Shown: piece by piece, positions 1 through 64,000 of the stretch
Layout: each line of letters begins with the position of its first letter
How positions within the stretch are numbered: position 1 is the first letter of the stretch
NCBI RefSeq assembly: GCF_000012965.1
Contig: NC_007575.1
Coordinates: 992,001-1,056,000 of the forward strand
From: Sulfurimonas denitrificans DSM 1251
Lineage (GTDB): Bacteria > Campylobacterota > Campylobacteria > Campylobacterales > Sulfurimonadaceae
DNA length: 64,000 bases
Reading direction: 5' to 3'
Made by a program: the position numbers and the translations under genes
The notes under the pieces: model-generated
What the model was told of the DNA's origin: nothing
The model's input: only the letters and a program-made list of their open reading frames with translations
Database searches by the model: none

Positions 1-2
1 AT

Positions 3-401
3 AAAGAAACTGTTAAGCTTCAAAGAGGCTATTTAGAAATCTATGTTAAAAATAAAAATGATTTAAAACGAAAACAAAATTTGGTTTACGAGTGGTATTA
101 TGAAAAAGCATTGCTTCATTTTTTTAATATTTTGCAAGAGTTTAATAAAATTGTTAAACAAGAGATAAAGGATATAAAAATAAGACAAATGAAAACAAGA
201 TGGGGGAGCTGTAATTCTCATAAATCATATATCAATCTTAATATTGAGCTTATAAAAAAGCCAAAGATCTGTATAGAATATGTAGTTTTCCACGAATTGG
301 TTCATTTACTTTATCCAAACCATTCTAAGCAATTTTACGATTATTTAGCTCTTTATATGAGTGATTGGGAAAAACGAAAAGAGATTTTAGAGAAAGTTTA
401 A
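3..401 (+). CDS. YgjP/DUF45-family zinc metallopeptidase, 5' end outside window
   Basis: This is the C-terminal part of a YgjP-like (M48/SprT-like fold) metal-dependent hydrolase. The reading frame is open back to the first bases, so the gene begins upstream of the window; a TTG at 81 is not needed as a start. The zinc signature HELVH is followed about six residues later by NHS, with the family's TRWGSC motif upstream and the usual short basic C-terminal tail. Such proteins often sit beside type I restriction-modification genes, but no such neighbour is visible here. The substrate is unknown. The family call is secure. Confidence 0.85.
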   Translation, partial: KETVKLQRGYLEIYVKNKNDLKRKQNLVYEWYYEKALLHFFNILQEFNKIVKQEIKDIKIRQMKTRWGSCNSHKSYINLNIELIKKPKICIEYVVFHELVHLLYPNHSKQFYDYLALYMSDWEKRKEILEKV

Positions 402-487
402 TTTTTCAGCCCTCAAGAACTAGCAGAGTCGCTCCCGTCTTAGGGCTTGATATTCAAAGCAAATTTTACCAAAATTTAGCTCAAATT

Positions 488-691
488 TCAACCAATTCGC
501 ACTCCAAAATCTTCTGGCTTTATATGAAAGTATGATGATATTTTGTGATACATCACTTCATTCACTTCACTTAAAATACCCTCACTTTGCTCATCTACTA
601 TTTTGTCTTTGATGTCATAGGCGAATAGAAGTTGATTTTCTTCATCAAGCTTGATAGCCGTTAAATATTCATTTATGATAAGTGGTTCCAT
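488..691 (-). CDS. Small hypothetical protein downstream of a recombinase
   Basis: I do not recognise this 67-aa acidic protein, which has no signal peptide or membrane segment. Its ATG is preceded by AAAGGA at about 9 nt, a good ribosome binding site. It starts 30 nt after the stop of the recombinase at 721-1662 on the same strand, so the two probably share a transcript. A small partner of an integrase could be a directionality factor or cargo, but nothing in the sequence settles this. Confidence 0.55.
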   Translation of the reverse strand: MEPLIINEYLTAIKLDEENQLLFAYDIKDKIVDEQSEGILSEVNEVMYHKISSYFHIKPEDFGVRIG

Positions 692-720
692 TTTTATTTT
701 TCCTTTGTAATGATTTATTT

Positions 721-1662
721 TTAGTGTCCAAGATAGTGTTCAGTGATGTTCGCTCTAAAGTGTTTCATCTCCCAGCTAACCCCTTGTAAAGCTTGCTCAT
801 AAGTGTAGCCGTGATTTTGATACTCCCTTACACGATTTTGTGCAAAAGTCCATCTAAAGCCGTGTGATTCATGATGAGTGATATTTAATTTTTGGCATGT
901 GGTTTTGATATCATCTATATACTCTTGATAAGAGATTTTGAAATATGAAGTGTTGTTTTGTAAAAAGAAGTTTTGCAAAGTTTCATAGGTTTTAGTTGAG
1001 ATAAACACATCACCAACTTTGCCACCTTTTTCTTTGGTTTCTATTACTCCAACGCTTTTGTTGGTAATCTCATCGATTTTTATATCTTTTAGCTGCTCTT
1101 TTTTGATAAGTGTCACTCCTTCACTTCTAGCTCCACCTTCAAGCTGTATGGTTGCAGCTAATTGGTGTTTTGGATTGGAGAGATTTTCAATGATAAGAAG
1201 TGGATTATCATATACTCTGTTATGATAGTTATTTGCCACAAGCTTTAAATCTCTAGCATTATTTAATAGTTTTTGTCTTATTTTAAAATCATAGATAATT
1301 TGAAATTGGTATTTCTCTTTTGAGTAGCGATTAAGTGCAATTTCTAGTTTACCAAGAGCAGATATGATTTTTTCTAAGTATTGTTTTGAAGGGTAATATT
1401 CTATTTTATATTCAATGTAGCTTTTGATATGCTCATCAGTGATAAGTTCACAGTTTTTGAGTTTAAAATGCTCTTGTAGATAGTTAAAAAAATTATTCCA
1501 CACATTTCTATAACTCTCCATCGTTTTAAAAGATGATACACATCCATAGTGTTCATGATTTGGATTTACTCTATCAGATTTTTTTGCACCTTCAAAGAAG
1601 ATGAGCTTTGTAAGCACTGCTGTTTGATAATATACACTTCCTCTCATTTTTGCTTTTTCCAT
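721..1662 (-). CDS. Tyrosine recombinase / phage-integrase family protein
   Basis: This is a 313-aa site-specific recombinase. The catalytic pieces are visible: an Arg in the box I context EGGARSEG (about R179), the box II H-G-F-R (H267, R270), and a C-terminal nucleophile Tyr (Y310) only three residues before the end. The N-terminal 150 residues resemble a SAM-like core-binding domain. It is diverged from the integrase at 7955-9133 and is encoded on the opposite strand, so it probably belongs to a different event. No strong ribosome binding site precedes the ATG. It may mobilise its own small unit or be a degenerate remnant; all catalytic residues I can place are intact. Confidence 0.8.
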   Translation of the reverse strand: MEKAKMRGSVYYQTAVLTKLIFFEGAKKSDRVNPNHEHYGCVSSFKTMESYRNVWNNFFNYLQEHFKLKNCELITDEHIKSYIEYKIEYYPSKQYLEKIISALGKLEIALNRYSKEKYQFQIIYDFKIRQKLLNNARDLKLVANNYHNRVYDNPLLIIENLSNPKHQLAATIQLEGGARSEGVTLIKKEQLKDIKIDEITNKSVGVIETKEKGGKVGDVFISTKTYETLQNFFLQNNTSYFKISYQEYIDDIKTTCQKLNITHHESHGFRWTFAQNRVREYQNHGYTYEQALQGVSWEMKHFRANITEHYLGH

Positions 1663-2231
1663 TTATCTATAATTTTTCTTTTTCCTGCCTCTATTTACAG
1701 GTATGTGTTGAGTCCTTCTACTTTTTTTCACTTTGAAAGCATCAAACAAAGATTAGATTTTTGATAGATCTAATAAAACTAAATTTAGGTGTTTCTCCTA
1801 CTACCAAGGTGGCTATACAGTTTTGAAAAGTATCTGAGAACTTTACATTTTGCTTCACAGTTTTTAAATAGTCTAGAAAGAAAAGATTCTGGTAAACTCT
1901 TCCACCTAGCTCAACTTTAGTCATTGTTTGAATCAATGCTTACTTTTCGTAAGGGTTATAAAAAAGAAAATTCTAACACCAAATTTGTCAAGTATAACCG
2001 CTAGTAGAAAAAAAGATTTGCAATAAGATTTTTTGCTCCCCGTTTCCTTGTTTTTTTAGATTGTTTAAAAAGTGGCTTGTTTTAGGGGATTTTTAGGGAA
2101 TAGTTTACAAAATTAGAAGAGGTGCAATTTACACCTTTTTTTACAAAGCTTTACAAAAGAGTTGACAGCCATTTATAGTAAAGCTTTGTATTTTTCTGAT
2201 AAAATTTATCATAATCATAAGGAATTTCCAA
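1663..2231. other. 569-bp gap without a secure gene
   Basis: The stretch between the recombinase and the beta-lactamase holds one doubtful minus-strand frame (1742-1924 from ATG, 60 aa) that lacks a ribosome binding site and matches nothing I recognise. A weak 5-bp hairpin (AGGTG 2120-2124 with CACCT 2132-2136) is followed by seven Ts. A TTGACA at 2162-2167 lies upstream of the beta-lactamase, with a poor -10 at normal spacing. Several short TTTACAAA repeats occur around 2104-2156. The region reads like remodelled accessory DNA. Confidence 0.5.
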
Positions 2232-3038
2232 ATGAAACCATTTATGCATAGTTTTATTTTCTCGTTTATACTTATCATCTTCACAACGACAACTCTTTTT
2301 GCAAATGAGCTCAATCAAAAGATAGAAGAAATTTTTAGCAAAGCAGATACCAATGCAACCTTTGTGCTTTATGATATGCAAAAGCAAAAGCTAATCATCC
2401 ATAATCAAGCAAGAGCTCAAAAAAGATATACACCTGCATCAACTTTTAAAATTGCAAATTCTTTAATAGGATTAGAAACAAAAGCCGTTAAAAATATAGA
2501 TGAACAAATACCATATCTTGGACCAGAGAATCCATTTATTGCAAGCTGGAAAGAAGATATGGGACTACGAAAAGCAATAGCCATTTCAAATGTACCAATT
2601 TATCAAGAGCTCGCTAGAAGAATCGGCTTGAAAAGAATGAAACATTATTTAAAAATTTTTGAGTATGGAAATGCTGATACTGGAGCGATAATAGATCGTT
2701 TTTGGCTCGATGGTCCAATTGAAATTAGTGCTCTTGAGCAAGTAGAGTTTTTGAAAAAATTAGTAAAAGAGGAACTTCCTATCTCCAAAGAGGCGCAAAG
2801 AGATGTAAAACAGATTTTACTGTTTGAAAGTGCTGATGATTATAAACTATACGCAAAAACTGGTTGGCAAAATGCACCAGATAGTGGAATAGGTTGGTTT
2901 GTTGGCTGGATTGAAAATGCTGAAGGCAGTTATATTTTTGCTTTAAATATCGATATGAAAGGTGCAAATGATGCCCCAAAACGAATAAGCTTAACTAAAG
3001 ATTGCTTATTCGCATTGGGATTGTTGAAAGATTTATAG
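2232..3038 (+). CDS. Class D (OXA-type) beta-lactamase
   Basis: This periplasmic serine hydrolase is expected to acylate and hydrolyse beta-lactams. A signal peptide covers about residues 1-24. All class D landmarks are present at nearly canonical numbering: STFK (S70, K73), S-N-V (S119-V121), Y-G-N (145-147), the Trp after the omega loop (W158) and K-T-G-W (209-212). At 268 aa it has normal length. AAGGA lies 8 nt before the ATG. It overlaps the end of the convergent gene at 3033-3380 by 6 bp. Whether it gives clinically relevant resistance cannot be read from the sequence; it may be an intrinsic chromosomal enzyme, as in other Campylobacterota. Confidence 0.93.
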   Translation: MKPFMHSFIFSFILIIFTTTTLFANELNQKIEEIFSKADTNATFVLYDMQKQKLIIHNQARAQKRYTPASTFKIANSLIGLETKAVKNIDEQIPYLGPENPFIASWKEDMGLRKAIAISNVPIYQELARRIGLKRMKHYLKIFEYGNADTGAIIDRFWLDGPIEISALEQVEFLKKLVKEELPISKEAQRDVKQILLFESADDYKLYAKTGWQNAPDSGIGWFVGWIENAEGSYIFALNIDMKGANDAPKRISLTKDCLFALGLLKDL

Positions 3039-3380
3039 ACTTTTAGATTTTTCATCTCGCTTTATATTGTTGTTGATATTTTTTTCCATAGCTGCATTAA
3101 AAATTATTTCCGCAAACTCTTTATAAAGCTTTTTAATACGCTTTGGTGCTTTCTCTTTTTGAAATGCTTTTTTTACTTCACCTTGTATCATAGCTTTAAC
3201 CACTGGTAATGGATAAAATGCTCTTAAACAACACATTGCACCATAGAATATTGTTTTAGAAGATGACTTTGGATTGCTATTTGCAAAATAAATTATCACA
3301 TACTCTTTTTCATTTTTTGTGAATTCCTCACCAGTTTTCTCTTTGAACATATTTTTAAATTTATCGAATAAAAACGCCAT
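3033..3380 (-). CDS. Hypothetical protein of the integrated element
   Basis: I do not recognise this 115-aa basic protein. It has no signal peptide; a weakly hydrophobic central stretch contains two adjacent Cys. It is the last of three consecutive minus-strand genes and begins directly after the stop of the coiled-coil membrane protein (3381-3797), which suggests cotranscription. Ribosome binding site GGAGCAATAA lies just before the ATG. Its position in the module suggests a role tied to the element, such as transfer or maintenance, but this is inference from context only. Confidence 0.55.
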   Translation of the reverse strand: MAFLFDKFKNMFKEKTGEEFTKNEKEYVIIYFANSNPKSSSKTIFYGAMCCLRAFYPLPVVKAMIQGEVKKAFQKEKAPKRIKKLYKEFAEIIFNAAMEKNINNNIKRDEKSKSL

Positions 3381-3797
3381 TTATTGCTCCTTTTGTTTAT
3401 TGTGTTTATTGTGTCGTTTGACAATATTTTTTAGTTTTGTAATCTCATCTTCCAAAGATTGTCTCACATAATGAGTTGACTTTATCTCTGTATGAAATTT
3501 TGAGAGGCTGTTGTCTATAAGTTTGAAACTATCTTGAATATCTTTTTGCTCCTTTGCATTTTCATTTGCAATTTTTAAAAGATATTTTTTATACTCACCA
3601 AATTGCTCTTCAATCTCATCAACATTTTGAGCTAGTTGGGTTTGAAACTCTGATGAATAGTTCATAAGAAGCTTTTGAATACCAAGTGCAAATCTATCTT
3701 GTAAAAAGTAAAATATTCCAGCTCCAGCAATCACTCCACTAAAAAAGACAACCACCTGCATCATCATAAAAGTTGTTTGGTTATACATTTTTCGCAT
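3381..3797 (-). CDS. Single-pass membrane protein with coiled coil
   Basis: This 138-aa protein has one N-terminal membrane segment (about residues 9-32) followed by about 100 residues of heptad-like, highly charged helix. The layout recalls accessory membrane proteins of mobilisation modules (MobB-like) or of secretion/partition systems, but no family signature is visible. It overlaps the upstream gene (3781-4308) by 17 bp and abuts the next gene, so the three are almost certainly translated from one message. Function unknown. Confidence 0.6.
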   Translation of the reverse strand: MRKMYNQTTFMMMQVVVFFSGVIAGAGIFYFLQDRFALGIQKLLMNYSSEFQTQLAQNVDEIEEQFGEYKKYLLKIANENAKEQKDIQDSFKLIDNSLSKFHTEIKSTHYVRQSLEDEITKLKNIVKRHNKHNKQKEQ

Positions 3798-4308
3798 CCT
3801 TTTTTATGATGTACTCGTTTATGTATTGAGATAGATAGGTATGAGAGATAGTTTTTCTATATTTACTTTGCAAGTGTTGTTTTATATCTCTTAGACTATA
3901 CCCATCATTATGCAGTGCCAAAATAACTGAATGAATCGATAAAAGCATTTGAAGCTTCTGCTTTGGTTTTTCTTTTTTGAGTTTTATTCGCTCTAATTTG
4001 GCGATACCTCCAAGTTCATTTAGAGTTTGGCTTTTATTTTTTGATTTTAAAAGCTGCTCTTTGTCGTAAAAGTGCTTGATAGCAAGTAAATATGAAGCCA
4101 GAGATAAAAGCTTTTTATCAATTCCCTCATTTTTTAGTTTAAAAAACTGATTTTTTTGCTCATCAAATATCAGTATCTGAAATTCGATGTTTTGTTTATT
4201 GAACCAGTTTATAAGTGTTTTTCGCTGCTCTTTGGAGAGCTTTGTGTGAAACTCTAAACTTGAAAGAGTACTACTGTCAACAATGTTGTTTTTTTGTTCC
4301 ATGTTCAC
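3781..4308 (-). CDS. Putative DNA-binding protein of the integrated element
   Basis: This 175-aa protein is rich in Lys and Gln. Its last 50 residues read as a helix-turn-helix (a segment ending NDGYSLRDIKQHL, then a second helix after a short turn, then a Tyr-rich helix). It is the first gene of the minus-strand trio and starts beside a large palindrome (4332-4367), which it might bind. Start ATG 4308 has GAGG about 6 nt upstream. The family is not recognised; a relaxosome or regulatory role is a guess from context. Confidence 0.55.
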   Translation of the reverse strand: MNMEQKNNIVDSSTLSSLEFHTKLSKEQRKTLINWFNKQNIEFQILIFDEQKNQFFKLKNEGIDKKLLSLASYLLAIKHFYDKEQLLKSKNKSQTLNELGGIAKLERIKLKKEKPKQKLQMLLSIHSVILALHNDGYSLRDIKQHLQSKYRKTISHTYLSQYINEYIIKKDAKNV

Positions 4309-4331
4309 CTCGTTTGATTTTATTTACAAGG

Positions 4332-4367
4332 TATTCATAATTTTGAAAAAATCAAAAATTATGAATA
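4332..4367. promoter_or_regulatory. Large palindrome between divergent genes (operator or oriT candidate)
   Basis: Two 13-bp arms (TATTCATAATTTT and its exact complement AAAATTATGAATA) flank a short A-rich centre, and the symmetry continues inwards as TTGA/TCAA with one extra base. It lies in the 88-bp gap between the divergently transcribed genes 3781-4308 and 4397-4576. A terminator would be out of place between two gene starts, so an operator or the inverted repeat of a transfer origin is more likely. There is no T-run and no known nic consensus that I can identify. Confidence 0.6.
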
Positions 4368-4396
4368 TGGGTAAAGATTTAAAATAGGAGCAACAA

Positions 4397-4576
4397 ATGG
4401 CAGCAAAAAGTAGAATGGAAAAATATAGATATCAAATAATTGATTTGATTAGAAGAGGTGCATCGATTCGTTCAACCTGGGCGATTATAAACTCAAATCT
4501 TCCAGATGAAGGAAAAATAAGCTACACAGCTTTTTTTCACTTCGTTAAAACACATGTAGTGTGTGAAAATTTATAA
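4397..4576 (+). CDS. Small putative HTH protein, 59 aa
   Basis: This short gene is easily overlooked. It has a strong ribosome binding site (TAGGAG six nt before the ATG) and reads as a basic protein with a helix (Y-Q-I-I-D-L-I-R-R-G-A-S-I) and a second helix near the C-terminus, like the small helix-turn-helix proteins encoded near transfer origins. It diverges from 3781-4308 across the large palindrome and converges on the Xre repressor with a 6-bp gap. Function is not established; DNA binding is an inference from composition and position. Confidence 0.6.
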   Translation: MAAKSRMEKYRYQIIDLIRRGASIRSTWAIINSNLPDEGKISYTAFFHFVKTHVVCENL

Positions 4577-4582
4577 ATAAAA

Positions 4583-5281
4583 CTATTTAAAAGAGTTTCG
4601 ATGATATTTAATCATCGACGGTGGCATCTTCTGTTCGAGCATCTCAAGAGTATTCTTGTAATTTTTTACAAGAAGCTCACACTCTTTTGTAGTTAGTTTC
4701 ACATCTAAAAAGTCTCTGATTTCACTTTTGATTTTTTCAGTAAATAGTGGTTGATTTTTCCAAGTGACCACTTTATAATTGGTAATAACATCCCCTAAAT
4801 ACTGCTTGTAATCACTAATCTCTTTTGGTGTATCAGTAAAATCTTTTTCAATGAGCTGAAAGATATAATATAAAAATAAAAATGGTCTAGTCTTTACTGG
4901 ATCATCCATTTTTACTATTTCAAGAAGTTTTGCTACGAGCGAATCGTTTTGTTTTTCAAACCTTTGAATAATTTCATCAATCAAAATCTTATTGAGTTTT
5001 TCTCTTAAGTGTTCTTGAGACATCATAAGCGTTATATCATTCAATAAATCCATATTTGATGAATCTAATTTTGGAAGATTGTTTAATAAATGAGGTTCAA
5101 TGCCCAAAAATAAAAAATTTGGATTGGCATTAAGTTCGTTTATATATTTTAATAAAACAGTTGATGTTGGCTTAACTTTATCATTTTCATATCTAGCTAT
5201 TGTCGTTTGAGCTATATCTAAAATACTAGATAACTCATTTTGTGTTAAATTTAATTTCTCTCTAAATTCTTTAAGATACAT
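4583..5281 (-). CDS. Xre-family transcriptional repressor
   Basis: This 232-aa protein has an N-terminal HTH_3 domain (about residues 3-58; the helices carry LTQNELSSILDIAQTTIARYE) and a C-terminal helical domain of about 160 residues that is not a LexA/CI protease (no Ala-Gly or Ser-Lys pattern seen). I chose ATG 5281 because AAAGG lies six nt before it; a TTG two codons earlier (5287) would sit directly on that site. It is divergent from the gene at 5425 across two identical 18-bp repeats, the classic layout for a repressor controlling itself and the element's early operon. Confidence 0.85.
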   Translation of the reverse strand: MYLKEFREKLNLTQNELSSILDIAQTTIARYENDKVKPTSTVLLKYINELNANPNFLFLGIEPHLLNNLPKLDSSNMDLLNDITLMMSQEHLREKLNKILIDEIIQRFEKQNDSLVAKLLEIVKMDDPVKTRPFLFLYYIFQLIEKDFTDTPKEISDYKQYLGDVITNYKVVTWKNQPLFTEKIKSEIRDFLDVKLTTKECELLVKNYKNTLEMLEQKMPPSMIKYHRNSFK

Positions 5282-5314
5282 ATACAACCTTTAAGCGCAT
5301 AAAATTAACAGAAT

Positions 5315-5393
5315 ATAGCATATATTTAATATTTTTAAGCTTAAATTAAATTGTATTAGATTAACATTCTATTTAATAGCATATATTTAATAT
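5315..5393. repeat. Pair of 18-bp direct repeats, candidate Xre operators
   Basis: The 18-mer ATAGCATATATTTAATAT occurs twice, at 5315-5332 and 5376-5393, 61 bp apart start to start (about six helical turns on one face). Each copy is preceded at short distance by TTAACA. The pair lies in the 143-bp gap between the Xre gene and the divergent operon, one copy near each gene. Two in-phase sites would allow cooperative or looping repression by the neighbouring Xre protein. The identity is seen; the binding is inferred. Confidence 0.7.
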
Positions 5394-5424
5394 AGTATGA
5401 ACTAAATAAAATAAAGGAGCAAAA

Positions 5425-6102
5425 ATGCATTCAAAACAGATAGCCGTCGAATATCTTGCACCAAAGATTAGCAATCCTGCAATGATATTCAAAGATATAA
5501 ATATTTTTAAATCGATTCTGCCTTGGGCAAAAGATAGTGCCAAAGAGTTTTTTGAAACACAAACATCAAAAATGTTTCTAACTTCATATGTTGATGATGT
5601 AGCACCTATTGTGGATGAATATCTTACAAATAGAGCTACTAAGATGTATGAAAAAGCAATCAAATCTCAAAACAAACTTTTTAGCAATCTTTGCTCAAGT
5701 CAAAAAACAGTAGCTTGGATTATTGATAGATGGATAAACACTTTTATCAATCTTACTTCAAATCCAGCTTATAAAGACTATATCGATATCTCAAAAATCA
5801 AAATCGCTTTTAACGATGAGATAAGTACCACTCATAGCAATATAGAAGATATTTTGGAGTTTGAAAAACTGCAAAAACTTCCAAAAGAGCAAATCATAAA
5901 AGCTTTGAAATTGATTTGGGAAGATGGATACTTTGATAATTCACTTGATAAAGAGGATATCGAGGAGCTTTGTAAAAAGTTTGATTTGAGTATCAAAGAT
6001 GTTTTTGGAACTGATGACTTAGTGAAGCTAAATCTAAAAAAAGAACAAACCCAAAGCGGCCACTCTCAGCTTGTTTTTGTATTTGAATCCGAAGTTGCAT
6101 AA
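5425..6102 (+). CDS. Hypothetical protein, first gene of the element's replication/integration operon
   Basis: I do not recognise this 225-aa soluble protein. It is mostly helical by composition, with an acidic C-terminal third containing an EDIEELCKKFDL stretch. AAAGGAG lies 6 nt before the ATG, giving a strong start. It is the first gene after the putative operators and is followed 11 bp later by the helicase gene, so it may be a replication or regulatory partner. No catalytic motif is apparent. Confidence 0.6.
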   Translation: MHSKQIAVEYLAPKISNPAMIFKDINIFKSILPWAKDSAKEFFETQTSKMFLTSYVDDVAPIVDEYLTNRATKMYEKAIKSQNKLFSNLCSSQKTVAWIIDRWINTFINLTSNPAYKDYIDISKIKIAFNDEISTTHSNIEDILEFEKLQKLPKEQIIKALKLIWEDGYFDNSLDKEDIEELCKKFDLSIKDVFGTDDLVKLNLKKEQTQSGHSQLVFVFESEVA

Positions 6103-6113
6103 GGAAACAAACG

Positions 6114-7523
6114 ATGAAGTCTAACACAAATTACAGTTTTGACTGCTTAATTGGTATCGAAAGAGCCATATTAAGCACACTTATAACCTATCCAGAAGTG
6201 GATAAAATCAATGAAGCTATCTCTATAATTGAAGCAAATGATTTTTATTTTGAACAACATGGGCTTATTTTTAATACCATAATCGATCAATATAACAATG
6301 ATAGACCAATAGATGAGATAACAGTTTATCTTAGAAATAAAGCAAAAATCCAAGAGAGCTACTCTCTTGATGTTATAGCTGCAAATCCACTAGCTTCTTT
6401 AACTGATTATCTCAAACAACTAAAATTTTATAGTCTAGAGAGACAAATAACAGTGGTAGCTGCAAAAGTAAAGGAGGGAGATTTTAAAAAAATCAATGAC
6501 TTGCAAGTGTTGCAAGATAAAATGGAATCACTTGGAGATATAAGAAATTTAAAACCCTTTACCGATAAATTTGAAGCTTATATAAGCTCTTTAGATTTGG
6601 ATGTTGAAAAAATCAAAAACAAAAAAGTTGAGTATCTCTACGACAATTTTTTAGTAAAAAACGACATCATAATGATTGTGGCTCGTCCAGGAACTGGTAA
6701 GTCATTGGTTTCTGTTGCACTTTGTAATATGCTTCTTAGTGAAGATAAAGTCAAAAGAGTTTTTTATCTTGATGGAGATAACTCAGAACTTACTATAAAA
6801 ACAAGAAATATCCACCATCTAAAAGAGAAATTTGGAAATAGACTCAACTACTTAGTTGAACTATCAAGAAGCAGCTTTATGCAAGTAATCAATGAGCTAA
6901 AAAAGATTGATTTGACAGATTGTTTAATCGTATTTGACTCTATCAAAAACTTTATAACAGGGGATAGAAACAACCACAAAGATGTAACAGAGCTTATGAA
7001 TATTCTAAAAATCCTGAGAAAAAACGGTGCTACAATCATTTTTCTACATCATCAAAACAAACTTCAAAAAGAGTTTAACTCAGAGTTTGCAGGAAGTAGT
7101 GCATTTGCTGAAGATGTTGCTTTGGCATTCGAGCTTAGAAAAAATGAAGATAAACAGACCTATATCCTCATTCCCATTAAAGATAGAAACAACACATCAG
7201 ACTACATAGCTTTTAAATACAACCAAGATAATACCCTTACAAAAGTTGATGTTGATTATGCGATGGAGACAAATGAGGACCTTGAAATGAAAGAGGAGAT
7301 CATTAGATTTATCGCTTCAAGTAAAGAAAAACCAAAGTACAGTGATATTTTAAGCACTTTAACTGATGCAGGCTACAACAAAGATAAAGCCAATAAAATC
7401 ATCCAAAATGGAAAAGATAAATATTGGAAAGCTACAAGAATCCCAAGACAAAACAATAAATTAGTCTTTGAGTTAATAGATAACCAAGATAGCCAAGATA
7501 ACCCTATAAATAGGGGTTTGTAA
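6114..7523 (+). CDS. DnaB-N / RecA-fold replicative helicase (RepA-like)
   Basis: This 469-aa protein joins an N-terminal DnaB-type domain (about residues 8-120) to a hexameric RecA-fold ATPase of the AAA_25/RepA type (about 165-390). Walker A is RPGTGKS (191-197), Walker B ends in LIVFD (D275), and a motif with HH near 310 fits the family's motif 3. The C-terminal 70 residues look like a winged helix. It should unwind DNA at the element's origin, allowing autonomous replication of the excised form. A short AT-flanked near-palindrome with a GGGG half (7500-7519) lies at the stop codon, and an 18-codon frame (7523-7579) overlaps the stop; I do not call either as a gene. Confidence 0.82.
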   Translation: MKSNTNYSFDCLIGIERAILSTLITYPEVDKINEAISIIEANDFYFEQHGLIFNTIIDQYNNDRPIDEITVYLRNKAKIQESYSLDVIAANPLASLTDYLKQLKFYSLERQITVVAAKVKEGDFKKINDLQVLQDKMESLGDIRNLKPFTDKFEAYISSLDLDVEKIKNKKVEYLYDNFLVKNDIIMIVARPGTGKSLVSVALCNMLLSEDKVKRVFYLDGDNSELTIKTRNIHHLKEKFGNRLNYLVELSRSSFMQVINELKKIDLTDCLIVFDSIKNFITGDRNNHKDVTELMNILKILRKNGATIIFLHHQNKLQKEFNSEFAGSSAFAEDVALAFELRKNEDKQTYILIPIKDRNNTSDYIAFKYNQDNTLTKVDVDYAMETNEDLEMKEEIIRFIASSKEKPKYSDILSTLTDAGYNKDKANKIIQNGKDKYWKATRIPRQNNKLVFELIDNQDSQDNPINRGL

Positions 7524-7595
7524 TGAATACGATTTATAAGATAGCTTACGATAACTCGAAAAATATGAATGTATTGTAGTAATAGGAGGAAGATT

Positions 7596-7958
7596 ATGTA
7601 TGATGGACAAAAATTAGATTTATTACTAGCAAAATTTGAAGATATACAAGATACTTTGCAAATGTTTATGCCAAATCTACAACTTAAACGAAATGTTTTG
7701 ACATTTTTGGATATTACAGAGCCTACACTCAACCACTATATCAAAAACGGAGTTTTAGAAGAGGGGCTACATTATGAAAAGGTTGGCAAAAATAAACTTC
7801 GCTTTATCCCTGAAGCAATTATTGCATTTAAAAAATCAGGTATCAAAAGACAAGTAGAGATAAAAAAGCCTCTCAAGGTTGAGATTGAAGAAAAACCAGT
7901 GATCTTATCAAATCCAAATGCAAAAAAGATGTTTGAAAAAATGAAGAGGGCAGGATGA
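7596..7958 (+). CDS. Excisionase-like DNA-binding protein
   Basis: This 120-aa protein has a winged-helix/MerR-like core (residues about 33-80: a helix with LDITEPTLNHYIK, then a wing ending in a helix FIPEAIIAFKK), the pattern of AlpA/Xis-type factors, and a Lys-rich C-terminus. I set the start at ATG 7596 because AGGAGGA (7584-7590) lies five nt before it; an upstream in-frame ATG at 7569 has no such site. The stop overlaps the integrase start by 4 bp, implying translational coupling. A role as recombination directionality factor is inferred from domain and position. Confidence 0.7.
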   Translation: MYDGQKLDLLLAKFEDIQDTLQMFMPNLQLKRNVLTFLDITEPTLNHYIKNGVLEEGLHYEKVGKNKLRFIPEAIIAFKKSGIKRQVEIKKPLKVEIEEKPVILSNPNAKKMFEKMKRAG

Positions 7959-9133
7959 TGAAAAAACAAAAATCAGTTAAATATATCTATCAAGATGTTA
8001 GATTTAGGATTATTGAGCGAAGCGGTCACTGGAATTTGGATTTTTTCATTGATAACAAGCGACAACGAAGAAGTACTTCATTAAAAGCAAATAGTGATAA
8101 TCTGCTAATCATCAAAAAAGAGATTATCCCAGAACTGATGCTAGGACTTACAGGTGCAAATATAGCCTTAGAAGAGGAGTTTGATGATCCAAAAGATATG
8201 ACTGTAGAAGAGTTTGGAATAAAAAGTATCAATTCTAATAAGCCAAACATCAAACCTCATGTATATGAGCGAAAAATGGCAGCTTTTAAAAACTATGTTG
8301 TTCCATATTTTGGAAAAACAAAAATAAGTGCCATAAAGCCTATGGATATACAAGATTGGCAAAATAGATTGCTTACTACACTCACACCATCAAGTGCTCA
8401 AAAGTATCGTTCAATCTTTTATAATATCTTACAAGATGCCTTTATCAATGAGATAATCGTTAAAAATCCAATGCAGTTAGTAAAAGCTCCAAAACAAAAA
8501 TCAAAGCAAAAGACTTTATTTGATGAAGAAGAGGATGTGATGCCATTTAATAATGCAGAGATTAAACTTATTTTAGAAGATACACAACTTTTTGAACACA
8601 ATAAAAACTTCTATAAACTAATGCTTTTTACAGGGATGCGACCAGGAGAAGCAGTTGCTCTTAGATGGCAAGATATACTCTTTGATAAAAAGCAAATCAA
8701 AATAATGCAAACAAGAGTTGCAGGAAAAGATGGCACACCAAAAACAATGTCATCTATGCGATATGTGGATATCTTACCTCAAACTTTAGAAGTGTTACTA
8801 AGTCAACAAAAGCTCACTGGAGATAAAGAGTATCTATTTTATACTAGAAGTGGCAAAAGATATTTTTCTCACGATACCCTTGCTGCTTCATTTAAAAGAT
8901 TGCTAACTCGAAACAAAATCAAAGAGAGAGTTCTGTATAATCTTAGACATACATTTGCTTCACAGATGATAAGTCAAGGTGTTGATATAGTTTGGGTATC
9001 AAAAACTTTAGGTCATAAAGATGTCTCAATTACACTTTCAACATACACAAAATTTATCCAAGAAGATGAAGCAACAAGGTTTCAGAAATTAGAAAAATTT
9101 GGCACAATTTTTGACACATTGGCTAACTCTTAG
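7955..9133 (+). CDS. Tyrosine integrase of the element
   Basis: This 392-aa integrase has an N-terminal AP2-like arm-binding segment (about 10-60), a SAM-like core-binding domain (about 85-175) and the catalytic domain. Catalytic residues: R229 in TGMRPGE, a Lys near 263, R331 in YNLRHTF with Tyr in place of the first box-II His (a common variant), H354 in TLGH, and nucleophile Y364. It should integrate and excise the element at a site probably lying between its stop and ybgC. It is coupled to the excisionase-like gene upstream. Integrity looks complete, so the element may still be active. Confidence 0.92.
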   Translation: MMKKQKSVKYIYQDVRFRIIERSGHWNLDFFIDNKRQRRSTSLKANSDNLLIIKKEIIPELMLGLTGANIALEEEFDDPKDMTVEEFGIKSINSNKPNIKPHVYERKMAAFKNYVVPYFGKTKISAIKPMDIQDWQNRLLTTLTPSSAQKYRSIFYNILQDAFINEIIVKNPMQLVKAPKQKSKQKTLFDEEEDVMPFNNAEIKLILEDTQLFEHNKNFYKLMLFTGMRPGEAVALRWQDILFDKKQIKIMQTRVAGKDGTPKTMSSMRYVDILPQTLEVLLSQQKLTGDKEYLFYTRSGKRYFSHDTLAASFKRLLTRNKIKERVLYNLRHTFASQMISQGVDIVWVSKTLGHKDVSITLSTYTKFIQEDEATRFQKLEKFGTIFDTLANS

Positions 9134-9166
9134 CTGTCAAAGTGCCTTAATATAGGGGTTTATGAG

Positions 9167-9547
9167 GTGAAGATACGAGTTTATTACGAAGATACAGATG
9201 CAGGCGGAGTGGTTTATCACTCAAATTATCTAAATTTTTGTGAACGTGCTAGAAGTGAGGTTTTTTTTATTCGTGGGCTTACTCCTGTTTTAGAGCATGG
9301 ACATTTTATAGCGAAGAGGGTTGAGGCGGATTATATAGCTTCTGCAAAATTAGGTGATGAGCTTGATATAAGGAGTGAACTTTTAGAGATGAGAGGGGCA
9401 TCATTTAGGCTTAGCCAGACTATTTTTAGAGATAATAAAAAAATCTTTGAGCTTGATATTATACTTGTATATATAACTTTTGATGCAAAGCCTCAAAAAA
9501 TTACCTCAGATGTGCGCAACCTTATAAAATCGCTCTTTGAGGGTTAA
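9167..9547 (+). CDS. ybgC: Acyl-CoA thioesterase, YbgC/hotdog family
   Basis: This 126-aa single hotdog-fold protein carries the 4HBT signature YEDTDAGGVVYHSNYL with the catalytic Asp, and ends after the usual short beta-rich region. It hydrolyses short-chain or acyl-ACP-linked thioesters; in other bacteria it belongs to the Tol-Pal/phospholipid context. The start is GTG 9167 (an ATG just upstream runs into a stop), with GGGG at 9155-9158 as ribosome binding site. It overlaps the convergent gene at 9544 by 4 bp. The integrase gene ends only 33 bp upstream, so its native promoter may have been displaced. Confidence 0.9.
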   Translation: MKIRVYYEDTDAGGVVYHSNYLNFCERARSEVFFIRGLTPVLEHGHFIAKRVEADYIASAKLGDELDIRSELLEMRGASFRLSQTIFRDNKKIFELDIILVYITFDAKPQKITSDVRNLIKSLFEG

Positions 9548-10743
9548 TTATAGGGTATAAATCTTGATACTGATGGTTGAATAAGTTTTATAGGATATAT
9601 CATCTGATTTGAATTTACTGCTATATCATAATGGCGTTTTTCACCATTTAGTACATGTGAGAAGTAATCAATTCCAACTGTTGTTGTGTAATTTATCCAA
9701 TCATAAACTATATCGTTTTGCAAAATTGAGTTTGTCTCAATTAAGAGGTCATTATTTATTGTTATTGAGTTTGCTATTATCATCTCTTTTCTGTCTTGAT
9801 ATTGTGTCATAGAAAGAAGAAGAGGGTTGTAGTTTGCTTGTGTTGAGAGTATGTTTGCAATATTTGTATCATAAAGAGTAAGTTGCGACATTATCATTCC
9901 ACTCTTAACAATAGGTGTGTTTAAAAAGAAAGAACCGCCAGAAATTTTATGGTTATTTTTTATCTGCTTTTCTAAGTTTGTAATTTGTTGTGGAATCTCA
10001 AATTTAACTACGCTACTTCCACCGCTTTGTTTAAATGAGAACTCTTCATAGAGTGAGAGTTGTTGTGCTACTTCAGAGTTGTCATAAAATATTACCAATA
10101 AAGAAGATGATAATTTTAAAAGTATATCTATCTGCGCTCTATAATCTATTCCACCATAATATAGATACTCAGAGGAGTTTTGAGTATCCTTTTTATTGAT
10201 TGTTGGAAAGTAGATATTTATCTTTGGATTAATACTTGAGATTATTTTTTCTCCAGCTTGTGTCATTGGTGCAATCACATACTCAAATCCATCGCTTTTA
10301 ATTTTATCTAGTGCTTTTTTTATCTCTTCATAATTCTCATCTTCTATCTTGTAACTTTTTAGCTCAAATGGGGCCTCTCTAGATATGAGGTAAGCAAATG
10401 AAGCGTTTGTTGTTGAAGCTGCGTATCTGCCAATGGTTTTATATGGCATAAGAAGGGCAATACGGATTTTTTTCTTCTCTTGAGTTGACTCATTTTTTAT
10501 TACAGGAGCATAGTAAACTTTCTCTTTTGATAAAAATGTATTTTGTGTTTCAACATCTTGATATGAGAGATAGGAAAAAATAAAACCATCTTTTAGATAC
10601 TTTTGCACACAAGCTTCATCACATGGGTAAGGGTCTAAATTTAGCACAGCAGTCTCAGGTAGAGGAATATCTGAGAGTTGTGTACCCTTTGAAAAAAGAG
10701 CAATCGGGAGTAATAGTAGTGTTAAAAAAAGTAGTTTTATCAT
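9544..10743 (-). CDS. Periplasmic protein with type-1 binding-protein-like fold
   Basis: From ATG 10743 this is a 399-aa exported protein with a signal peptide (about residues 1-18, KLLFLTLLLLPIALFSKG). I prefer this start to ATG 10764 because AAAAAGAG lies about seven nt upstream and because it begins with the signal peptide. A two-Cys motif (DPYPCDEACVQKYL) follows, then an alternating beta/alpha region (about 90-360) that resembles a periplasmic ligand-binding or LpoA-like fold. There is no lipobox. Ligand and partners are unknown; I see no transporter nearby. Confidence 0.6.
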   Translation of the reverse strand: MIKLLFLTLLLLPIALFSKGTQLSDIPLPETAVLNLDPYPCDEACVQKYLKDGFIFSYLSYQDVETQNTFLSKEKVYYAPVIKNESTQEKKKIRIALLMPYKTIGRYAASTTNASFAYLISREAPFELKSYKIEDENYEEIKKALDKIKSDGFEYVIAPMTQAGEKIISSINPKINIYFPTINKKDTQNSSEYLYYGGIDYRAQIDILLKLSSSLLVIFYDNSEVAQQLSLYEEFSFKQSGGSSVVKFEIPQQITNLEKQIKNNHKISGGSFFLNTPIVKSGMIMSQLTLYDTNIANILSTQANYNPLLLSMTQYQDRKEMIIANSITINNDLLIETNSILQNDIVYDWINYTTTVGIDYFSHVLNGEKRHYDIAVNSNQMIYPIKLIQPSVSRFIPYN

Positions 10744-10881
10744 ATATGGCTCTTTTTGGTTCATTTTTTATTGAGGATTATTATAGCCACCTTGAACTTA
10801 GAATTGTATAGTTGAGATTGTGCATAGATTGTATAAATTTTTTATCTTGTTTTAATTGCCTCTTTATGCTCTTAATTTTGG

Positions 10882-10887
10882 TAGAAT
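10882..10887 (+). promoter_or_regulatory. Candidate -10 element of the Na/Pi cotransporter gene
   Basis: TAGAAT at 10882-10887 lies 33 bp before the ATG at 10921, with AT-rich DNA and a weak TTGCCT upstream, in keeping with the poorly conserved -35 of Campylobacterota. No other good hexamer lies in the gap. Confidence 0.4.
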
Positions 10888-10920
10888 GCTGCGTTTTTTA
10901 AAAATATTTATAGGATTTAC

Positions 10921-12657
10921 ATGTCTAAGAAATTACTAATTCCTTTGAGCTTTCTTTTTTTTGCATATTTTGTAATTACTTCACAAAATTTTGCAGTTCT
11001 TCTAAGCGGTATTGCTATTTTTATAATTGGCATGTTCTTTATGCAAGATGGCTTTAGATTATTATCAGGCGGTGTTTTAGATAAGTTACTTCAAAAATTT
11101 ACAAGCAATCTTTTCTACTCTATTTTAACTGGAGTAATATCTACGTCTCTAGTTCAGAGTTCAACTATCATCTCTTTGATTGTCATCTCTTTTTTATCTG
11201 TTGAATTACTCTCTTTAGTTCAAGGTGTTGGTATCATCTTTGGAGCAAATTTAGGAAGTACTACAACTGCATGGATAATCTCAAGCCTTGGAGTAGATGT
11301 AAAAATCTCGGTATATGCTATGCCCCTAATCGTTTTTGGGGTTATTTTAAGGTTTGCTGCAAGTAACGCATATAAAGGCTTGGGAAACGTTCTTTTAGGT
11401 TTGGGCTTTATCTTTTTAGGTATCGCTTACATGAAAGATGGTTTTGATACATTAAAAGATTCTATAGACCTAGCTTCATACTCAATGGATGGAGTACTTG
11501 GGATTTTAGTCTATATTTTTATAGGTATTATTGTAACTGTTGTTATCCAATCAAGCGCTGCAACATTAGCTATCGTAATTACTGCATTAAATGCAGGAAG
11601 CATCATATATGTAAATGCGCTCTCTTTAACTATCGGTGCAAACTTAGGAACAACACTTACGGCGATTTTAGCATCTTTGGCATCTAATGAAAATGGAAAA
11701 AGAGTTGCTTTTGCGTACTTTGTATTTAACCTTGTCACAGCTGTAATTGTTACTCTCTTTCTTCATTATATTAGTGGCTTTATAGAGTTAATAGCTCCAT
11801 ATTTAGGGATAGATAGCGAAAATTATGGAATGAAAATAGCCCTTTTTCATACACTATTTAGTATCATTGGACTCTTAGTTCTCTCACCTTTTGTTAACAA
11901 AATAGTAAAACTCTCAGAGAGACTTATAAAGAAAAAAGTAAAAGCTCACTCAAAACCAAAATTTCTCTTAGATGCAAACATAACTCTTCCAGATGCAGCT
12001 ATAGTATCTATTAAAAAAGAGATAATTAATCTATATGAAAACTGCCAAAGAGCGATGTTCCATGCGATAAATCTACACACAAGCAACCTCAAAACAAAAG
12101 AGGATTTGGAAGTTCAAATCTCACAAGAGGTTACAAATATAAATGCTGACATTGATGAGATATATCAATCAAATCTAAAGATACTATATAGTGAGATTAT
12201 AAAATACTCCTCTTTTGCACAAGAGTACATGACAAGTTCTCAGCATGTTGAAGCAGGAGATTTAAAACGCAGTGCAAAGATTATAGTAGAGGTTTTAAAA
12301 GATACAAGAGATATCCAAAAAAACCTTAACTTTTATCTAAAGAGTCGTAACGAATATATAAAAAATGAGTATAACATGTTAAGAAAAGAGCTTGCATCTA
12401 TTTTGATAGACATAAACATCATAAGCTCAACTGAAGATACTTTAGAGAGATTTGTACAGCTAGAGATGTTAAAATCATCCATACAAAAAGGTGATTTGAT
12501 TAGTACAGAAAAAATCGACAATCTTATTCGAGAAGATAAAATTAAAGCGACAATGGCAACTTCTCTTATAAATGATAGCGCTACGATTTACTCTACTAAA
12601 AAGAAACTAGTGGAAGTCGCTTCTACGCTCTTTATAGATAAAAATCTTATAGCATAG
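10921..12657 (+). CDS. Na+/phosphate cotransporter family protein with PhoU-like C-terminus
   Basis: This 578-aa membrane protein has two inverted-repeat halves, each with the family's QSS motif (VQSST near residue 77, IQSSAA near 210), about nine membrane segments in the first 340 residues, and a helical cytoplasmic PhoU-like domain (about 360-578). It is expected to import inorganic phosphate, or a related anion, with sodium. AGGA lies 5 nt before the ATG. It is monocistronic and converges on the uracil-DNA glycosylase gene. The family is certain; the exact ion is not. Confidence 0.9.
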   Translation: MSKKLLIPLSFLFFAYFVITSQNFAVLLSGIAIFIIGMFFMQDGFRLLSGGVLDKLLQKFTSNLFYSILTGVISTSLVQSSTIISLIVISFLSVELLSLVQGVGIIFGANLGSTTTAWIISSLGVDVKISVYAMPLIVFGVILRFAASNAYKGLGNVLLGLGFIFLGIAYMKDGFDTLKDSIDLASYSMDGVLGILVYIFIGIIVTVVIQSSAATLAIVITALNAGSIIYVNALSLTIGANLGTTLTAILASLASNENGKRVAFAYFVFNLVTAVIVTLFLHYISGFIELIAPYLGIDSENYGMKIALFHTLFSIIGLLVLSPFVNKIVKLSERLIKKKVKAHSKPKFLLDANITLPDAAIVSIKKEIINLYENCQRAMFHAINLHTSNLKTKEDLEVQISQEVTNINADIDEIYQSNLKILYSEIIKYSSFAQEYMTSSQHVEAGDLKRSAKIIVEVLKDTRDIQKNLNFYLKSRNEYIKNEYNMLRKELASILIDINIISSTEDTLERFVQLEMLKSSIQKGDLISTEKIDNLIREDKIKATMATSLINDSATIYSTKKKLVEVASTLFIDKNLIA

Positions 12658-12715
12658 AGAGAGTAAAATTAGAACTTGCCTTTGAAACAAAGAGCTGGTT
12701 TTTAAGTTTACTACT

Positions 12716-13378
12716 TTACTTTAGCAGACTCTTTATTGTTTTTAAATCATTAAATGCAATTTTTTTATCATCTGGATTTCTTAGGAGATAATTTGGGTGA
12801 TAAATAGGTACAAGTTTATAGCTTTTAAAATCTATAACATGACCTCTTACATTTTGAAAATTGTCATTTTCTGAGGTTACTTTAGCATAGGCATCTTTAC
12901 CTAAAGTTACAACGACTTTAGGTTTTACAAACTCTATTTGAGAGAAAAGGTAGTTTTTGCATGAATCCCATTCAGATTCAGATGGTGTTTTTGAGTTTAG
13001 GGGTTTGCACTTTATTGCATGTGTAAAGTAAACATCTTCTATTTTTAACTCTAAAACATTCTCTATCATATTTTTTAAAATATCGCCGCTCCTTCCGCAG
13101 TAATAAGAGTTTGTGTTATCCTCACCAAGAGAGACTGAATAATCAATTATCATTACATCTGCGTTTGAATTTCCATAACCACTCATACTTTGTGTTCTTG
13201 ACTTACTTAAATCACATAAGTAACATGTAGAAACTTCCTTAGAGAGTTCATTTATGGTAAGCGGTTTTGAGTTTTGAGTTTTTTGATTTATAGAGAATTG
13301 GTCTATATATTCAAATCCAAGCGCTCTTAAGCGATAGAGATTTTCTAGAAGAAGTAAATTTTGAAAAGATTTCAACAA
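12716..13378 (-). CDS. Family-4-type uracil-DNA glycosylase with divergent motif 1
   Basis: This 220-aa protein has the four Cys of the [4Fe-4S] cluster of family-4 UDGs (C52, C55, C124, C140) and motif 2 YHPNYLLRNP (H194). Motif 1, normally G-E-A-P-G followed by E/D, reads I-D-Y-S-V-S-L-G-E-D here, so the residues that contact the uracil differ. The start is TTG (13378 or 13375) just after AAGGG, with no ATG nearby. It should excise uracil from DNA, but the altered active site may change substrate or activity. It lies alone between two divergent or convergent neighbours. Confidence 0.82.
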   Translation of the reverse strand: MLKSFQNLLLLENLYRLRALGFEYIDQFSINQKTQNSKPLTINELSKEVSTCYLCDLSKSRTQSMSGYGNSNADVMIIDYSVSLGEDNTNSYYCGRSGDILKNMIENVLELKIEDVYFTHAIKCKPLNSKTPSESEWDSCKNYLFSQIEFVKPKVVVTLGKDAYAKVTSENDNFQNVRGHVIDFKSYKLVPIYHPNYLLRNPDDKKIAFNDLKTIKSLLK

Positions 13379-13475
13379 CGCCCTTTTTTGCCAATTTTTA
13401 TTGTGTGAGTATATTTAAAGTGATGTTAAAATCTACTTTATACTTTTATAAGATAAAATTACGAAAATTTATATT

Positions 13476-14252
13476 TTGGAAAACATTTTGGATGAAAATA
13501 TCTACTCGCCTGAGATAGATCTTTACGAGTTTAAAGAGCAGGTTATTGAACTAAGAAAATATACAAAAGAGATAAATATTCTAATCGCAGAGGATTATAT
13601 AGTTCTGCAACAGAGTTTGTTTAAAATTTTTACTCCACTCTTTAAAGAAGTTGGTATCGCTTCTGATGGAGCAGAGGGTTTGGAACTATATAAGAAAAAA
13701 GTCGCAAATGGTGAAAAATATGAGATTATCTTAAGTGATATAGCTATGCCAAATATGAATGGTGTTGAGATGACAAAAAAGATAAGAGAGATAGATGATG
13801 AACAGATTATTTTCATATTTTCAGCTTATCAAGACTCTGAGTATCTACTAGAACTTATAAACCTTGATATAAGACGTTTTTTGACAAAGCCTATTTCTCT
13901 TGAGACTCTATTTCACGAACTTCTTATAACATGTAGAGCTATTTATGGCAAAAAAGATTTGTCAAACAAGATAACTTTGCGAAGTAATGTTTATTACTAC
14001 ACAAGCGAGAGAGAACTCTATATAGATGAGATAGCTGTAAAACTATCAAACTATGAGAGACTTATCTTAGAGTTTCTGCTATCAAAAATAAACAGCACCG
14101 TTTCAAATATTGAAATCATAAACTATCTCTATTTTAATGGCGTTGATGTAGAACTTGAAAACGTTCGTAAAATTGTCTATAAACTCAGAAAAAAACTCTC
14201 AAATGACCTTATAGAAAATATTCACGCTATTGGATATCGCATTAAACAATAA
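13476..14252 (+). CDS. OmpR-family response regulator, likely master regulator of the island
   Basis: This protein of about 258 aa has an N-terminal REC domain (about residues 32-155; acidic pocket EDY, phospho-acceptor D88 in LSDIAMP, conserved Ser and the Lys of TKP) and a C-terminal winged helix of the Trans_reg_C type (about 165-258, ending IENIHAIGYRIK). It has no in-frame ATG; the start is TTG 13476 or TTG 13488, the second having GGA seven nt upstream. It is the only regulator in the 37-kb island with a DNA-binding domain, and the first of five GCGACA tandem-repeat promoters starts 21 bp after its stop. I infer that it activates those promoters. Confidence 0.9.
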   Translation: MENILDENIYSPEIDLYEFKEQVIELRKYTKEINILIAEDYIVLQQSLFKIFTPLFKEVGIASDGAEGLELYKKKVANGEKYEIILSDIAMPNMNGVEMTKKIREIDDEQIIFIFSAYQDSEYLLELINLDIRRFLTKPISLETLFHELLITCRAIYGKKDLSNKITLRSNVYYYTSERELYIDEIAVKLSNYERLILEFLLSKINSTVSNIEIINYLYFNGVDVELENVRKIVYKLRKKLSNDLIENIHAIGYRIKQ

Positions 14253-14272
14253 CTTTCAAAAAAATAAAAACA

Positions 14273-14304
14273 GCGACATAACGGCGACATTGGCTAGCTA
14301 TACT
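14273..14304 (+). promoter_or_regulatory. GCGACA tandem promoter 1 (kinase pair)
   Basis: GCGACA at 14273-14278 and 14284-14289 (11 bp apart) is followed after exactly 9 bp by the -10 hexamer TATACT (14299-14304); the ATG of the kinase gene follows 49 nt later. The upstream repeat takes the place of a -35. This architecture is shared with four other promoters of the island. The 20 bp spanning both repeats are identical to promoter 2. Confidence 0.8.
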
Positions 14305-14353
14305 TCTTTTTACTTTTTAAAAACAAAGTGAAAAATAATGCCGATGAGCGTAT

Positions 14354-16585
14354 ATGCAAAAAAACATATCTCTAAAGTCACTTATCTACAAAAGCTACCT
14401 ATCTAGTGCACTTGTTCCTGTATTTGCTATAGAGCTTGTGCTTCTTCTTTTATACTTTGGAGTAACTTTTTTTATATCTCAAAAATCGCAAGATATACTT
14501 CTTGATGAAGCAAAGTTAGCGCTTAACGAAATAGCCAGCAGAGAGGCTGGACATATAGATATGCTCTTTAGTGAAGTTAAAAGAGATATGGCTATATTAA
14601 AGCGAGACCATGAAAGATTTTTTACTTTAAATGAGTGTAGTTCCCAAAAAGTTAAAGCAGAGTTTGGCAGACATAAAAATGGCGCATTATATAAACTAGT
14701 AGATAATGGCGGTTCATCCATATATGCGCCTAAAGATTTTGATGCAACACCAAAAAATCTAAAAAAGATAGAGTGCAGTGAATTTATAGACCCATTAATG
14801 AAATCTATAGTAGATACAAACCCAATTATTACACAAGCATATATAAATACCTATGATAAGATAAACAGACTCTATCCATTTATGAGTGATGCTGCTACTC
14901 AATATGGCGCAGAGCTTGATGCTACAAGTTATAACTTTTATTATCTAGCAGATGCAAACTACAATCCAAAAAGAAAAGATGTTTGGACAAGTGCATATCT
15001 TGATCCAGCAGGGCAAGGGTGGATGATATCAATTATTGCACCAATATACAATGGTAATTTTTTAGAGGGAGTCAGTGGGCTCGATGTTACGATAGATTCA
15101 CTTATAAAAAATGTTCTCTCACTTGATATACCATGGAGTGGTAGTGCGTTTTTGATAGATAAGGATGGAACAATCATAGCTATGCCAAAGCGTATTGAGG
15201 AGCTGTTTTCCATAAAAGAGCTAAAGGGGCATACATACACAAGCACTATATCTACAACCATAGAAAAACCAAAAGAGTTCAATCTGCTTAAGAACTCTAA
15301 AGAAATGGAGAGTTTTTTTAAAAAAGCAACTCCCATAGATAAATTTACTATAAAAGGTGCTAACTACATCATCTCTCAAAAAATTATACCTCAGACAAAT
15401 TGGCGTTTGATGGTAGTTGTAGATGAATTTATCATATATAGACCCATTATGGAGTTTAAATCTCAAGCACAGATTATAGGTTATGTAGTTATTGCACTTA
15501 TGATATTTTTTTATCTCATTTTTTTTATATATCTTATGAGAAAATCTAACGCTATTTCAGAATATATAGCAAAGCCAATAAATGAGCTCTCAACTCTAAC
15601 AAGCAATCTTGGCACTAAGCCAAATACTCAGCTAAGAGAGACAGGTAATATAGAAGAAATTTATAAACTAGTGCAAAACTTCAATACGCTTAGCAATGAG
15701 TTGGATGATAGAACAAATGCTTACATAGAGTCTCAGATGCGTGAGAAAATGAAAGAAAAAGAGGCTCTCTCAGCTTATAGAGAGGGGCTTTTAGAGAGTG
15801 CTGGAGGATATTTGCATAATGTTGGAAACTCTTTGGCAATTCTTGATTCAAAGCTTTTTGTACTAAAGAGCAGTGCATCATCTCTGCAAAAGAGTGAGCT
15901 TGGATTTAACAAAGTCATAGAGATGGTGCAAAATTCTCATGCAAAGGGTGAGGAGAAAGTTTCTATGGAGGTTTTTTTGGAGGCTTTTAAAGAAGCTCTT
16001 AGTGATGATATAACATCTGAGATACTTGATGTAGTTGATGGCATAGAGAGAGTTAAAAACCATGCTTCAGAGATGATAAAAGATCAGCAAGACAGACTTG
16101 CAAACAGAGATGGGAGTGAGAATTACGTATATAGTTTTTCACTAAATAAAATGCTTAGCGAACTTATAGAGGATTACTCTTTGGAGTTTTTTAGATTTAA
16201 CATATCTATAAAAGTTCACGAAAATGATGAAGTGGTAGTGCAAATAATGAAATATAGGCTTCAAAGCGGAGTAGCAAATGTTATTAAAAATGCTATAGAG
16301 TCTATATCATTATCTAAAAACAGTGGCAATGGCATTATAGATATAACTATAAAAAGAGAGAAAAATATGGTGCTTTTGATAGTTCAAGATAATGGCTGTG
16401 GAGTTGCAAGAGATGATATAGATAAGATATTTGGCTTTGGATATACGACTAAAAAAGGGGGTAGCGGTTTTGGGCTACATACGCTAAATAATTTTTTAAA
16501 CAGTATAGGCGGAACGATAAATATAACAAATAATGAAAGTGAAAATGGAGCAACTTTAATGATGGAGATACCGATAAATGAGTAG
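14354..16585 (+). CDS. Membrane histidine kinase with dCache sensor domain
   Basis: This 743-aa sensor kinase has a membrane segment (about 16-40), a large periplasmic dCache-type domain (about 45-370; W-x-S-x-Y and GVSGLDVTIDSL motifs), a second membrane segment (about 374-398), a HAMP-like linker, a coiled coil, and a kinase core. The phospho-acceptor is probably H488 in a Y-L-H-N-V-G-N box, a different kinase group from the IAHQWRQP kinases downstream. The ATPase motifs are intact (NVIKNAIES, DNGCG, GSGFGLH). It overlaps the next gene by 8 bp and lies after promoter 1, so the two form a kinase plus response-regulator operon. The ligand is probably a small organic molecule. Confidence 0.88.
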   Translation: MQKNISLKSLIYKSYLSSALVPVFAIELVLLLLYFGVTFFISQKSQDILLDEAKLALNEIASREAGHIDMLFSEVKRDMAILKRDHERFFTLNECSSQKVKAEFGRHKNGALYKLVDNGGSSIYAPKDFDATPKNLKKIECSEFIDPLMKSIVDTNPIITQAYINTYDKINRLYPFMSDAATQYGAELDATSYNFYYLADANYNPKRKDVWTSAYLDPAGQGWMISIIAPIYNGNFLEGVSGLDVTIDSLIKNVLSLDIPWSGSAFLIDKDGTIIAMPKRIEELFSIKELKGHTYTSTISTTIEKPKEFNLLKNSKEMESFFKKATPIDKFTIKGANYIISQKIIPQTNWRLMVVVDEFIIYRPIMEFKSQAQIIGYVVIALMIFFYLIFFIYLMRKSNAISEYIAKPINELSTLTSNLGTKPNTQLRETGNIEEIYKLVQNFNTLSNELDDRTNAYIESQMREKMKEKEALSAYREGLLESAGGYLHNVGNSLAILDSKLFVLKSSASSLQKSELGFNKVIEMVQNSHAKGEEKVSMEVFLEAFKEALSDDITSEILDVVDGIERVKNHASEMIKDQQDRLANRDGSENYVYSFSLNKMLSELIEDYSLEFFRFNISIKVHENDEVVVQIMKYRLQSGVANVIKNAIESISLSKNSGNGIIDITIKREKNMVLLIVQDNGCGVARDDIDKIFGFGYTTKKGGSGFGLHTLNNFLNSIGGTINITNNESENGATLMMEIPINE

Positions 16586-18248
16586 TTTTAAAATATTTGC
16601 TATTGATGATGAGATACATATATTAGATTTTTATAAAAATATATTAAAGCAAAAAGAGAGCAAGGCTAAGAATTTTTTTGATTCTCTTGAATCAAAAGAA
16701 GAGATAAAAGATGAGTTTGATTTATATACTTTTGAGACTCCAAAAGAGTATCTTATGGCTCTTCAAGAGTGTTATGAAAATGAAGACAAGGTTGCAGTTT
16801 CCATCATAGATATGCGTCTGCCTCAGATGCATGGATTAGAAGTTGCAAAAAGAGCTAGAGAAATTGATGAAAATATGAACATAATTATAGTAACTGCATT
16901 TGCAGATTTTTCAGTTGATGAGATACTTGGAAGAATAGAGAAAAATGTTTACTATCTTCATAAACCATTTAGACATGATGAACTGCTTGTGCTTGTGACA
17001 ACAGGAGTTAGAAACTATCAAACAAACTGTAGTTTTAGTGAGGTTATGAATGATATAGCCATAGATGCAACACAAGATGGTTTTTGGGACTGGAACCCTA
17101 TTACAAATGAAGTTTACTACTCGCCAAAATGGAAGCAGATGCTTGGGTATAGTGAAGAAGAGATAACAAATACTTTAGAAGAGTGGTCAAGCAGAGTTCA
17201 TCCTGATGATATACAAGACGTGATGCAAACTCTAAAAATACATCTTGAGAAAAAAAATGATTACTATATATCTGAGCATAGAATTCGTGCAAAAAATGGT
17301 AATTATGTCTGGATACTTGACAGAGGAAAAGCATCATTTGATGCAGATGCAAAACCTATAAGGGTTACTGGATTTCATTCAGATATAACAAAAAGAAAAG
17401 AGTTAGAAGAGCAACTACTAAGCGGTAACAAAGAGTTAGAATCAAAACTAGAGACAATAATAAACTCACAGATGAAGCTAGAAAATACAAATGCTCAATT
17501 AGAAGAGCGTTTAATGCAAGAGATACAAAAAAGTAAAGAACAAGAAAATATGCTTCTAAAACATGTGCGTCAAGCTGCTATGGGTGAGATGATAAGCATG
17601 ATAGCGCATCAATGGAGACAACCTATATCGACTATCTCCATTGTAGCTGATAATATTCTTATGGGTATGATGCTAGGAGATGAAACCAAAGAGGATACTG
17701 AGGAGGGTTTATCTGTAATAAAAAAACAGGTCGTGCATCTATCGCAAACAATAGATGATTTTAGAAGTTTTTTCGCTCCCAATAAATCAAAGGAGCATAC
17801 ATTTATCAAAGATGCTATAGATTCTGCTTTATCTATTATAGAGGCAAACCTTAAAAACTCAAATATAAAAATTATTAAGATGTTAGAAGATACAAAAGCT
17901 ATAAATATATATAAAAATGAGATGATACAAGTTTTCTTAAATATACTAAAAAATGCTAATGACGCACTACTCTATGCAGAGATTGAAAATCCAACTATAA
18001 CAATACGTTCTTATGAAGATGAGAGTGGAATTACTGTAAGTATAATGGATAATGGAGATGGGATAAAAGAGGAGATAATAGATAAAATCTTTGAGTCCTA
18101 CTTTACTACAAAAAATGAAAAAAATGGAACAGGACTTGGGCTGTATATGGTAAAAACTATAGTTGAGCAACGATGTCAAGGAACTATAATAGCTAAAAAT
18201 AGTGATGATGGTGGTGCAGAGTTTGTCATAAGATTTACATTTTTTTAA
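16578..18248 (+). CDS. REC-PAS-histidine kinase hybrid
   Basis: This 556-aa soluble protein has an N-terminal REC domain (residues about 5-140, D78 in IIDMRLP), a PAS domain (about 155-280, WDWNP start and HSDITKRKE end), a coiled coil and a kinase core with H344 in IAHQWRQP, ATPase N-box KNANDAL, DNGDG and NGTGLGLY. It is probably phosphorylated through REC by the overlapping upstream kinase and then controls its own kinase, acting as a relay node. It has no DNA-binding domain. Second gene behind promoter 1. Confidence 0.9.
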   Translation: MSSFKIFAIDDEIHILDFYKNILKQKESKAKNFFDSLESKEEIKDEFDLYTFETPKEYLMALQECYENEDKVAVSIIDMRLPQMHGLEVAKRAREIDENMNIIIVTAFADFSVDEILGRIEKNVYYLHKPFRHDELLVLVTTGVRNYQTNCSFSEVMNDIAIDATQDGFWDWNPITNEVYYSPKWKQMLGYSEEEITNTLEEWSSRVHPDDIQDVMQTLKIHLEKKNDYYISEHRIRAKNGNYVWILDRGKASFDADAKPIRVTGFHSDITKRKELEEQLLSGNKELESKLETIINSQMKLENTNAQLEERLMQEIQKSKEQENMLLKHVRQAAMGEMISMIAHQWRQPISTISIVADNILMGMMLGDETKEDTEEGLSVIKKQVVHLSQTIDDFRSFFAPNKSKEHTFIKDAIDSALSIIEANLKNSNIKIIKMLEDTKAINIYKNEMIQVFLNILKNANDALLYAEIENPTITIRSYEDESGITVSIMDNGDGIKEEIIDKIFESYFTTKNEKNGTGLGLYMVKTIVEQRCQGTIIAKNSDDGGAEFVIRFTFF

Positions 18249-18369
18249 ACAATCTACTGGTTAAAACTTAAAACTCTTCAAGATATTGGAATAACCATAA
18301 GCATCTATTTATAGTTTTTTAAATATGCTAGCGCCCTGTAAATCATTTAACATTTAAAAGAGTTCTTAT

Positions 18370-21300
18370 ATGAAAACTATTGATATCTTCCCTTGGAGTA
18401 ATCATTTTAACACAGAGATAAAAATTATTGATGAGCAACATAAAAAACTCGTTATTATACTAAATCGTCTAGCTACTCATATAGCTTATAGCGATACAGA
18501 CGATGATTTAAATGATATCTTTGATGAACTTATAGACTATACCTCTTATCACTTTGAAACAGAAGAGGCGATTTGGCATAAATATCTGCCAAATGATGAA
18601 CTAGATGCGTCTCATAAAGTTGTTCATAAAACATTTGTAGATACTGTTTTAAGACTAAAAAATGAGCAAAACAGAGAGTCGCTTAGTGAGTTGGCTCAAG
18701 AGGCTTTAGGGTTTTTGGCTAGTTGGTTGGCTTCACATATTTTAGAGACAGATCGTCACATGGCATATATTGTATTTGCCATAGAAGATGGTCTTGATAT
18801 AGCGTCTGCAAAAAAATATGCAAATGAGCGCATGAGCGGTTCAACTCGTTTGTTAATCGATATCATACTCTCCATATACAGCACTCTCTCTTCAAATACG
18901 CTAGATTTGATGCGTGAGCTTAAAATGCGTGAAAATTTAAAAGAAAAGCTTATTTATCAAGAGCATTACCAGCGCGCACTAATAGATAATTTTCCATTTT
19001 TAGTATGGCTAAAAGATGAGAAGAGCCGTTTTTTAGCACTAAATCAACCTATGGCAAAAGCTTGTGGTTTTGATTTGCCTGAAGAGGTTGTGGGAAAAAC
19101 AGATTATGATATTTGGCCCAAAGAGTTGGCAAAATCTTACCGCAAAGATGATGCTAATGTATTGGCCTCTGGAGAGTCAAAAACAGTAGAAGAGCCTATA
19201 GTCACAAAAGATGGAGTAATCTGGTCGGAGACATATAAATCACCTGTAAAAGTAGATGGAAAGGTTATCGGTACTGTTGGTTTTTCAAGAAATATTACCT
19301 CTAGAAAAGAGCTTGAGAAAAATCTTCTCCAAGAGAGAGACCTTTTTAAACACTACTTAAATACTGTTGAAGCAATTATTGTCTCCTTAGATAAAGAGGG
19401 TCACATTAACCTTATAAACCGCAAAGGGTGCGAAATCTTAGGCTATAGTGAAGAAGAACTCATAGGTAAACTTTGGTTTGATTTTTGTTTAGAGCAACCT
19501 GAGGGGATGAAAATAATCTATCCACTATTTCTTAAAATAGTCTCTGGCGGATTAGAGGGCAGTGAATATTTTGAAAACAAGATAGTTAGCAAATCAAAGA
19601 AAAAGTATCTTATTGCATGGCATAACGCTTATCTTTTAGATGATGATAAGAACATTATCGGTACTTTGAGTTCTGGTGAAGATATCACACTACTAAAAGA
19701 GCAACAAAAGCATTTAGAACACATAGCTCACTATGATACGCTAACTAGCCTTCCAAATAGAACACTGCTCTCAGATAGACTAAAACAAGCAATGCTTCAA
19801 ACTCAAAGAGACAAGCTTTTTTCAGCTGTTATCTATCTTGATTTGGATGGGTTTAAAGAGGTTAATGACACTTATGGTCATAATCATGGGGACATTTTAC
19901 TAAAAGTTTTATCAAGCAGAATCAAACAAATTTTAAGAGATGTAGATACTATTGCCCGTTTAGGCGGGGATGAATTTGTAATCGTTTTATATGATATAAA
20001 AAATAAAGAAGATTGTTTCCCAATGCTTAATCGGATTTTGAGCACTATAGCAAAACCTGTTAAATCAAAAGAGATTACAATGCAAGTATCCGCTAGTGCA
20101 GGTGTCTCATTTTATAGCTATGAGGATATCATAGATGCAGATCAGCTTCTTCGTCAAGCAGATCAAGCGATGTATCAAGCAAAACTATCTGGTAAAAATC
20201 GTTTTCATATTTTTGATGTTCAACTCGATAAACATATACGTAGTCATCATGAGAGTCTTGAAGCTATAGAAGTGGCTATAAAAAATAGAGAGTTTGTTAT
20301 GTACTATCAACCAAAGGTTAATATGCGCAGTGGCAAAATTTTAGGTCTAGAAGCGCTTGTTAGGTGGGAGCATCCTCTGCATGGATTACTTTCTCCTGCT
20401 CATTTTTTGCCTACTATTGAAAACCATAAGCTATCCGTAGAACTTGGCAATCTCATCATCAATACCGTTATGGGACAAATTCAAAAATGGAAACAAGAGG
20501 GGCATAACTTAGTAGTTAGCATCAACATAAGTCCGATGCAAATTCAAGAAGCCAACTTCACTGCAAAAATAATTAATCTTTTAAAAAATTATCCTGAAGT
20601 TAAAACAAGCGATTTTGAATTTGAAATACTTGAGAGTAGCGCACTTGAGGATATTAACCATGTCTCGCGTATTATGAGAGAGTGCAACAAAATAGGTATA
20701 TCTTTTTTACTAGATGATTTTGGTACAGGATATTCCTCTTTGACCTATCTTAAAAATCTTCCTGCTAAACAACTAAAGATAGATCAAACTTTTGTAAGAG
20801 ATATGCTTGAAGATACAGATGATATGGCAATCTTAGAGGGTATCATTGGTTTAGCCAATGCATTTCGTCGTGATGTTATTTCTGAGGGTGTTGAGAATAT
20901 TGAGCAAGGAAATATGCTTCTAAGACTTGGCTGTGAAGAGGCTCAAGGCTATTTTATAGCAAAACCAATGCCTTCTCAAGAAGTTATGAAATGGATAAAT
21001 CAGTGGACTCCACCAGCACAGTGGCAAAATATAGTAAAAATCCCTCGTGATGACATGCCTCTTCTTTACGCAATTACAGAACATAAAATATGGATTAAAG
21101 ATGTCATGGCGTACCTCAAAACAGACACAGTAAAATATCCCAAACTAGATTATAAAGAGTGCCGTTTTGGCACATGGCTATATACTCAAGGAGTGCAGCG
21201 TTATGGAAAAAAAGATGGATTTAAAGAGGTAGTGAGTCAACATAAAAAAGTACATGAAAATATCAATGAAATAATAAAGCAACATAAGAGCCAAACATTA

Positions 21301-21384
21301 AAAAACATAGATGCCTCAATAGAAGAGATAAAAAACTATCATAACGATTTTCTAAAAGTCTTTAACAAACTTATCATAGTTTAA
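18370..21384 (+). CDS. Haemerythrin-PAS-PAS-GGDEF-EAL-CZB fusion
   Basis: This 1004-aa cytoplasmic protein combines an N-terminal bacteriohaemerythrin domain (about 1-135; DEQH H24, H61-x3-E65, H82-x3-H86, H-x4-D), two PAS domains (about 195-315 and 325-445), a GGDEF domain (intact GGDEF at 532-536 with RxxD inhibitory site), an EAL domain (E661-A-L, DDFGTGYSS, all metal ligands present) and a C-terminal zinc-binding CZB domain (C931 in CRFGTWLY plus His). Both c-di-GMP synthesis and breakdown are possible. Haemerythrin should sense O2 and CZB zinc or oxidants. No GCGACA promoter precedes it; the 121-bp upstream gap holds nothing obvious. Confidence 0.92.
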   Translation: MKTIDIFPWSNHFNTEIKIIDEQHKKLVIILNRLATHIAYSDTDDDLNDIFDELIDYTSYHFETEEAIWHKYLPNDELDASHKVVHKTFVDTVLRLKNEQNRESLSELAQEALGFLASWLASHILETDRHMAYIVFAIEDGLDIASAKKYANERMSGSTRLLIDIILSIYSTLSSNTLDLMRELKMRENLKEKLIYQEHYQRALIDNFPFLVWLKDEKSRFLALNQPMAKACGFDLPEEVVGKTDYDIWPKELAKSYRKDDANVLASGESKTVEEPIVTKDGVIWSETYKSPVKVDGKVIGTVGFSRNITSRKELEKNLLQERDLFKHYLNTVEAIIVSLDKEGHINLINRKGCEILGYSEEELIGKLWFDFCLEQPEGMKIIYPLFLKIVSGGLEGSEYFENKIVSKSKKKYLIAWHNAYLLDDDKNIIGTLSSGEDITLLKEQQKHLEHIAHYDTLTSLPNRTLLSDRLKQAMLQTQRDKLFSAVIYLDLDGFKEVNDTYGHNHGDILLKVLSSRIKQILRDVDTIARLGGDEFVIVLYDIKNKEDCFPMLNRILSTIAKPVKSKEITMQVSASAGVSFYSYEDIIDADQLLRQADQAMYQAKLSGKNRFHIFDVQLDKHIRSHHESLEAIEVAIKNREFVMYYQPKVNMRSGKILGLEALVRWEHPLHGLLSPAHFLPTIENHKLSVELGNLIINTVMGQIQKWKQEGHNLVVSINISPMQIQEANFTAKIINLLKNYPEVKTSDFEFEILESSALEDINHVSRIMRECNKIGISFLLDDFGTGYSSLTYLKNLPAKQLKIDQTFVRDMLEDTDDMAILEGIIGLANAFRRDVISEGVENIEQGNMLLRLGCEEAQGYFIAKPMPSQEVMKWINQWTPPAQWQNIVKIPRDDMPLLYAITEHKIWIKDVMAYLKTDTVKYPKLDYKECRFGTWLYTQGVQRYGKKDGFKEVVSQHKKVHENINEIIKQHKSQTLKNIDASIEEIKNYHNDFLKVFNKLIIV

Positions 21385-21470
21385 AATTAAGAGAGTTAAG
21401 CATATAAAGATGCGAGTTTATTTTCAATAAGTTTAAAAAACCAGCAAGTTTTTACAAAAAAATCAAAACA

Positions 21471-21502
21471 GCGACATAACGGCGACACTAGAAGACTACT
21501 AT
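21471..21502 (+). promoter_or_regulatory. GCGACA tandem promoter 2 (che operon)
   Basis: GCGACA at 21471-21476 and 21482-21487 is followed after 9 bp by TACTAT (21497-21502) as -10 and, 41 nt on, the ATG at 21544. This is the only promoter-like structure in the 160-bp gap before the 12-gene chemosensory operon. Confidence 0.8.
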
Positions 21503-21543
21503 TACATACTTAAAAAATATTTCCCAAAGAGATAGGATTGAAA

Positions 21544-22497
21544 ATGAGTATTGTAAAAGAGTTAAAAGATTTTGCAAAAAATCTTAGTGTCATTATAGTT
21601 GAAGACGACAAGGCGCTAAATGAAGAGCTAGTTGGAGTTACAGAACTATTTTTTAAAAGAGTCTTTTTTGCCTATAACGGTGTAGAAGCACTCAGTATAT
21701 ACAAAAACAACAACATTGATATTGTCATAACAGATATAACTATGCCAAAAATGGATGGTGTAGTTCTTAGTAGAAATCTAAAGCAGATAAATCCAAACCA
21801 AGACATAGTAGTTATCTCTGCGCATAGAGATATTGAGTATCTTGTTAAACTTGTAGATATAGGAATAAAACAGCTTATCTACAAACCTTTTGATCATCAG
21901 GAGTTACTTTATAGACTTCTTAGAGTATGTGAAGACAAGGTTCTCTCAAATAAGATGGATGAGTATAAAGAGGATTGCTCATCTCTTTTAAACACCACAA
22001 CAGTTGCAAATAATAGCATACAGAATAAAAAAGCAATTTATAAAAATCAAAATAGAACTATTTTACATCTAAATTCTGAGATGGAACAAGATATTGAGTA
22101 TCTCTTAGAGCTAAGAGATGATTTAGAAAATTTAGTTAATGAGCTTCATTATGGGGTTGAGGTAAGTGTGATAAATGGGATTAGCTCTGTTCTTTCAAAA
22201 ATATACACTCTTCTCTCACAAATAGGGGCTACTACAAAAATATCTGTAGTTATATTTGAACTTGCAAACTTCTTAGAGAGTATCAACTTTGAGCTATTGA
22301 GTGATGAGCAAAAATCAAAACTAGAAATGATGGAGTTTATTTATGATGATATTGCAAAATTTGTAGATTTGATATTTGTAAAAAGGGAAGTACAAGATAC
22401 TTCATATTTAGAGGACTCTTTGCGTTCATCTCTTAGTCAATTAAAACAGAGTGTTTTTAATGACTTTTTAGTTGAAGAAGAGTTCGAGTTATTTTAA
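21544..22497 (+). CDS. REC protein with novel helical C-terminal domain (copy 1)
   Basis: This 317-aa protein has an intact REC domain (residues about 13-135; EDD, D64 in ITDITMP, Ser of VVISAH and Lys of YKPF), a linker, and a 150-residue helical domain that I do not recognise, ending in an acidic-aromatic tail EEEFELF. I chose ATG 21544 over TTG 21538 because GATAGGA sits immediately before the TTG. It is followed by a paralogue with the same architecture and the same last residues, which shows tandem duplication. As the first gene of the che operon it may receive phosphate from CheA. Confidence 0.85.
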   Translation: MSIVKELKDFAKNLSVIIVEDDKALNEELVGVTELFFKRVFFAYNGVEALSIYKNNNIDIVITDITMPKMDGVVLSRNLKQINPNQDIVVISAHRDIEYLVKLVDIGIKQLIYKPFDHQELLYRLLRVCEDKVLSNKMDEYKEDCSSLLNTTTVANNSIQNKKAIYKNQNRTILHLNSEMEQDIEYLLELRDDLENLVNELHYGVEVSVINGISSVLSKIYTLLSQIGATTKISVVIFELANFLESINFELLSDEQKSKLEMMEFIYDDIAKFVDLIFVKREVQDTSYLEDSLRSSLSQLKQSVFNDFLVEEEFELF

Positions 22498-22507
22498 GGA
22501 GAGGGGA

Positions 22508-23494
22508 ATGAATATTTTTAAAGAATTAAAAGAGTTTGCAAAAGAGTTAACACTTCTTATAGTTGAAGATGATACAGCATTAAACGCAGAGCTTTATGAG
22601 CTCTCAAAACTCTTTTTTTTAGATGTAAAAACAGCTTATGATGGAGCTAAAGCACTGGAGATTTATAAAAAAGGCTCTATTGATATTGTGCTTAGCGATA
22701 TTACTATGCCTGTTATGAATGGTGTAGAACTTTGCAAAAAAATCAAAGTTTTAAATCAAGACCAAGCAATTATTGTGCTGTCTGCACACAATGAAGTTGA
22801 GTATTTTGTAGAACTCATAGATATAGGAATCCGCCAGTTTATACATAAACCTTTTAAGGATGAAGAGTTTTTATATAGGCTGCTTAAAGTTTGTGAAAAT
22901 GTATTTTTAAATAAATTTTACAAAGAGAATGAGGAACATGTGGTATCTCAAAAAAGCCAGCATGTAGCTATTGAGGCAGAGAGTAAAACGATAGATAAAA
23001 TTCTTGCACCAAAACAACTAAGCAGTAAAAAATTTTTAACTGACTTGCAAAACAATAGTTCTCTTTGGAGTGTTATTGAAGAGGATATTGTCACACTCAT
23101 TGAGATTAATGATGATTTTGAAATATATATAAATTATATATTTGAGGGAAATCTCTCCTCTGGGCTTCTTTTAAAAATAAGTGAGCTTCTTAAAAAGATG
23201 CAAACTATACTCTCTCAGATAGATTTTATGAGACAGATGGCGGGACTGATTTTAGATTTGTCAACATTTTTAAAAGAGATAGATTTGGATTCATTAGATA
23301 GCGAACAAAAAAATAAGTTTAAGATGGTTGAGTTTATCTATGATGATATATCAAGATTTATACAGACTGTGTTTGTATATAAAGATACGATAGATGTTTT
23401 TTACCTTCAAGACTCTCTAAAGAGCTCTATTGAGCAGTTCAAAAAATCTATTTTAAACTCCCCCATACAAGAGGAGGAGTTTGAATTATTTTAG
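22508..23494 (+). CDS. REC protein with novel helical C-terminal domain (copy 2)
   Basis: This 328-aa paralogue of the preceding gene has a REC domain (D64 in LSDITMP; Lys of HKPF), then the same helical domain, with the shared stretches EFIYDDI and an identical EEEFELF ending. ATG 22508 has AAGGAGAGGGG directly upstream; an earlier in-frame ATG inside the previous gene is less likely. The two copies keep all REC catalytic residues, so neither is obviously a dead receiver. They may act as competing phosphate sinks or as adaptors. Confidence 0.85.
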   Translation: MNIFKELKEFAKELTLLIVEDDTALNAELYELSKLFFLDVKTAYDGAKALEIYKKGSIDIVLSDITMPVMNGVELCKKIKVLNQDQAIIVLSAHNEVEYFVELIDIGIRQFIHKPFKDEEFLYRLLKVCENVFLNKFYKENEEHVVSQKSQHVAIEAESKTIDKILAPKQLSSKKFLTDLQNNSSLWSVIEEDIVTLIEINDDFEIYINYIFEGNLSSGLLLKISELLKKMQTILSQIDFMRQMAGLILDLSTFLKEIDLDSLDSEQKNKFKMVEFIYDDISRFIQTVFVYKDTIDVFYLQDSLKSSIEQFKKSILNSPIQEEEFELF

Positions 23495-23532
23495 TCAAAT
23501 CACTAAACAAAATTAAAAAAAAAGGATAAAAA

Positions 23533-23919
23533 ATGTTAAAAAAAGTAGTGTTTGTGGATGATAGTAAAGCAGTTTTAGCTTCTGTTGAATTGGCAGTTGA
23601 AGAGCTTGTGGCAAATGGAAGTATATCTTTTGACACATACTCAAATCCAGCTGAATTTTTAGAAAAAGTTACATCTGGAAGTGTGGATTATGACCTTTTG
23701 TTTACGGATATAAATATGCCACAGATGAGTGGACTTGAGCTATCAAAAAAATTAAAAGATATTGCGTCAATTAGACAAAAACCAATCTTGGCTTTAACGA
23801 CTGAAAACTCAACAGAGATTAAACAGACTGGAAAAGATATAGGTATAGCTGGATGGGTTGTTAAACCGTTTAGCAATGACAAAATTGTCTTAGCAATTAA
23901 AAAAGTTTTAGGCATATAA
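23533..23919 (+). CDS. cheY: CheY-like single-domain response regulator
   Basis: This 128-aa stand-alone REC has the acidic pair VDD (8-10), phospho-acceptor D59 in FTDINMP, a Thr in ALTTEN and the Lys of VKPF. It follows the two REC fusions in the che operon and precedes cheW by 1 bp. It may act as the diffusible output to the flagellar motor, or control another machine if this is an alternative chemosensory system. AAAGGA lies a few nt before the ATG. Confidence 0.88.
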   Translation: MLKKVVFVDDSKAVLASVELAVEELVANGSISFDTYSNPAEFLEKVTSGSVDYDLLFTDINMPQMSGLELSKKLKDIASIRQKPILALTTENSTEIKQTGKDIGIAGWVVKPFSNDKIVLAIKKVLGI

Positions 23920-23920
23920 G

Positions 23921-24430
23921 ATGGCTATTACCCAAAAAACAAATAAGACAAAGTTAGCGCTCTCAAGTGCTCAAAAATACCTCTCATTTGAGATAAATGA
24001 GGAGATGTATGCAGTTGAGATACTTGATGTAAAAGAGATTATTGCGATGATGAAGTTTACAAAAGTGCCAAAAATGCCAACTTTTGTAAAAGGCGTTATC
24101 AACTTAAGGGGTTTAGTAATTCCCATAATAGATATAAGAGTGAAGTTTGAACTATCCGAGATTGAGTACAACGAGAGAACTACAATCATCATAGGGATAG
24201 TTGAAGATAGTCTAATAGGCTTTATAGTAGATAAAACAGCGGATGTTTTAAATATAACTCAAGAGGAGATGGCTCCTCCTCCTAAGTTTGGTACAGCAAT
24301 AGATACGACATTTTTAAAGTCTATGGCAAAAACAGCTAATGGTGTTGTGATGATTGTGAATCTTATGAAGATATTTTCAGAATCAGAGCTAAACAGTGTA
24401 AAACAGATAGAAAAAATTCAAGAAATATAA
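23921..24430 (+). CDS. cheW: CheW coupling protein
   Basis: This 169-aa CheW-family protein carries the usual motifs: YAVEILDVKEII, the VINLRGLVIPIIDIR loop and a GFIVDKTADVL strand. It links MCP arrays to CheA. Lies between cheY and an MCP gene in the same operon with short gaps (1 bp and 16 bp). Confidence 0.95.
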   Translation: MAITQKTNKTKLALSSAQKYLSFEINEEMYAVEILDVKEIIAMMKFTKVPKMPTFVKGVINLRGLVIPIIDIRVKFELSEIEYNERTTIIIGIVEDSLIGFIVDKTADVLNITQEEMAPPPKFGTAIDTTFLKSMAKTANGVVMIVNLMKIFSESELNSVKQIEKIQEI

Positions 24431-24446
24431 AAATTAGGAGAAAAAA

Positions 24447-26054
24447 ATGAAAATGACATTTACTCAAAAGTTGTCTATGATAATTGCGGTATTGGTAATA
24501 GTTGCGATAGCAATCGCTTGGTCTGGTTTAAGCGGAGCCTCAAGTTTAAATGACTCTATTACAAATTTAACTAAGGTTGAAGCTAAAAAACTCAATGAAA
24601 TGGGAATTGTTGCAAGAAATTCAGAATCTTGTAGAAAAAATGAGAAAAATATTATTCTCTCAAAAAGTGTAGATAGTATAAATTCATATGCAAATATTAT
24701 CCATAACGATAGACAAGAGATGGATAAATTGCTTATAGGTTTAAAAGATTTAATGGTAAAAGCAGAAAACAGATCAAGGATAGAGACTCTTTTGAGTGAT
24801 TTGAAAAAGTATGATGAGTTTATATCTGAGATAAAAGCACTCTCAATAGCTTCATTAGGAGAGAGCGCAGAGGCACTAGAAGCTCAACGAAAAAGTATTG
24901 AGCTCTCAGCTACAAAAGGTTTAGAGTATGGGGAAGCGGTAAGTACGAATGTTAATACTATATTGAAAAACAACCAAGATAACTTAAATGAGATTGATGC
25001 TCAAACAACAAAAGATTATGAAAATTTAAGAAATCTAAATATCGGAATTGCAGTAGGTGGTATTGCACTTGCCTTGATTATTGCACTCTTTATGGTTCGC
25101 CAGATGATGGCGCTTATATCAAGCAGTGTTACAAACGTTAGCGAAGGCGCAGAACAGGTTGCTAGTGCTTCAAACCAGATAAGTTCATCTTCACAACAAC
25201 TAGCAGAGGGTGCTCAAGAACAGGCTGCTTCAGTTGAGGAGATTACAAGCTCACTTACGGAGATAAAAGCGACAATAGAGCAGAACTCTGAAAATGCAAG
25301 AGAAGCAGATATGTTAGGCAAAGATGCAAACGAAGCTGCAAAGATGGGTTATGAGCATATTAGAGAGCTTAGTACTTCTATGGTTGAAATTAATGATAGC
25401 AGTAGAAAAATCTCAAATATCATTAAAACTATTGATGAGATTGCGTTTCAGACAAATCTTCTTGCACTAAATGCTGCGGTTGAGGCAGCTCGTGCTGGGG
25501 AGCATGGCTTGGGGTTTGCGGTTGTTGCAGAAGAGGTTAGAAACCTTGCTCAAAGAAGTGCTACTGCGGCAAAAGATACAGCGGCGATTATTGAGAAATC
25601 TATTGATGATGTAAGAAAGGGTAACCAAATTACAGAGCAGACAAACAAAGCGTTTGTTGAGATTTTAGACAAAGTTAAAAAGACAGGTGACATTGTAGGC
25701 GAGATTGCTATTGCATCAAAGGAACAAGCAACAGGCATAAACCAACTAAGCGAAGCGATGAGTCAAGTTGACTCTGTTACTCAGGTAATTGCAAGTAATT
25801 CAGAGGAGAGTGCAGCAGCTAGTGAGGAGATGAGTGCACAAGCTACTACTATGAAAATAACTATTGGTGATTTGGCTGGTATCTTTGGTATAGCTACATC
25901 TTCTACTCATTCGACAAAGTCGGTTTTACATCATCAACAAAAACCAACTTTAGGGTCAAATACAAAGCAAAACAGAAAAGCTCCACTTGTAGTAGCAACT
26001 AAAAAACCTTCTGAAGTTCTACCTTTGGATGATGATGATTTAAGAGAATTTTAG
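24447..26054 (+). CDS. Methyl-accepting chemotaxis protein of the che operon
   Basis: This 535-aa MCP has an N-terminal membrane segment (about 10-30), a periplasmic four-helix-bundle domain (about 31-195), a second membrane segment (about 197-217) and a signalling domain with the hairpin tip in [18 protein letters not shown]. It differs from the other MCPs of the island at the tip (A-V and LGFAVVAEEV instead of A-I and [10 protein letters not shown]), so it may belong to a separate signalling-length class. It ends in an acidic tail DDDDLREF. AGGAG six nt before the ATG. Ligand unknown. Confidence 0.93.
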   Translation: MKMTFTQKLSMIIAVLVIVAIAIAWSGLSGASSLNDSITNLTKVEAKKLNEMGIVARNSESCRKNEKNIILSKSVDSINSYANIIHNDRQEMDKLLIGLKDLMVKAENRSRIETLLSDLKKYDEFISEIKALSIASLGESAEALEAQRKSIELSATKGLEYGEAVSTNVNTILKNNQDNLNEIDAQTTKDYENLRNLNIGIAVGGIALALIIALFMVRQMMALISSSVTNVSEGAEQVASASNQISSSSQQLAEGAQEQAASVEEITSSLTEIKATIEQNSENAREADMLGKDANEAAKMGYEHIRELSTSMVEINDSSRKISNIIKTIDEIAFQTNLLALNAAVEAARAGEHGLGFAVVAEEVRNLAQRSATAAKDTAAIIEKSIDDVRKGNQITEQTNKAFVEILDKVKKTGDIVGEIAIASKEQATGINQLSEAMSQVDSVTQVIASNSEESAAASEEMSAQATTMKITIGDLAGIFGIATSSTHSTKSVLHHQQKPTLGSNTKQNRKAPLVVATKKPSEVLPLDDDDLREF

Positions 26055-26056
26055 TC

Positions 26057-26320
26057 ATGAATTTAGCTGATGGAGTACTAATCATAGACGCAAAATCGAG
26101 TAATGACTCTTTAAATACTTTGGCAAAAGATATTTTACAAAATATCTCAGAGATAAAAGAGGTAGTTGTTGATGATACTTTGGGAGTAGAATCGAGTGCG
26201 CTTTTTTCTCTCTTGGTGTCAATTAGAAAAACGGCACCACATGTAAAGATAAATTTTTTAGACAAACCTTCTATACATGTGGAAGGAATTGGAATAGTGT
26301 CGTTAAATATAAGAGGATAA
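26057..26320 (+). CDS. STAS-domain protein
   Basis: This 87-aa protein has a STAS-like pattern (strand LADGVLIID, helix, strand EVVVDDT, helix with a central ESSALFSLLV stretch in place of the usual D-S-S/T-G, strand VKINFLDKP). Such proteins act as phospho-switches or adaptors in chemosensory systems. It lies 2 bp after the MCP and 3 bp before cheA, with no strong ribosome binding site, so it is likely translationally coupled. The Ser in the SSA turn might be phosphorylated. Confidence 0.7.
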   Translation: MNLADGVLIIDAKSSNDSLNTLAKDILQNISEIKEVVVDDTLGVESSALFSLLVSIRKTAPHVKINFLDKPSIHVEGIGIVSLNIRG

Positions 26321-26323
26321 GAG

Positions 26324-28399
26324 ATGAATAAACATGACAGAGTGATGCAGATTTTTTTAAATGAGTGTAAGGAGATTTTAGAAGAGATAGCTCCAAAACT
26401 TCTAAACCTTGAAGATACTCCAAACGATAAAAATCTCATCAATGACATATTTCGCGGTATTCATACGCTCAAGGGTAATGCAAACTCATTTGGTTTTGTA
26501 AAACTTGGCGAGTTTGTACACCACTTTGAAGATTTACTCTCTATTTATAGAAAAGATGAGAGCGTGTTAGACTCAAGTGAGGTTGACCTCTTTATCCGCT
26601 CTTTTGACATTGTGGGGAGTGTTTTTGAGTATGAAGAAGATGGAGTAGATGGTTATCCCACGAACTACTATGAGATTTTAGAAGAGATAAAAAAAGCACT
26701 AAATATCAAAGAAAATAGCAAAGAGAGTTTTGAAGAGATAGTTAGTGCCTCATCATTTGCACATGTAGCACAAGAGTCTGTGATTGTTAAAAAAATGGTT
26801 GAACATACACAATATAATTTAAAAGATATAGGTGACAAAAAGATATATGAGATAAAACTTGAGTTAGATAGCGATATATATTTAAGAGGATACAATCATC
26901 AGATATTTTTTAGACTGCTTGAGAGTTTGGGGACTCTTTTGTACTCAAACTACATTATTGATGAGAATATCCCAACATTAGAAGAGTTTAACACAGAGCA
27001 CTCTTATGTAAAATCTCTCTATATCTATCTACTAAGTGATAGTGATGAGATGGATATTTTGGATGTTTTTGAGTTTATTGCGCAGGAGCATGAAGTCTCA
27101 CTAAGTGTTGTTGATTTAAAAGAGCTTGAGACGTTGCAAGAAAAAGAGTCAAAAGAAGAAGAGTCGCAATCACAAGAAACTCTATATGTACAAAATGGAA
27201 GCAAAGAACATAAAAGCGTAGCAAAAAGTTCTATCCGTGTTGAGTCTGCAAAACTTGATGAGCTCTTTGACTCCATAGGTGAGCTTGTAATCGCACAGAG
27301 TTATATTAGCCAAAATGAGAAGATTCGCTCTATCAATGACAATGAGCTAAATCAATACTTAGAGATGTTGTCAAAATCAACTAGAATCATTCAAAGCAAG
27401 GTGATGAGCCTTAGAATGATTCCCATCCGAGATACTTTTTTAAAGATGAAGAGAGTTGTTAGAGATGTCAGTGTAAAAACTTCCAAAGAGATAGAGTTAA
27501 TCTTAAGCGGAGAAGATACAGAGATAGATAAAACTATGGTTGATAAACTCTCAGAACCGCTAATCCATCTGCTTAGAAACTCTGTTGATCACGGCATAGA
27601 GGAGAGTGCTCATGATAGAGTCGCTCTTGGCAAAGAGGAGTGCGGAAATATATATCTAAGTGCCGCACATAAAGGAAGCTCTTTTGTTATAGAGATAAGA
27701 GATGATGGAAGAGGTATTGATACACAAAAAATTCTTCAAAAAGCGATAGAAAAAGGCTTTGCAAAAGAGGGGGCTTCATATACTCAAGATGAGATTATAA
27801 ACTTTTTATTTTGTGCTGGGTTTTCAACCGCAAACTCCATAACTGACATAAGTGGGCGCGGAGTAGGGCTTGATGCGGTTAGGCAATCCATCGAAGAGTT
27901 AAGAGGAAAAGTAACTGTTGAGAGTGAGCTTGGAGTTGGAACTATCTTTAGAATAATTCTTCCACTGACTCTAGCAATTATTGATGGACTAACAATAAGA
28001 GTTGATAATGAGATGCTTATAGTTCCAACTCTATCTGTTGTTGAGTCTTTTAGCCCGATAATCAAAGATATTCACTATGTAAAGGGTGAGGGAGAGTTTA
28101 TAAACTATAGAGGCGAAATTTTGCCAATTGTTAGGCTAAACAGGCTTCTAGGGTTAAACAAGAGCAAAACAGAGTTTGAGAACTCCACTTTTATCTGCAT
28201 CGACCATGAAAGAGGCAGATATATTATTCAGGTTGATGAACTACTCGGACGTCAGCAGGTTGTTATAAAGTCTCTTGGAGTTCTAAGCAACAATGTAAAA
28301 GAGATATCAGGTGCGGCGATTTTGGGAACAGGGCAGATAGCACTTATATTAAACACTGAGGGTGTTAGAGACCATTTAGATTTTGAGTACAGCGCATGA
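26324..28399 (+). CDS. cheA: Chemotaxis histidine kinase CheA without REC tail
   Basis: This 691-aa kinase has a P1 Hpt domain (H47 in GIHTLKGNANSFGF), a P2-like region (about 165-290), a P3 dimerisation helix pair (about 305-370), a P4 ATPase (LLRNSVDHGIEE, DDGRGID, SGRGVGLD) and a CheW-like P5 domain to the C-terminus. Campylobacter and Helicobacter CheA usually carries a C-terminal REC (CheAY); this one ends at P5. It overlaps cheR by 4 bp. It should phosphorylate the REC proteins encoded around it. Confidence 0.96.
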   Translation: MNKHDRVMQIFLNECKEILEEIAPKLLNLEDTPNDKNLINDIFRGIHTLKGNANSFGFVKLGEFVHHFEDLLSIYRKDESVLDSSEVDLFIRSFDIVGSVFEYEEDGVDGYPTNYYEILEEIKKALNIKENSKESFEEIVSASSFAHVAQESVIVKKMVEHTQYNLKDIGDKKIYEIKLELDSDIYLRGYNHQIFFRLLESLGTLLYSNYIIDENIPTLEEFNTEHSYVKSLYIYLLSDSDEMDILDVFEFIAQEHEVSLSVVDLKELETLQEKESKEEESQSQETLYVQNGSKEHKSVAKSSIRVESAKLDELFDSIGELVIAQSYISQNEKIRSINDNELNQYLEMLSKSTRIIQSKVMSLRMIPIRDTFLKMKRVVRDVSVKTSKEIELILSGEDTEIDKTMVDKLSEPLIHLLRNSVDHGIEESAHDRVALGKEECGNIYLSAAHKGSSFVIEIRDDGRGIDTQKILQKAIEKGFAKEGASYTQDEIINFLFCAGFSTANSITDISGRGVGLDAVRQSIEELRGKVTVESELGVGTIFRIILPLTLAIIDGLTIRVDNEMLIVPTLSVVESFSPIIKDIHYVKGEGEFINYRGEILPIVRLNRLLGLNKSKTEFENSTFICIDHERGRYIIQVDELLGRQQVVIKSLGVLSNNVKEISGAAILGTGQIALILNTEGVRDHLDFEYSA

Positions 28400-29241
28400 A
28401 TGTAGCAGCATACGAAATCACAAAATCAGAGTTTAAAGAGTTAAGTGAATTTGTTTATAAAGAGGTAGGGATTCACCTAGCAGAGCATAAGATTATGTTA
28501 GTTCGCAGTCGCCTCTCAAAGAGGCTAAGAGAGCTAAATCTGCGCTCATTTAAGGAGTACTTAGCGTATCTCAATGAAGATGGTTCTGGTGAAGAGACGA
28601 TAATGCTAATCAATGAGATAAGCACAAATGTAACTAGTTTTTTTCGTGAGCAATCGCAATGGGATTTTTTAGAGCAAGAGGTAAAAGTCTTTGAAGCGGC
28701 AAAAAAAAGAACTCTTAGAATCTACTCAGCAGCTTGTTCTAGCGGTCAAGAGCCATACACCATAGCTATGTTTTTGCTCTCAACTCTTAAAAATCCACAA
28801 GATTGGGACATAAAAATCCTAGCTACTGATATATCTGAGAATATTCTCCTAAAAGCAATGGAGGGGTGTTATAGCGCTCAAGATATAGGCGCTCTTCCAA
28901 AGAGTATGTTGTTGAAGTTTTTTGATAAAAAAAATATTATGACAAAGCAGGGAAATGAGCTTTTCTATGAGATAAAACCTTTTGTAAAATCTATGATTAC
29001 ATTTAGAAGTTTTAACCTTGTTTATGGGAATTACTCAAAGATTCCTCAGAGTTTTGACATGATTTTTTGCAGAAATGTAATGATATATTTTGACAAAGAG
29101 ACAAAAGAGGGCGTTGTTAAAAACCTTAGTTCAAAAATCCTAAAAGGTGGATATTTTTTCATAGGGCACAGTGAGAGTTTAGTAACCATGAAAGATGGAG
29201 TCTTAAAACTTGAAAAACCATCTATCTATAAAAAACAGTAA
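28396..29241 (+). CDS. cheR: MCP methyltransferase CheR
   Basis: This 281-aa protein has the N-terminal helical CheR domain (about 5-65) and the SAM-binding domain with AACSSGQEPYTIAM, LATDIS and a FCRNVMIYF motif. It methylates Glu residues of MCPs. No TPR or other extra domain. It overlaps the end of cheA and is followed 12 bp later by the kinase-like gene. Confidence 0.96.
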   Translation: MNVAAYEITKSEFKELSEFVYKEVGIHLAEHKIMLVRSRLSKRLRELNLRSFKEYLAYLNEDGSGEETIMLINEISTNVTSFFREQSQWDFLEQEVKVFEAAKKRTLRIYSAACSSGQEPYTIAMFLLSTLKNPQDWDIKILATDISENILLKAMEGCYSAQDIGALPKSMLLKFFDKKNIMTKQGNELFYEIKPFVKSMITFRSFNLVYGNYSKIPQSFDMIFCRNVMIYFDKETKEGVVKNLSSKILKGGYFFIGHSESLVTMKDGVLKLEKPSIYKKQ

Positions 29242-29253
29242 AAGGAGATAGTG

Positions 29254-30138
29254 ATGAATTTAGGCGAAGTTACAAATGAGATGTTGCTAGAAGAGATTCA
29301 AAAGAGATTTTTAGAGAGAGATTTAATCATAGCAGATAGTAAAAAGATGCTAAAAAAACTCGAAGATGTAAACAAAAGACTCACAAAATCAGAAGAGAAC
29401 AGAAGCAAGTTTATGTCTATCATCAAAAATGAGTTTAACAACCCTATCTTTAGCATGATAAGCCTCTCAAAATCGCTCTTAAAGTCAAGCAGTGATGAGA
29501 AAGTCAGCTTTATTGGCGAGTCTTTGTATGAAGAGTCTTTAATGCTTAATTTTCAGATAAAAAACATCATAACAGCCGCAGAGATAGAAGCGGGAACTAT
29601 CCCCATAGAGTCCTCTAAGATAGACTTTTTGGATATTTTGCTACAAATAAAAGAGGAGTTGAAATATCCGCTTCAACATAAAAAGATAGATTTGCAGACA
29701 AAAATCTCATCTGATGATATTATCTATTTAGATAGAGAAAAACTCTACTTAATCCTTTTAAATCTTATCTCAAATGCTGTTGAGTTCTCTCCCGTTGATT
29801 CAAAGGTAATCGTAGAGATAAGCGAAGAGAATAACTATATAAAGCTAGTTGTTCAGGACTTTGGAGAGGGGATTGATGAGAGTGATTATGAAAATATCTT
29901 TAAGCGTTTTCATCAAGCACACAGCGGTATGAACAGAGCGCACAGAGGGCAGGGGCTTGGGCTCTCTGTTGTTAGAGATTTGGTGGATTTACTTGATGGC
30001 GAGGTTCATTTTGAGAGTACTCTGTTTAAATCTACCCGCTTTGAAATTACTCTTGCAAAATCGCTTAAGAGTGATGAGAATCTCTTTGGTGATGATGACT
30101 TTTTATTTGTATCGGATAGTGCTGGTGAGGAGTTTTAA
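29254..30138 (+). CDS. Histidine-kinase-like protein lacking the phospho-acceptor His
   Basis: From ATG 29254 (AAGGAG six nt upstream; a GTG three nt earlier is less likely) this is a 294-aa soluble protein with an N-terminal coiled coil, a HisKA-like helix pair and an intact HATPase domain (NLISNAVEFSP, DFGEGI, GQGLGLSVV). In the H-box the residue aligned with the phospho-His is Asn (N59, in IIKNEFNNP where S-H-E is expected). It may be an ATP-binding modulator or act as a pseudokinase on the Che proteins. It ends in an acidic GEEF tail. Found between cheR and cheD in the same operon. Confidence 0.85.
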   Translation: MNLGEVTNEMLLEEIQKRFLERDLIIADSKKMLKKLEDVNKRLTKSEENRSKFMSIIKNEFNNPIFSMISLSKSLLKSSSDEKVSFIGESLYEESLMLNFQIKNIITAAEIEAGTIPIESSKIDFLDILLQIKEELKYPLQHKKIDLQTKISSDDIIYLDREKLYLILLNLISNAVEFSPVDSKVIVEISEENNYIKLVVQDFGEGIDESDYENIFKRFHQAHSGMNRAHRGQGLGLSVVRDLVDLLDGEVHFESTLFKSTRFEITLAKSLKSDENLFGDDDFLFVSDSAGEEF

Positions 30139-30140
30139 AA

Positions 30141-30611
30141 ATGGAGTACGAAAAAAAGTATATCCACTCAAGTCAGCTCTTTGTAGCAGTACGCCCATCA
30201 GTTATACAGACGGTTTTAGGCTCATGTGTCGCTGTTTGCTTATATGATTCAAAAATGCAAATCTCTGGGATGAACCACTACCTTCTGCCTCTTTGGAACA
30301 ATGATGGACTAGCTAGTCCAAAGTATGGAAACATAGCAATTTCAAAGCTTATAGAGGCGATGGAAGCGGTTGGGTGTCAAAGAAGAGATATGGTTGCCAA
30401 ACTCTTTGGAGGAGCTAGTCCTAACAACTTCAATGCACAAAACGGCATGTTAGTTGGAGAGAAAAACATTCAAATAGCGCACCACATTCTCAGTGAGCAA
30501 CGCATAAAAATAGTTGCTAGTGATTTAGGCGGAACAAGAGGCAGAAAAATCTCTCTTGAGTCAAACAGTGGGCGTGTGATGCTCAAGTATGTTCAAAAAA
30601 CAGAGTTTTAA
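30141..30611 (+). CDS. cheD: Receptor deamidase CheD
   Basis: This 156-aa protein has the CheD signature: catalytic Cys in TVLGSCVAVCLYD, His in GMNHYLLP and the GGASP loop. It deamidates Gln residues on MCPs and can bind CheY/CheC. Tight operon spacing (2 bp after the kinase-like gene, 10 bp before cheB). Classical Helicobacter lacks CheD. Confidence 0.95.
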   Translation: MEYEKKYIHSSQLFVAVRPSVIQTVLGSCVAVCLYDSKMQISGMNHYLLPLWNNDGLASPKYGNIAISKLIEAMEAVGCQRRDMVAKLFGGASPNNFNAQNGMLVGEKNIQIAHHILSEQRIKIVASDLGGTRGRKISLESNSGRVMLKYVQKTEF

Positions 30612-30621
30612 GGGGTGAATT

Positions 30622-31680
30622 GTGGCAATTAGAGTTCTAATAGTAGATGATAGCGCAACAGCTAGAACAGTCCTAAAGGATGTTCTAAGTAAAGATAGCG
30701 AGATAGAAGTAATTGCCACAGCACCCGATGCTTATGTAGCAAGAGATAAGATAGTTCAACTAAAACCAGATGTTATCTGTCTTGATGTTGAGATGCCACG
30801 AATGGATGGAATCAGCTTTTTAAAAAAGATTATGAAGTACTTTCCTACTCCAGTTTTAATGGTATCTTCACTTACTCAAGATGGAGCGCAAGTTACTTTT
30901 GATGCGCTTGAAGCTGGAGCAATAGACTATGTTGCAAAACCTCACTCAAATATTTATGATGGTATAGATGAGATACAAAAAGAGCTAATCCAAAAAGTAA
31001 AAATGGTAGCCTCTTCAAATTTAAGTGCAAGAATAGAAGCCGCAAAAGCAAAAACTTCAACGCTGGAGTATAAACCAAAAGCTACATACTCTCTAGCTCA
31101 AACTACAAACAAACTCATAGCCATTGGTGCATCAACTGGCGGAACAGTGGCACTAGCTGAGCTAATCGCCCGTTTTACAAAAGATACACCAGGGGTTGTG
31201 GTTGTTCAACATATGCCAAGCGGGTTTACAAACTCTTTTGCACAGAGGCTTAACTCTCTTTGTGAGGTTGAAGTAAAAGAGGCAGAAGATGGCGACATTA
31301 TAGGGCGTGGAAGAGTTCTTGTTGCTCCAGGAGATTTGCACATGGTGGTGCGAAGAGATGGCGGAAACTATAGAGTAAAGCTAGGAACTGGCGAGAAGAT
31401 AAGCGGACATAGACCCTCAGTTGATGTTTTGTTTAACTCAGTTGCCTCTCATGTTGGTTCAAATGCCATAGGTGTACTCTTAACAGGTATGGGAAGTGAT
31501 GGAGCAAAGGGGATGTTAAAGATGAAAACAAGCGGTGCTTCAACAATCGCTCAAGATGAGAAAAGCTCTATTGTGTGGGGAATGCCAAAGGTTGCTTATG
31601 AGATTGGCGCTGTTGATTTTGTAGAGCCACTCTCTAACATAGATGTAAAAATAGCATCACTTCTTAGTGAGAGAAAGTAA
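30622..31680 (+). CDS. cheB: Receptor methylesterase CheB with REC domain
   Basis: This 352-aa protein has a REC domain (D55 in CLDVEMP) linked to a methylesterase with the catalytic triad visible as GASTGG (Ser), VVQHMP (His) and TGMGSDG (Asp). It removes methyl groups from MCPs when phosphorylated. The start is GTG 30622 with AAGGGG just upstream. Campylobacter jejuni CheB lacks the REC domain, whereas this one keeps it. Confidence 0.96.
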   Translation: MAIRVLIVDDSATARTVLKDVLSKDSEIEVIATAPDAYVARDKIVQLKPDVICLDVEMPRMDGISFLKKIMKYFPTPVLMVSSLTQDGAQVTFDALEAGAIDYVAKPHSNIYDGIDEIQKELIQKVKMVASSNLSARIEAAKAKTSTLEYKPKATYSLAQTTNKLIAIGASTGGTVALAELIARFTKDTPGVVVVQHMPSGFTNSFAQRLNSLCEVEVKEAEDGDIIGRGRVLVAPGDLHMVVRRDGGNYRVKLGTGEKISGHRPSVDVLFNSVASHVGSNAIGVLLTGMGSDGAKGMLKMKTSGASTIAQDEKSSIVWGMPKVAYEIGAVDFVEPLSNIDVKIASLLSERK

Positions 31681-31685
31681 CAAAC

Positions 31686-33749
31686 ATGATAAAAAATATA
31701 ATCAAATCAAGATATTTAAAAACAGTTCCAACACTCTTATTTGGAGGATGGATTTTATTTGCTCTGTTTTTTAGCATTGAGGCAAAAGGGCTAAGAGATA
31801 GCTTTCAAGAAGAGATAGATATGGCTGCAAAGCAGAGAATGTTTACGCAAAAAATACTTCTTGAATCACATAAAGTATATATGCATGATAATAGTAGCTC
31901 AAAAAACACTCTCTTGCGTATTTATACACAGATGAGAGAAAATACATACTTTTTACATGAGAAATATTTTAGACATGATGAAAAATTGATTGGCATAAAG
32001 AGTGAAGTGGAAAAATTATTAAGCAGTGTTGAGCAGTTTATGGAGTCTAATAATAGAGAAAATTTTGACGCTTTACAAACAAGTGCAGAGATTACATTTG
32101 AGAGAGTCTCAGAGGTAGTAGATATAGTAAAAGAGAATTTTGCTGCTAGACAAAAAAGATTGATTATATTAAATCTATTTTTTTTACTAAGCAGCATTAG
32201 TATGACATTTTTATTTGTACGCTATATGTTTTTTCCTGCTGCAAAACTTGCCGCAAATAGCCAAGATGAGCTAATGATGCTAAACAAGGAGTTAGAGTTA
32301 AAAGTAGAGGAGAGAACTCTCTCTTTGCAAAGAAGTCATAACTACATAGACTCTCTGCTTCAAGCTTCTGATGAGGCTCAGATTGTCGTAAATAACGCCT
32401 TTAGAGTTATAGACTTAAATAGCAATGCAAAAAATATATTTGCAAACATAAGCAAAGGTATAGAGCTCTCAAAACTGCTTGAAGATGTTAAACAAAAAAA
32501 GGAGATATTTACTTTTATCTCTTTTTTAAGTGATTATGATGCAAATTTAAAAAGCGATAAGGTCTTTTTTTATAATAGAAAATATTACAAAATGAGATAT
32601 AAAATGCTAAATCTTAGTACTTTTATCATCACTTTGTATGATATAACTCATGAAATACAAGAGCTAAAAAGAAGAGATGCCATCTATAACTCGCAACAAT
32701 CCATAGTAGTGGTAACTAATGGGAAAAATATAAAAAATATAAACACTATATTTTTTAGCGAATTTGGATTTGCCAATCTTGAAGATTTTAAATCAAAACA
32801 CAGCTGTATTTGTGAGCTTTTTCGTCAAAAAAACGGTTGTGAGTATCTTACACGAGAGATGGAGGGTATGACTTGGAATAACTACATGCGTCAAAAGTCT
32901 AAAGAGAGTTATCAAGTTCTGATGATAAACAAAGATGGCATAGAGAAGATTTATAATGTAAAGAGCTCTGGAAATCTCTTTAGTGAGGATGATTATGAAG
33001 ATGAAGAGGTTATAGTTTTTAATGATATAACAGAACTAGAAGAGAAAAACAGAATCCTTGTTATGCAGTCAAAAGATGCAGCCATTGGGGAGATGATGTC
33101 TATGATAGCTCATCAGTGGAGACAGCCTCTAAGCGTACAAAGTACAATTCTCTCAAGGATAAGAGTTATGCGTGAGATGGATATGTTAGATGATACCTCA
33201 TTTGATAGCGCTTTGGATAAGTTAAACATGCAGATAAGCTACATGTCAAAAACCATAGATGATTTTAGAGAGTTTTTTAAAGATAGTGATTATTTGGAGA
33301 GTATAGAGGTGCAAGATATAGTCTATAGCGCTAAAAATCTAGTGGAGGTTATTTTAAACTCCAAAAACATCTCTTTTGAGGTTGATTTTAGAGTTGATAG
33401 AGAGATGAAAGTAGAGACTATGCTCTCAAAAATATCGCAAGTTTTTTTAAATATATATAAAAATGCCATAGATCAAATAGGGTCAAAAAATATAGAAGAT
33501 GGGCAAATAAGAGTAAATGTTTACACACAAGAAGATGAGCTAATCATAGAAGTATGCGACAACGCTCTAGGCGTTGATGAGAGCATAATAGACAAAATCT
33601 TTGAGCCATACTACTCAACAAAGAGCAAAAACGGAACAGGTCTTGGGCTTTATATGTCAAAAAAGATAGTCCAAGAGAGTTTAGGCGGCAAACTTAGTGT
33701 TAAAAATGTGGATAAAGGTGCTTGTTTTATAATATCTTTGAAGATATAA
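31686..33749 (+). CDS. Membrane histidine kinase with PilJ-like sensor and PAS
   Basis: This 687-aa kinase has a membrane segment (about 14-32), a short periplasmic PilJ-like domain (motif DMAAKQRMFTQ), a second membrane segment (about 158-178), a coiled coil, two PAS-like regions (about 220-330 and 335-455), and a kinase core with H476 in IAHQWRQP, a degenerate DNALG-type G1 box and NGTGLGLY. It is the last gene of the che operon, 5 bp after cheB. PilJ-like domains often bind nitrate or related small anions, which would suit a denitrifier; this is inference. Confidence 0.85.
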   Translation: MIKNIIKSRYLKTVPTLLFGGWILFALFFSIEAKGLRDSFQEEIDMAAKQRMFTQKILLESHKVYMHDNSSSKNTLLRIYTQMRENTYFLHEKYFRHDEKLIGIKSEVEKLLSSVEQFMESNNRENFDALQTSAEITFERVSEVVDIVKENFAARQKRLIILNLFFLLSSISMTFLFVRYMFFPAAKLAANSQDELMMLNKELELKVEERTLSLQRSHNYIDSLLQASDEAQIVVNNAFRVIDLNSNAKNIFANISKGIELSKLLEDVKQKKEIFTFISFLSDYDANLKSDKVFFYNRKYYKMRYKMLNLSTFIITLYDITHEIQELKRRDAIYNSQQSIVVVTNGKNIKNINTIFFSEFGFANLEDFKSKHSCICELFRQKNGCEYLTREMEGMTWNNYMRQKSKESYQVLMINKDGIEKIYNVKSSGNLFSEDDYEDEEVIVFNDITELEEKNRILVMQSKDAAIGEMMSMIAHQWRQPLSVQSTILSRIRVMREMDMLDDTSFDSALDKLNMQISYMSKTIDDFREFFKDSDYLESIEVQDIVYSAKNLVEVILNSKNISFEVDFRVDREMKVETMLSKISQVFLNIYKNAIDQIGSKNIEDGQIRVNVYTQEDELIIEVCDNALGVDESIIDKIFEPYYSTKSKNGTGLGLYMSKKIVQESLGGKLSVKNVDKGACFIISLKI

Positions 33750-33767
33750 AGCACAATTTAGCAAAGA

Positions 33768-33799
33768 GCGACACTTCTGCGACACTTACAAAATACAAT
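33768..33799 (+). promoter_or_regulatory. GCGACA tandem promoter 3 (cheZ-like operon)
   Basis: GCGACA at 33768-33773 and 33779-33784 is followed after 9 bp by TACAAT (33794-33799). The ATG of the cheZ-like gene lies 45 nt further on. It sits in the only 95-bp gap between two otherwise tightly packed operons. Confidence 0.8.
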
Positions 33800-33844
33800 T
33801 TCTTATATCAAGTTAAATTAAATTTTAATGAATAAGGAGTCTGT

Positions 33845-34441
33845 ATGAGAGATGAAGAAAAAGTAGTATTTGAGTATCCAAACGGTTACTCTGAGGATAC
33901 ATCTCACCTGTGGCCTCTTCCTGCTACAAGAGAGAATAAGATGGTTTCTCAGCTTGATGAAGTTACTCGCGAGAGTGAAGAAAAGTCCGTAGAGATATTT
34001 GATCTACTAGATAATGTCTATAATGAATTTCTAGAAAAAGAGGAGAAAATTACTAAAACACTGGAACTTTTTGAGCGTAATATAGTGCTTTTGGAGAGAT
34101 TAAGTTCAAAATTTCCTGAGGTTAAAGCTTTTGCTCTTAGTTTAGAAAAAAACAGAGTGGCAATTAGAGAAGTAGATAGAGTTCTTGAGACTTTTAGAGC
34201 AAATAATGACTCTCTGCTTGAGTGCATGGAAATTATGCAGTATCAAGATATAAATCGTCAAAAAATAGAGAGGGTTATCAATGTTATGCGCTCTTTGTCA
34301 AACTACATGAATAATCTTCTTGATGGACGAGTAGAGGATAAGAGCAGAGTCTCCTCAGCTCAACATATTACAGGAGATACGCATAATGAGCTTGTCTCAA
34401 ACGATGAGATAGAAGCTCTTTTATCTCAATTTGCAAGTTAA
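33845..34441 (+). CDS. Divergent CheZ-like phosphatase candidate
   Basis: This 198-aa helical protein carries the motif E-I-M-Q-Y-Q-D-I-N-R-Q-K-I (about 129-141), which aligns with the CheZ active-site helix: D135 and Q139 stand in the places of the essential Asp and Gln (spacing four). The C-terminal peptide DEIEALLSQFAS resembles the CheY-binding tail of CheZ. The long coiled hairpin between fits CheZ topology. It should dephosphorylate CheY-like proteins. Start ATG has AAGGAG upstream. It leads the operon behind promoter 3. The family call is inferred from motif and context. Confidence 0.72.
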   Translation: MRDEEKVVFEYPNGYSEDTSHLWPLPATRENKMVSQLDEVTRESEEKSVEIFDLLDNVYNEFLEKEEKITKTLELFERNIVLLERLSSKFPEVKAFALSLEKNRVAIREVDRVLETFRANNDSLLECMEIMQYQDINRQKIERVINVMRSLSNYMNNLLDGRVEDKSRVSSAQHITGDTHNELVSNDEIEALLSQFAS

Positions 34442-34450
34442 AGGCTTTAC

Positions 34451-36358
34451 ATGTTTAAAAATTTAAGCATCTATAAAAAGATGAACTACTTTATAGTGAT
34501 GGTTAGCAGTTTTGTTTTTATTGCTGCTTTGTCTATATATTTTGCTATGAGTCATATAGCTTCAAAGTATGATCATCTGCACAATAACTCAATGATGGGT
34601 GAATTGAGCACTCTAAAGATAGAGAAAAATCTAAACTATGTAAGTAGATTAAGCAGAGATATTATGCTTGGCGGAAACTTTGATAAAAATATAAAAAAGC
34701 TAAAGAGTACTATAGATGAGATAGAGTTACTCTTTAATGATTTGCACAAGACAATAGAGATAGATAGTTCACGTAAACTTCTTCATGAGGCAAAAGAGTC
34801 AACGATGTTATTTTTAAATAGCTCATACAATATGATGAAGTCTCTCTCTGCCAATGAGATAAAATATGAGAAAGAGAATGTTTATGCTGCTTATTCCCAA
34901 GAGTTAACTCCTTATGCAAACGCTTCAAGGGAGTCATTCCAAAAGCTTCTTGATTTAAAAGCAGATGAGTTAGAGCGAGATTCAAATGAGTTGGGAGTTG
35001 AGTTAAACTTCTTTAAATATTTAGTTTTAGTAGCGGGCATAATTGTAGGAGTTGCAGTTTTTGTTTTAGCCATTGCTATAAGAAAGTCAATTATATCTGG
35101 CATAAATGAGTTTACTTTACTAATAGGTCACGTTGCAAAAGGTGATTTTAGCCATAAGCAAAACTCTACAAATGAAAAAGATACAGAACTTGGAATTATG
35201 GGCAAAGAACTTAGCTCTTTAATTACACATACTCAAAACCTCATAAGTGAGATAAATGAGACGATTACAGAGGCTTCAAAAGGGGTGTTTGAGCATAAAA
35301 TCTCCTCTGTCGGAATGGATGGCGAATTTGTAAAAGCCATACAGAGCGTTAGTATGAGTATAGAGTTTATGAAACTTCAACATGAAAAATCTCAAAGAGA
35401 TATATTTAACGCAAAGATAAGTACAAAGAGCGTAAATGTCTCAGAGTCACTATCTCTAATAATCTCTGACTTAAATGGAAATGTTGAAGATTTAAAAATC
35501 ATAACATCAGCTACAAAAGATGCCTCATCTCTAGCAAATGAGTCAAGAGAAGATATATCTGATGTTGTAAATGAACTAAATGCACTAAGTCAAAGAGTTA
35601 CAATAAACAACGAGAGTGTTTTAGAGATAGCTCAAAGAACAAACGAGATAACTTCGGTTATAGAGTTAATTACAGATATAGCAGACCAAACAAATCTTCT
35701 TGCCCTTAATGCTGCTATTGAAGCAGCTCGTGCAGGTGAGCATGGAAGAGGGTTTGCAGTTGTAGCAGATGAAGTACGCAAACTAGCAGAGAGAACTCAT
35801 AAAGCAACGGGTGAAATTTCTATCTCTATAAAATCGCTTCAGCAAGATATGCATGAGATTCAAGAGAGCTCTTCAAATATGAAAGAGACGGTAGATAAAT
35901 CAACAAATAAGATAAATGAGTTTGAAGAGACCCTAATTAAACTAAGTGAAAACTCGCTTAAGATGGTTAATTACTCTTATGGTATGGAGAACAGCATATT
36001 TATAGTTCTTGCAAAGTTAGAGCATATTTTATACAAATCACGTGTTTATAACTCTATTATCTCACTCCACAAGATGCTTGATGCTCAAGATACGCACGAG
36101 TGCGAACTTGGAGTTTGGTATGGAGGTGAGGGAAGAAAAAGATTCTCAAGCACAAATTCATATAAACTCATAGCTACTCCTCATGAAGTAGTTCATAAAA
36201 ATGCAAATCTTAACTTAGCATTTATCGACAAAGATTCAGAGAAAAATACTTTAAAAAATTCTCAAAAAATAATTGATAATTTTGATGTGATGGAGAGCGC
36301 TTCACTAGAGATGTTTGCTCTCTTAGATAAAATTTTACAGGAGTCAAGCAGTGTATAA
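34451..36358 (+). CDS. MCP with C-terminal CZB zinc-binding domain
   Basis: This 635-aa MCP has a membrane segment (about 10-32), a periplasmic helical domain, a second membrane segment (about 190-212), a HAMP, a signalling domain ([20 protein letters not shown] tip) and a C-terminal CZB domain (about 520-610; C551 in HECELGVWY, then HEVVHKN). CZB domains bind zinc and report zinc, pH or oxidant state. It lies 9 bp after the cheZ-like gene and overlaps the following kinase gene by 8 bp. Confidence 0.92.
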
Positions 36359-37484
36359 TATTTTAATGGTTGATGATATGGAGATAAATCTTATGCTTCT
36401 TGAGGCTATTATCACAACCAATTTTAAGCATAATATTTATAAGGCTAAAACTGTTAAAGATGCACTAGAGATAGTTGAAAATAGCGATATAGATATAGTT
36501 CTTAGTGATATAGAGATGCCTCTTCTTAGTGGATATGATTTTTTAAGAGAGTTAAAGAGTAAAGAGAAGACAAAAAATATCCCTTTTGTCTTTATCTCTA
36601 GCGTAGAAAAAAGTGATACAAGTCAGATAAAAGCTTATGAAGCAGGTGCGATAGGTTTTATCTCAAAACCAATAAACAGTAAACTCTTAGTCTCAAAACT
36701 AAGTAGTTATTTTAAGATAGTAGATTTATGTAAAGAGATAAAGAGCACAAAGACCTTTGTCTCTTTGGAAAAAGAGACTCGCTTTAGCAGTATGAGTGAG
36801 ATGATACATATGATAGCTCATCAGTGGAGACAACCACTAGCCACCCTTTCTTCTATAAATATAAACGTAAAAGCAAAAAAAACATTAGGTGTTTTGAGTA
36901 GCCAAAATATAGATGAATCAATTGAAAAAGTAGAGAACATCATAGATTATTTAAACAAAACGATAGATGATTTTATGGATTTTTTAAAAGATAATGAGAA
37001 GAAGAAAAATATCTTCTTGGGCAAACTTCTCTCAAGTCCTCAAAAACTGCTAGAGTCATATATAGATAAATCAAAATGCAGCATTAAGATAGAGTACAAA
37101 GATGGGTTAAATGAGTTTAGTGAACTTTTTTTACTAGAGTCAAAACTAAATCAAGTTTTGTTAAATATGATAAAAAACTCCATTGATGAGTTCATAAGCA
37201 AAGATATTTTAAATCCGCTCATAAAAGTTACATGTGGTGTAGATGATATAAACTTATACATAGAAGTTGCTGATAATGGCGGTGGGATAGAGAAGAGTAT
37301 GATGGATAGAATTTTTCAGCCATATTTTAGTACAAAAAATAAAAACGCAACAGGTATTGGGCTTTATATGAGTAAGCTAATTATTACAAAACTCTTTTAT
37401 GGAAGCATAAGTGCAAAAAATATAGATGAGGGTGCGAGTTTTAAAATAGCAATTCCAAGAGACATTTTAAAGCTAAATATATAA
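36351..37484 (+). CDS. REC-histidine kinase hybrid
   Basis: This 377-aa protein has an N-terminal REC (D53 in LSDIEMP, Lys of SKPI) joined directly to a kinase core with H157 in IAHQWRQP and ATPase motifs ([21 protein letters not shown]). It has no sensor domain, so its input is probably phosphorylation of REC, perhaps by CheA. GTG start overlaps the MCP by 8 bp; AGGAG lies seven nt upstream. Last gene behind promoter 3. Confidence 0.88.
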
Positions 37485-37488
37485 AAAA

Positions 37489-37520
37489 GCGACAAAAAAG
37501 CGACACTCTTACAATATAGT
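37489..37520 (+). promoter_or_regulatory. GCGACA tandem promoter 4 (MCP/EAL/kinase operon)
   Basis: GCGACA at 37489-37494 and 37500-37505 is followed after 9 bp by TATAGT (37515-37520). The ATG of the MCP follows 34 nt on. It lies in a 70-bp gap, so the structure is almost the whole intergenic region. Confidence 0.8.
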
Positions 37521-37554
37521 GTTACCAAATTAAAAATTTAATAAAAGGGTCTTT

Positions 37555-39717
37555 ATGTTAAGCAGCATCTCCATCAAGTTGAAAATGGCACTTATTGTCA
37601 TCATCCCAGTTTTTGTTATACTCATATCATTGGGTATGGATAGTTATAGAAGTTACAATGAAGTGGCTATTTTATCTCAAATCCAAGAGATGGTCTCTTT
37701 TACTCAAAAGAGCAGTTCTCTTGTTCATAATCTTCAAAAAGAGCGTGGTGCTTCTGCTGGGTTTATCAGCTCAAAAGGTGAGGTATTTTCATCAGAACTT
37801 AACTCTATCCGCAGAGATACAGATGAAAAATATGATGAGTTAAAAAAGTTTTACTCATCTATGAATAAAGAGACTCACTCCTCTGCACTGCAAGATAAAA
37901 TGTCAAAGGCTATGCAAAGTCTTTTAGAGCTTCAGAGCATAAGAGAGAGTGTCTCTTCTCTTGGCGTTGTCGTTGGAATTCCTGTTGCATACTATACAAA
38001 AGTAAACAACAGCTTCATCTCCTCAATAGAAGAGATTGCAAAAATATCACATAATGCACAGATGAATAATATGATAAGTTCATTTGTAAATTTTTTAGCT
38101 TCAAAAGAGAGAGCAGGGCTTGAGAGAGCTGTTTTATCATCAACTTTTTCAAGAGACAATTTTGCAGATGGCTTTTATGAGAAGTTTATAACACTTCTTA
38201 GTGAGCAAAATACCTACATGAATAAATTTCTATTTTCTGCACCTCAAGATATGATTGAGTTTTATACTCAAACAATGAGTGCAACAGAGATTCAAGAGGT
38301 AGAGAAGATGCGAAAAGTTGCACTCTCAAAGCCTAATGGCGGATTTGACATAGATGCTACTTACTGGTTTAAAACAATAACTTCAAAGATAAATCTTCTA
38401 AAGAGTGTTGAAGACAAGTTCTCTGCGCAACTTGAGTCAAATGTGGTTGCATTAAAGAGAAGTGCTTCAAATTATTTGATGCTATCTTTACTTGTAAATA
38501 GTTTGATAGTTCTTTTCATAGTTGGGTTTAGTTTCTATGTTTCAAATAATCTAGTAAGCAGAATCAAGCGTTTTAAAGATGAGATTGATGAGATTATAAC
38601 TACAAAAGATTTCTCAAAACATCTTACACAAAATGGAAACGATGAGATAAGCTTTATACAAGAGTCGGTAAATCACCTAGCAGATGTTGTAAATCAATCT
38701 ATGCAAGAAGCAAAACTCTCTCTTGAGGATTCGCAAAAACACTATATGGAAAATGAGAAACAACTAGAAGCCAACAGACTAACATTAGGGCTTACAGAGC
38801 TTTTAAACAGAGGTGCAATAGATGGTGCCTCAGAGGTTCAGTCTGGCATATTAGAAACTATGGAAGCGTTGAATCAGATAAACAAAAAGAACGCACAAAC
38901 AGAAGAAGTTGTTGCAAATGTTCAAGAGTCAACACATAAAATGAGTAGCTCATTGAGCAATATATCTCAAAAGATGAACTCTTCAAAAGAGAATGCAGAT
39001 CAGTTAAACAGTAGCGTTATTGAGATATCAAATGTAATAGCACTCATTAAAGATATAAGTGATCAAACAAATCTACTAGCACTAAATGCAGCAATAGAAG
39101 CAGCTCGTGCAGGTGAACATGGAAGAGGGTTTGCAGTTGTTGCAGATGAAGTGCGCAAACTAGCTGAGAGAACACAAAGAGCTACAAATGAAGTAGAGTT
39201 AAACATAAACCTCTTAAAACAAAACAGCTCTTCAATGCAGGAGTTCTCAGAGCAGATGAATGTAGAAGTTTCTACATCAGTAGAGGTTCTAGAGCTTTTT
39301 ATGAGCAGTTTGAACTCATTAGTTACAAGTGCACAACAGATTCAGCATAGCAACAAAGAGGTCTCAAATGCGATGTTTATAAATCTAGCAAAACTAGATC
39401 ATATAGTCTTTAAGTTTACAGGGTATGATGCAGTCTTTAAAGATGACCGTAACTTTAAGTTCTCAGAGCATACAGCATGCCGTTTTGGAAAGTGGTATAT
39501 CGGTGATGCTAAAGAGATATTTGGAAAAACCACATCTTATGCTAAAATAGACCCAATTCATAAAGTTGTGCACGATAGAGTAAGATCAGTTCCTGCGTAT
39601 ATAGAAGATGGGGCAGTTAAGAACTCTACAAAAATTATTTTAGCATTTAGCGAAGCAGAGAATGCTTCAAAAGATTTGTTCAAAATATTAAATACAATGG
39701 CGCATGAGATAAAATAA
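37555..39717 (+). CDS. MCP with NIT sensor and CZB domain (copy A)
   Basis: This 720-aa MCP has a membrane segment (about 8-28), a periplasmic NIT-type helical sensor (about 35-305; motif [11 protein letters not shown] typical of nitrate/nitrite sensing domains), a second membrane segment (about 308-330), a HAMP, a signalling domain and a CZB domain (C642 in CRFGKWY, HKVVHDR). It has the same length as the MCP at 47923 and shares several exact nucleotide blocks with it. NIT suggests nitrate or nitrite taxis, fitting a denitrifier. AAGGG lies about 7 nt before the ATG. Confidence 0.93.
38949..39239 (+). repeat. 291-bp block identical to 49317-49607
   Basis: The signalling-tip coding DNA of this MCP is identical, base for base, to the paralogue at 49317-49607, including third positions. 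The mismatch density rises sharply on both sides. Further identical blocks at the same 10,368-bp offset are 38092-38168 and 37704-37760. Explained by recent duplication or gene conversion. Confidence 0.9.
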
Positions 39718-39729
39718 AAAGGAGTTAAA

Positions 39730-41424
39730 ATGGATCTAAATCTAATCAAACAGATACGTCTTTTTGGAAGCTCTATAACAGTTTTGTATGTAGAAGATGA
39801 AGAGAGTATCCGCAAACAGGTAAGAAAGACCCTTCTTAATCTTTTTGACAGTGTGGACGTTGCTATAGATGGCGTAGATGCACTAAGGATGCATAAAGAG
39901 AAGCACTATGATTTGATTATTACAGATCTGAAGATGCCAAATATGGATGGGGTTGAACTTTGTAAAAAACTAGTAGAGATAAATAAGGATCAATACATAG
40001 TTCTAATATCTGCCCATAAAGAATCAGATGAAGTTTTAAAACTCTTAAACATCGGAGTATCTGGCTTTTTGCTAAAGCCTATCGATATGCCAATAATGCT
40101 TGAAAAACTCCACTCTGTTGTAAAAAATATATATGCAAACAAGATGATGAAGTATCACTATGAACAGATTGAAAAAGATATTTTGCAAAATACAGCCTCA
40201 TCTCAAGAGGAACTTGAGAACAGAGATTCACTAACCTCTTTGTATAACCAAAAATATCTTCTAAAAATTATTAACAATGATGTGATGAAGTGGGCTATTC
40301 TTATAAATATAAATGATTTTAAACTCATAAATGATTACTACTCTTATGCTCATGGAAATCATCTTCTTTTTCAAATTGCAGAGCTCTTAAGAGAGGAGGC
40401 GAAAGAGCATGGTTATGGGCTCTTTAGACTCTCAAATGATGAATTTATACTCCTTAGAGATGAAGCTCCAAGTAGCTGTGAGGAGATAAAAGAGGAGGCA
40501 ATACAGATATCTCGTACACTAGATAAGAGGAGATACACGTTAATTGGAGTAGATAATATCTCTGTTGGTGTAACTATGGGAATTGCGAATAGTGAGCATC
40601 ATCTGCTTGAGAATCTTCACCGTTCATTGATACATGCTAAAAGATATGGTTTGCGTTATGCTCTTCATAGAGATGTTCCTGATGATAGAGATAGTGTTAA
40701 AAATATCATAGAGGTAAAAGAGCTTTTAAAAAACTCAATTGAAAAAGATTTAATTATTCCTGTCTATCAGCCTATTGTTATGAAAGATAAGAAGTTTAAA
40801 TATGAAGTTCTTATGCGCATAAGAAATTCGCTTGAGGGTGGTGAACTGCTCTCTCCTGCGCTATTTTTAGAGATAGCAAAAAATCATAGCTACTATAATG
40901 AAATCTCTCAAATGGTAATATTCAAAGCAATAGATAAGATGTTAGCAGATAAAGATGTAGTTTTTTCTATAAACTTCTCGTATGCAGATATGAAAAATAA
41001 ACAACTGCTTCAAAAATTAGAGGATAGTATAGTTAAAAATGCTCTTGGAGATAGACTTGTATTTGAGATTGTTGAGAGTGACCAGCTAGATAATATCGCT
41101 ATTGTTCAAGGTTTTATTGCACGATTTAAAGAGTTTGGTGTACAAATAGCAATAGATGATTTTGGAAGCGGTTACTCTAACTTTGCTCATATATTTTTAC
41201 TAAAACCAGATTTTATAAAGATTGATGCTTCTTTGATAAAAGAGATGCTAAACAACTCTGATATGCATATATTTGTAGAGACAATAATTACATTTGCGCA
41301 TAAGTTAGGAGTTGAAGTAGTAGCAGAACATGTAAGTTCAAAAGAGCTTTATGATGCTCTCTTTGAGCTTGGTATAGATGCTATGCAAGGGTACTACTTA
41401 GGCTATCCAAGTGAGATAATTTAG
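39730..41424 (+). CDS. REC-degenerate GGDEF-EAL c-di-GMP phosphodiesterase
   Basis: This 564-aa protein has a REC domain (D66 in ITDLKMP), a GGDEF-like domain whose motif reads S-N-D-E-F (235-239), so cyclase activity is unlikely, and an EAL domain (E359-V-L, DDFGSGYSN, Lys of FIKID, Glu of VAEH) with the catalytic residues in place. Phosphorylation of REC probably controls c-di-GMP breakdown, linking the array to motility or biofilm state. AAGGAG six nt before ATG; 12 bp after the MCP. Confidence 0.9.
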   Translation: MDLNLIKQIRLFGSSITVLYVEDEESIRKQVRKTLLNLFDSVDVAIDGVDALRMHKEKHYDLIITDLKMPNMDGVELCKKLVEINKDQYIVLISAHKESDEVLKLLNIGVSGFLLKPIDMPIMLEKLHSVVKNIYANKMMKYHYEQIEKDILQNTASSQEELENRDSLTSLYNQKYLLKIINNDVMKWAILININDFKLINDYYSYAHGNHLLFQIAELLREEAKEHGYGLFRLSNDEFILLRDEAPSSCEEIKEEAIQISRTLDKRRYTLIGVDNISVGVTMGIANSEHHLLENLHRSLIHAKRYGLRYALHRDVPDDRDSVKNIIEVKELLKNSIEKDLIIPVYQPIVMKDKKFKYEVLMRIRNSLEGGELLSPALFLEIAKNHSYYNEISQMVIFKAIDKMLADKDVVFSINFSYADMKNKQLLQKLEDSIVKNALGDRLVFEIVESDQLDNIAIVQGFIARFKEFGVQIAIDDFGSGYSNFAHIFLLKPDFIKIDASLIKEMLNNSDMHIFVETIITFAHKLGVEVVAEHVSSKELYDALFELGIDAMQGYYLGYPSEII

Positions 41425-41437
41425 CAATGGAAAGTAG

Positions 41438-42622
41438 ATGAATAGTAGCTATTTAGAGATTTCATACGAGTGCTTGAGTTCTATAGGTAACTCTTTTGAA
41501 ATAGAGAGCATGATGAGTGAAGTTGTTATAACTTTTTATAGAGAAACAAAAGCTCTCTATTGTGGTTACTATGAAGATGAGAGTGTAGATATACCCATGG
41601 TCTCTTTTGGACAAGATGAGGAGCTTGCGTATGATGTTTCAAGGGGTGAGTGTATTTTAAAAGATACTCAAGACTATTTTTTAATAATTTTATCGCTTAA
41701 GAAGGGGTATTTGAAACTTCTCTATATGAAAGATATTGATATAGAAAATATATATAATTTGTTATGTAAGTTTAAGAGAAAAATCAACTTTGCTCTAAGC
41801 GCTTGTGAGGGTGTAAAAGAGCTAGAAGAGCTAAATGAAAAACTTGAAGAGAGAGTCTTTGAATCTGTAAAAAAGATAAGAGAACATGAAGAGATGCTTC
41901 TCTTGCAGTCAAAGAGTGCGATTATGGGTGAGATGTTAGAGATGATTGCTCATCAGTGGAGACAGCCACTAACTTCAATAGGTATGATTTCAAATAATAT
42001 GCTCTTTAACATAATTATTAGCGAAGAGAATGAACTAGATAAAGAGATTTTTAAAAATGAGTTAGAGGATATAAATAAGCAAATAAAATATCTCTCAAGC
42101 ACCATAGATGATTTTAGAGGTTTTTTCAAAGAGAGCAAAGAAAAAGAGAAGGTCTTGATAGAAGATATTTTACAAAAGAGTATCTCTTTGACAAAAAAAC
42201 AGTTAGAGCAAAACTCTATTGAGATAGAAGTAATAAATACATGTAGTAATTTAGTGATAAATACATATAAAAATGAGTTGACTCAAGTGCTTTTAAATCT
42301 TATGTATAACGCAAAAGATGCATTTGAATCGCAAGATATAAGAGATAAAAAGATAATTTTAGAGTGTTTTTTAAGAGACGAAAATCTAATTATAGAGTTA
42401 AAAGATAATGCAGGTGGAATAGATAAAGATATTATGACAAAGATATTTCAACCATATTTCTCAACAAAAAAGGAGAAAAATGGCACAGGGCTTGGGCTAT
42501 ATATGTCAAGAATCATACTACAAAGACATCTAGCAGCTGATATTTCTGTAAGAAATGAAAATGGGGGAGCAGTATTTAGTATCTCTATGCCCATTAAAGA
42601 TGAAATAAAAGTGCGGAGTTGA
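41438..42622 (+). CDS. Soluble histidine kinase with unassigned N-terminal domain
   Basis: This 394-aa kinase has a 125-residue N-terminal region of unknown fold (possibly GAF-like), a coiled coil, and a kinase core with H172 in IAHQWRQP and intact ATPase motifs (NLMYNAKDAF, DNAGG, NGTGLGLY). There is no membrane segment. It follows the EAL gene by 13 bp and precedes the next kinase by 3 bp, so it is in the promoter-4 operon. Confidence 0.85.
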   Translation: MNSSYLEISYECLSSIGNSFEIESMMSEVVITFYRETKALYCGYYEDESVDIPMVSFGQDEELAYDVSRGECILKDTQDYFLIILSLKKGYLKLLYMKDIDIENIYNLLCKFKRKINFALSACEGVKELEELNEKLEERVFESVKKIREHEEMLLLQSKSAIMGEMLEMIAHQWRQPLTSIGMISNNMLFNIIISEENELDKEIFKNELEDINKQIKYLSSTIDDFRGFFKESKEKEKVLIEDILQKSISLTKKQLEQNSIEIEVINTCSNLVINTYKNELTQVLLNLMYNAKDAFESQDIRDKKIILECFLRDENLIIELKDNAGGIDKDIMTKIFQPYFSTKKEKNGTGLGLYMSRIILQRHLAADISVRNENGGAVFSISMPIKDEIKVRS

Positions 42623-42625
42623 ATT

Positions 42626-44089
42626 TTGAGAGATTATGAGAGACTAAAATCTATTACAATATTGTATGTTGAAGATAGCAAGTTTTTATCTAAAATGACT
42701 GCCTACTCTATTCGTGATTATTTCAATAAAATATATATAGCACATGATGGGCAAGAGGGTCTTAGACTTCTTAGAGAGCATAATGCCGAAATAGACATAG
42801 TTGTAACTGACTTAATTATGCCAATACTAGATGGCAAGCAGATGATAAAGCAGATTAGGGAGGGCGGATGCAGTGTTCCTATCATAGTAACAACTGGATA
42901 TGATGAGTACATGGAGCGAGAAAAGATGCTTGAGTTCTCAATAGGCGCATTTTTATCTAAACCCATAGACAAGCATAAGCTTCTTGATAGCATAGATGAT
43001 ACCATAGATGCACTCTTTATAAAGAGAGAGTTAGCAACCAAGAAAGCAATGATAGATAATGACATAATCTACTCAGAGAGTGATAAAAATGGCATCATTA
43101 GATATGTCTCTAAACCTTTTGAGCGTATAAGCGGATACTCAAAAGAGGAGCTCTTAGGAAATACACATGCTATTTTAAAAAGCAAAGAGACATCTGAATC
43201 AACATATAAAGAGATGTGGAAAAATCTAAGCTCATATAAGCAGTGGCAAGGAGAGATTACAAATAGAAAAAAAGATGGCTCTTTGTATAGTGTAAATATG
43301 ATTATCTCCCCTATGTACTTTAGAAATAAATTAATTGGTTATAGCGCAACAAGCCTTGATACAACAGAGCTAAAGAGAACCTCCGCAGAACTTCAAGCAA
43401 AATCAAAACATGCAGCCTTAGGAGAGATGATAGCTATGATAGCTCATCAGTGGAGGCAGCCCATAACTTCAATAGGTATGATTGCAAACAATTTACAGTT
43501 TGATATGTTGATGGATGAGCTTGATATAAATGTTTTAGAGGAGAATTTAAAAATTATAGACTCACATGTAAAACATCTCTCAAGCACCATAGATGTTTTT
43601 AAAAACTTTCTTCAAGAGAGTAAAACAAAGGAGAGTATCGTTATGCAAAATATAATAAAAGAAGCACTTCTAGTTCTTAGAGAAGATGCTAGAGATACAA
43701 AAATAAAATATGATGTAGATGAAAAATGTGCTTCCATAGAGTTTGATACTTTTAAAGATGAGTTAGTACAAGCAATCATAAATATAATAATAAATTCTAA
43801 AGATGCTTTAATTCAAAACAATATAGAAGAGCCAAAAATTAAAATTATCTGTGCTAAAGATAGTGATTTTATAACTATTTCAATTTCAGATAATGGAGGT
43901 GGTATAGACGATGATGTGTTACCAAAGATATTTACTCCCTACTTTTCAACAAAAAATGAAAAAAACGGAACGGGGCTTGGGCTATATATGACAAAAACAA
44001 TAGTTGAAGAGAATCTAGATGGAGAGCTTAGTGTTTCAAATATAGACAATGGAGCCATATTTACAATCAAGCTTCCATATAAGAGCTAA
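42626..44089 (+). CDS. REC-PAS-histidine kinase hybrid
   Basis: This 487-aa protein has a REC domain (D62 in VTDLIMP, Lys of SKPI), a PAS domain (about 145-255; typical YVSKPFERISGYSKEELLG), and a kinase core with H274 in IAHQWRQP and intact N and G boxes. The start is TTG 42626 with CGGAG seven nt upstream; no ATG fits. Domain order matches the kinase at 16578 and the two are probably paralogues. Confidence 0.88.
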   Translation: MRDYERLKSITILYVEDSKFLSKMTAYSIRDYFNKIYIAHDGQEGLRLLREHNAEIDIVVTDLIMPILDGKQMIKQIREGGCSVPIIVTTGYDEYMEREKMLEFSIGAFLSKPIDKHKLLDSIDDTIDALFIKRELATKKAMIDNDIIYSESDKNGIIRYVSKPFERISGYSKEELLGNTHAILKSKETSESTYKEMWKNLSSYKQWQGEITNRKKDGSLYSVNMIISPMYFRNKLIGYSATSLDTTELKRTSAELQAKSKHAALGEMIAMIAHQWRQPITSIGMIANNLQFDMLMDELDINVLEENLKIIDSHVKHLSSTIDVFKNFLQESKTKESIVMQNIIKEALLVLREDARDTKIKYDVDEKCASIEFDTFKDELVQAIINIIINSKDALIQNNIEEPKIKIICAKDSDFITISISDNGGGIDDDVLPKIFTPYFSTKNEKNGTGLGLYMTKTIVEENLDGELSVSNIDNGAIFTIKLPYKS

Positions 44090-44102
44090 AAAGGATAAGA
44101 AA

Positions 44103-45365
44103 ATGGATAAGGAACAAGTAAAAAAGCTTCGTGCAATCTGTAGAGATATTTCAGTGCTTTATGTAGAGGATGATATAAGTATATCAGCTCAGCTAGAAAA
44201 ACTCCTTAGAAAAATTTTTAATAATGTGGAAGTTGAAAAAAATGGACTCTCTGGAGTTCAAAGCTATACTAAAAATAGACAAGACATAGTAATAACAGAT
44301 ATCTCTATGCCTGTTATGGATGGTATTGAGATGTGTAAGAGAATAAAACTTATAAACAGTGAGCAAAATATTTTAGTAACCTCTGCACATAATGATGCAG
44401 AGTATCTTGTCAAACTAATAGATATTGGTGTTGATAAATTTATAACAAAACCCATAGATATGGGTAGTTTTTTATCAAATATCTCAAAAATTGCCATAAG
44501 TATATATAGAGAAAAGAGAGAAACAGTTTTAGAAAGTAGGATAAAAGCTCAACAAAATCTACAAAAAGAGCTTTTAAATGGCATCATATTTCCACTGGCA
44601 TATTTTGATGAAGGTGAGATTGTTTATGCAAATAGCAGTTTTAAGAAACAATTTTTTACAGAGATAGATGCAGGTGATTTTAGCAGATTTAGATTGGGGT
44701 ACCTTTTTGAAAATAAAAAGTACGTTTCAATGAGCAATAGTGAACTAGTACAAGAGATAAGTAACTCCGATGACAAGACATACCTAGTAATGGATGTAAA
44801 TAAAAAAATTGTCAAAAAATATAGTATAAGTGTTACGAAATTTCAAAATGCTAAAGGTTGTCTTCTAAGTTTTGTAAATCTTAATGCTCTAAATGAAGAG
44901 ATAAACAGATTTAGTGAACAGGTGGACTACTTTCCAAAAAGAGAGTCATTCTCTCAAGCACTCTTAGAGCCTAAAAAATCTACAAAAGAGAATTATGAGA
45001 TTTTTTGTGTTGGCTTAAAAAATACTAAAGGATTTATAGATAAATATGGTGGTGCTAAAATGCACTCTATCTTTAACTCTCTTGCAAAGAGTCTTAAAAA
45101 AGAGTTTTCTGCTGAAGTTCAAAGTAAAGAGTTGTCAATATATCTTTTTGAGACAAACAGATATATTTTTTTAGTGGAGAAAAATCTTGACAATAGCGCT
45201 ATAGATAAAAGGTTAAGTGATTTTGGAAAAAAGTACAATTACGCTTTTGGAAGTGGATTGCCACTTGAATTAAGTTTTATAAAAGAGAACATTAAAAACA
45301 CTCAAAGTATAGGTGATATTTTAGAGAATACAGAGGGGATGTTATATACACTCTCAACCATATAA
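44103..45365 (+). CDS. Response regulator with degenerate C-terminal domains
   Basis: I start this protein at ATG 44103 (AAGGA upstream), giving 420 aa; an earlier in-frame ATG (44049) lies inside the previous gene. A REC domain (D66 in ITDISMP, Lys of TKPI) is followed by a PAS-like stretch (about 150-270) and a region with a faint GGDEF-like pattern but no motif. The output is unclear. It is the last gene of the promoter-4 operon and ends in a perfect palindrome. Confidence 0.75.
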   Translation: MDKEQVKKLRAICRDISVLYVEDDISISAQLEKLLRKIFNNVEVEKNGLSGVQSYTKNRQDIVITDISMPVMDGIEMCKRIKLINSEQNILVTSAHNDAEYLVKLIDIGVDKFITKPIDMGSFLSNISKIAISIYREKRETVLESRIKAQQNLQKELLNGIIFPLAYFDEGEIVYANSSFKKQFFTEIDAGDFSRFRLGYLFENKKYVSMSNSELVQEISNSDDKTYLVMDVNKKIVKKYSISVTKFQNAKGCLLSFVNLNALNEEINRFSEQVDYFPKRESFSQALLEPKKSTKENYEIFCVGLKNTKGFIDKYGGAKMHSIFNSLAKSLKKEFSAEVQSKELSIYLFETNRYIFLVEKNLDNSAIDKRLSDFGKKYNYAFGSGLPLELSFIKENIKNTQSIGDILENTEGMLYTLSTI

Positions 45366-45386
45366 TATCAGAGATATTATATGGTT
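45356..45386. terminator. Perfect 14-bp palindrome between convergent genes
   Basis: AACCATATAATATC and its exact complement flank a 3-nt loop (AGA), spanning the stop codon of the response regulator. It lies between convergent gene ends, so it is probably a bidirectional terminator, though it is AT-rich and lacks a long T-run. Confidence 0.65.
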
Positions 45387-45392
45387 AGTGCT

Positions 45393-47351
45393 CTACGTTT
45401 TAAACATCTCAAGTTTAACATGTAGCTCATCAGTCATAACATTTAGATGTTCAGCAGCTGCGGCAATCTCTTCTACATTTCTTGCGTTTTGAGATGACAT
45501 GTCGTTTATGTCGCTCACTTGAGAGACTATAGAATCAACATCTATTTTAGTTTTTTCAAAGTCATTTACAGTTTTATCAGTGGCAGTTACAGCGCCTTTT
45601 ACTATAGAGACACTGTTGTTTATCATCTCTTCCACATTTGAGGCGCTACTTGCCAACTCTTGTATCTCTTTAGAGTTAGAGTCCATCTGAGTGCTTACCT
45701 CTATGATTCCATGCACGATTATGTTTATCGTTGCGTTTATCTCACTAAGGCTTTTTTGCGTTCTCTCTGCTAGTTTGCGTACTTCATCTGCTACAACCGC
45801 AAATCCACGTCCATGCTCACCTGCACGAGCAGCTTCAATAGCAGCATTAAGGGCAAGAAGATTTGTCTGATCAGCTATATCGCTTATGATGTCAAGTATG
45901 CTCTTTACTTCATTTGCTTCATGAGAGAGTGTCTGCATTCTATGTGATAATTCAACTTCAACCTCTGCCGAGGATTGAACTTTATTTGCAAGAGAGACTA
46001 TCTCATCCCTTGCTTTTGCAAGAGTTTCATTTGCTTTTAGTATCTCCTCTTTACTTTTAATGGCGTCCTTAGTTGCTGCCGTTATCTCATCTTTAATATG
46101 GGTTGCTTTTTTTTCTGCCTCATTTATCACTGCAACACTTTTTTCTACGTTTGTGCCTACTCTTAGTGATGTAGTTGAGAGCTCATGTGATATGGAAGCA
46201 TTTTCACTTGATGACAATTTAGAGGTCTCTATAAGTTCTCTAATAGTTTTTATGAGAGTGTTAAAACTTGATGCCATCTCAGAGAGTTCTTGAGGAGAGT
46301 TTTCATCCATTTTTATAGTTAAATCTCGACTGTCTCCTATGCCCAAGAGAGTATTTTTAAAGATATCTATAGGTTTTACTATAGATATCTTTATGAGATG
46401 TAAAATAAAAAAGATAAATAAAATAGTACAAATCACCAATCCCGCTAAAAGTATTATAATATTATTGGATGCGTCTTCTATCTTCTTGTTTATGGATGTA
46501 TATACACTCTTATAGATCTCAATTTCTACTTCTCTAAGAAGCTCTATTGTTGAAGTTACTGTAGAGAACCACATATTTGAATCTATGCCAAAATCCCCCT
46601 CAATACCTCTCTTCTTTGCTTCTTCTATAATGTCAAATGTTTTTTTAACAACTTCTCCTCTAAAGATACGCTCATAAGAGTCTCTTAACTCTTTTGAGGC
46701 AAGAGCCTCAAATTTTTTCTTATTTCCCTTTAAAATAAGTTCTCTGCCAATTAGCATAGAAAACTCTTTTATCTCCATCTTATTTGTAGAAAAAACTCTA
46801 TTTAAGAGTGCTCTAATTTGTCCTAATGACTCTTTGGTAAAGACTAGATGGGTATATGTTTGAATTGTATTTCTATTATCTTTATCATCTATAAGAGAGG
46901 GAATAATTGTAACTGTGTCAATTAAAGCGGCAACTATTTGTGTATAGTATGCTCCAACATCCAAACCACTTATGCTCAAAGAGTCTATGGCATCTCTTTT
47001 TTGTTTGAGCTCATTCAAGTTGTTCAACATGGAGATATCGCTTTTGGTTTTTTCATAAGTAACTCTTATGTTATTTAATGCTTCATCACTATTTTGGCGG
47101 CTACTTTGTAAGATGCTAGAGCCATTTTGCCCTTTACTCGCTAAAAATCCTGCACTCACTCCTCTTTCTATTTGCAGATAGTGAACTGCTCTACTTAGAG
47201 ACTCTGCTTCTATAATACGCTCTTTTGTCACCTCAAGGTTTTGTTTTATGCTTATATCATAAAAGATTCTGCCTACTGCGAGAGCCAAGACCGCTACTAT
47301 TGGAATTGAGATTAAAATAATAAATCTTAATTTTATGCTTAATTTTTGCAT
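45393..47351 (-). CDS. MCP with NIT sensor, no CZB domain
   Basis: This 652-aa MCP has a membrane segment (about 9-28), a NIT-like periplasmic domain (motif [11 protein letters not shown]), a second membrane segment (about 303-325), a HAMP and a signalling domain ([20 protein letters not shown] tip), and ends soon after the signalling helices. AAGGAG lies ten nt before the ATG. Its promoter is the minus-strand GCGACA site at 47693-47724, which leaves an unusually long leader of about 340 nt. It is on the opposite strand to its neighbours. Confidence 0.92.
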
Positions 47352-47692
47352 ATTTCTTTACTCCTTATTTAAAATAAAATGTGTCTGTTTGTGCTTGAAG
47401 AAAAAAAATGGAAGAAATTTATATGGAATTGGAAGAAAAGAGGATACATTTTGCTAAGTTTTTTAAAGTTTTTTGAAGAGGGTTGTTTTTAATGTTTTTT
47501 ATTAGTTTTAGCATGTAATTAGTAATTATAATGAGTGAAATTAAATATTTATAATAATTTCTATCATTTATAAGCTGACCATATTTCTTTGTTTTATATA
47601 CCATTTAAAATACCTTAAATCTCTCTATTGATTTTATAAATGATAATTAAAGCTAGAAATAGTAGTACAGCTAATAATTAATTTACACGAGA
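47317..47692 (-). other. Long leader of the MCP at 45393-47351
   Basis: From the -10 at 47693-47698 to the MCP start at 47351 is about 341 nt, against 34-49 nt at the other four promoters. The leader contains a 61-codon frame (47419-47604) with a weak AAGG site; it is very basic, has a hydrophobic stretch and is not similar to anything I know. Either a small gene or an untranslated regulatory leader would fit. The coordinates include the first codons of the MCP only as overlap margin. Confidence 0.4.
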
Positions 47693-47724
47693 ATTATATC
47701 GTGCAAGTGTCGCCATTGTGTCGC
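47693..47724 (-). promoter_or_regulatory. GCGACA tandem promoter 5 (minus strand)
   Basis: On the minus strand GCGACA (47724-47719) and GCGACA (47713-47708) are followed after exactly 9 bp by the consensus -10 TATAAT (47698-47693). It is the best -10 of the five, and on the opposite strand, which makes the shared spacing hard to explain by chance or duplication. Confidence 0.82.
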
Positions 47725-47887
47725 TAAATATAATTTTTTTTATCACATTTTAATTATTTGTGTAAAATTAGATTAAATAAAGAATAAAAAATAGTTTAAT
47801 AAAATACTTTTTGGAGACAATTTACTCTTAAATAAGTTTTTTTTATAAAAATATTTAGTAAAGGGAGTATAAATAAAAGAAATATGT

Positions 47888-47893
47888 TAGAAT
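47888..47893 (+). promoter_or_regulatory. Candidate extended -10 of the MCP at 47923
   Basis: TAGAAT at 47888-47893 is preceded by TGT at 47885-47887, giving an extended -10. The ATG-equivalent GTG lies 30 nt on. No GCGACA site precedes it, so this MCP seems to lie outside the island regulon. Confidence 0.4.
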
Positions 47894-47922
47894 AAACGAC
47901 TCAACAAATTCAAGGAGTAACA

Positions 47923-50085
47923 GTGTTTAATAATATCTCAATTAAGTTAAAAATGGTTTTAATGTTAATTGTACCAATTACCGTAATATTAGTTTTTTTA
48001 GGGATTGATGGCTACAAAAACTACAATGAGGTAAAGCTACTAAAACAGATAGAAGAGATGGTTGCTTTTAGTCAAAAGAGCAGTTCTCTTGTTCATAATC
48101 TTCAAAAAGAGCGTGGTGCTTCTGCTGGATTTATAGGTTCAAAAGGGGAGAAGTTTTCTTCAGAACTCCAAGATATTCGAAAAGACACCGATGCAACGCA
48201 TGAAGAACTTAGCAAATTTTACTCATCTATGAATAAAATTGATTATGCAGCTTCATTGCAAAGCAAAATGGAAAAAGCAGTTGCTAATCTCTCAAAACTC
48301 AAAGAGATAAGAGATGGTGTGTCTTCTTTGGGTGTAGCGGTTGGTGTTCCTGTTACTTACTATACAAATGTAAACAATGATTTCATCTCTTCAATAGAGG
48401 AGATAGCAAAAATGAGTTCAAATGCTCAGATGAATAATCTAACAAACGCATTTGTTAACTTTTTAGCTTCAAAAGAGAGAGCAGGGCTTGAGAGAGCTGT
48501 TTTATCATCAACTTTTTCAAGAGACAATTTTGCAGAGGGCTTTTATGAGAAGTTAATAGGACTCTTAAATGCGCAAGATATTTTTATGAATAAGTTTCTT
48601 TTTTTAGCTCCAGAAGAACTTATTGGATTTTATAATCAAACTATGGGCGCTCCTGAAGTAAAAGAAGTTGACAGAATGCGCAAAATTGCGCTCTCTAATC
48701 CTAATGGCGGTTTTGGCATAGATGCTACATATTGGTTTGCGACTATAACTTTAAAGATAAATCTTCTTAAAAAAGTTGAAGATGAAATCTCTTTGCATCT
48801 AAAAAATAGCATCTCTGAATTACAAGATAATGCATTACGAAGCATGATTATTGGTATTGTCCTAAGTTTTGTAATTCTTGCTTTTGTTGCTGGATTTAGC
48901 TTTATTATCTCAAATGGATTAACTTCTAGAATTGAGCGCTTTAAGCAAGAGATAGATGAGATAGTCTCTTCAAAAGATTTTTCAAAAAAAATTACAAGTT
49001 GTGCGGCTGATGAGATAGGCTTTATTCAGCAATCGGCAAATCATCTGGCGTGTGTAGCAAATACAGCAATTGAAGAAGCAAAAATTAGTCTGCAAAAAAC
49101 ACAAGAACACTCTGCTGAGAGTGAAAAGCGTTTAGAAGCAAATAATTTAACACTTGCATTAACTGAACTTCTAAATGAAGGAGCAGTTTCAGGTGTAGGA
49201 AGTGTTCAAGAGGGGCTCTCTAACAATATGAATGCATTAGTAGAGATAAATGATAAAAATGCACGTACCGAAATTATTGTAGAAGAGGTTAAAAACTCAA
49301 CAGATGAGATGGTTCACTCATTGAGCAATATATCTCAAAAGATGAACTCTTCAAAAGAGAATGCAGATCAGTTAAACAGTAGCGTTATTGAGATATCAAA
49401 TGTAATAGCACTCATTAAAGATATAAGTGATCAAACAAATCTACTAGCACTAAATGCAGCAATAGAAGCAGCTCGTGCAGGTGAACATGGAAGAGGGTTT
49501 GCAGTTGTTGCAGATGAAGTGCGCAAACTAGCTGAGAGAACACAAAGAGCTACAAATGAAGTAGAGTTAAACATAAACCTCTTAAAACAAAACAGCTCTT
49601 CAATGCAAGAGTTCTCAGAGCAGATGAGTGTCGAAGTTTCTACATCTTTAGAGAAGCTTGATCACTTTAATGGTAGTCTTCATGATTTAGTTGATGGCGC
49701 AAAAGATATTCAACTTGCAAATAAGAAAATATCAAATGAGCTCTTTATTACTCTTGCTAAGCTTGACCATATAGCATTTAAATTAAGCGGATATGGTGCG
49801 GTATTTAAAGATGACCATAACTTCAAGTTCTCAGATCACATGAATTGTCGTTTTGGAAAATGGTACCTTGCTGCTGGAAAAGAGGCTTTTGCAAATACCT
49901 CTTCATATCCTAAGGTTGACCCGATTCATAAAGTTGTGCATGATAGAGTAAGATCTGTTCCTGATTATATACAAGATGGAGTTCTTAAAAATGCTTCAAA
50001 GATTATCTCATCATTTGTTGAAGCAGAAAAATCTTCAAAAGAGCTATTTGGGGTACTTGATGATATGGCAGAAGAGATAAAATAA
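47923..50085 (+). CDS. MCP with NIT sensor and CZB domain (copy B)
   Basis: This 720-aa MCP is the paralogue of 37555-39717 with identical domain order (NIT with [15 protein letters not shown], signalling domain, CZB with C642). The start is GTG 47923, with AAGGAG about 6 nt upstream. The sensor domain has diverged more than the signalling tip, which is identical over 291 bp. It is monocistronic with its own promoter and lacks the GCGACA site, so the two copies may be expressed under different conditions. Confidence 0.92.
49317..49607 (+). repeat. 291-bp block identical to 38949-39239
   Basis: This is the partner of the block in the copy-A MCP. The first mismatch on the right is a synonymous G/A at 39240/49608. 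Confidence 0.9.
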
Positions 50086-50129
50086 AAAGAGAGATTTCTC
50101 TTTATAAAAGCCCATTTTTTATGGGCTTT
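50086..50129. terminator. Tandem hairpins between convergent MCP and sor genes
   Basis: A 7-bp stem AAAGAGA/TCTCTTT (50086-50103) directly follows the MCP stop, then a 9-bp stem AAAGCCCAT/ATGGGCTTT with a T5 loop (50107-50129). The second ends 6 bp before the convergent gene's stop and can serve both directions. Confidence 0.7.
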
Positions 50130-50135
50130 ATAGTA

Positions 50136-50522
50136 CTACTTTGTAATTTCTACTACAACGGGAGTTGATTCCCAAATACCATGTTTTGTACAGTATGCGT
50201 GAGCTACCAATTTCAACTTGTTTCCAGTTGGAATTATGTTAAAAGTAACAGTTGCGTGAGCTTTGATATTTCCTAGTGTTCCAGGAGTAAAGTCAGCACG
50301 TGCTAAAAGAGTCTCACCATTATAAAGCGCCATATTTGCGATAAAGTGATCATAATCATCTGGGTGAGAGTACTCATTTCCCATCTTAATAGTTACGCTA
50401 AACATTTCACCCTCTTTAGCACTGTTATCACAGTGGATAAATGGTGAGTGACGATCTATATAATCTTTCTTGCTTTCTCTCTCAACTGTGTCTATATCTA
50501 CATAACGATTTATTGTTGGCAT
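50136..50522 (-). CDS. Superoxide reductase (neelaredoxin type)
   Basis: This 128-aa protein reduces superoxide to peroxide. The Fe(His4Cys) ligands are present: H25 in D-R-H-S-P, H53 and H59 in S-H-P-D-D-Y-D-H, C111 and H114 in CTKH. The usual E-K-H is D-R-H here. There is no N-terminal desulforedoxin domain. I chose ATG 50522 with AAAGGA seven nt upstream over a longer frame to 50585. It fits a microaerobic life style. Confidence 0.92.
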   Translation of the reverse strand: MPTINRYVDIDTVERESKKDYIDRHSPFIHCDNSAKEGEMFSVTIKMGNEYSHPDDYDHFIANMALYNGETLLARADFTPGTLGNIKAHATVTFNIIPTGNKLKLVAHAYCTKHGIWESTPVVVEITK

Positions 50523-50690
50523 ATTAAATTCCTTTAATTTTAAATTACGGCGCAATTGTAGCTCTAAGTAAGTTACAACAAACAAAATCTTTCATATTAA
50601 TTAAAATATCTTAAAACTATTCAATAATCGCTCTTAAAGCAAAATATTGATAAAATCGCACCCAAATGTAATTAAATAAAAGAGCTAAAA

Positions 50691-52712
50691 ATGTTAAAAA
50701 CTTTACTAATTGAGATAGGCGTAGAAGAGTTACCAGCGGTTCCACTCTTAAGAGAACTAAAAAATATTGAAAAAAAATATGCTGATATTTTAGAGAAACA
50801 CTCTCTTTTGGGAAATTTTGAGTTTTACTACACACCAAGACGACTCGTACTTTGGCATAGAGAGTTTAAAAGTATGCAAGATGAGAGCGTAGAGGAGTTT
50901 TTTGGAGCGCCTCTTAGTGTGGCTTATAAAGATGGAGTAGCAACTCCAGCAGCACTTGGATTTGCAAAAAAGTGCGGTGTTGGCATAGATGAGATAACTA
51001 CAACTATTAAAGACAACAAAGAGGTTATCTACTACAAAAGAGCATTGATGGCAAAAGAGTCCTCTCATTTGCTTCCAACCATAATTAAAGAGTGGATAGA
51101 CTCTTTAGAGTTTGGAAAATCTATGAGATGGGGAAGCTTGCAAGAGAGCTTTATCAGACCGATTCGCTGGGTAAATGTACAACTCGCAGATGAGCTTGTA
51201 GATATGGAAATCTTTGGAGTAAAATCAGCAAAGAAGACTTTTGTTCATCGTATCAGCAATTTTGAAGCTATTGAGATAAATGGTGCAAAAGAGTATTTTG
51301 AAGTTTTAGAAGATGGCGGTGTAACACTTTTTGCAACACAAAGAGAGAAGAAAATAGTTGAAGATTTTGCTTCAATTGAAAAAGAAAATGGCGTTAAAAT
51401 AGAGATAGATAAAGAGTTGCTTGATGAAGTTGTAGCCATTACAGAAAACCCTACTGCAATCTTAGGCTCTTTTGATGAAGAGTTTTTAAAGCTTCCTCCT
51501 GAAGTTATCATTACATCAATGAAAGAGCATCAGAGGTATTTTCCAGTATTTAAAGATGGCAAACTGATAAATAGATTTGTTGTGGTATCAAATGCATTTA
51601 CTAATGATTTTTCAAAAGTGATAGAGGGAAATGAGAGAGTTTTACGTCCTCGTCTCTCAGATGCTCTCTTCTTTTATAACAATGACTTAAAAAAAGGGCT
51701 CAGCACGGCTGGGCTTGAAAAAGTTGTATTTATGAAAGGGCTTGGAAGCGTTGCAGATAAGATAGAGCGTGAGAGAAAAATTGCACATGCTCTTTTTGAT
51801 ATATATAAACCACTACATGTAACTCTTGAAGAGCTTGATCGCTCTATAACTCTTGCAAAAGCTGACCTTATGAGTGAGATGGTTTATGAGTTTACAGAGC
51901 TTCAAGGTTTGATGGGCTCATACTATGCCTCTTTGCTTGGAGAGAGCCAAAATGTAGCAACTGCCATAAGAGAGCAGTATCTTCCAGATGGTGAGGATAG
52001 CGCACTTCCATCAAATAAGATGAGCGCAATAGTTGCCATGAGCTTAAAACTAGATACACTTTTAGGGCTATTTAGTATAAACCAGATACCAACAGGCTCA
52101 CGTGACCCATTTGCTCTGCGCCGCGCTGTAAATGGGCTTATAAGAGTTACAAAAGAGCATGATTTAGAGTTTGATATAGTTAAAACACTTACACTTCTTA
52201 GCAAAAACTATGACTCATTTGACATCTCAAAACTTGAAGCATTTTTCCTAGAGAGAGTTAGACAGTACTTCAAAGTAAATCCATCTATCGTTGAAGCGGT
52301 TTTAATCTCAGGAGAGAGAGAACTTCTTAGAATCTCTAAAAAAATATCTGCATTAGAGAGTATGGTAAATAGCCAAGGGTTTAGTGAATATTTCTCAACA
52401 TTTAAAAGAGTTGCAAATATTACAAAAGATATTGACATGTCAAACATCAAAGCTATAAATGAGAAGCTTTTTGAAAATAGCGCAGAAGATGCTCTCTTTA
52501 AGAGATATAACGAAGTTTGTGCTATCTCATACAACTCTTATGAAGAGGAACTTGACGCTTTATTTAGCCTAAAGAGAGAGCTAGATAGTTTCTTTAATGA
52601 TGTTATGGTAAATGCAGAAGATGAGTCAATAAGAGAGAATAGAAAAGCTCTAATTGCTTCTATCTACAAGAGCATATTAAAAATTGCAGATATAAAAGAG
52701 ATAGCTCTGTAA
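50691..52712 (+). CDS. glyS: Glycyl-tRNA synthetase beta subunit
   Basis: This 673-aa protein has the typical beta-subunit start (LLIEIGVEELPA), RWG..SFIRPIRW motif and the SRDPFALRRA HD-like region, with a C-terminal helical anticodon-binding domain. It forms the alpha2beta2 glycyl-tRNA synthetase with GlyQ, which is not in the window. It converges on the next gene with only 5 bp between stops and no hairpin. Confidence 0.97.
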   Translation: MLKTLLIEIGVEELPAVPLLRELKNIEKKYADILEKHSLLGNFEFYYTPRRLVLWHREFKSMQDESVEEFFGAPLSVAYKDGVATPAALGFAKKCGVGIDEITTTIKDNKEVIYYKRALMAKESSHLLPTIIKEWIDSLEFGKSMRWGSLQESFIRPIRWVNVQLADELVDMEIFGVKSAKKTFVHRISNFEAIEINGAKEYFEVLEDGGVTLFATQREKKIVEDFASIEKENGVKIEIDKELLDEVVAITENPTAILGSFDEEFLKLPPEVIITSMKEHQRYFPVFKDGKLINRFVVVSNAFTNDFSKVIEGNERVLRPRLSDALFFYNNDLKKGLSTAGLEKVVFMKGLGSVADKIERERKIAHALFDIYKPLHVTLEELDRSITLAKADLMSEMVYEFTELQGLMGSYYASLLGESQNVATAIREQYLPDGEDSALPSNKMSAIVAMSLKLDTLLGLFSINQIPTGSRDPFALRRAVNGLIRVTKEHDLEFDIVKTLTLLSKNYDSFDISKLEAFFLERVRQYFKVNPSIVEAVLISGERELLRISKKISALESMVNSQGFSEYFSTFKRVANITKDIDMSNIKAINEKLFENSAEDALFKRYNEVCAISYNSYEEELDALFSLKRELDSFFNDVMVNAEDESIRENRKALIASIYKSILKIADIKEIAL

Positions 52713-52717
52713 CTCTT

Positions 52718-53452
52718 TTATGAAGTTTTTACTATAGATGGAGGGAATGTTGAGAACGCTTTTTTAAAAGCGTTTGCTCTAGTATCTCTAAATTTTCCAG
52801 TTGCAATCGCTGGTAAAAAATATCCGCCCTCAGCGCTCTCTTGTGCATCATAGTTGTTATCATGCATAAAGGCTACTGTTTTGCCTAGTTTTGAAGCTTG
52901 TGCAGATAAATTTCTTACGTAAGTAATTATGTGTTTATGGTGTCTGTCAAACTTATTCCCAGATGCAAAAAATACAAACTTACCGCTTAGGCGAATATTT
53001 AGATAGTCTTGATAATTTAACTCTTTATCATATCTTGTGAGCTGATCACTTGCATATTTGTCCAAATCAGCATCAAACTCTTCAAGAACTGATGTTGGCT
53101 CTATGTTTGGTCTATTTAACCCAAAGAGATATTTTATCTCTATAAGTTTTCCTCTATATCCACTCTTTATAGCAGATGAGAATAGGTTACAGTTATTATC
53201 AAAGTTTAGTTCACAAAATTCTCCATCAAAGTTATATCCCTGAGATGCTAATTTTGTATTTGTGTTGTATCCTACTGGCGCTATTGTTGGGTTATATAAG
53301 AAGATAGTTCCTATGACCATTTTTCGTTTATTTTCAAGCTTACTCTTAAGCTCTGCTATCGTTATTACTTCATCTTCTTGTGGTATATAAATATACTCCT
53401 CAACAACATACTCTACATCAAAACTTGTTAAAAATTTTCCAAATGCTTGCAA
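52718..53452 (-). CDS. Hypothetical protein, 244 aa
   Basis: I do not recognise this soluble protein. It contains a PVGYNTNTKLASQGYNF stretch, a Cys-poor acidic centre and a C-terminal FMHDNNYDAQESAEGGYFLP stretch that might be a binding site. The start is TTG 53452 with GAGGA six nt upstream. Composition matches its neighbours, so it is probably an ordinary core or lineage gene. Confidence 0.6.
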   Translation of the reverse strand: MQAFGKFLTSFDVEYVVEEYIYIPQEDEVITIAELKSKLENKRKMVIGTIFLYNPTIAPVGYNTNTKLASQGYNFDGEFCELNFDNNCNLFSSAIKSGYRGKLIEIKYLFGLNRPNIEPTSVLEEFDADLDKYASDQLTRYDKELNYQDYLNIRLSGKFVFFASGNKFDRHHKHIITYVRNLSAQASKLGKTVAFMHDNNYDAQESAEGGYFLPAIATGKFRDTRANAFKKAFSTFPPSIVKTS

Positions 53453-53527
53453 TTTTAATCCTCAAATATTTATTGCGATTATACTATAATTCGCAGGCTT
53501 AAGAAGTTTTTAGTAAAGCAGAGTTCC

Positions 53528-53989
53528 TTAAACGTAAGCCGACTCTCTTAGGTATCTATTGACGGTTAGTTTTGAAAACTTATCGAGGTATTGCCAAAAA
53601 TCATTTTTTATCTCCTCATCTACATGTAACTCTTTGAGTACTTCCCTAAAAGTTCCAAGCCACTCATCTCTTGATTTTTCATATATTGAGAAGTTTTTAT
53701 GAATGTCAATCATATACTCATTCAAATCTTTTTGTTTCATCTCTTCATCATAGATAGATGGTCCTCCACAAATTTGGATGAAAAATTTTGTATTTTTTTT
53801 CTTTACCTCTTCAAATTCATCCCTATCTTGAGGAAAAAAGTGTGCTATATTACTCTCATATATCCTCTCATAAAACTCATACATAAGTTTACGCATTCCC
53901 TCATATCCAAGCACTTCATATAGGGCAGTAGAAGGATTTTTAAACTCAACTTTTTCATTTTCGCATGCTTTTGTTATCTCATAATTCAT
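53528..53989 (-). CDS. Truncated haemoglobin
   Basis: This 153-aa globin of the truncated (2-on-2) family has the helix E/F region QICGGPSIY, the proximal His in MIDIHKNFSI (H97), and the G-helix RDEWLGTFREVL with its Trp. Related Campylobacter globins bind O2 and help with nitric oxide or microaerobic respiration. The N-terminal 20 residues are an extension. Function in NO or O2 handling is inferred. Confidence 0.82.
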   Translation of the reverse strand: MNYEITKACENEKVEFKNPSTALYEVLGYEGMRKLMYEFYERIYESNIAHFFPQDRDEFEEVKKKNTKFFIQICGGPSIYDEEMKQKDLNEYMIDIHKNFSIYEKSRDEWLGTFREVLKELHVDEEIKNDFWQYLDKFSKLTVNRYLRESAYV

Positions 53990-54035
53990 ATTTGGCTCAA
54001 TTCTTTAAAATTGTCAAAATATTAGCAAAAAAAGA

Positions 54036-54746
54036 TTAATATTTAATTTTACTTAAGTATAACCCATTGCTTTTTGCTGGTTTTATTTTATGATTTACTC
54101 TACACTCAAGTTTGTCTAAAATCTCATCTTCATTTAAACTAAGCAGTGCGCCAACCATAAGCCTTATTTGACTTCTTAAAAAGCCGTTAGCTTCAAAATT
54201 TAGCACTATAAAACCTTTATGTTCGTAAGCAAAAGCTCTATATATAACTCTTGTGGTGCTTTTTATATCACCCCCGCTCTTCATAAAAAATTTGAAATCA
54301 AATGCTCCACAAAAGAGTTTTATATTTTTTTGAATCTCAAAAAAATCTGTATCATCAATGAATGTGACAAAATTCTCCTCAAAAGGGTTGCTTTTTGCTT
54401 TTTTGATGATATATCTGTAAACTCGTCTCTTCGCACTATATCTTGCATGAAAGGTATCATCTACAATTTTGATTTTTTTGATTAATATAGATGGTGGAAG
54501 AACTCTTCCTAGAGAGTCTTGAAGTTTTGTTATATCGCTCCAGTATGGAGGCAAGTCAATATGACAAACTTGTCCACTCGCATGAACGCCTCTGTCTGTT
54601 CTGCCACTTGCAACTATCTTTGTTTCAATATTTATTTTTTTTAAAGCTATCTCTAAGGTGCCTAAGATAGTGTTTTTAGACTCTTTTTGTGTTTGAGAGC
54701 CTAAAAAATTTGTGCCATTATAGGCAATGATTAACGCACATCTCAT
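54036..54746 (-). CDS. truA: tRNA pseudouridine(38-40) synthase TruA
   Basis: This 236-aa protein carries the catalytic Asp in ASGRTDRGVHASGQV (D51) and the conserved YRYII and FLRSQIRLM motifs. It makes pseudouridine in the tRNA anticodon arm. It starts immediately after the lptF-type gene on the same transcript, the last gene of a five-gene minus-strand operon (58523 to 54036). Confidence 0.96.
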   Translation of the reverse strand: MRCALIIAYNGTNFLGSQTQKESKNTILGTLEIALKKINIETKIVASGRTDRGVHASGQVCHIDLPPYWSDITKLQDSLGRVLPPSILIKKIKIVDDTFHARYSAKRRVYRYIIKKAKSNPFEENFVTFIDDTDFFEIQKNIKLFCGAFDFKFFMKSGGDIKSTTRVIYRAFAYEHKGFIVLNFEANGFLRSQIRLMVGALLSLNEDEILDKLECRVNHKIKPAKSNGLYLSKIKY

Positions 54747-55766
54747 CTAAAATTTGGCTACTATAATCTTTTTGTAGAGTATATATGTTCCAAGAAGCCA
54801 TCCAAATGCTAAAACTAGAAGTGCGTATGAGCCAATTATGAGCTGTAGTGTAACGGCTAGAGTGTAATAGAGGATTATTCCTAAAAACATAAATAGATAA
54901 ATTTTACCCTTTTGATGCCTCGCATGAACAATTCCAATTGTAGCTGCTAAAAATATGCTTAAAACTGGAAAAAGGCTAAAGAGTATATTTGAGATGAGCA
55001 TCTTTCTCTTTTTTGATGATGGAGCCTCTGGTAGCCAATACTCCATAGGTGTTTCATATTTATCCAAATCTGTCTTCATTGTATCGTTGATAAACATAGT
55101 CTCAAAGTTTATCTGCGTAAATTTCTCATCTGAATAACTATACCCCTCTCCTGAAGTTAGCTTTAGCCTTAAAATTCCCGAATCATTTATAATTTGGGCA
55201 TTTTTTGCTCTAATTAGCACCTCTTCATCCTGTTTTTTATTAAATAAAATAACATCTGAATATGTCTCATTTTGGTTGTCTTTTCCTATATATAAGAGCC
55301 ATTCGCCAAATTTATGACCAAACTCTGAAGCTGAGAGGTTAAATTTTGCTTCACTTTTTTTATAAGAGATAAAGTTGCTAGATAGAGTTTTTGCATGTGG
55401 AAAGAGTACAAAAAAGTTAAAAAGAAGAATAGCGCAGAGGAATAGTGCTGGTTTTAAAACTGTTTTTATTATAAGTTTAGGTCTAATGCCAAGTGCAAAA
55501 AGTACAACTATCTCATTGTCATTTGAGAGTTTAAAAAGCGCTAGTGTTATAGCTACGAAAAAAGAGATAGGAAGAGTGTAAAATAGCAGCTCTGGCAACA
55601 TAAAGAAAAAAAGTTTTGCCATCTCAAAAATAGTAAGTTGAATAACTGCTGTATAGGTAGCTAATTTTATTAGAAACACAATTGAAGCAATTGAGAAAAG
55701 CGGTAAAAAGATAGATAAAAATAGAATTGAGACAGACTCTCTTATGTAGTTTTGAACAATTTTCAT
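54747..55766 (-). CDS. LptF/LptG-family LPS export permease
   Basis: This 339-aa inner-membrane protein has about six membrane segments in two groups (about 15-125 and 255-335) around a periplasmic beta-jellyroll (about 130-245). It works with LptB and LptC to move lipopolysaccharide from the inner membrane. It overlaps the prepilin peptidase gene by 1 bp and abuts truA. Its best match is LptF or LptG; I cannot separate the two here. Confidence 0.88.
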   Translation of the reverse strand: MKIVQNYIRESVSILFLSIFLPLFSIASIVFLIKLATYTAVIQLTIFEMAKLFFFMLPELLFYTLPISFFVAITLALFKLSNDNEIVVLFALGIRPKLIIKTVLKPALFLCAILLFNFFVLFPHAKTLSSNFISYKKSEAKFNLSASEFGHKFGEWLLYIGKDNQNETYSDVILFNKKQDEEVLIRAKNAQIINDSGILRLKLTSGEGYSYSDEKFTQINFETMFINDTMKTDLDKYETPMEYWLPEAPSSKKRKMLISNILFSLFPVLSIFLAATIGIVHARHQKGKIYLFMFLGIILYYTLAVTLQLIIGSYALLVLAFGWLLGTYILYKKIIVAKF

Positions 55767-56581
55767 CAGTAGTTAGCCTCAATATAGCGCATAATAGCAC
55801 TATCATAAATATATACTATAAAAGTAGCTGCTGTTAAAAAAGGGACAAAAGGAACCCTCTGCTCCTCTTTAGAGCCTCTTAGGGCAAAAAGCATAACAGG
55901 AAGAGCTAAGAGTGCTGAGAGGAAAATAGCTACAAGCGTTAGTTTAACCCCAAGAAGAGCGCCCATTGTAGCTGCAACGATTATATCGCCTTCCCCCATA
56001 GCTTCTATAAAAGGGTAGGTATGGTAGTTTTTACTCCATGAAGTAAGAGTTTTTTTAGCTTCTCTCTTAGCTGTTGATGTCAAAATATATGAGAGTGCAA
56101 ATCTAAGAAGAGTGAAGCTTCCAGCAAAAAGAAGAGCATTTTGAAAATTAAGCACTATGCCAGATAAACTCCAAGCACCAAAAATTCCAAAGAGCAGTGC
56201 TAACAGATTGAGAGAATCTGGAACCATTTTATATCTAAGGTCAATTAAAGATAGCGCTAAGAGAGTTAAAAAACTACATGTAATAAAAAGAGTAGGTAAG
56301 CTAAGTCCCATCTTAAAAACTAAGCCAAGAGCTATAAGAGCACTTAAGAGCTCTATAATTGGGTACTGAATTGATATGTCGGATTTGCAAAAGGCGCATT
56401 TTCCTCTTAGAAAAATCCAAGAAAAAATAGGTATATTGTGCCAAGGCTTTAAACTCTCATTGCATTTTTGGCAGTGAGAATTTACAAAAACAGCACTCTC
56501 ATCTTTTGGAACTCTTAGGATTACAACATTTAAAAATGAGCCAAAAAGAAGAGCTAAAATAAAAGTAAATGTAAGTTCCAC
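55766..56581 (-). CDS. pilD: Prepilin peptidase (type IV leader peptidase)
   Basis: This 271-aa A24-family aspartyl peptidase has two CxxC pairs of the N-terminal zinc domain (CQKC, CAFC), the catalytic Asp of DLRYKMVPD and of GEGD, and about eight membrane segments. It cleaves and methylates prepilins or pseudopilins. No pilin gene is nearby. It overlaps uppS by one base. Confidence 0.93.
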   Translation of the reverse strand: MELTFTFILALLFGSFLNVVILRVPKDESAVFVNSHCQKCNESLKPWHNIPIFSWIFLRGKCAFCKSDISIQYPIIELLSALIALGLVFKMGLSLPTLFITCSFLTLLALSLIDLRYKMVPDSLNLLALLFGIFGAWSLSGIVLNFQNALLFAGSFTLLRFALSYILTSTAKREAKKTLTSWSKNYHTYPFIEAMGEGDIIVAATMGALLGVKLTLVAIFLSALLALPVMLFALRGSKEEQRVPFVPFLTAATFIVYIYDSAIMRYIEANY

Positions 56582-57258
56582 TACTTCAGCCCTCCAAATC
56601 TTCTCTCAATTTTTGTAAAATCGTTTAATGTTTTTTCTAGCTCATTGACACTAAAATCAGGCCATAGGGTATCTGTAAAAAATAGTTCAGCATAAGCACT
56701 CTGCCAAAGTAAAAAGTTTGACAACCTGTGATCTCCACCTGTTCTGATTAGTAAATCAACATTATCTTTGCAATCTAGTGCATCTAAGAGCATAGCTTCT
56801 GTTATATCGTCGTCTCTTTTTTTTACTCTGTTTATCGCTCTTAGTATCTCATCATGTGCACCATAATTTAGTGCAAGGGATTGAACCAAACCATCACAAT
56901 GTGCACTTTTTTCTTCTACATCTCTTATGGTTTTTTGAAGAGAAGAAGAGAAGGCGCTGATGTCTCCAATTGGCTCAAATCTGATGTTGTTCTTTAGATA
57001 AGTCTCAAGTTCACTGTTGAGATATTTTTCTAAAAGTTTCATTAAAAATTCAACTTCCAGCTTAGGTCTTTTCCAGTTTTCCGTTGAAAAAGCGTACAGA
57101 GTGAGTCTTTGTATCTCTTTATGTTTGGCACAAAACTCAGTGACAGCTCTTGCTACTTTTGCACCAGCTTCATGTCCTTTTACTCTTTTTTTTCCTCTAA
57201 GCTCAGCCCAGCGTCCATTGCCATCCATGATTATGGCTATATGCTTTACTCTATTCAT
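56581..57258 (-). CDS. uppS: Undecaprenyl diphosphate synthase
   Basis: This 225-aa cis-prenyltransferase has the signature IAIIMDGNGRWA with catalytic D12, the TLYAFSTENWKRP motif and LLIRTGGDHRLSNFLLWQ near the C-terminus. It makes the lipid carrier of peptidoglycan and LPS synthesis. It overlaps coaBC by 4 bp. Confidence 0.97.
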   Translation of the reverse strand: MNRVKHIAIIMDGNGRWAELRGKKRVKGHEAGAKVARAVTEFCAKHKEIQRLTLYAFSTENWKRPKLEVEFLMKLLEKYLNSELETYLKNNIRFEPIGDISAFSSSLQKTIRDVEEKSAHCDGLVQSLALNYGAHDEILRAINRVKKRDDDITEAMLLDALDCKDNVDLLIRTGGDHRLSNFLLWQSAYAELFFTDTLWPDFSVNELEKTLNDFTKIERRFGGLK

Positions 57259-58523
57259 ATATTTTTAGCATGCTCTAAAATCTCAAATGCGATATTTAAT
57301 TTGTCGCAAAGAGCTATCTTCTGATGTTTATTTTTTGACAAAAAATCTACGCTGTTTGTATCTGTTGCAAAACTTGAAGAGTCTTTTAATATATTTAGAC
57401 AAACAGCATCAAGAGATTTTTTTTCTAACATTTTTTGAGCATTTTGCAAAGCATTTTGCTCATCCATTTCAGCTTTAAAACCTATAGTTGTGATGCCCTT
57501 TTTGTCTATCGAACTTAAAATATCTAGGTTCTCTTTGAGTTGAAGATTCCACTCACTCCCAAGAGACTCTTTTTTTAACTTCCCGCTTTGAGCATAACTT
57601 ACAACATAGTCGCTAATGGCAGCTACCATAAAAAGATATGGTTTTTTTTGAATAAGATGAATCTGCTCATCTCTCATAAGTGTTGCCTTTGATAGCTTTC
57701 CTTTTTTAGCAATTCGAATAGAGTCGTTTAGATATTCAGCCATTTCAGCAGAACTCTCTACTTTGATTGTATATAAATCAAGTGGCAACTCAGGCTCAAA
57801 TTTAGTAGAGATAAGATTTACATCTGCACCTCTACAATATAGTGCAGTAGCCATAGCAGATGCCATTTTTCCGCTTGAGAAGTTTGAGAGAAAGCGTACA
57901 TCATCAATCTTTTCAATAGTTCCACCACCTGTAACTATAACTCTTCTATCCATCCAAAACGTATCTCTTAGAAGCGCTTTTGCACAGTGCCAAAATATCT
58001 CAAGAGGCTCTGCCATAGCACCATTGCCAACACTTTTACATGCGAGCTCCTTAGTTTGCGTTTCAACTATCTCATAGTTTGCAATTGCTAACATCTTCAG
58101 ATTTGCTTTTGTAATTGGATTATTTATCATATTTGTATTTGCAGAGGGTGCTATTATTTTCAGGTCTGGATAGGCTAGGGCGGACTCTAGCAAAATATTA
58201 TCCGCTATTGCATTTGCAAGTTTTGCTATCGTATTTGCAGTTGCTGGAGCGATAACAAAGAGGTCTGCCCACTGAGTAGTTTTTATATGGTTATGCTCAT
58301 TTGCCCATGACTCATTTGTGTCATCTAAAACCATATTTGAACTAAGAGCTTCAAAGCTAAGAGGCGCTATGAACTTTTTAGAAGCTTCGCTCATTACAAC
58401 TTTGACTTCTGCTCCCGCTTTGCTAAAGAGTCTAACAAGCTCAAGAGACTTATATATGGCAATCGAGCCAGTAACGCCTAAGAGTATCTTTTTACCTTTT
58501 AACAAATCCGCTGGAATAACCAT
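57255..58523 (-). CDS. coaBC: Phosphopantothenoylcysteine decarboxylase/synthetase CoaBC
   Basis: This bifunctional 422-aa coenzyme A enzyme has a flavin-dependent CoaC domain (LLGVTGSIAIYKSLEL, active His in HNHIKTTQWAD, ANTNM, and ELACKSVGNGAMAE in which the usual Arg of GRMAE is Ala) and a CoaB domain (VIVTGGGTIEKIDDVRF). It is the first gene of the five-gene operon. The R-to-A change in the CoaC loop is noted; the effect is unknown. Confidence 0.95.
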   Translation of the reverse strand: MVIPADLLKGKKILLGVTGSIAIYKSLELVRLFSKAGAEVKVVMSEASKKFIAPLSFEALSSNMVLDDTNESWANEHNHIKTTQWADLFVIAPATANTIAKLANAIADNILLESALAYPDLKIIAPSANTNMINNPITKANLKMLAIANYEIVETQTKELACKSVGNGAMAEPLEIFWHCAKALLRDTFWMDRRVIVTGGGTIEKIDDVRFLSNFSSGKMASAMATALYCRGADVNLISTKFEPELPLDLYTIKVESSAEMAEYLNDSIRIAKKGKLSKATLMRDEQIHLIQKKPYLFMVAAISDYVVSYAQSGKLKKESLGSEWNLQLKENLDILSSIDKKGITTIGFKAEMDEQNALQNAQKMLEKKSLDAVCLNILKDSSSFATDTNSVDFLSKNKHQKIALCDKLNIAFEILEHAKNI

Positions 58524-58689
58524 CTAAAACCTCTTACTTATAACATAAATGCGTATTTTAGCAGGAAAAATCTTATTCTTTTATTTTTAATTTTTTAGCC
58601 TTAAAACCATTTTTAGTTGATAGGAATCAATTATTTAAATTATTAATGTGTTAAAATTTCAACTTATAATAATTAAAAGGAAAATTTAT

Positions 58690-59796
58690 ATGAAAAAAAT
58701 ACTGTTGTTGGCGATTACTCTATCGTCATTACTTTTTGCTCAAACTGAAAATGAAACATGCAAGAAGTGTCATCCAGACATAGTAAATGAGTTTGAAGGC
58801 TCAATGCATAGAAATGCAACTTACTATGATGATGAGATTCATAAAGCTGTATGGGATATGCACCCATCAAGAGATAGCGGTAAATATAGTTGTGCTGAGT
58901 GTCATGCTCCAAACGCAAAAGATGAAAAAGAGGTGGCACAGGGTATAACTTGTGTAAGTTGTCACACCATAAAAGATGTAGAAGAGCATGCGGGTGCAAA
59001 TAAAAATGTATATTCAAAAGATAAGAAAACTTTCTACTCAGCTGAAGCAGGAAGAGAAAATGAAAAAGTAATTTATAAACAAGAGAGCTCTTGGTTGGGT
59101 ATGAACAAAACTACAGTAGGCTCTCCTTATCATGATATAGATTACACAAATGAGAAATATTATAATGGGCAAATGTGTATGGGTTGTCACTCTCATAGAC
59201 AAAATTCAAGTGAGTTTATGATTTGCGAAACAGGTAAAGATGGTGCGCAAAACAAAGAGGAAAATTGTATTACATGTCATATGCCTAAAGTTGAAGGAAC
59301 TGCAACAACTATTAGACAGAGCCAAAAACATGCATATCACGGGTTCGCTGGTGCTCATAAAAAACCAGAGCTTCTTTCACAATATGTTGAGATTGAACTT
59401 GGTAAAAAAAGTAATGGTTTTGATGTATTTGTTACAAATAAAGCGCCACATGATTTGATGTTGCATCCTCTTAGAGTTACGGAGTTGAGAGTAAAAATTA
59501 TAAGTGAAAAAGAGAGTAAATCTCTACAAACTTTTACATTTGTTAAAGTTATAGGAAATGAAAGCGGACCGTCAATGCCTTGGCTTGCAAATCAAGTTGT
59601 AGTTGATACTATGTTAAAAGGTAATGAAAAAAGAGCAATTCCTTATACTGAAGTGCTGAAAAAAGGGGATAAGGTTGAAGTTGAACTTGGATACTATCTT
59701 GTAAATCCAAAAGCGCTTAAAAAATTAAACTTAGAGGGCAACAAAAAAGCTGAGAAATTTACAGTTCTTAAGCAAAAAAGTTTTATAGCAGAGTAG
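58690..59796 (+). CDS. Periplasmic pentahaem c-type cytochrome
   Basis: This 368-aa exported protein has a signal peptide (about 1-18) and five CxxCH haem sites (CKKCH, CAECH, CVSCH, CMGCH, CITCH) in the first 215 residues, then a C-terminal beta-rich domain (about 230-368) without haem. It resembles the cytochrome c554/multihaem family used in anaerobic respiratory chains. I chose ATG 58690 (AAGGAAAA upstream) over an in-frame ATG 14 codons earlier. The electron partner is unknown. Confidence 0.88.
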   Translation: MKKILLLAITLSSLLFAQTENETCKKCHPDIVNEFEGSMHRNATYYDDEIHKAVWDMHPSRDSGKYSCAECHAPNAKDEKEVAQGITCVSCHTIKDVEEHAGANKNVYSKDKKTFYSAEAGRENEKVIYKQESSWLGMNKTTVGSPYHDIDYTNEKYYNGQMCMGCHSHRQNSSEFMICETGKDGAQNKEENCITCHMPKVEGTATTIRQSQKHAYHGFAGAHKKPELLSQYVEIELGKKSNGFDVFVTNKAPHDLMLHPLRVTELRVKIISEKESKSLQTFTFVKVIGNESGPSMPWLANQVVVDTMLKGNEKRAIPYTEVLKKGDKVEVELGYYLVNPKALKKLNLEGNKKAEKFTVLKQKSFIAE

Positions 59797-59810
59797 CACT
59801 TAGCTACTCT
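59790..59810. terminator. Bidirectional hairpin between convergent genes
   Basis: AGAGTAGC and its complement flank a 5-nt loop; the arms include the stop codons of both the cytochrome and the CDGSH gene. A typical compact bidirectional terminator, without a strong T-run. Confidence 0.6.
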
Positions 59811-60094
59811 ACCTCCTCCTCATACCTGACTTTCCCACCAATATCTTCATCCCTATATGTGCTATGTGTTCCATCACAAAATGGGAAGTTCTTACTAGAT
59901 TTACACATGCAGATATGATACTGTTTAGTTTTTTCAACTGTTACTTTTTTTGGCATACAACTGCTTCCTTCATGTTTTCCATCACAAAAAACACCACCCT
60001 CGCTTCTTCCACATGTACAAATATAATATGGAATCCAAGCTTCCAACGTAACGCCGTTTGGTTTGTTGTCAAATACTATCGCATCTTTACACAT
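59804..60094 (-). CDS. Tandem CDGSH iron-sulphur domain protein
   Basis: This 96-aa protein carries two CDGSH-type [2Fe-2S] motifs: CTCGRSEGGVFCDGKH (the Pro before F is Val) and CMCKSSKNFPFCDGTH. The Fe-S cluster is ligated by three Cys and one His in each. Such proteins act in redox or iron handling. It converges on the cytochrome gene and is monocistronic. Confidence 0.9.
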   Translation of the reverse strand: MCKDAIVFDNKPNGVTLEAWIPYYICTCGRSEGGVFCDGKHEGSSCMPKKVTVEKTKQYHICMCKSSKNFPFCDGTHSTYRDEDIGGKVRYEEEVE

Positions 60095-60194
60095 AATAAA
60101 CTCCTTTAATTACTCATTTGCTAAACATTATATTTAATGATTTTTAAAACACCCCTTATGATATACTTCTGTATCTTAAAATGAGGATTTTAAA

Positions 60195-60749
60195 ATGATA
60201 AAAGTTCTATTAATTCCACTCTTTTTTATGCTTTTTTCTGGATGTGTAGATAAGAAAAATGTTTTGTTTATAGATAATATGGGTATTTGCACCAAAAGTA
60301 TGGCAACGCTTCATCTGCGTGAGGTTGAGATGCAAAACAATGCTCAGACGTTTAATGTTACATCAGATGAGTTAACTCTTGCTCTTGTAAATGCACTCAA
60401 AGAGACAAACTGCTTTGTGGTTCTTACATCAAAGACTAATTCTCTTGACTCAAAAGATGATTATTTCTTAGATGTGAAGGTGAACCTTTCTCAGGATAAA
60501 GAAAAAAGTAAGCAGAATATTTTCAAAACGGTTGAAAAAGAGCACCTACAAATGCTGATTTCTCTAAACGCTTACAATAACGGAAACAAAGTTGTGGCAA
60601 ATGCAAAAAGTGAAATCGTTATCGATAAATCAAAAATTTTAGGCTTTAAACCAGAATCAGACACACTTGGCGACAAGCGTATGCTCATTAAAAATGCTAC
60701 AAAACAAGTATCCATAGCTATCAGTGATGGATTTCTAAAACTGAGATAA
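60195..60749 (+). CDS. Putative lipoprotein
   Basis: This 184-aa protein has a lipoprotein signal peptide with lipobox LFSGC (Cys 17). The rest is a mixed alpha/beta domain with the conserved pattern of small periplasmic proteins that copy part of the CsgG/curli or LpoB type fold. It ends at a hairpin. Function unknown; it may be anchored in the outer membrane. Confidence 0.65.
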   Translation: MIKVLLIPLFFMLFSGCVDKKNVLFIDNMGICTKSMATLHLREVEMQNNAQTFNVTSDELTLALVNALKETNCFVVLTSKTNSLDSKDDYFLDVKVNLSQDKEKSKQNIFKTVEKEHLQMLISLNAYNNGNKVVANAKSEIVIDKSKILGFKPESDTLGDKRMLIKNATKQVSIAISDGFLKLR

Positions 60750-60769
60750 GGTGCACTTTTAGCACCTTA
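60747..60769 (+). terminator. Hairpin at the end of the lipoprotein gene
   Basis: TAAGGTGC and GCACCTTA (8 bp) flank a 7-nt loop, and the left arm includes the stop codon. A moderately T-rich stretch follows. It ends the lipoprotein transcript before the iron-uptake operon. Confidence 0.7.
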
Positions 60770-60852
60770 ATCAAAACCTTTTAATTTTAAACCGCTAGTT
60801 TTAATCTCCCCATATACCTAAACCATTTTAATTATCTAAATATAGCAAATAT

Positions 60853-60871
60853 GATATTTATTATCAAAATC
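60853..60871 (+). promoter_or_regulatory. Fur-box-like sequence upstream of exbB
   Basis: GATATTTATTATCAAAATC matches 13 of 19 positions of the classical Fur consensus. The flank downstream (CAGAA then AATTAAG) is repeated at the second site (62652-62670). It lies 62 bp before exbB. Fur binding is inferred. Confidence 0.6.
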
Positions 60872-60932
60872 AGAATAAATTAAGCAATTTGGCTATATGA
60901 TTTTGATTTTACTTATCAATAAAGGTTGAAAT

Positions 60933-61364
60933 ATGGAGTATTTAAAAGAGAGCGTAGATTATGGGATATTGGCGATACTCTTTTTTATGAGTTTTGTATC
61001 TATTTGGCTCTCTATTGAGAGATATTTTTTTTATAAAAGTGTTGATTTAATGGAGTATAAAACAAAAAATGAGGTAGAGGTTATTTTGACAAATAATCTC
61101 TCTACTATTTCAAGTATAGCTTCAAATGCCCCATACGTTGGGCTTCTTGGGACTGTCATGGGGATAATGGTTGTTTTTTACGACATGGGGCAAAACTCAT
61201 CTTTAGAGACCTCAGTTGTAGTTATAGGGCTCTCTTTGGCGCTAAAGGCAACAGCGCTTGGGCTTTTAGTGGCGATTCCTTCCATGATGCTCTATAGTGC
61301 ATTTTTGCGTAAAACGGATATCTTATTTGCAAAGTGGGAAGATGAAATCAATAAAAAGATATGA
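60933..61364 (+). CDS. exbB: ExbB/TolQ-type proton channel subunit
   Basis: This 143-aa protein has three membrane segments (about 13-31, 60-85 and 100-125) and the family glycine pattern NAPYVGLLGTVMGIMVVF. With ExbD it couples the proton motive force to TonB. First gene of the iron-uptake operon; overlaps exbD by 23 bp. Confidence 0.92.
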   Translation: MEYLKESVDYGILAILFFMSFVSIWLSIERYFFYKSVDLMEYKTKNEVEVILTNNLSTISSIASNAPYVGLLGTVMGIMVVFYDMGQNSSLETSVVVIGLSLALKATALGLLVAIPSMMLYSAFLRKTDILFAKWEDEINKKI

Positions 61365-61719
61365 GGGCATAAATGTTGTCCCATTTATAGATGTTCTGCT
61401 TGTTTTGCTTGCGATAGTGTTTGTTATATCTAACTTTATAGCACTTGGAAAGATTGATGTTAAGTTGCCAACTTCATCTACAAAAGAGGCGATAAAAGAT
61501 GTAAAACATAACATAGTCATAACAGAAAATAGTGAGTTGTATGTTAATGATGCGCTTGTTGATAGGGAGGAGTTTAAAAGAAGGCTTTTTGAGTTTTCAA
61601 AAGATGATGTTATTACGATTGTCTCTGATAAGAAGGCGCTTTATGAGGATTTTATCTTTGTAGTTGATGTTTTAAAAGAGAGAGGTTTAGAAAAAATCTC
61701 AATGGCTACAAAAAGATGA
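61342..61719 (+). CDS. exbD: ExbD/TolR-type protein
   Basis: This 125-aa protein has a single membrane segment (about 12-32) with the essential Asp in NVVPFIDVLLVLL, then a periplasmic domain. I start it at ATG 61342, because the longer frame from 61297 begins inside exbB. It overlaps the hemP start by 4 bp. Confidence 0.92.
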   Translation: MKSIKRYEGINVVPFIDVLLVLLAIVFVISNFIALGKIDVKLPTSSTKEAIKDVKHNIVITENSELYVNDALVDREEFKRRLFEFSKDDVITIVSDKKALYEDFIFVVDVLKERGLEKISMATKR

Positions 61720-61844
61720 AAGAGCTACCACAAATAGACTCAAAAGAGCTCTTTAAAGGTGAAAAAATAGTTCGCATAATCCATGCCAATCAAGTATATA
61801 CGCTTAGAATCACGTGTGAAAACAAGCTTATACTAACAAAATAG
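61716..61844 (+). CDS. hemP: HemP-type small protein, 42 aa
   Basis: This 42-aa frame, too short for usual gene callers, has the HemP pattern: an N-terminal SxELF motif, a central RIIHANQVYTLRITCENK segment and C-terminal LILTK. HemP is a small regulator or haem-uptake partner. ATG overlaps the exbD stop by 4 bp (ATGA), and tonB starts 10 bp after its stop with AGGAG. The presence of hemP indicates a haem or iron uptake operon. Confidence 0.88.
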   Translation: MKELPQIDSKELFKGEKIVRIIHANQVYTLRITCENKLILTK

Positions 61845-61853
61845 GAGCTTTGT

Positions 61854-62573
61854 ATGAGAGTAGTAAGCAGAAGTAGCATAAGTGGTTTTTATATCTCTCT
61901 AGCTCTACATGTAGTCGCTATCTTTACTCTTGTTTATGCCCTAGATACAAAGAGTAAACTTCCCACCCCTTTAGAGCCCATGTTTATCTCTTTAAAAAAT
62001 TTTGAACTTCCAAAAGAGGTCTCTTCAAAGGTAGCAAAACCAGAGCCTATAAAAAAAGAGATAGTTCAAAAATCAAAAGTAGCCAAAGTTGAAAAAAAAG
62101 TGGAGGTTTTAGAGCCTAAAAAGATAGAGCAAGAAGTGCAAACTCCTGCAAAAATAGCAAAACCTCTAAAAGATAAATCTGCTCAAACTAGTAGTGCACC
62201 ACAAGAGAGCACCAAGGCGCAAGAAAATCATGAAGCAAAAGAGGATGTTATACAAGAGAGTATAGCGCAAAGCGAGGAAGCAGAACAAGAAGAGTATGAA
62301 AAAACAAATTTTCATAGTATCCGAGATATGGTTTTGGCAAATCTAAAATATCCAAATAATGCAAGAAGAATGGGACTTCATGGAACAGTTGAGATAGTTT
62401 TGGTTATAGATACAAATGGAAAACTTATAGATGTTATTTTGCATAAATCTTCAGGACACTCTCTTTTGGATAAGAGCGCACTCAAATCAGCAGACAAACT
62501 ATGCAAAGCAACTCTGCCAGCACCTCAGAGAGTCTCAAGAGTAATGCTTCCAATCTACTTTGCACTTAACTAA
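61854..62573 (+). CDS. tonB: TonB energy transducer
   Basis: This 239-aa protein has an N-terminal membrane anchor (about 12-30), a Pro/Lys/Glu-rich periplasmic spacer (about 35-145) and a C-terminal TonB domain (about 155-239; VEIVLVIDTNGKLIDV and SSGHSLLDKSAL). It passes ExbBD energy to outer-membrane receptors. ATAGGAG lies a few nt before the start. Confidence 0.93.
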   Translation: MRVVSRSSISGFYISLALHVVAIFTLVYALDTKSKLPTPLEPMFISLKNFELPKEVSSKVAKPEPIKKEIVQKSKVAKVEKKVEVLEPKKIEQEVQTPAKIAKPLKDKSAQTSSAPQESTKAQENHEAKEDVIQESIAQSEEAEQEEYEKTNFHSIRDMVLANLKYPNNARRMGLHGTVEIVLVIDTNGKLIDVILHKSSGHSLLDKSALKSADKLCKATLPAPQRVSRVMLPIYFALN

Positions 62574-62651
62574 AAACTCTAAAAATATTGATTTATGATA
62601 AAAGAGCTAATCGCAACCCTGATAAAAAACAGAGCTCTCAGTTGTATGTTT

Positions 62652-62670
62652 GATATTAGTTATCATAATC
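62652..62670 (+). promoter_or_regulatory. Fur-box-like sequence upstream of the TonB receptor
   Basis: GATATTAGTTATCATAATC matches about 14 of 19 Fur consensus positions and shares the downstream flank with 60853-60871. It lies 62 bp before the GTG of the receptor, almost the same distance as at exbB. It suggests joint iron control. Confidence 0.62.
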
Positions 62671-62731
62671 AGAAATAATTAAGTATAGTTTTTATACCAT
62701 TCTGATATTAAATATCAAAAAGGAAAAAATA

Positions 62732-64000
62732 GTGAATAAAATAAAGTTGAGTCTTTTGGCTGCATTGCTCTTAAATTCGCAAATAAGCGCAAGTGATACA
62801 GTAGAACTAGAGCAAATTAGTATAGCTACAAAAACTTCAAAAAGTATAAATGGAGTTGCGGCAACAGTTGAAGTAGTTACACAAAAAGAGATAGAGCAGA
62901 TGGGGGCGTATAGTCTCAAAGAGATCATAGAAAGAGCACAAGGGTTAAATGTCATGTACGGTACATTTCCAAATGCCTCTTCAAAGAGCAAAGCTTCTAT
63001 AACCATAAGAGGAATGAGTGCAAACGGCACTCTTATTTTGCTTGATGGCAGACGATTGGCAGGTGAAGTGCAAAACCCTTACGACCTTGAGCGGATTCCT
63101 GCTTCTGTTGTTGAGCGCATTGAGATTGTAAAAGGTCCTATGAGTTCACTTTATGGTGCAGATGCTGTTGGAGGTGTTATAAATATCATCACAAAAAGAC
63201 CTAAAGATGCTCTTAAAATCGATGCAGGTGCAAGATATGGGGCAAATGGTGATGGTGAGGCAGATAGCTTAAATTTAAATCTCTCTATCCAAGATAAGAT
63301 AGATAAATTTGCATATAGTGCGTATGCGACTATGACTACTACAAAACCATACACTCAAAAAGAGAGCGAGAATGTTTGGGCACCAGTTCCAGGAAACAGA
63401 GTAGCTCCATCTGCTCATCCAAATCCAAATATAAGCGGCAATATAAAAGACAGCTACAAACAAGATGTAACTTACCGTGAAGATAGTGATGTTTATACTT
63501 TAGGCTCAAGAGTGAGTTATGACTTTTCATCAGATTTTACACTTGGGTTTGATGTTAACTACTTTGTGGAGGAGCGCGAAGGAGCATATATAGGCTACTT
63601 CCATCCATCTGCTTATGGGGTGCCTCTTTTTAATGTTCCTGTTAACTCAAGCGATAAGAACAACCGCTTAGATTTGAGTCTTGATGCTACTTATAAAGCT
63701 ATGGATGAGTTAGAGATAAAAGCAAGAGTTTATAACAGCAACTATGAAAAAAGAAATAAGACTACAGCAAGAGAGTACGCTGCTATGGGGTATGCAAGTG
63801 AGGAAGCATCTGCACAAAACGGTATGGATGCGGATGTGGATATAAAAGTAGCTGAACTTAGCGCACTATACATGGCAAGTGATGAGCACTTAGTTACTAT
63901 AGGAGGCGAGTATAGAGAAGAGACAAGGGATTCAAGTGTTTTTTCTCAAGCAAGTACCCTCACTAGAAAAGAGATGGATTATAAATCGTTTTATCTGCAA
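62732..64000 (+). CDS. TonB-dependent outer-membrane receptor, 3' end outside window
   Basis: This gene is open to the last base of the window (423 codons seen). It has a signal peptide (about 1-20, MNKIKLSLLAALLLNSQISA), a TonB box-like start and a plug domain (about 35-155: TIRGMSANGTLILLDGRR, ERIEIVKGPMSSLYG, GGVINIITKR), then the beginning of the barrel. GTG start with AAGGA about 8 nt upstream. Substrate may be haem or a ferric siderophore; hemP next door favours haem. Confidence 0.92.
   Translation, partial: MNKIKLSLLAALLLNSQISASDTVELEQISIATKTSKSINGVAATVEVVTQKEIEQMGAYSLKEIIERAQGLNVMYGTFPNASSKSKASITIRGMSANGTLILLDGRRLAGEVQNPYDLERIPASVVERIEIVKGPMSSLYGADAVGGVINIITKRPKDALKIDAGARYGANGDGEADSLNLNLSIQDKIDKFAYSAYATMTTTKPYTQKESENVWAPVPGNRVAPSAHPNPNISGNIKDSYKQDVTYREDSDVYTLGSRVSYDFSSDFTLGFDVNYFVEEREGAYIGYFHPSAYGVPLFNVPVNSSDKNNRLDLSLDATYKAMDELEIKARVYNSNYEKRNKTTAREYAAMGYASEEASAQNGMDADVDIKVAELSALYMASDEHLVTIGGEYREETRDSSVFSQASTLTRKEMDYKSFYLQ

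Follow-up and report, generated by a model that had tools for sequence, protein, structure and literature searches.

Five GCGACA direct-repeat boxes and a candidate OmpR-type regulator in a chemosensory island of Sulfurimonas denitrificans

The pho box of Escherichia coli is built from TGTCA-type half-sites that follow one another at a step of 11 bp. At PhoB-type class II sites, tandem regulator subunits are arranged head-to-tail and overlap the -35 region of the promoter (PMC3348028). A second OmpR-family regulator, PceP of Sulfurospirillum, is involved in tetrachloroethene respiration and binds direct repeats, which at some promoters overlap the -35 box, so as to control several units of one region (PMC7755780). 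Work published in 2022 on how chemosensory systems evolved in Campylobacterota discusses the flagellar regulators RpoN, FlgRS and FliA, through which transcription control of the motility machinery is tied to the flagellar genes; a text search of it found nothing on how additional chemosensory clusters are switched on (PMC9321776). A literature search for the GCGACA-N5-GCGACA box described below found no description of it.

The window analysed here is a stretch of 64,000 nucleotides of the Sulfurimonas denitrificans genome (NC_007575.1, 992,001 to 1,056,000) that contains a chemosensory island with five such boxes, each in front of one of its gene groups. The five boxes are probably the sites of the OmpR-type regulator encoded at 13476-14252, which would activate five chemosensory units in the manner of PhoB with the kinase encoded at 41438-42622 as its likely phosphodonor. 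What the sequences show directly is the boxes, their uniqueness in the genome, their fixed geometry and their retention next to orthologues of this regulator, and from this binding, phosphorylation by that kinase and activation as opposed to repression are inferred. The regulon, which is of the PhoB/OmpR type, is new; its mechanism is already known. For this marine sulfur oxidiser it provides a testable control circuit of a chemosensory island of roughly 30 kb, in which the regulator is named, the site is specific enough for genome scans and a sensor kinase is proposed.

Boxes and genes of the island

The first-pass annotation had reported five sites with exact repeats, spacing and -10 hexamers, and all of them (5/5) proved to be free of mismatches at the coordinates given in Table 1. 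In the whole genome of 2,201,561 bases (one contig), the exact pair GCGACA-N5-GCGACA occurs five times, each time as one of the island boxes, and the reversed control pattern gives 0 matches. Double hexamers are likewise absent (0) from dinucleotide shuffles of the window, and these zeros in shuffles and reversed controls rule out a chance origin. When the pattern with its -10 was searched genome-wide with ≤3 mismatches, the next best places already had 2 mismatches and places with 3 were as frequent as in the reversed control. A wider regulon was not found elsewhere in the genome: outside the five boxes only 4 places have ≤2 mismatches, and 2 of these are GCGATA boxes beside another regulator. 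The hexamer is present in the window in 10 single copies, every one inside an open reading frame; this had been claimed before, with four coordinates that were 1–3 bases off. Flexible spacing was considered and rejected, as the genomes that carry the module have few pairs with a spacer of N3, N4 or N6; the two N6 pairs of the S. denitrificans genome (at 830,523 and 846,705) are identical in their letters and both lie outside the island.

Table 1. Coordinates of the boxes, regulator, kinase and gene groups of the island, and of GCAACA-type boxes in related genomes
Feature	Position	Strand	Sequence or composition	Context
OmpR-type response regulator	13476..14252	+	Receiver and winged helix (Pfam)	Proposed reader of the boxes
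Box 1	14273..14304	+	GCGACA-TAACG-GCGACA-N9-TATACT	20 bp 3' of regulator gene; before kinase pair
Kinase pair	14354..18248	+	dCache kinase, REC-PAS kinase	Under box 1
HHE-PAS-GGDEF-EAL-CZB gene	18370..21384			121 bp behind kinase pair
Box 2	21471..21502	+	GCGACA-TAACG-GCGACA-N9-TACTAT	Before che operon
che operon	21538..33749	+	Two REC proteins, CheY, CheW, MCP, 87-aa ORF, CheA, CheR, kinase, CheD, CheB, kinase	Under box 2
Box 3	33768..33799	+	GCGACA-CTTCT-GCGACA-N9-TACAAT	Before CheZ-like operon
CheZ-like operon	33845..37484	+	CheZ-like phosphatase, MCP with CZB domain, REC-kinase	Under box 3
Box 4	37489..37520	+	GCGACA-AAAAA-GCGACA-N9-TATAGT	Before NIT-MCP/EAL/kinase operon
NIT-MCP/EAL/kinase operon	37555..45365	+	NIT-MCP-CZB, REC-GGDEF-EAL, kinase 41438, REC-PAS-kinase, REC protein	Under box 4
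Soluble HisKA histidine kinase	41438..42622	+	Pfam	Under box 4; candidate partner of regulator
NIT-MCP	45393..47351	-		Presumed target of box 5
Box 5	47693..47724	-	GCGACA-CAATG-GCGACA-N9-TATAAT	Upstream of NIT-MCP
GCAACA-type boxes, G105	L161 3710-3741, 9146-9177			
GCAACA-type boxes, G092	L074 3488-3519, 10983-11014			
GCAACA-type box, G106	L085 4133-4164			
GCAACA-type box, G058	L170 12149-12180		Mixed GCGACA..GCAACA	
GCAACA-type box, G099	L171 12615-12646		Mixed GCGACA..GCAACA	

The earlier proposal that each box heads a gene group fits boxes 1–4, where 35–50 bp separate the end of the -10 from the next open reading frame, and fits box 5 less well, as it lies 342 bp from the start of its MCP; the target gene of box 5 is assigned with less certainty than those of boxes 1–4. 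The stretch between box 5 and this MCP (47352-47692, about 340 bp) has no obvious gene, only a doubtful 61-aa open reading frame on the minus strand (47419-47604), and could be a long leader or contain an unrecognised small gene. Boxes 1 and 2 lie within about 32 nt of near-identical DNA (14256-14289 and 21454-21487) that includes the spacer and the preceding A-rich stretch, so that either may have been copied from the other, possibly through a recent promoter duplication. Boxes 3, 4 and 5 are unlike boxes 1 and 2 in spacer and flanks and have the hexamers and the -10 in common with them.

The CheZ-like protein scores 160 bits against the NCBIfam CheZ model, under its cut-off of 350. A separate promoter may serve the gene at 18370, for which there is one weak candidate 5' of it at 18286. 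Neither the MCP gene 47923-50085 nor, in S. denitrificans, the regulator gene has a box of its own, and a second cheA (genome position 1,602,387) lies outside the five-box regulon. The idea of a single switch for the entire sensory machine is too strong in view of these exceptions, to which the distance of box 5 adds another; the switch very probably controls most of the island, which appears to be one sensory system under common control and only a part of the cell's sensory machinery.

Promoter geometry and candidate mechanism

If the -10 hexamer occupies -12 to -7, half-site 1 covers about -38 to -33 and half-site 2 about -27 to -22. The step of 11 bp and the gap of 9 bp, both present in 5/5 S. 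denitrificans boxes, match the layout of PhoB/OmpR-type class II sites. Among the matches listed, TAnnnT follows exactly 9 bp on in 17/17 exact N5 pairs from the six genomes with an island context, compared to 1/9 in other genomes. Across the 34 sites collected, GACA never varies in half-site 1 and is retained by 33/34 in half-site 2, and the bases of spacer and gap are nearly free; only this freedom is informative, since the sites were gathered with the box pattern itself.

The protein encoded at 13476-14252 has Response_reg (1e-18) and Trans_reg_C (2.5e-9) domains, both above the Pfam cut-offs, and matches in Pfam and the PDB make its fold clear. No other protein of the island has an output domain recognised as DNA-binding; the first-pass annotation had called it the only DNA-binding response regulator in 37 kb. 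It is not PhoB as defined by the equivalog model TIGR02154 (41.2 bits against a cut-off of 296.2). The receiver residues E39, D40, D88, S116 and K138, which make up the acidic pair, the phospho-acceptor Asp, the Ser/Thr and the Lys typical of such receivers, are invariant across ten orthologues, so the regulator should be phosphorylatable. In the proposed mechanism the kinase encoded at 41438-42622 would most likely phosphorylate the regulator, and two phosphorylated subunits would then sit head-to-tail on one face of the helix, one on each GNGACA half-site with a step of 11 bp, and span about -38 to -22. There the regulator would substitute for a -35 element in assisting RNA polymerase, in the manner of PhoB, and the five units would be turned on, with their kinases, the che operon, the CheZ-like protein, the EAL protein and the receptors. 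As box 4 heads the operon that encodes this kinase, the regulator would promote the synthesis of its own partner, a positive feedback.

The direction of control depends largely on how the -35 region is read. A -35-like hexamer 17 bp before the -10 is absent at 5/5 boxes, which makes the promoters look dependent on help and fits class II activation, as proposed earlier, in being compatible with it; it is no proof of it. Promoters of Campylobacterota often have weak -35 elements, and the absence is therefore a soft argument. The same subunits at about -38 to -22 might block RNA polymerase until an altered phosphorylation state frees the promoter, and the boxes do overlap the place of the -35, where repressors also sit. 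We give such repression a small chance of being correct: the weak -35 elements common in the phylum keep the missing hexamer from deciding against it, but the gap to the -10 is exactly 9 bp in every case, which is typical of activators that touch the polymerase.

Conservation of box, regulator and kinase

The link between the boxes and the regulator at 13476-14252 was examined in 228 genomes of the family Sulfurimonadaceae. The exact 32-base pattern has 21 matches in 9/228 genomes and 0 for the reversed control, and the relaxed GNGACA form has 39 matches compared to 3 in the control. Orthologues of the regulator are present in nine other Sulfurimonadaceae genomes with 41–77% of identity. When boxes with ≤2 changes are counted, 7/10 orthologues of the regulator have one within 1.5 kb, compared to 0/46 other OmpR-type regulators (Fisher p=5e-7, which is too small because the orthologue loci are related to one another, although the proteins and the bases flanking the boxes have strongly diverged). 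This retention of the box by its orthologues, in contrast to the other OmpR-type regulators, makes the regulator at 13476-14252 the best and a well supported candidate for the reader of the five boxes; the link had previously been argued from proximity.

The place of the box is also mostly kept, next to the gene or at the start of its operon. In G091, G020, G096 and G136 an exact box begins at or just past the end of the regulator gene, the same place as box 1, and in G148 GCGACA..AAGACA is found at the end of that gene. Variant boxes head the operon whose last gene is the regulator in G217 and G093, and the variants GTGACA..GGGACA and ATGACA..GTGACA lie around the regulator gene in G092. No clear box was found beside the regulator in G128, where the contig ends. 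Outside the family, a Halarcobacter (Arcobacteraceae) orthologue with 46% of identity has AGGACA-N5-AAGACA-N9-TATACT just 3' of its gene, and in a tree of 79 regulators this protein and the ten orthologues form one group with 100/99 support. Additionally, in G195 and G115 boxes adjoin the gene of the CheZ-like protein, and boxes head an operon related to the EAL/kinase operon of box 4 in G020, G217, G093 and G106. A lone exact box in G033, a different genus, lies within a predicted open reading frame region (L071 12493-12524) with no close regulator, and is probably a chance match.

The boxes might be read by some other transcription factor, with the regulator at 13476-14252 as a mere neighbour. 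Three genomes have boxes for which no orthologue was found, namely G115 (seven boxes; L058 and L059), G195 (one; L070) and G110 (three; L061–L063); several of these boxes stand before island genes, and a sister regulator of 227 aa, treated below, was likewise not found there. A search of the three genomes with the DNA-binding domain of the regulator returned other clades only, and OmpR-type paralogues with a similar recognition helix are found throughout the family. On the other side, contigs end near some of these boxes or the genomes are incomplete (although G195 is rated 100% complete), and the box tracks the regulator clade through divergent genomes and into an Arcobacteraceae relative, with none near the 46 other OmpR-type regulators. 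Either the regulator lies in assembly gaps of G115, G195 and G110 or another regulator has taken over in them, and for S. denitrificans itself we think a different reader quite improbable. The recognition-helix residues showed no clear correlation, by eye, with C versus T at position 2 of the half-site. That the boxes are functionless copies left by a duplication or a mobile repeat is barely credible, for the near-identity of boxes 1 and 2 over about 32 nt is countered by the three remaining boxes, which have only hexamers and -10 in common, and by the 34 sites of several species that keep the half-sites, the 11-bp step and the 9-bp gap while the spacer bases vary freely.

The regulator encoded at 13476-14252 remains the preferred reader, and the comparison also suggests its sensor. 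A relative of the kinase encoded at 41438-42622 adjoins the regulator orthologue in 8/9 other genomes, the ninth being represented by a contig of 5.8 kb, and since its relatives travel with the regulator orthologues this kinase is the best candidate for the partner. Relatives of the kinase are also present without the regulator in G105, G106, G115 and G195. That the five boxes form one regulon, as the first-pass annotation held, is supported, and this kinase is the most probable sensor, which the annotation had missed. A FIST-domain protein is encoded between regulator and kinase in G136 (L064 10320-11363) and G092 (L073 15216-16268), a hint that the input in these two genomes may be a small metabolite.

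Sister systems and relation to known regulators

Boxes of equal geometry with other half-site letters were found in related genomes. GCAACA-N5-GCAACA-N9-TAnnnT is present in G092, G105 and G106, and mixed GCGACA..GCAACA boxes are present in G058 and G099 (Table 1). Among eleven genomes searched, a second OmpR-type regulator of 227 aa is encoded in precisely these five, with 62–72% of identity to the G106 copy, compared to 42% reached by the next best relatives, and its clade has 100/100 support in the tree of 79 regulators. A GCAACA box (≤1 change) lies within 1.5 kb at 5/5 loci of this regulator and at 0/19 paralogue loci. A GCAACA box stands before the EAL/kinase/MCP module of G105, and the related module in the S. 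denitrificans window is under GCGACA. These regulators therefore appear to follow a pattern in which the geometry is constant and the half-site is spelled in several ways, and this supports the five boxes as regulator sites.

In S. denitrificans two boxes of the form GCGATA-N5-GCGATA-N9-TAnnnT are located on the minus strand at 262,438-262,469 and 266,599-266,630 (L057 6439-6470 and 10600-10631). They flank an OmpR-type regulator gene (L057 6553-7233) and the gene of a protein of 1065 aa that combines solute-binding domains with a C-terminus resembling a kinase, and one of them heads an adhesin-like operon (DUF4347, Ig-like and RTX repeats). They probably belong to a separate small regulon of equal geometry.

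It is possible, as a tentative suggestion, that Campylobacterota harbor a family of sensory-module regulators with a fixed geometry that differ mainly in half-site letters (GNGACA, GCAACA, GCGATA), so that small changes in promoters can move whole chemosensory and kinase modules from the control of one regulator to that of another. If so, each circuit, with a kinase within its own regulon, could serve an accessory chemosensory array as a switch that reinforces itself. The two clades of regulators, alike in geometry and unlike in half-site, also offer a natural system for the question of how winged-helix regulators change the DNA letters that they read.

The candidate regulon resembles the PhoB/pho box system of E. 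coli in its OmpR/PhoB-type regulator and in tandem direct-repeat half-sites that overlap the -35 region, with the subunits head-to-tail (PMC3348028). It differs from it in the half-site, GCGACA in the island and GNGACA over the relatives, and in having chemosensory genes as targets. PceP is likewise an OmpR-family regulator of Campylobacterota that acts through direct repeats on several units of one gene region, although its repeat (CTATW-N17-CTATW) has no sequence link to the GCGACA boxes and its targets are dehalogenation genes (PMC7755780). RpoN, FlgRS and FliA also control the transcription of motility machinery in the same phylum (PMC9321776). Those regulators are tied to the flagellar genes, and the boxes of the island combine a sigma-70-like -10 with a separate OmpR-type regulator at an additional chemosensory island.
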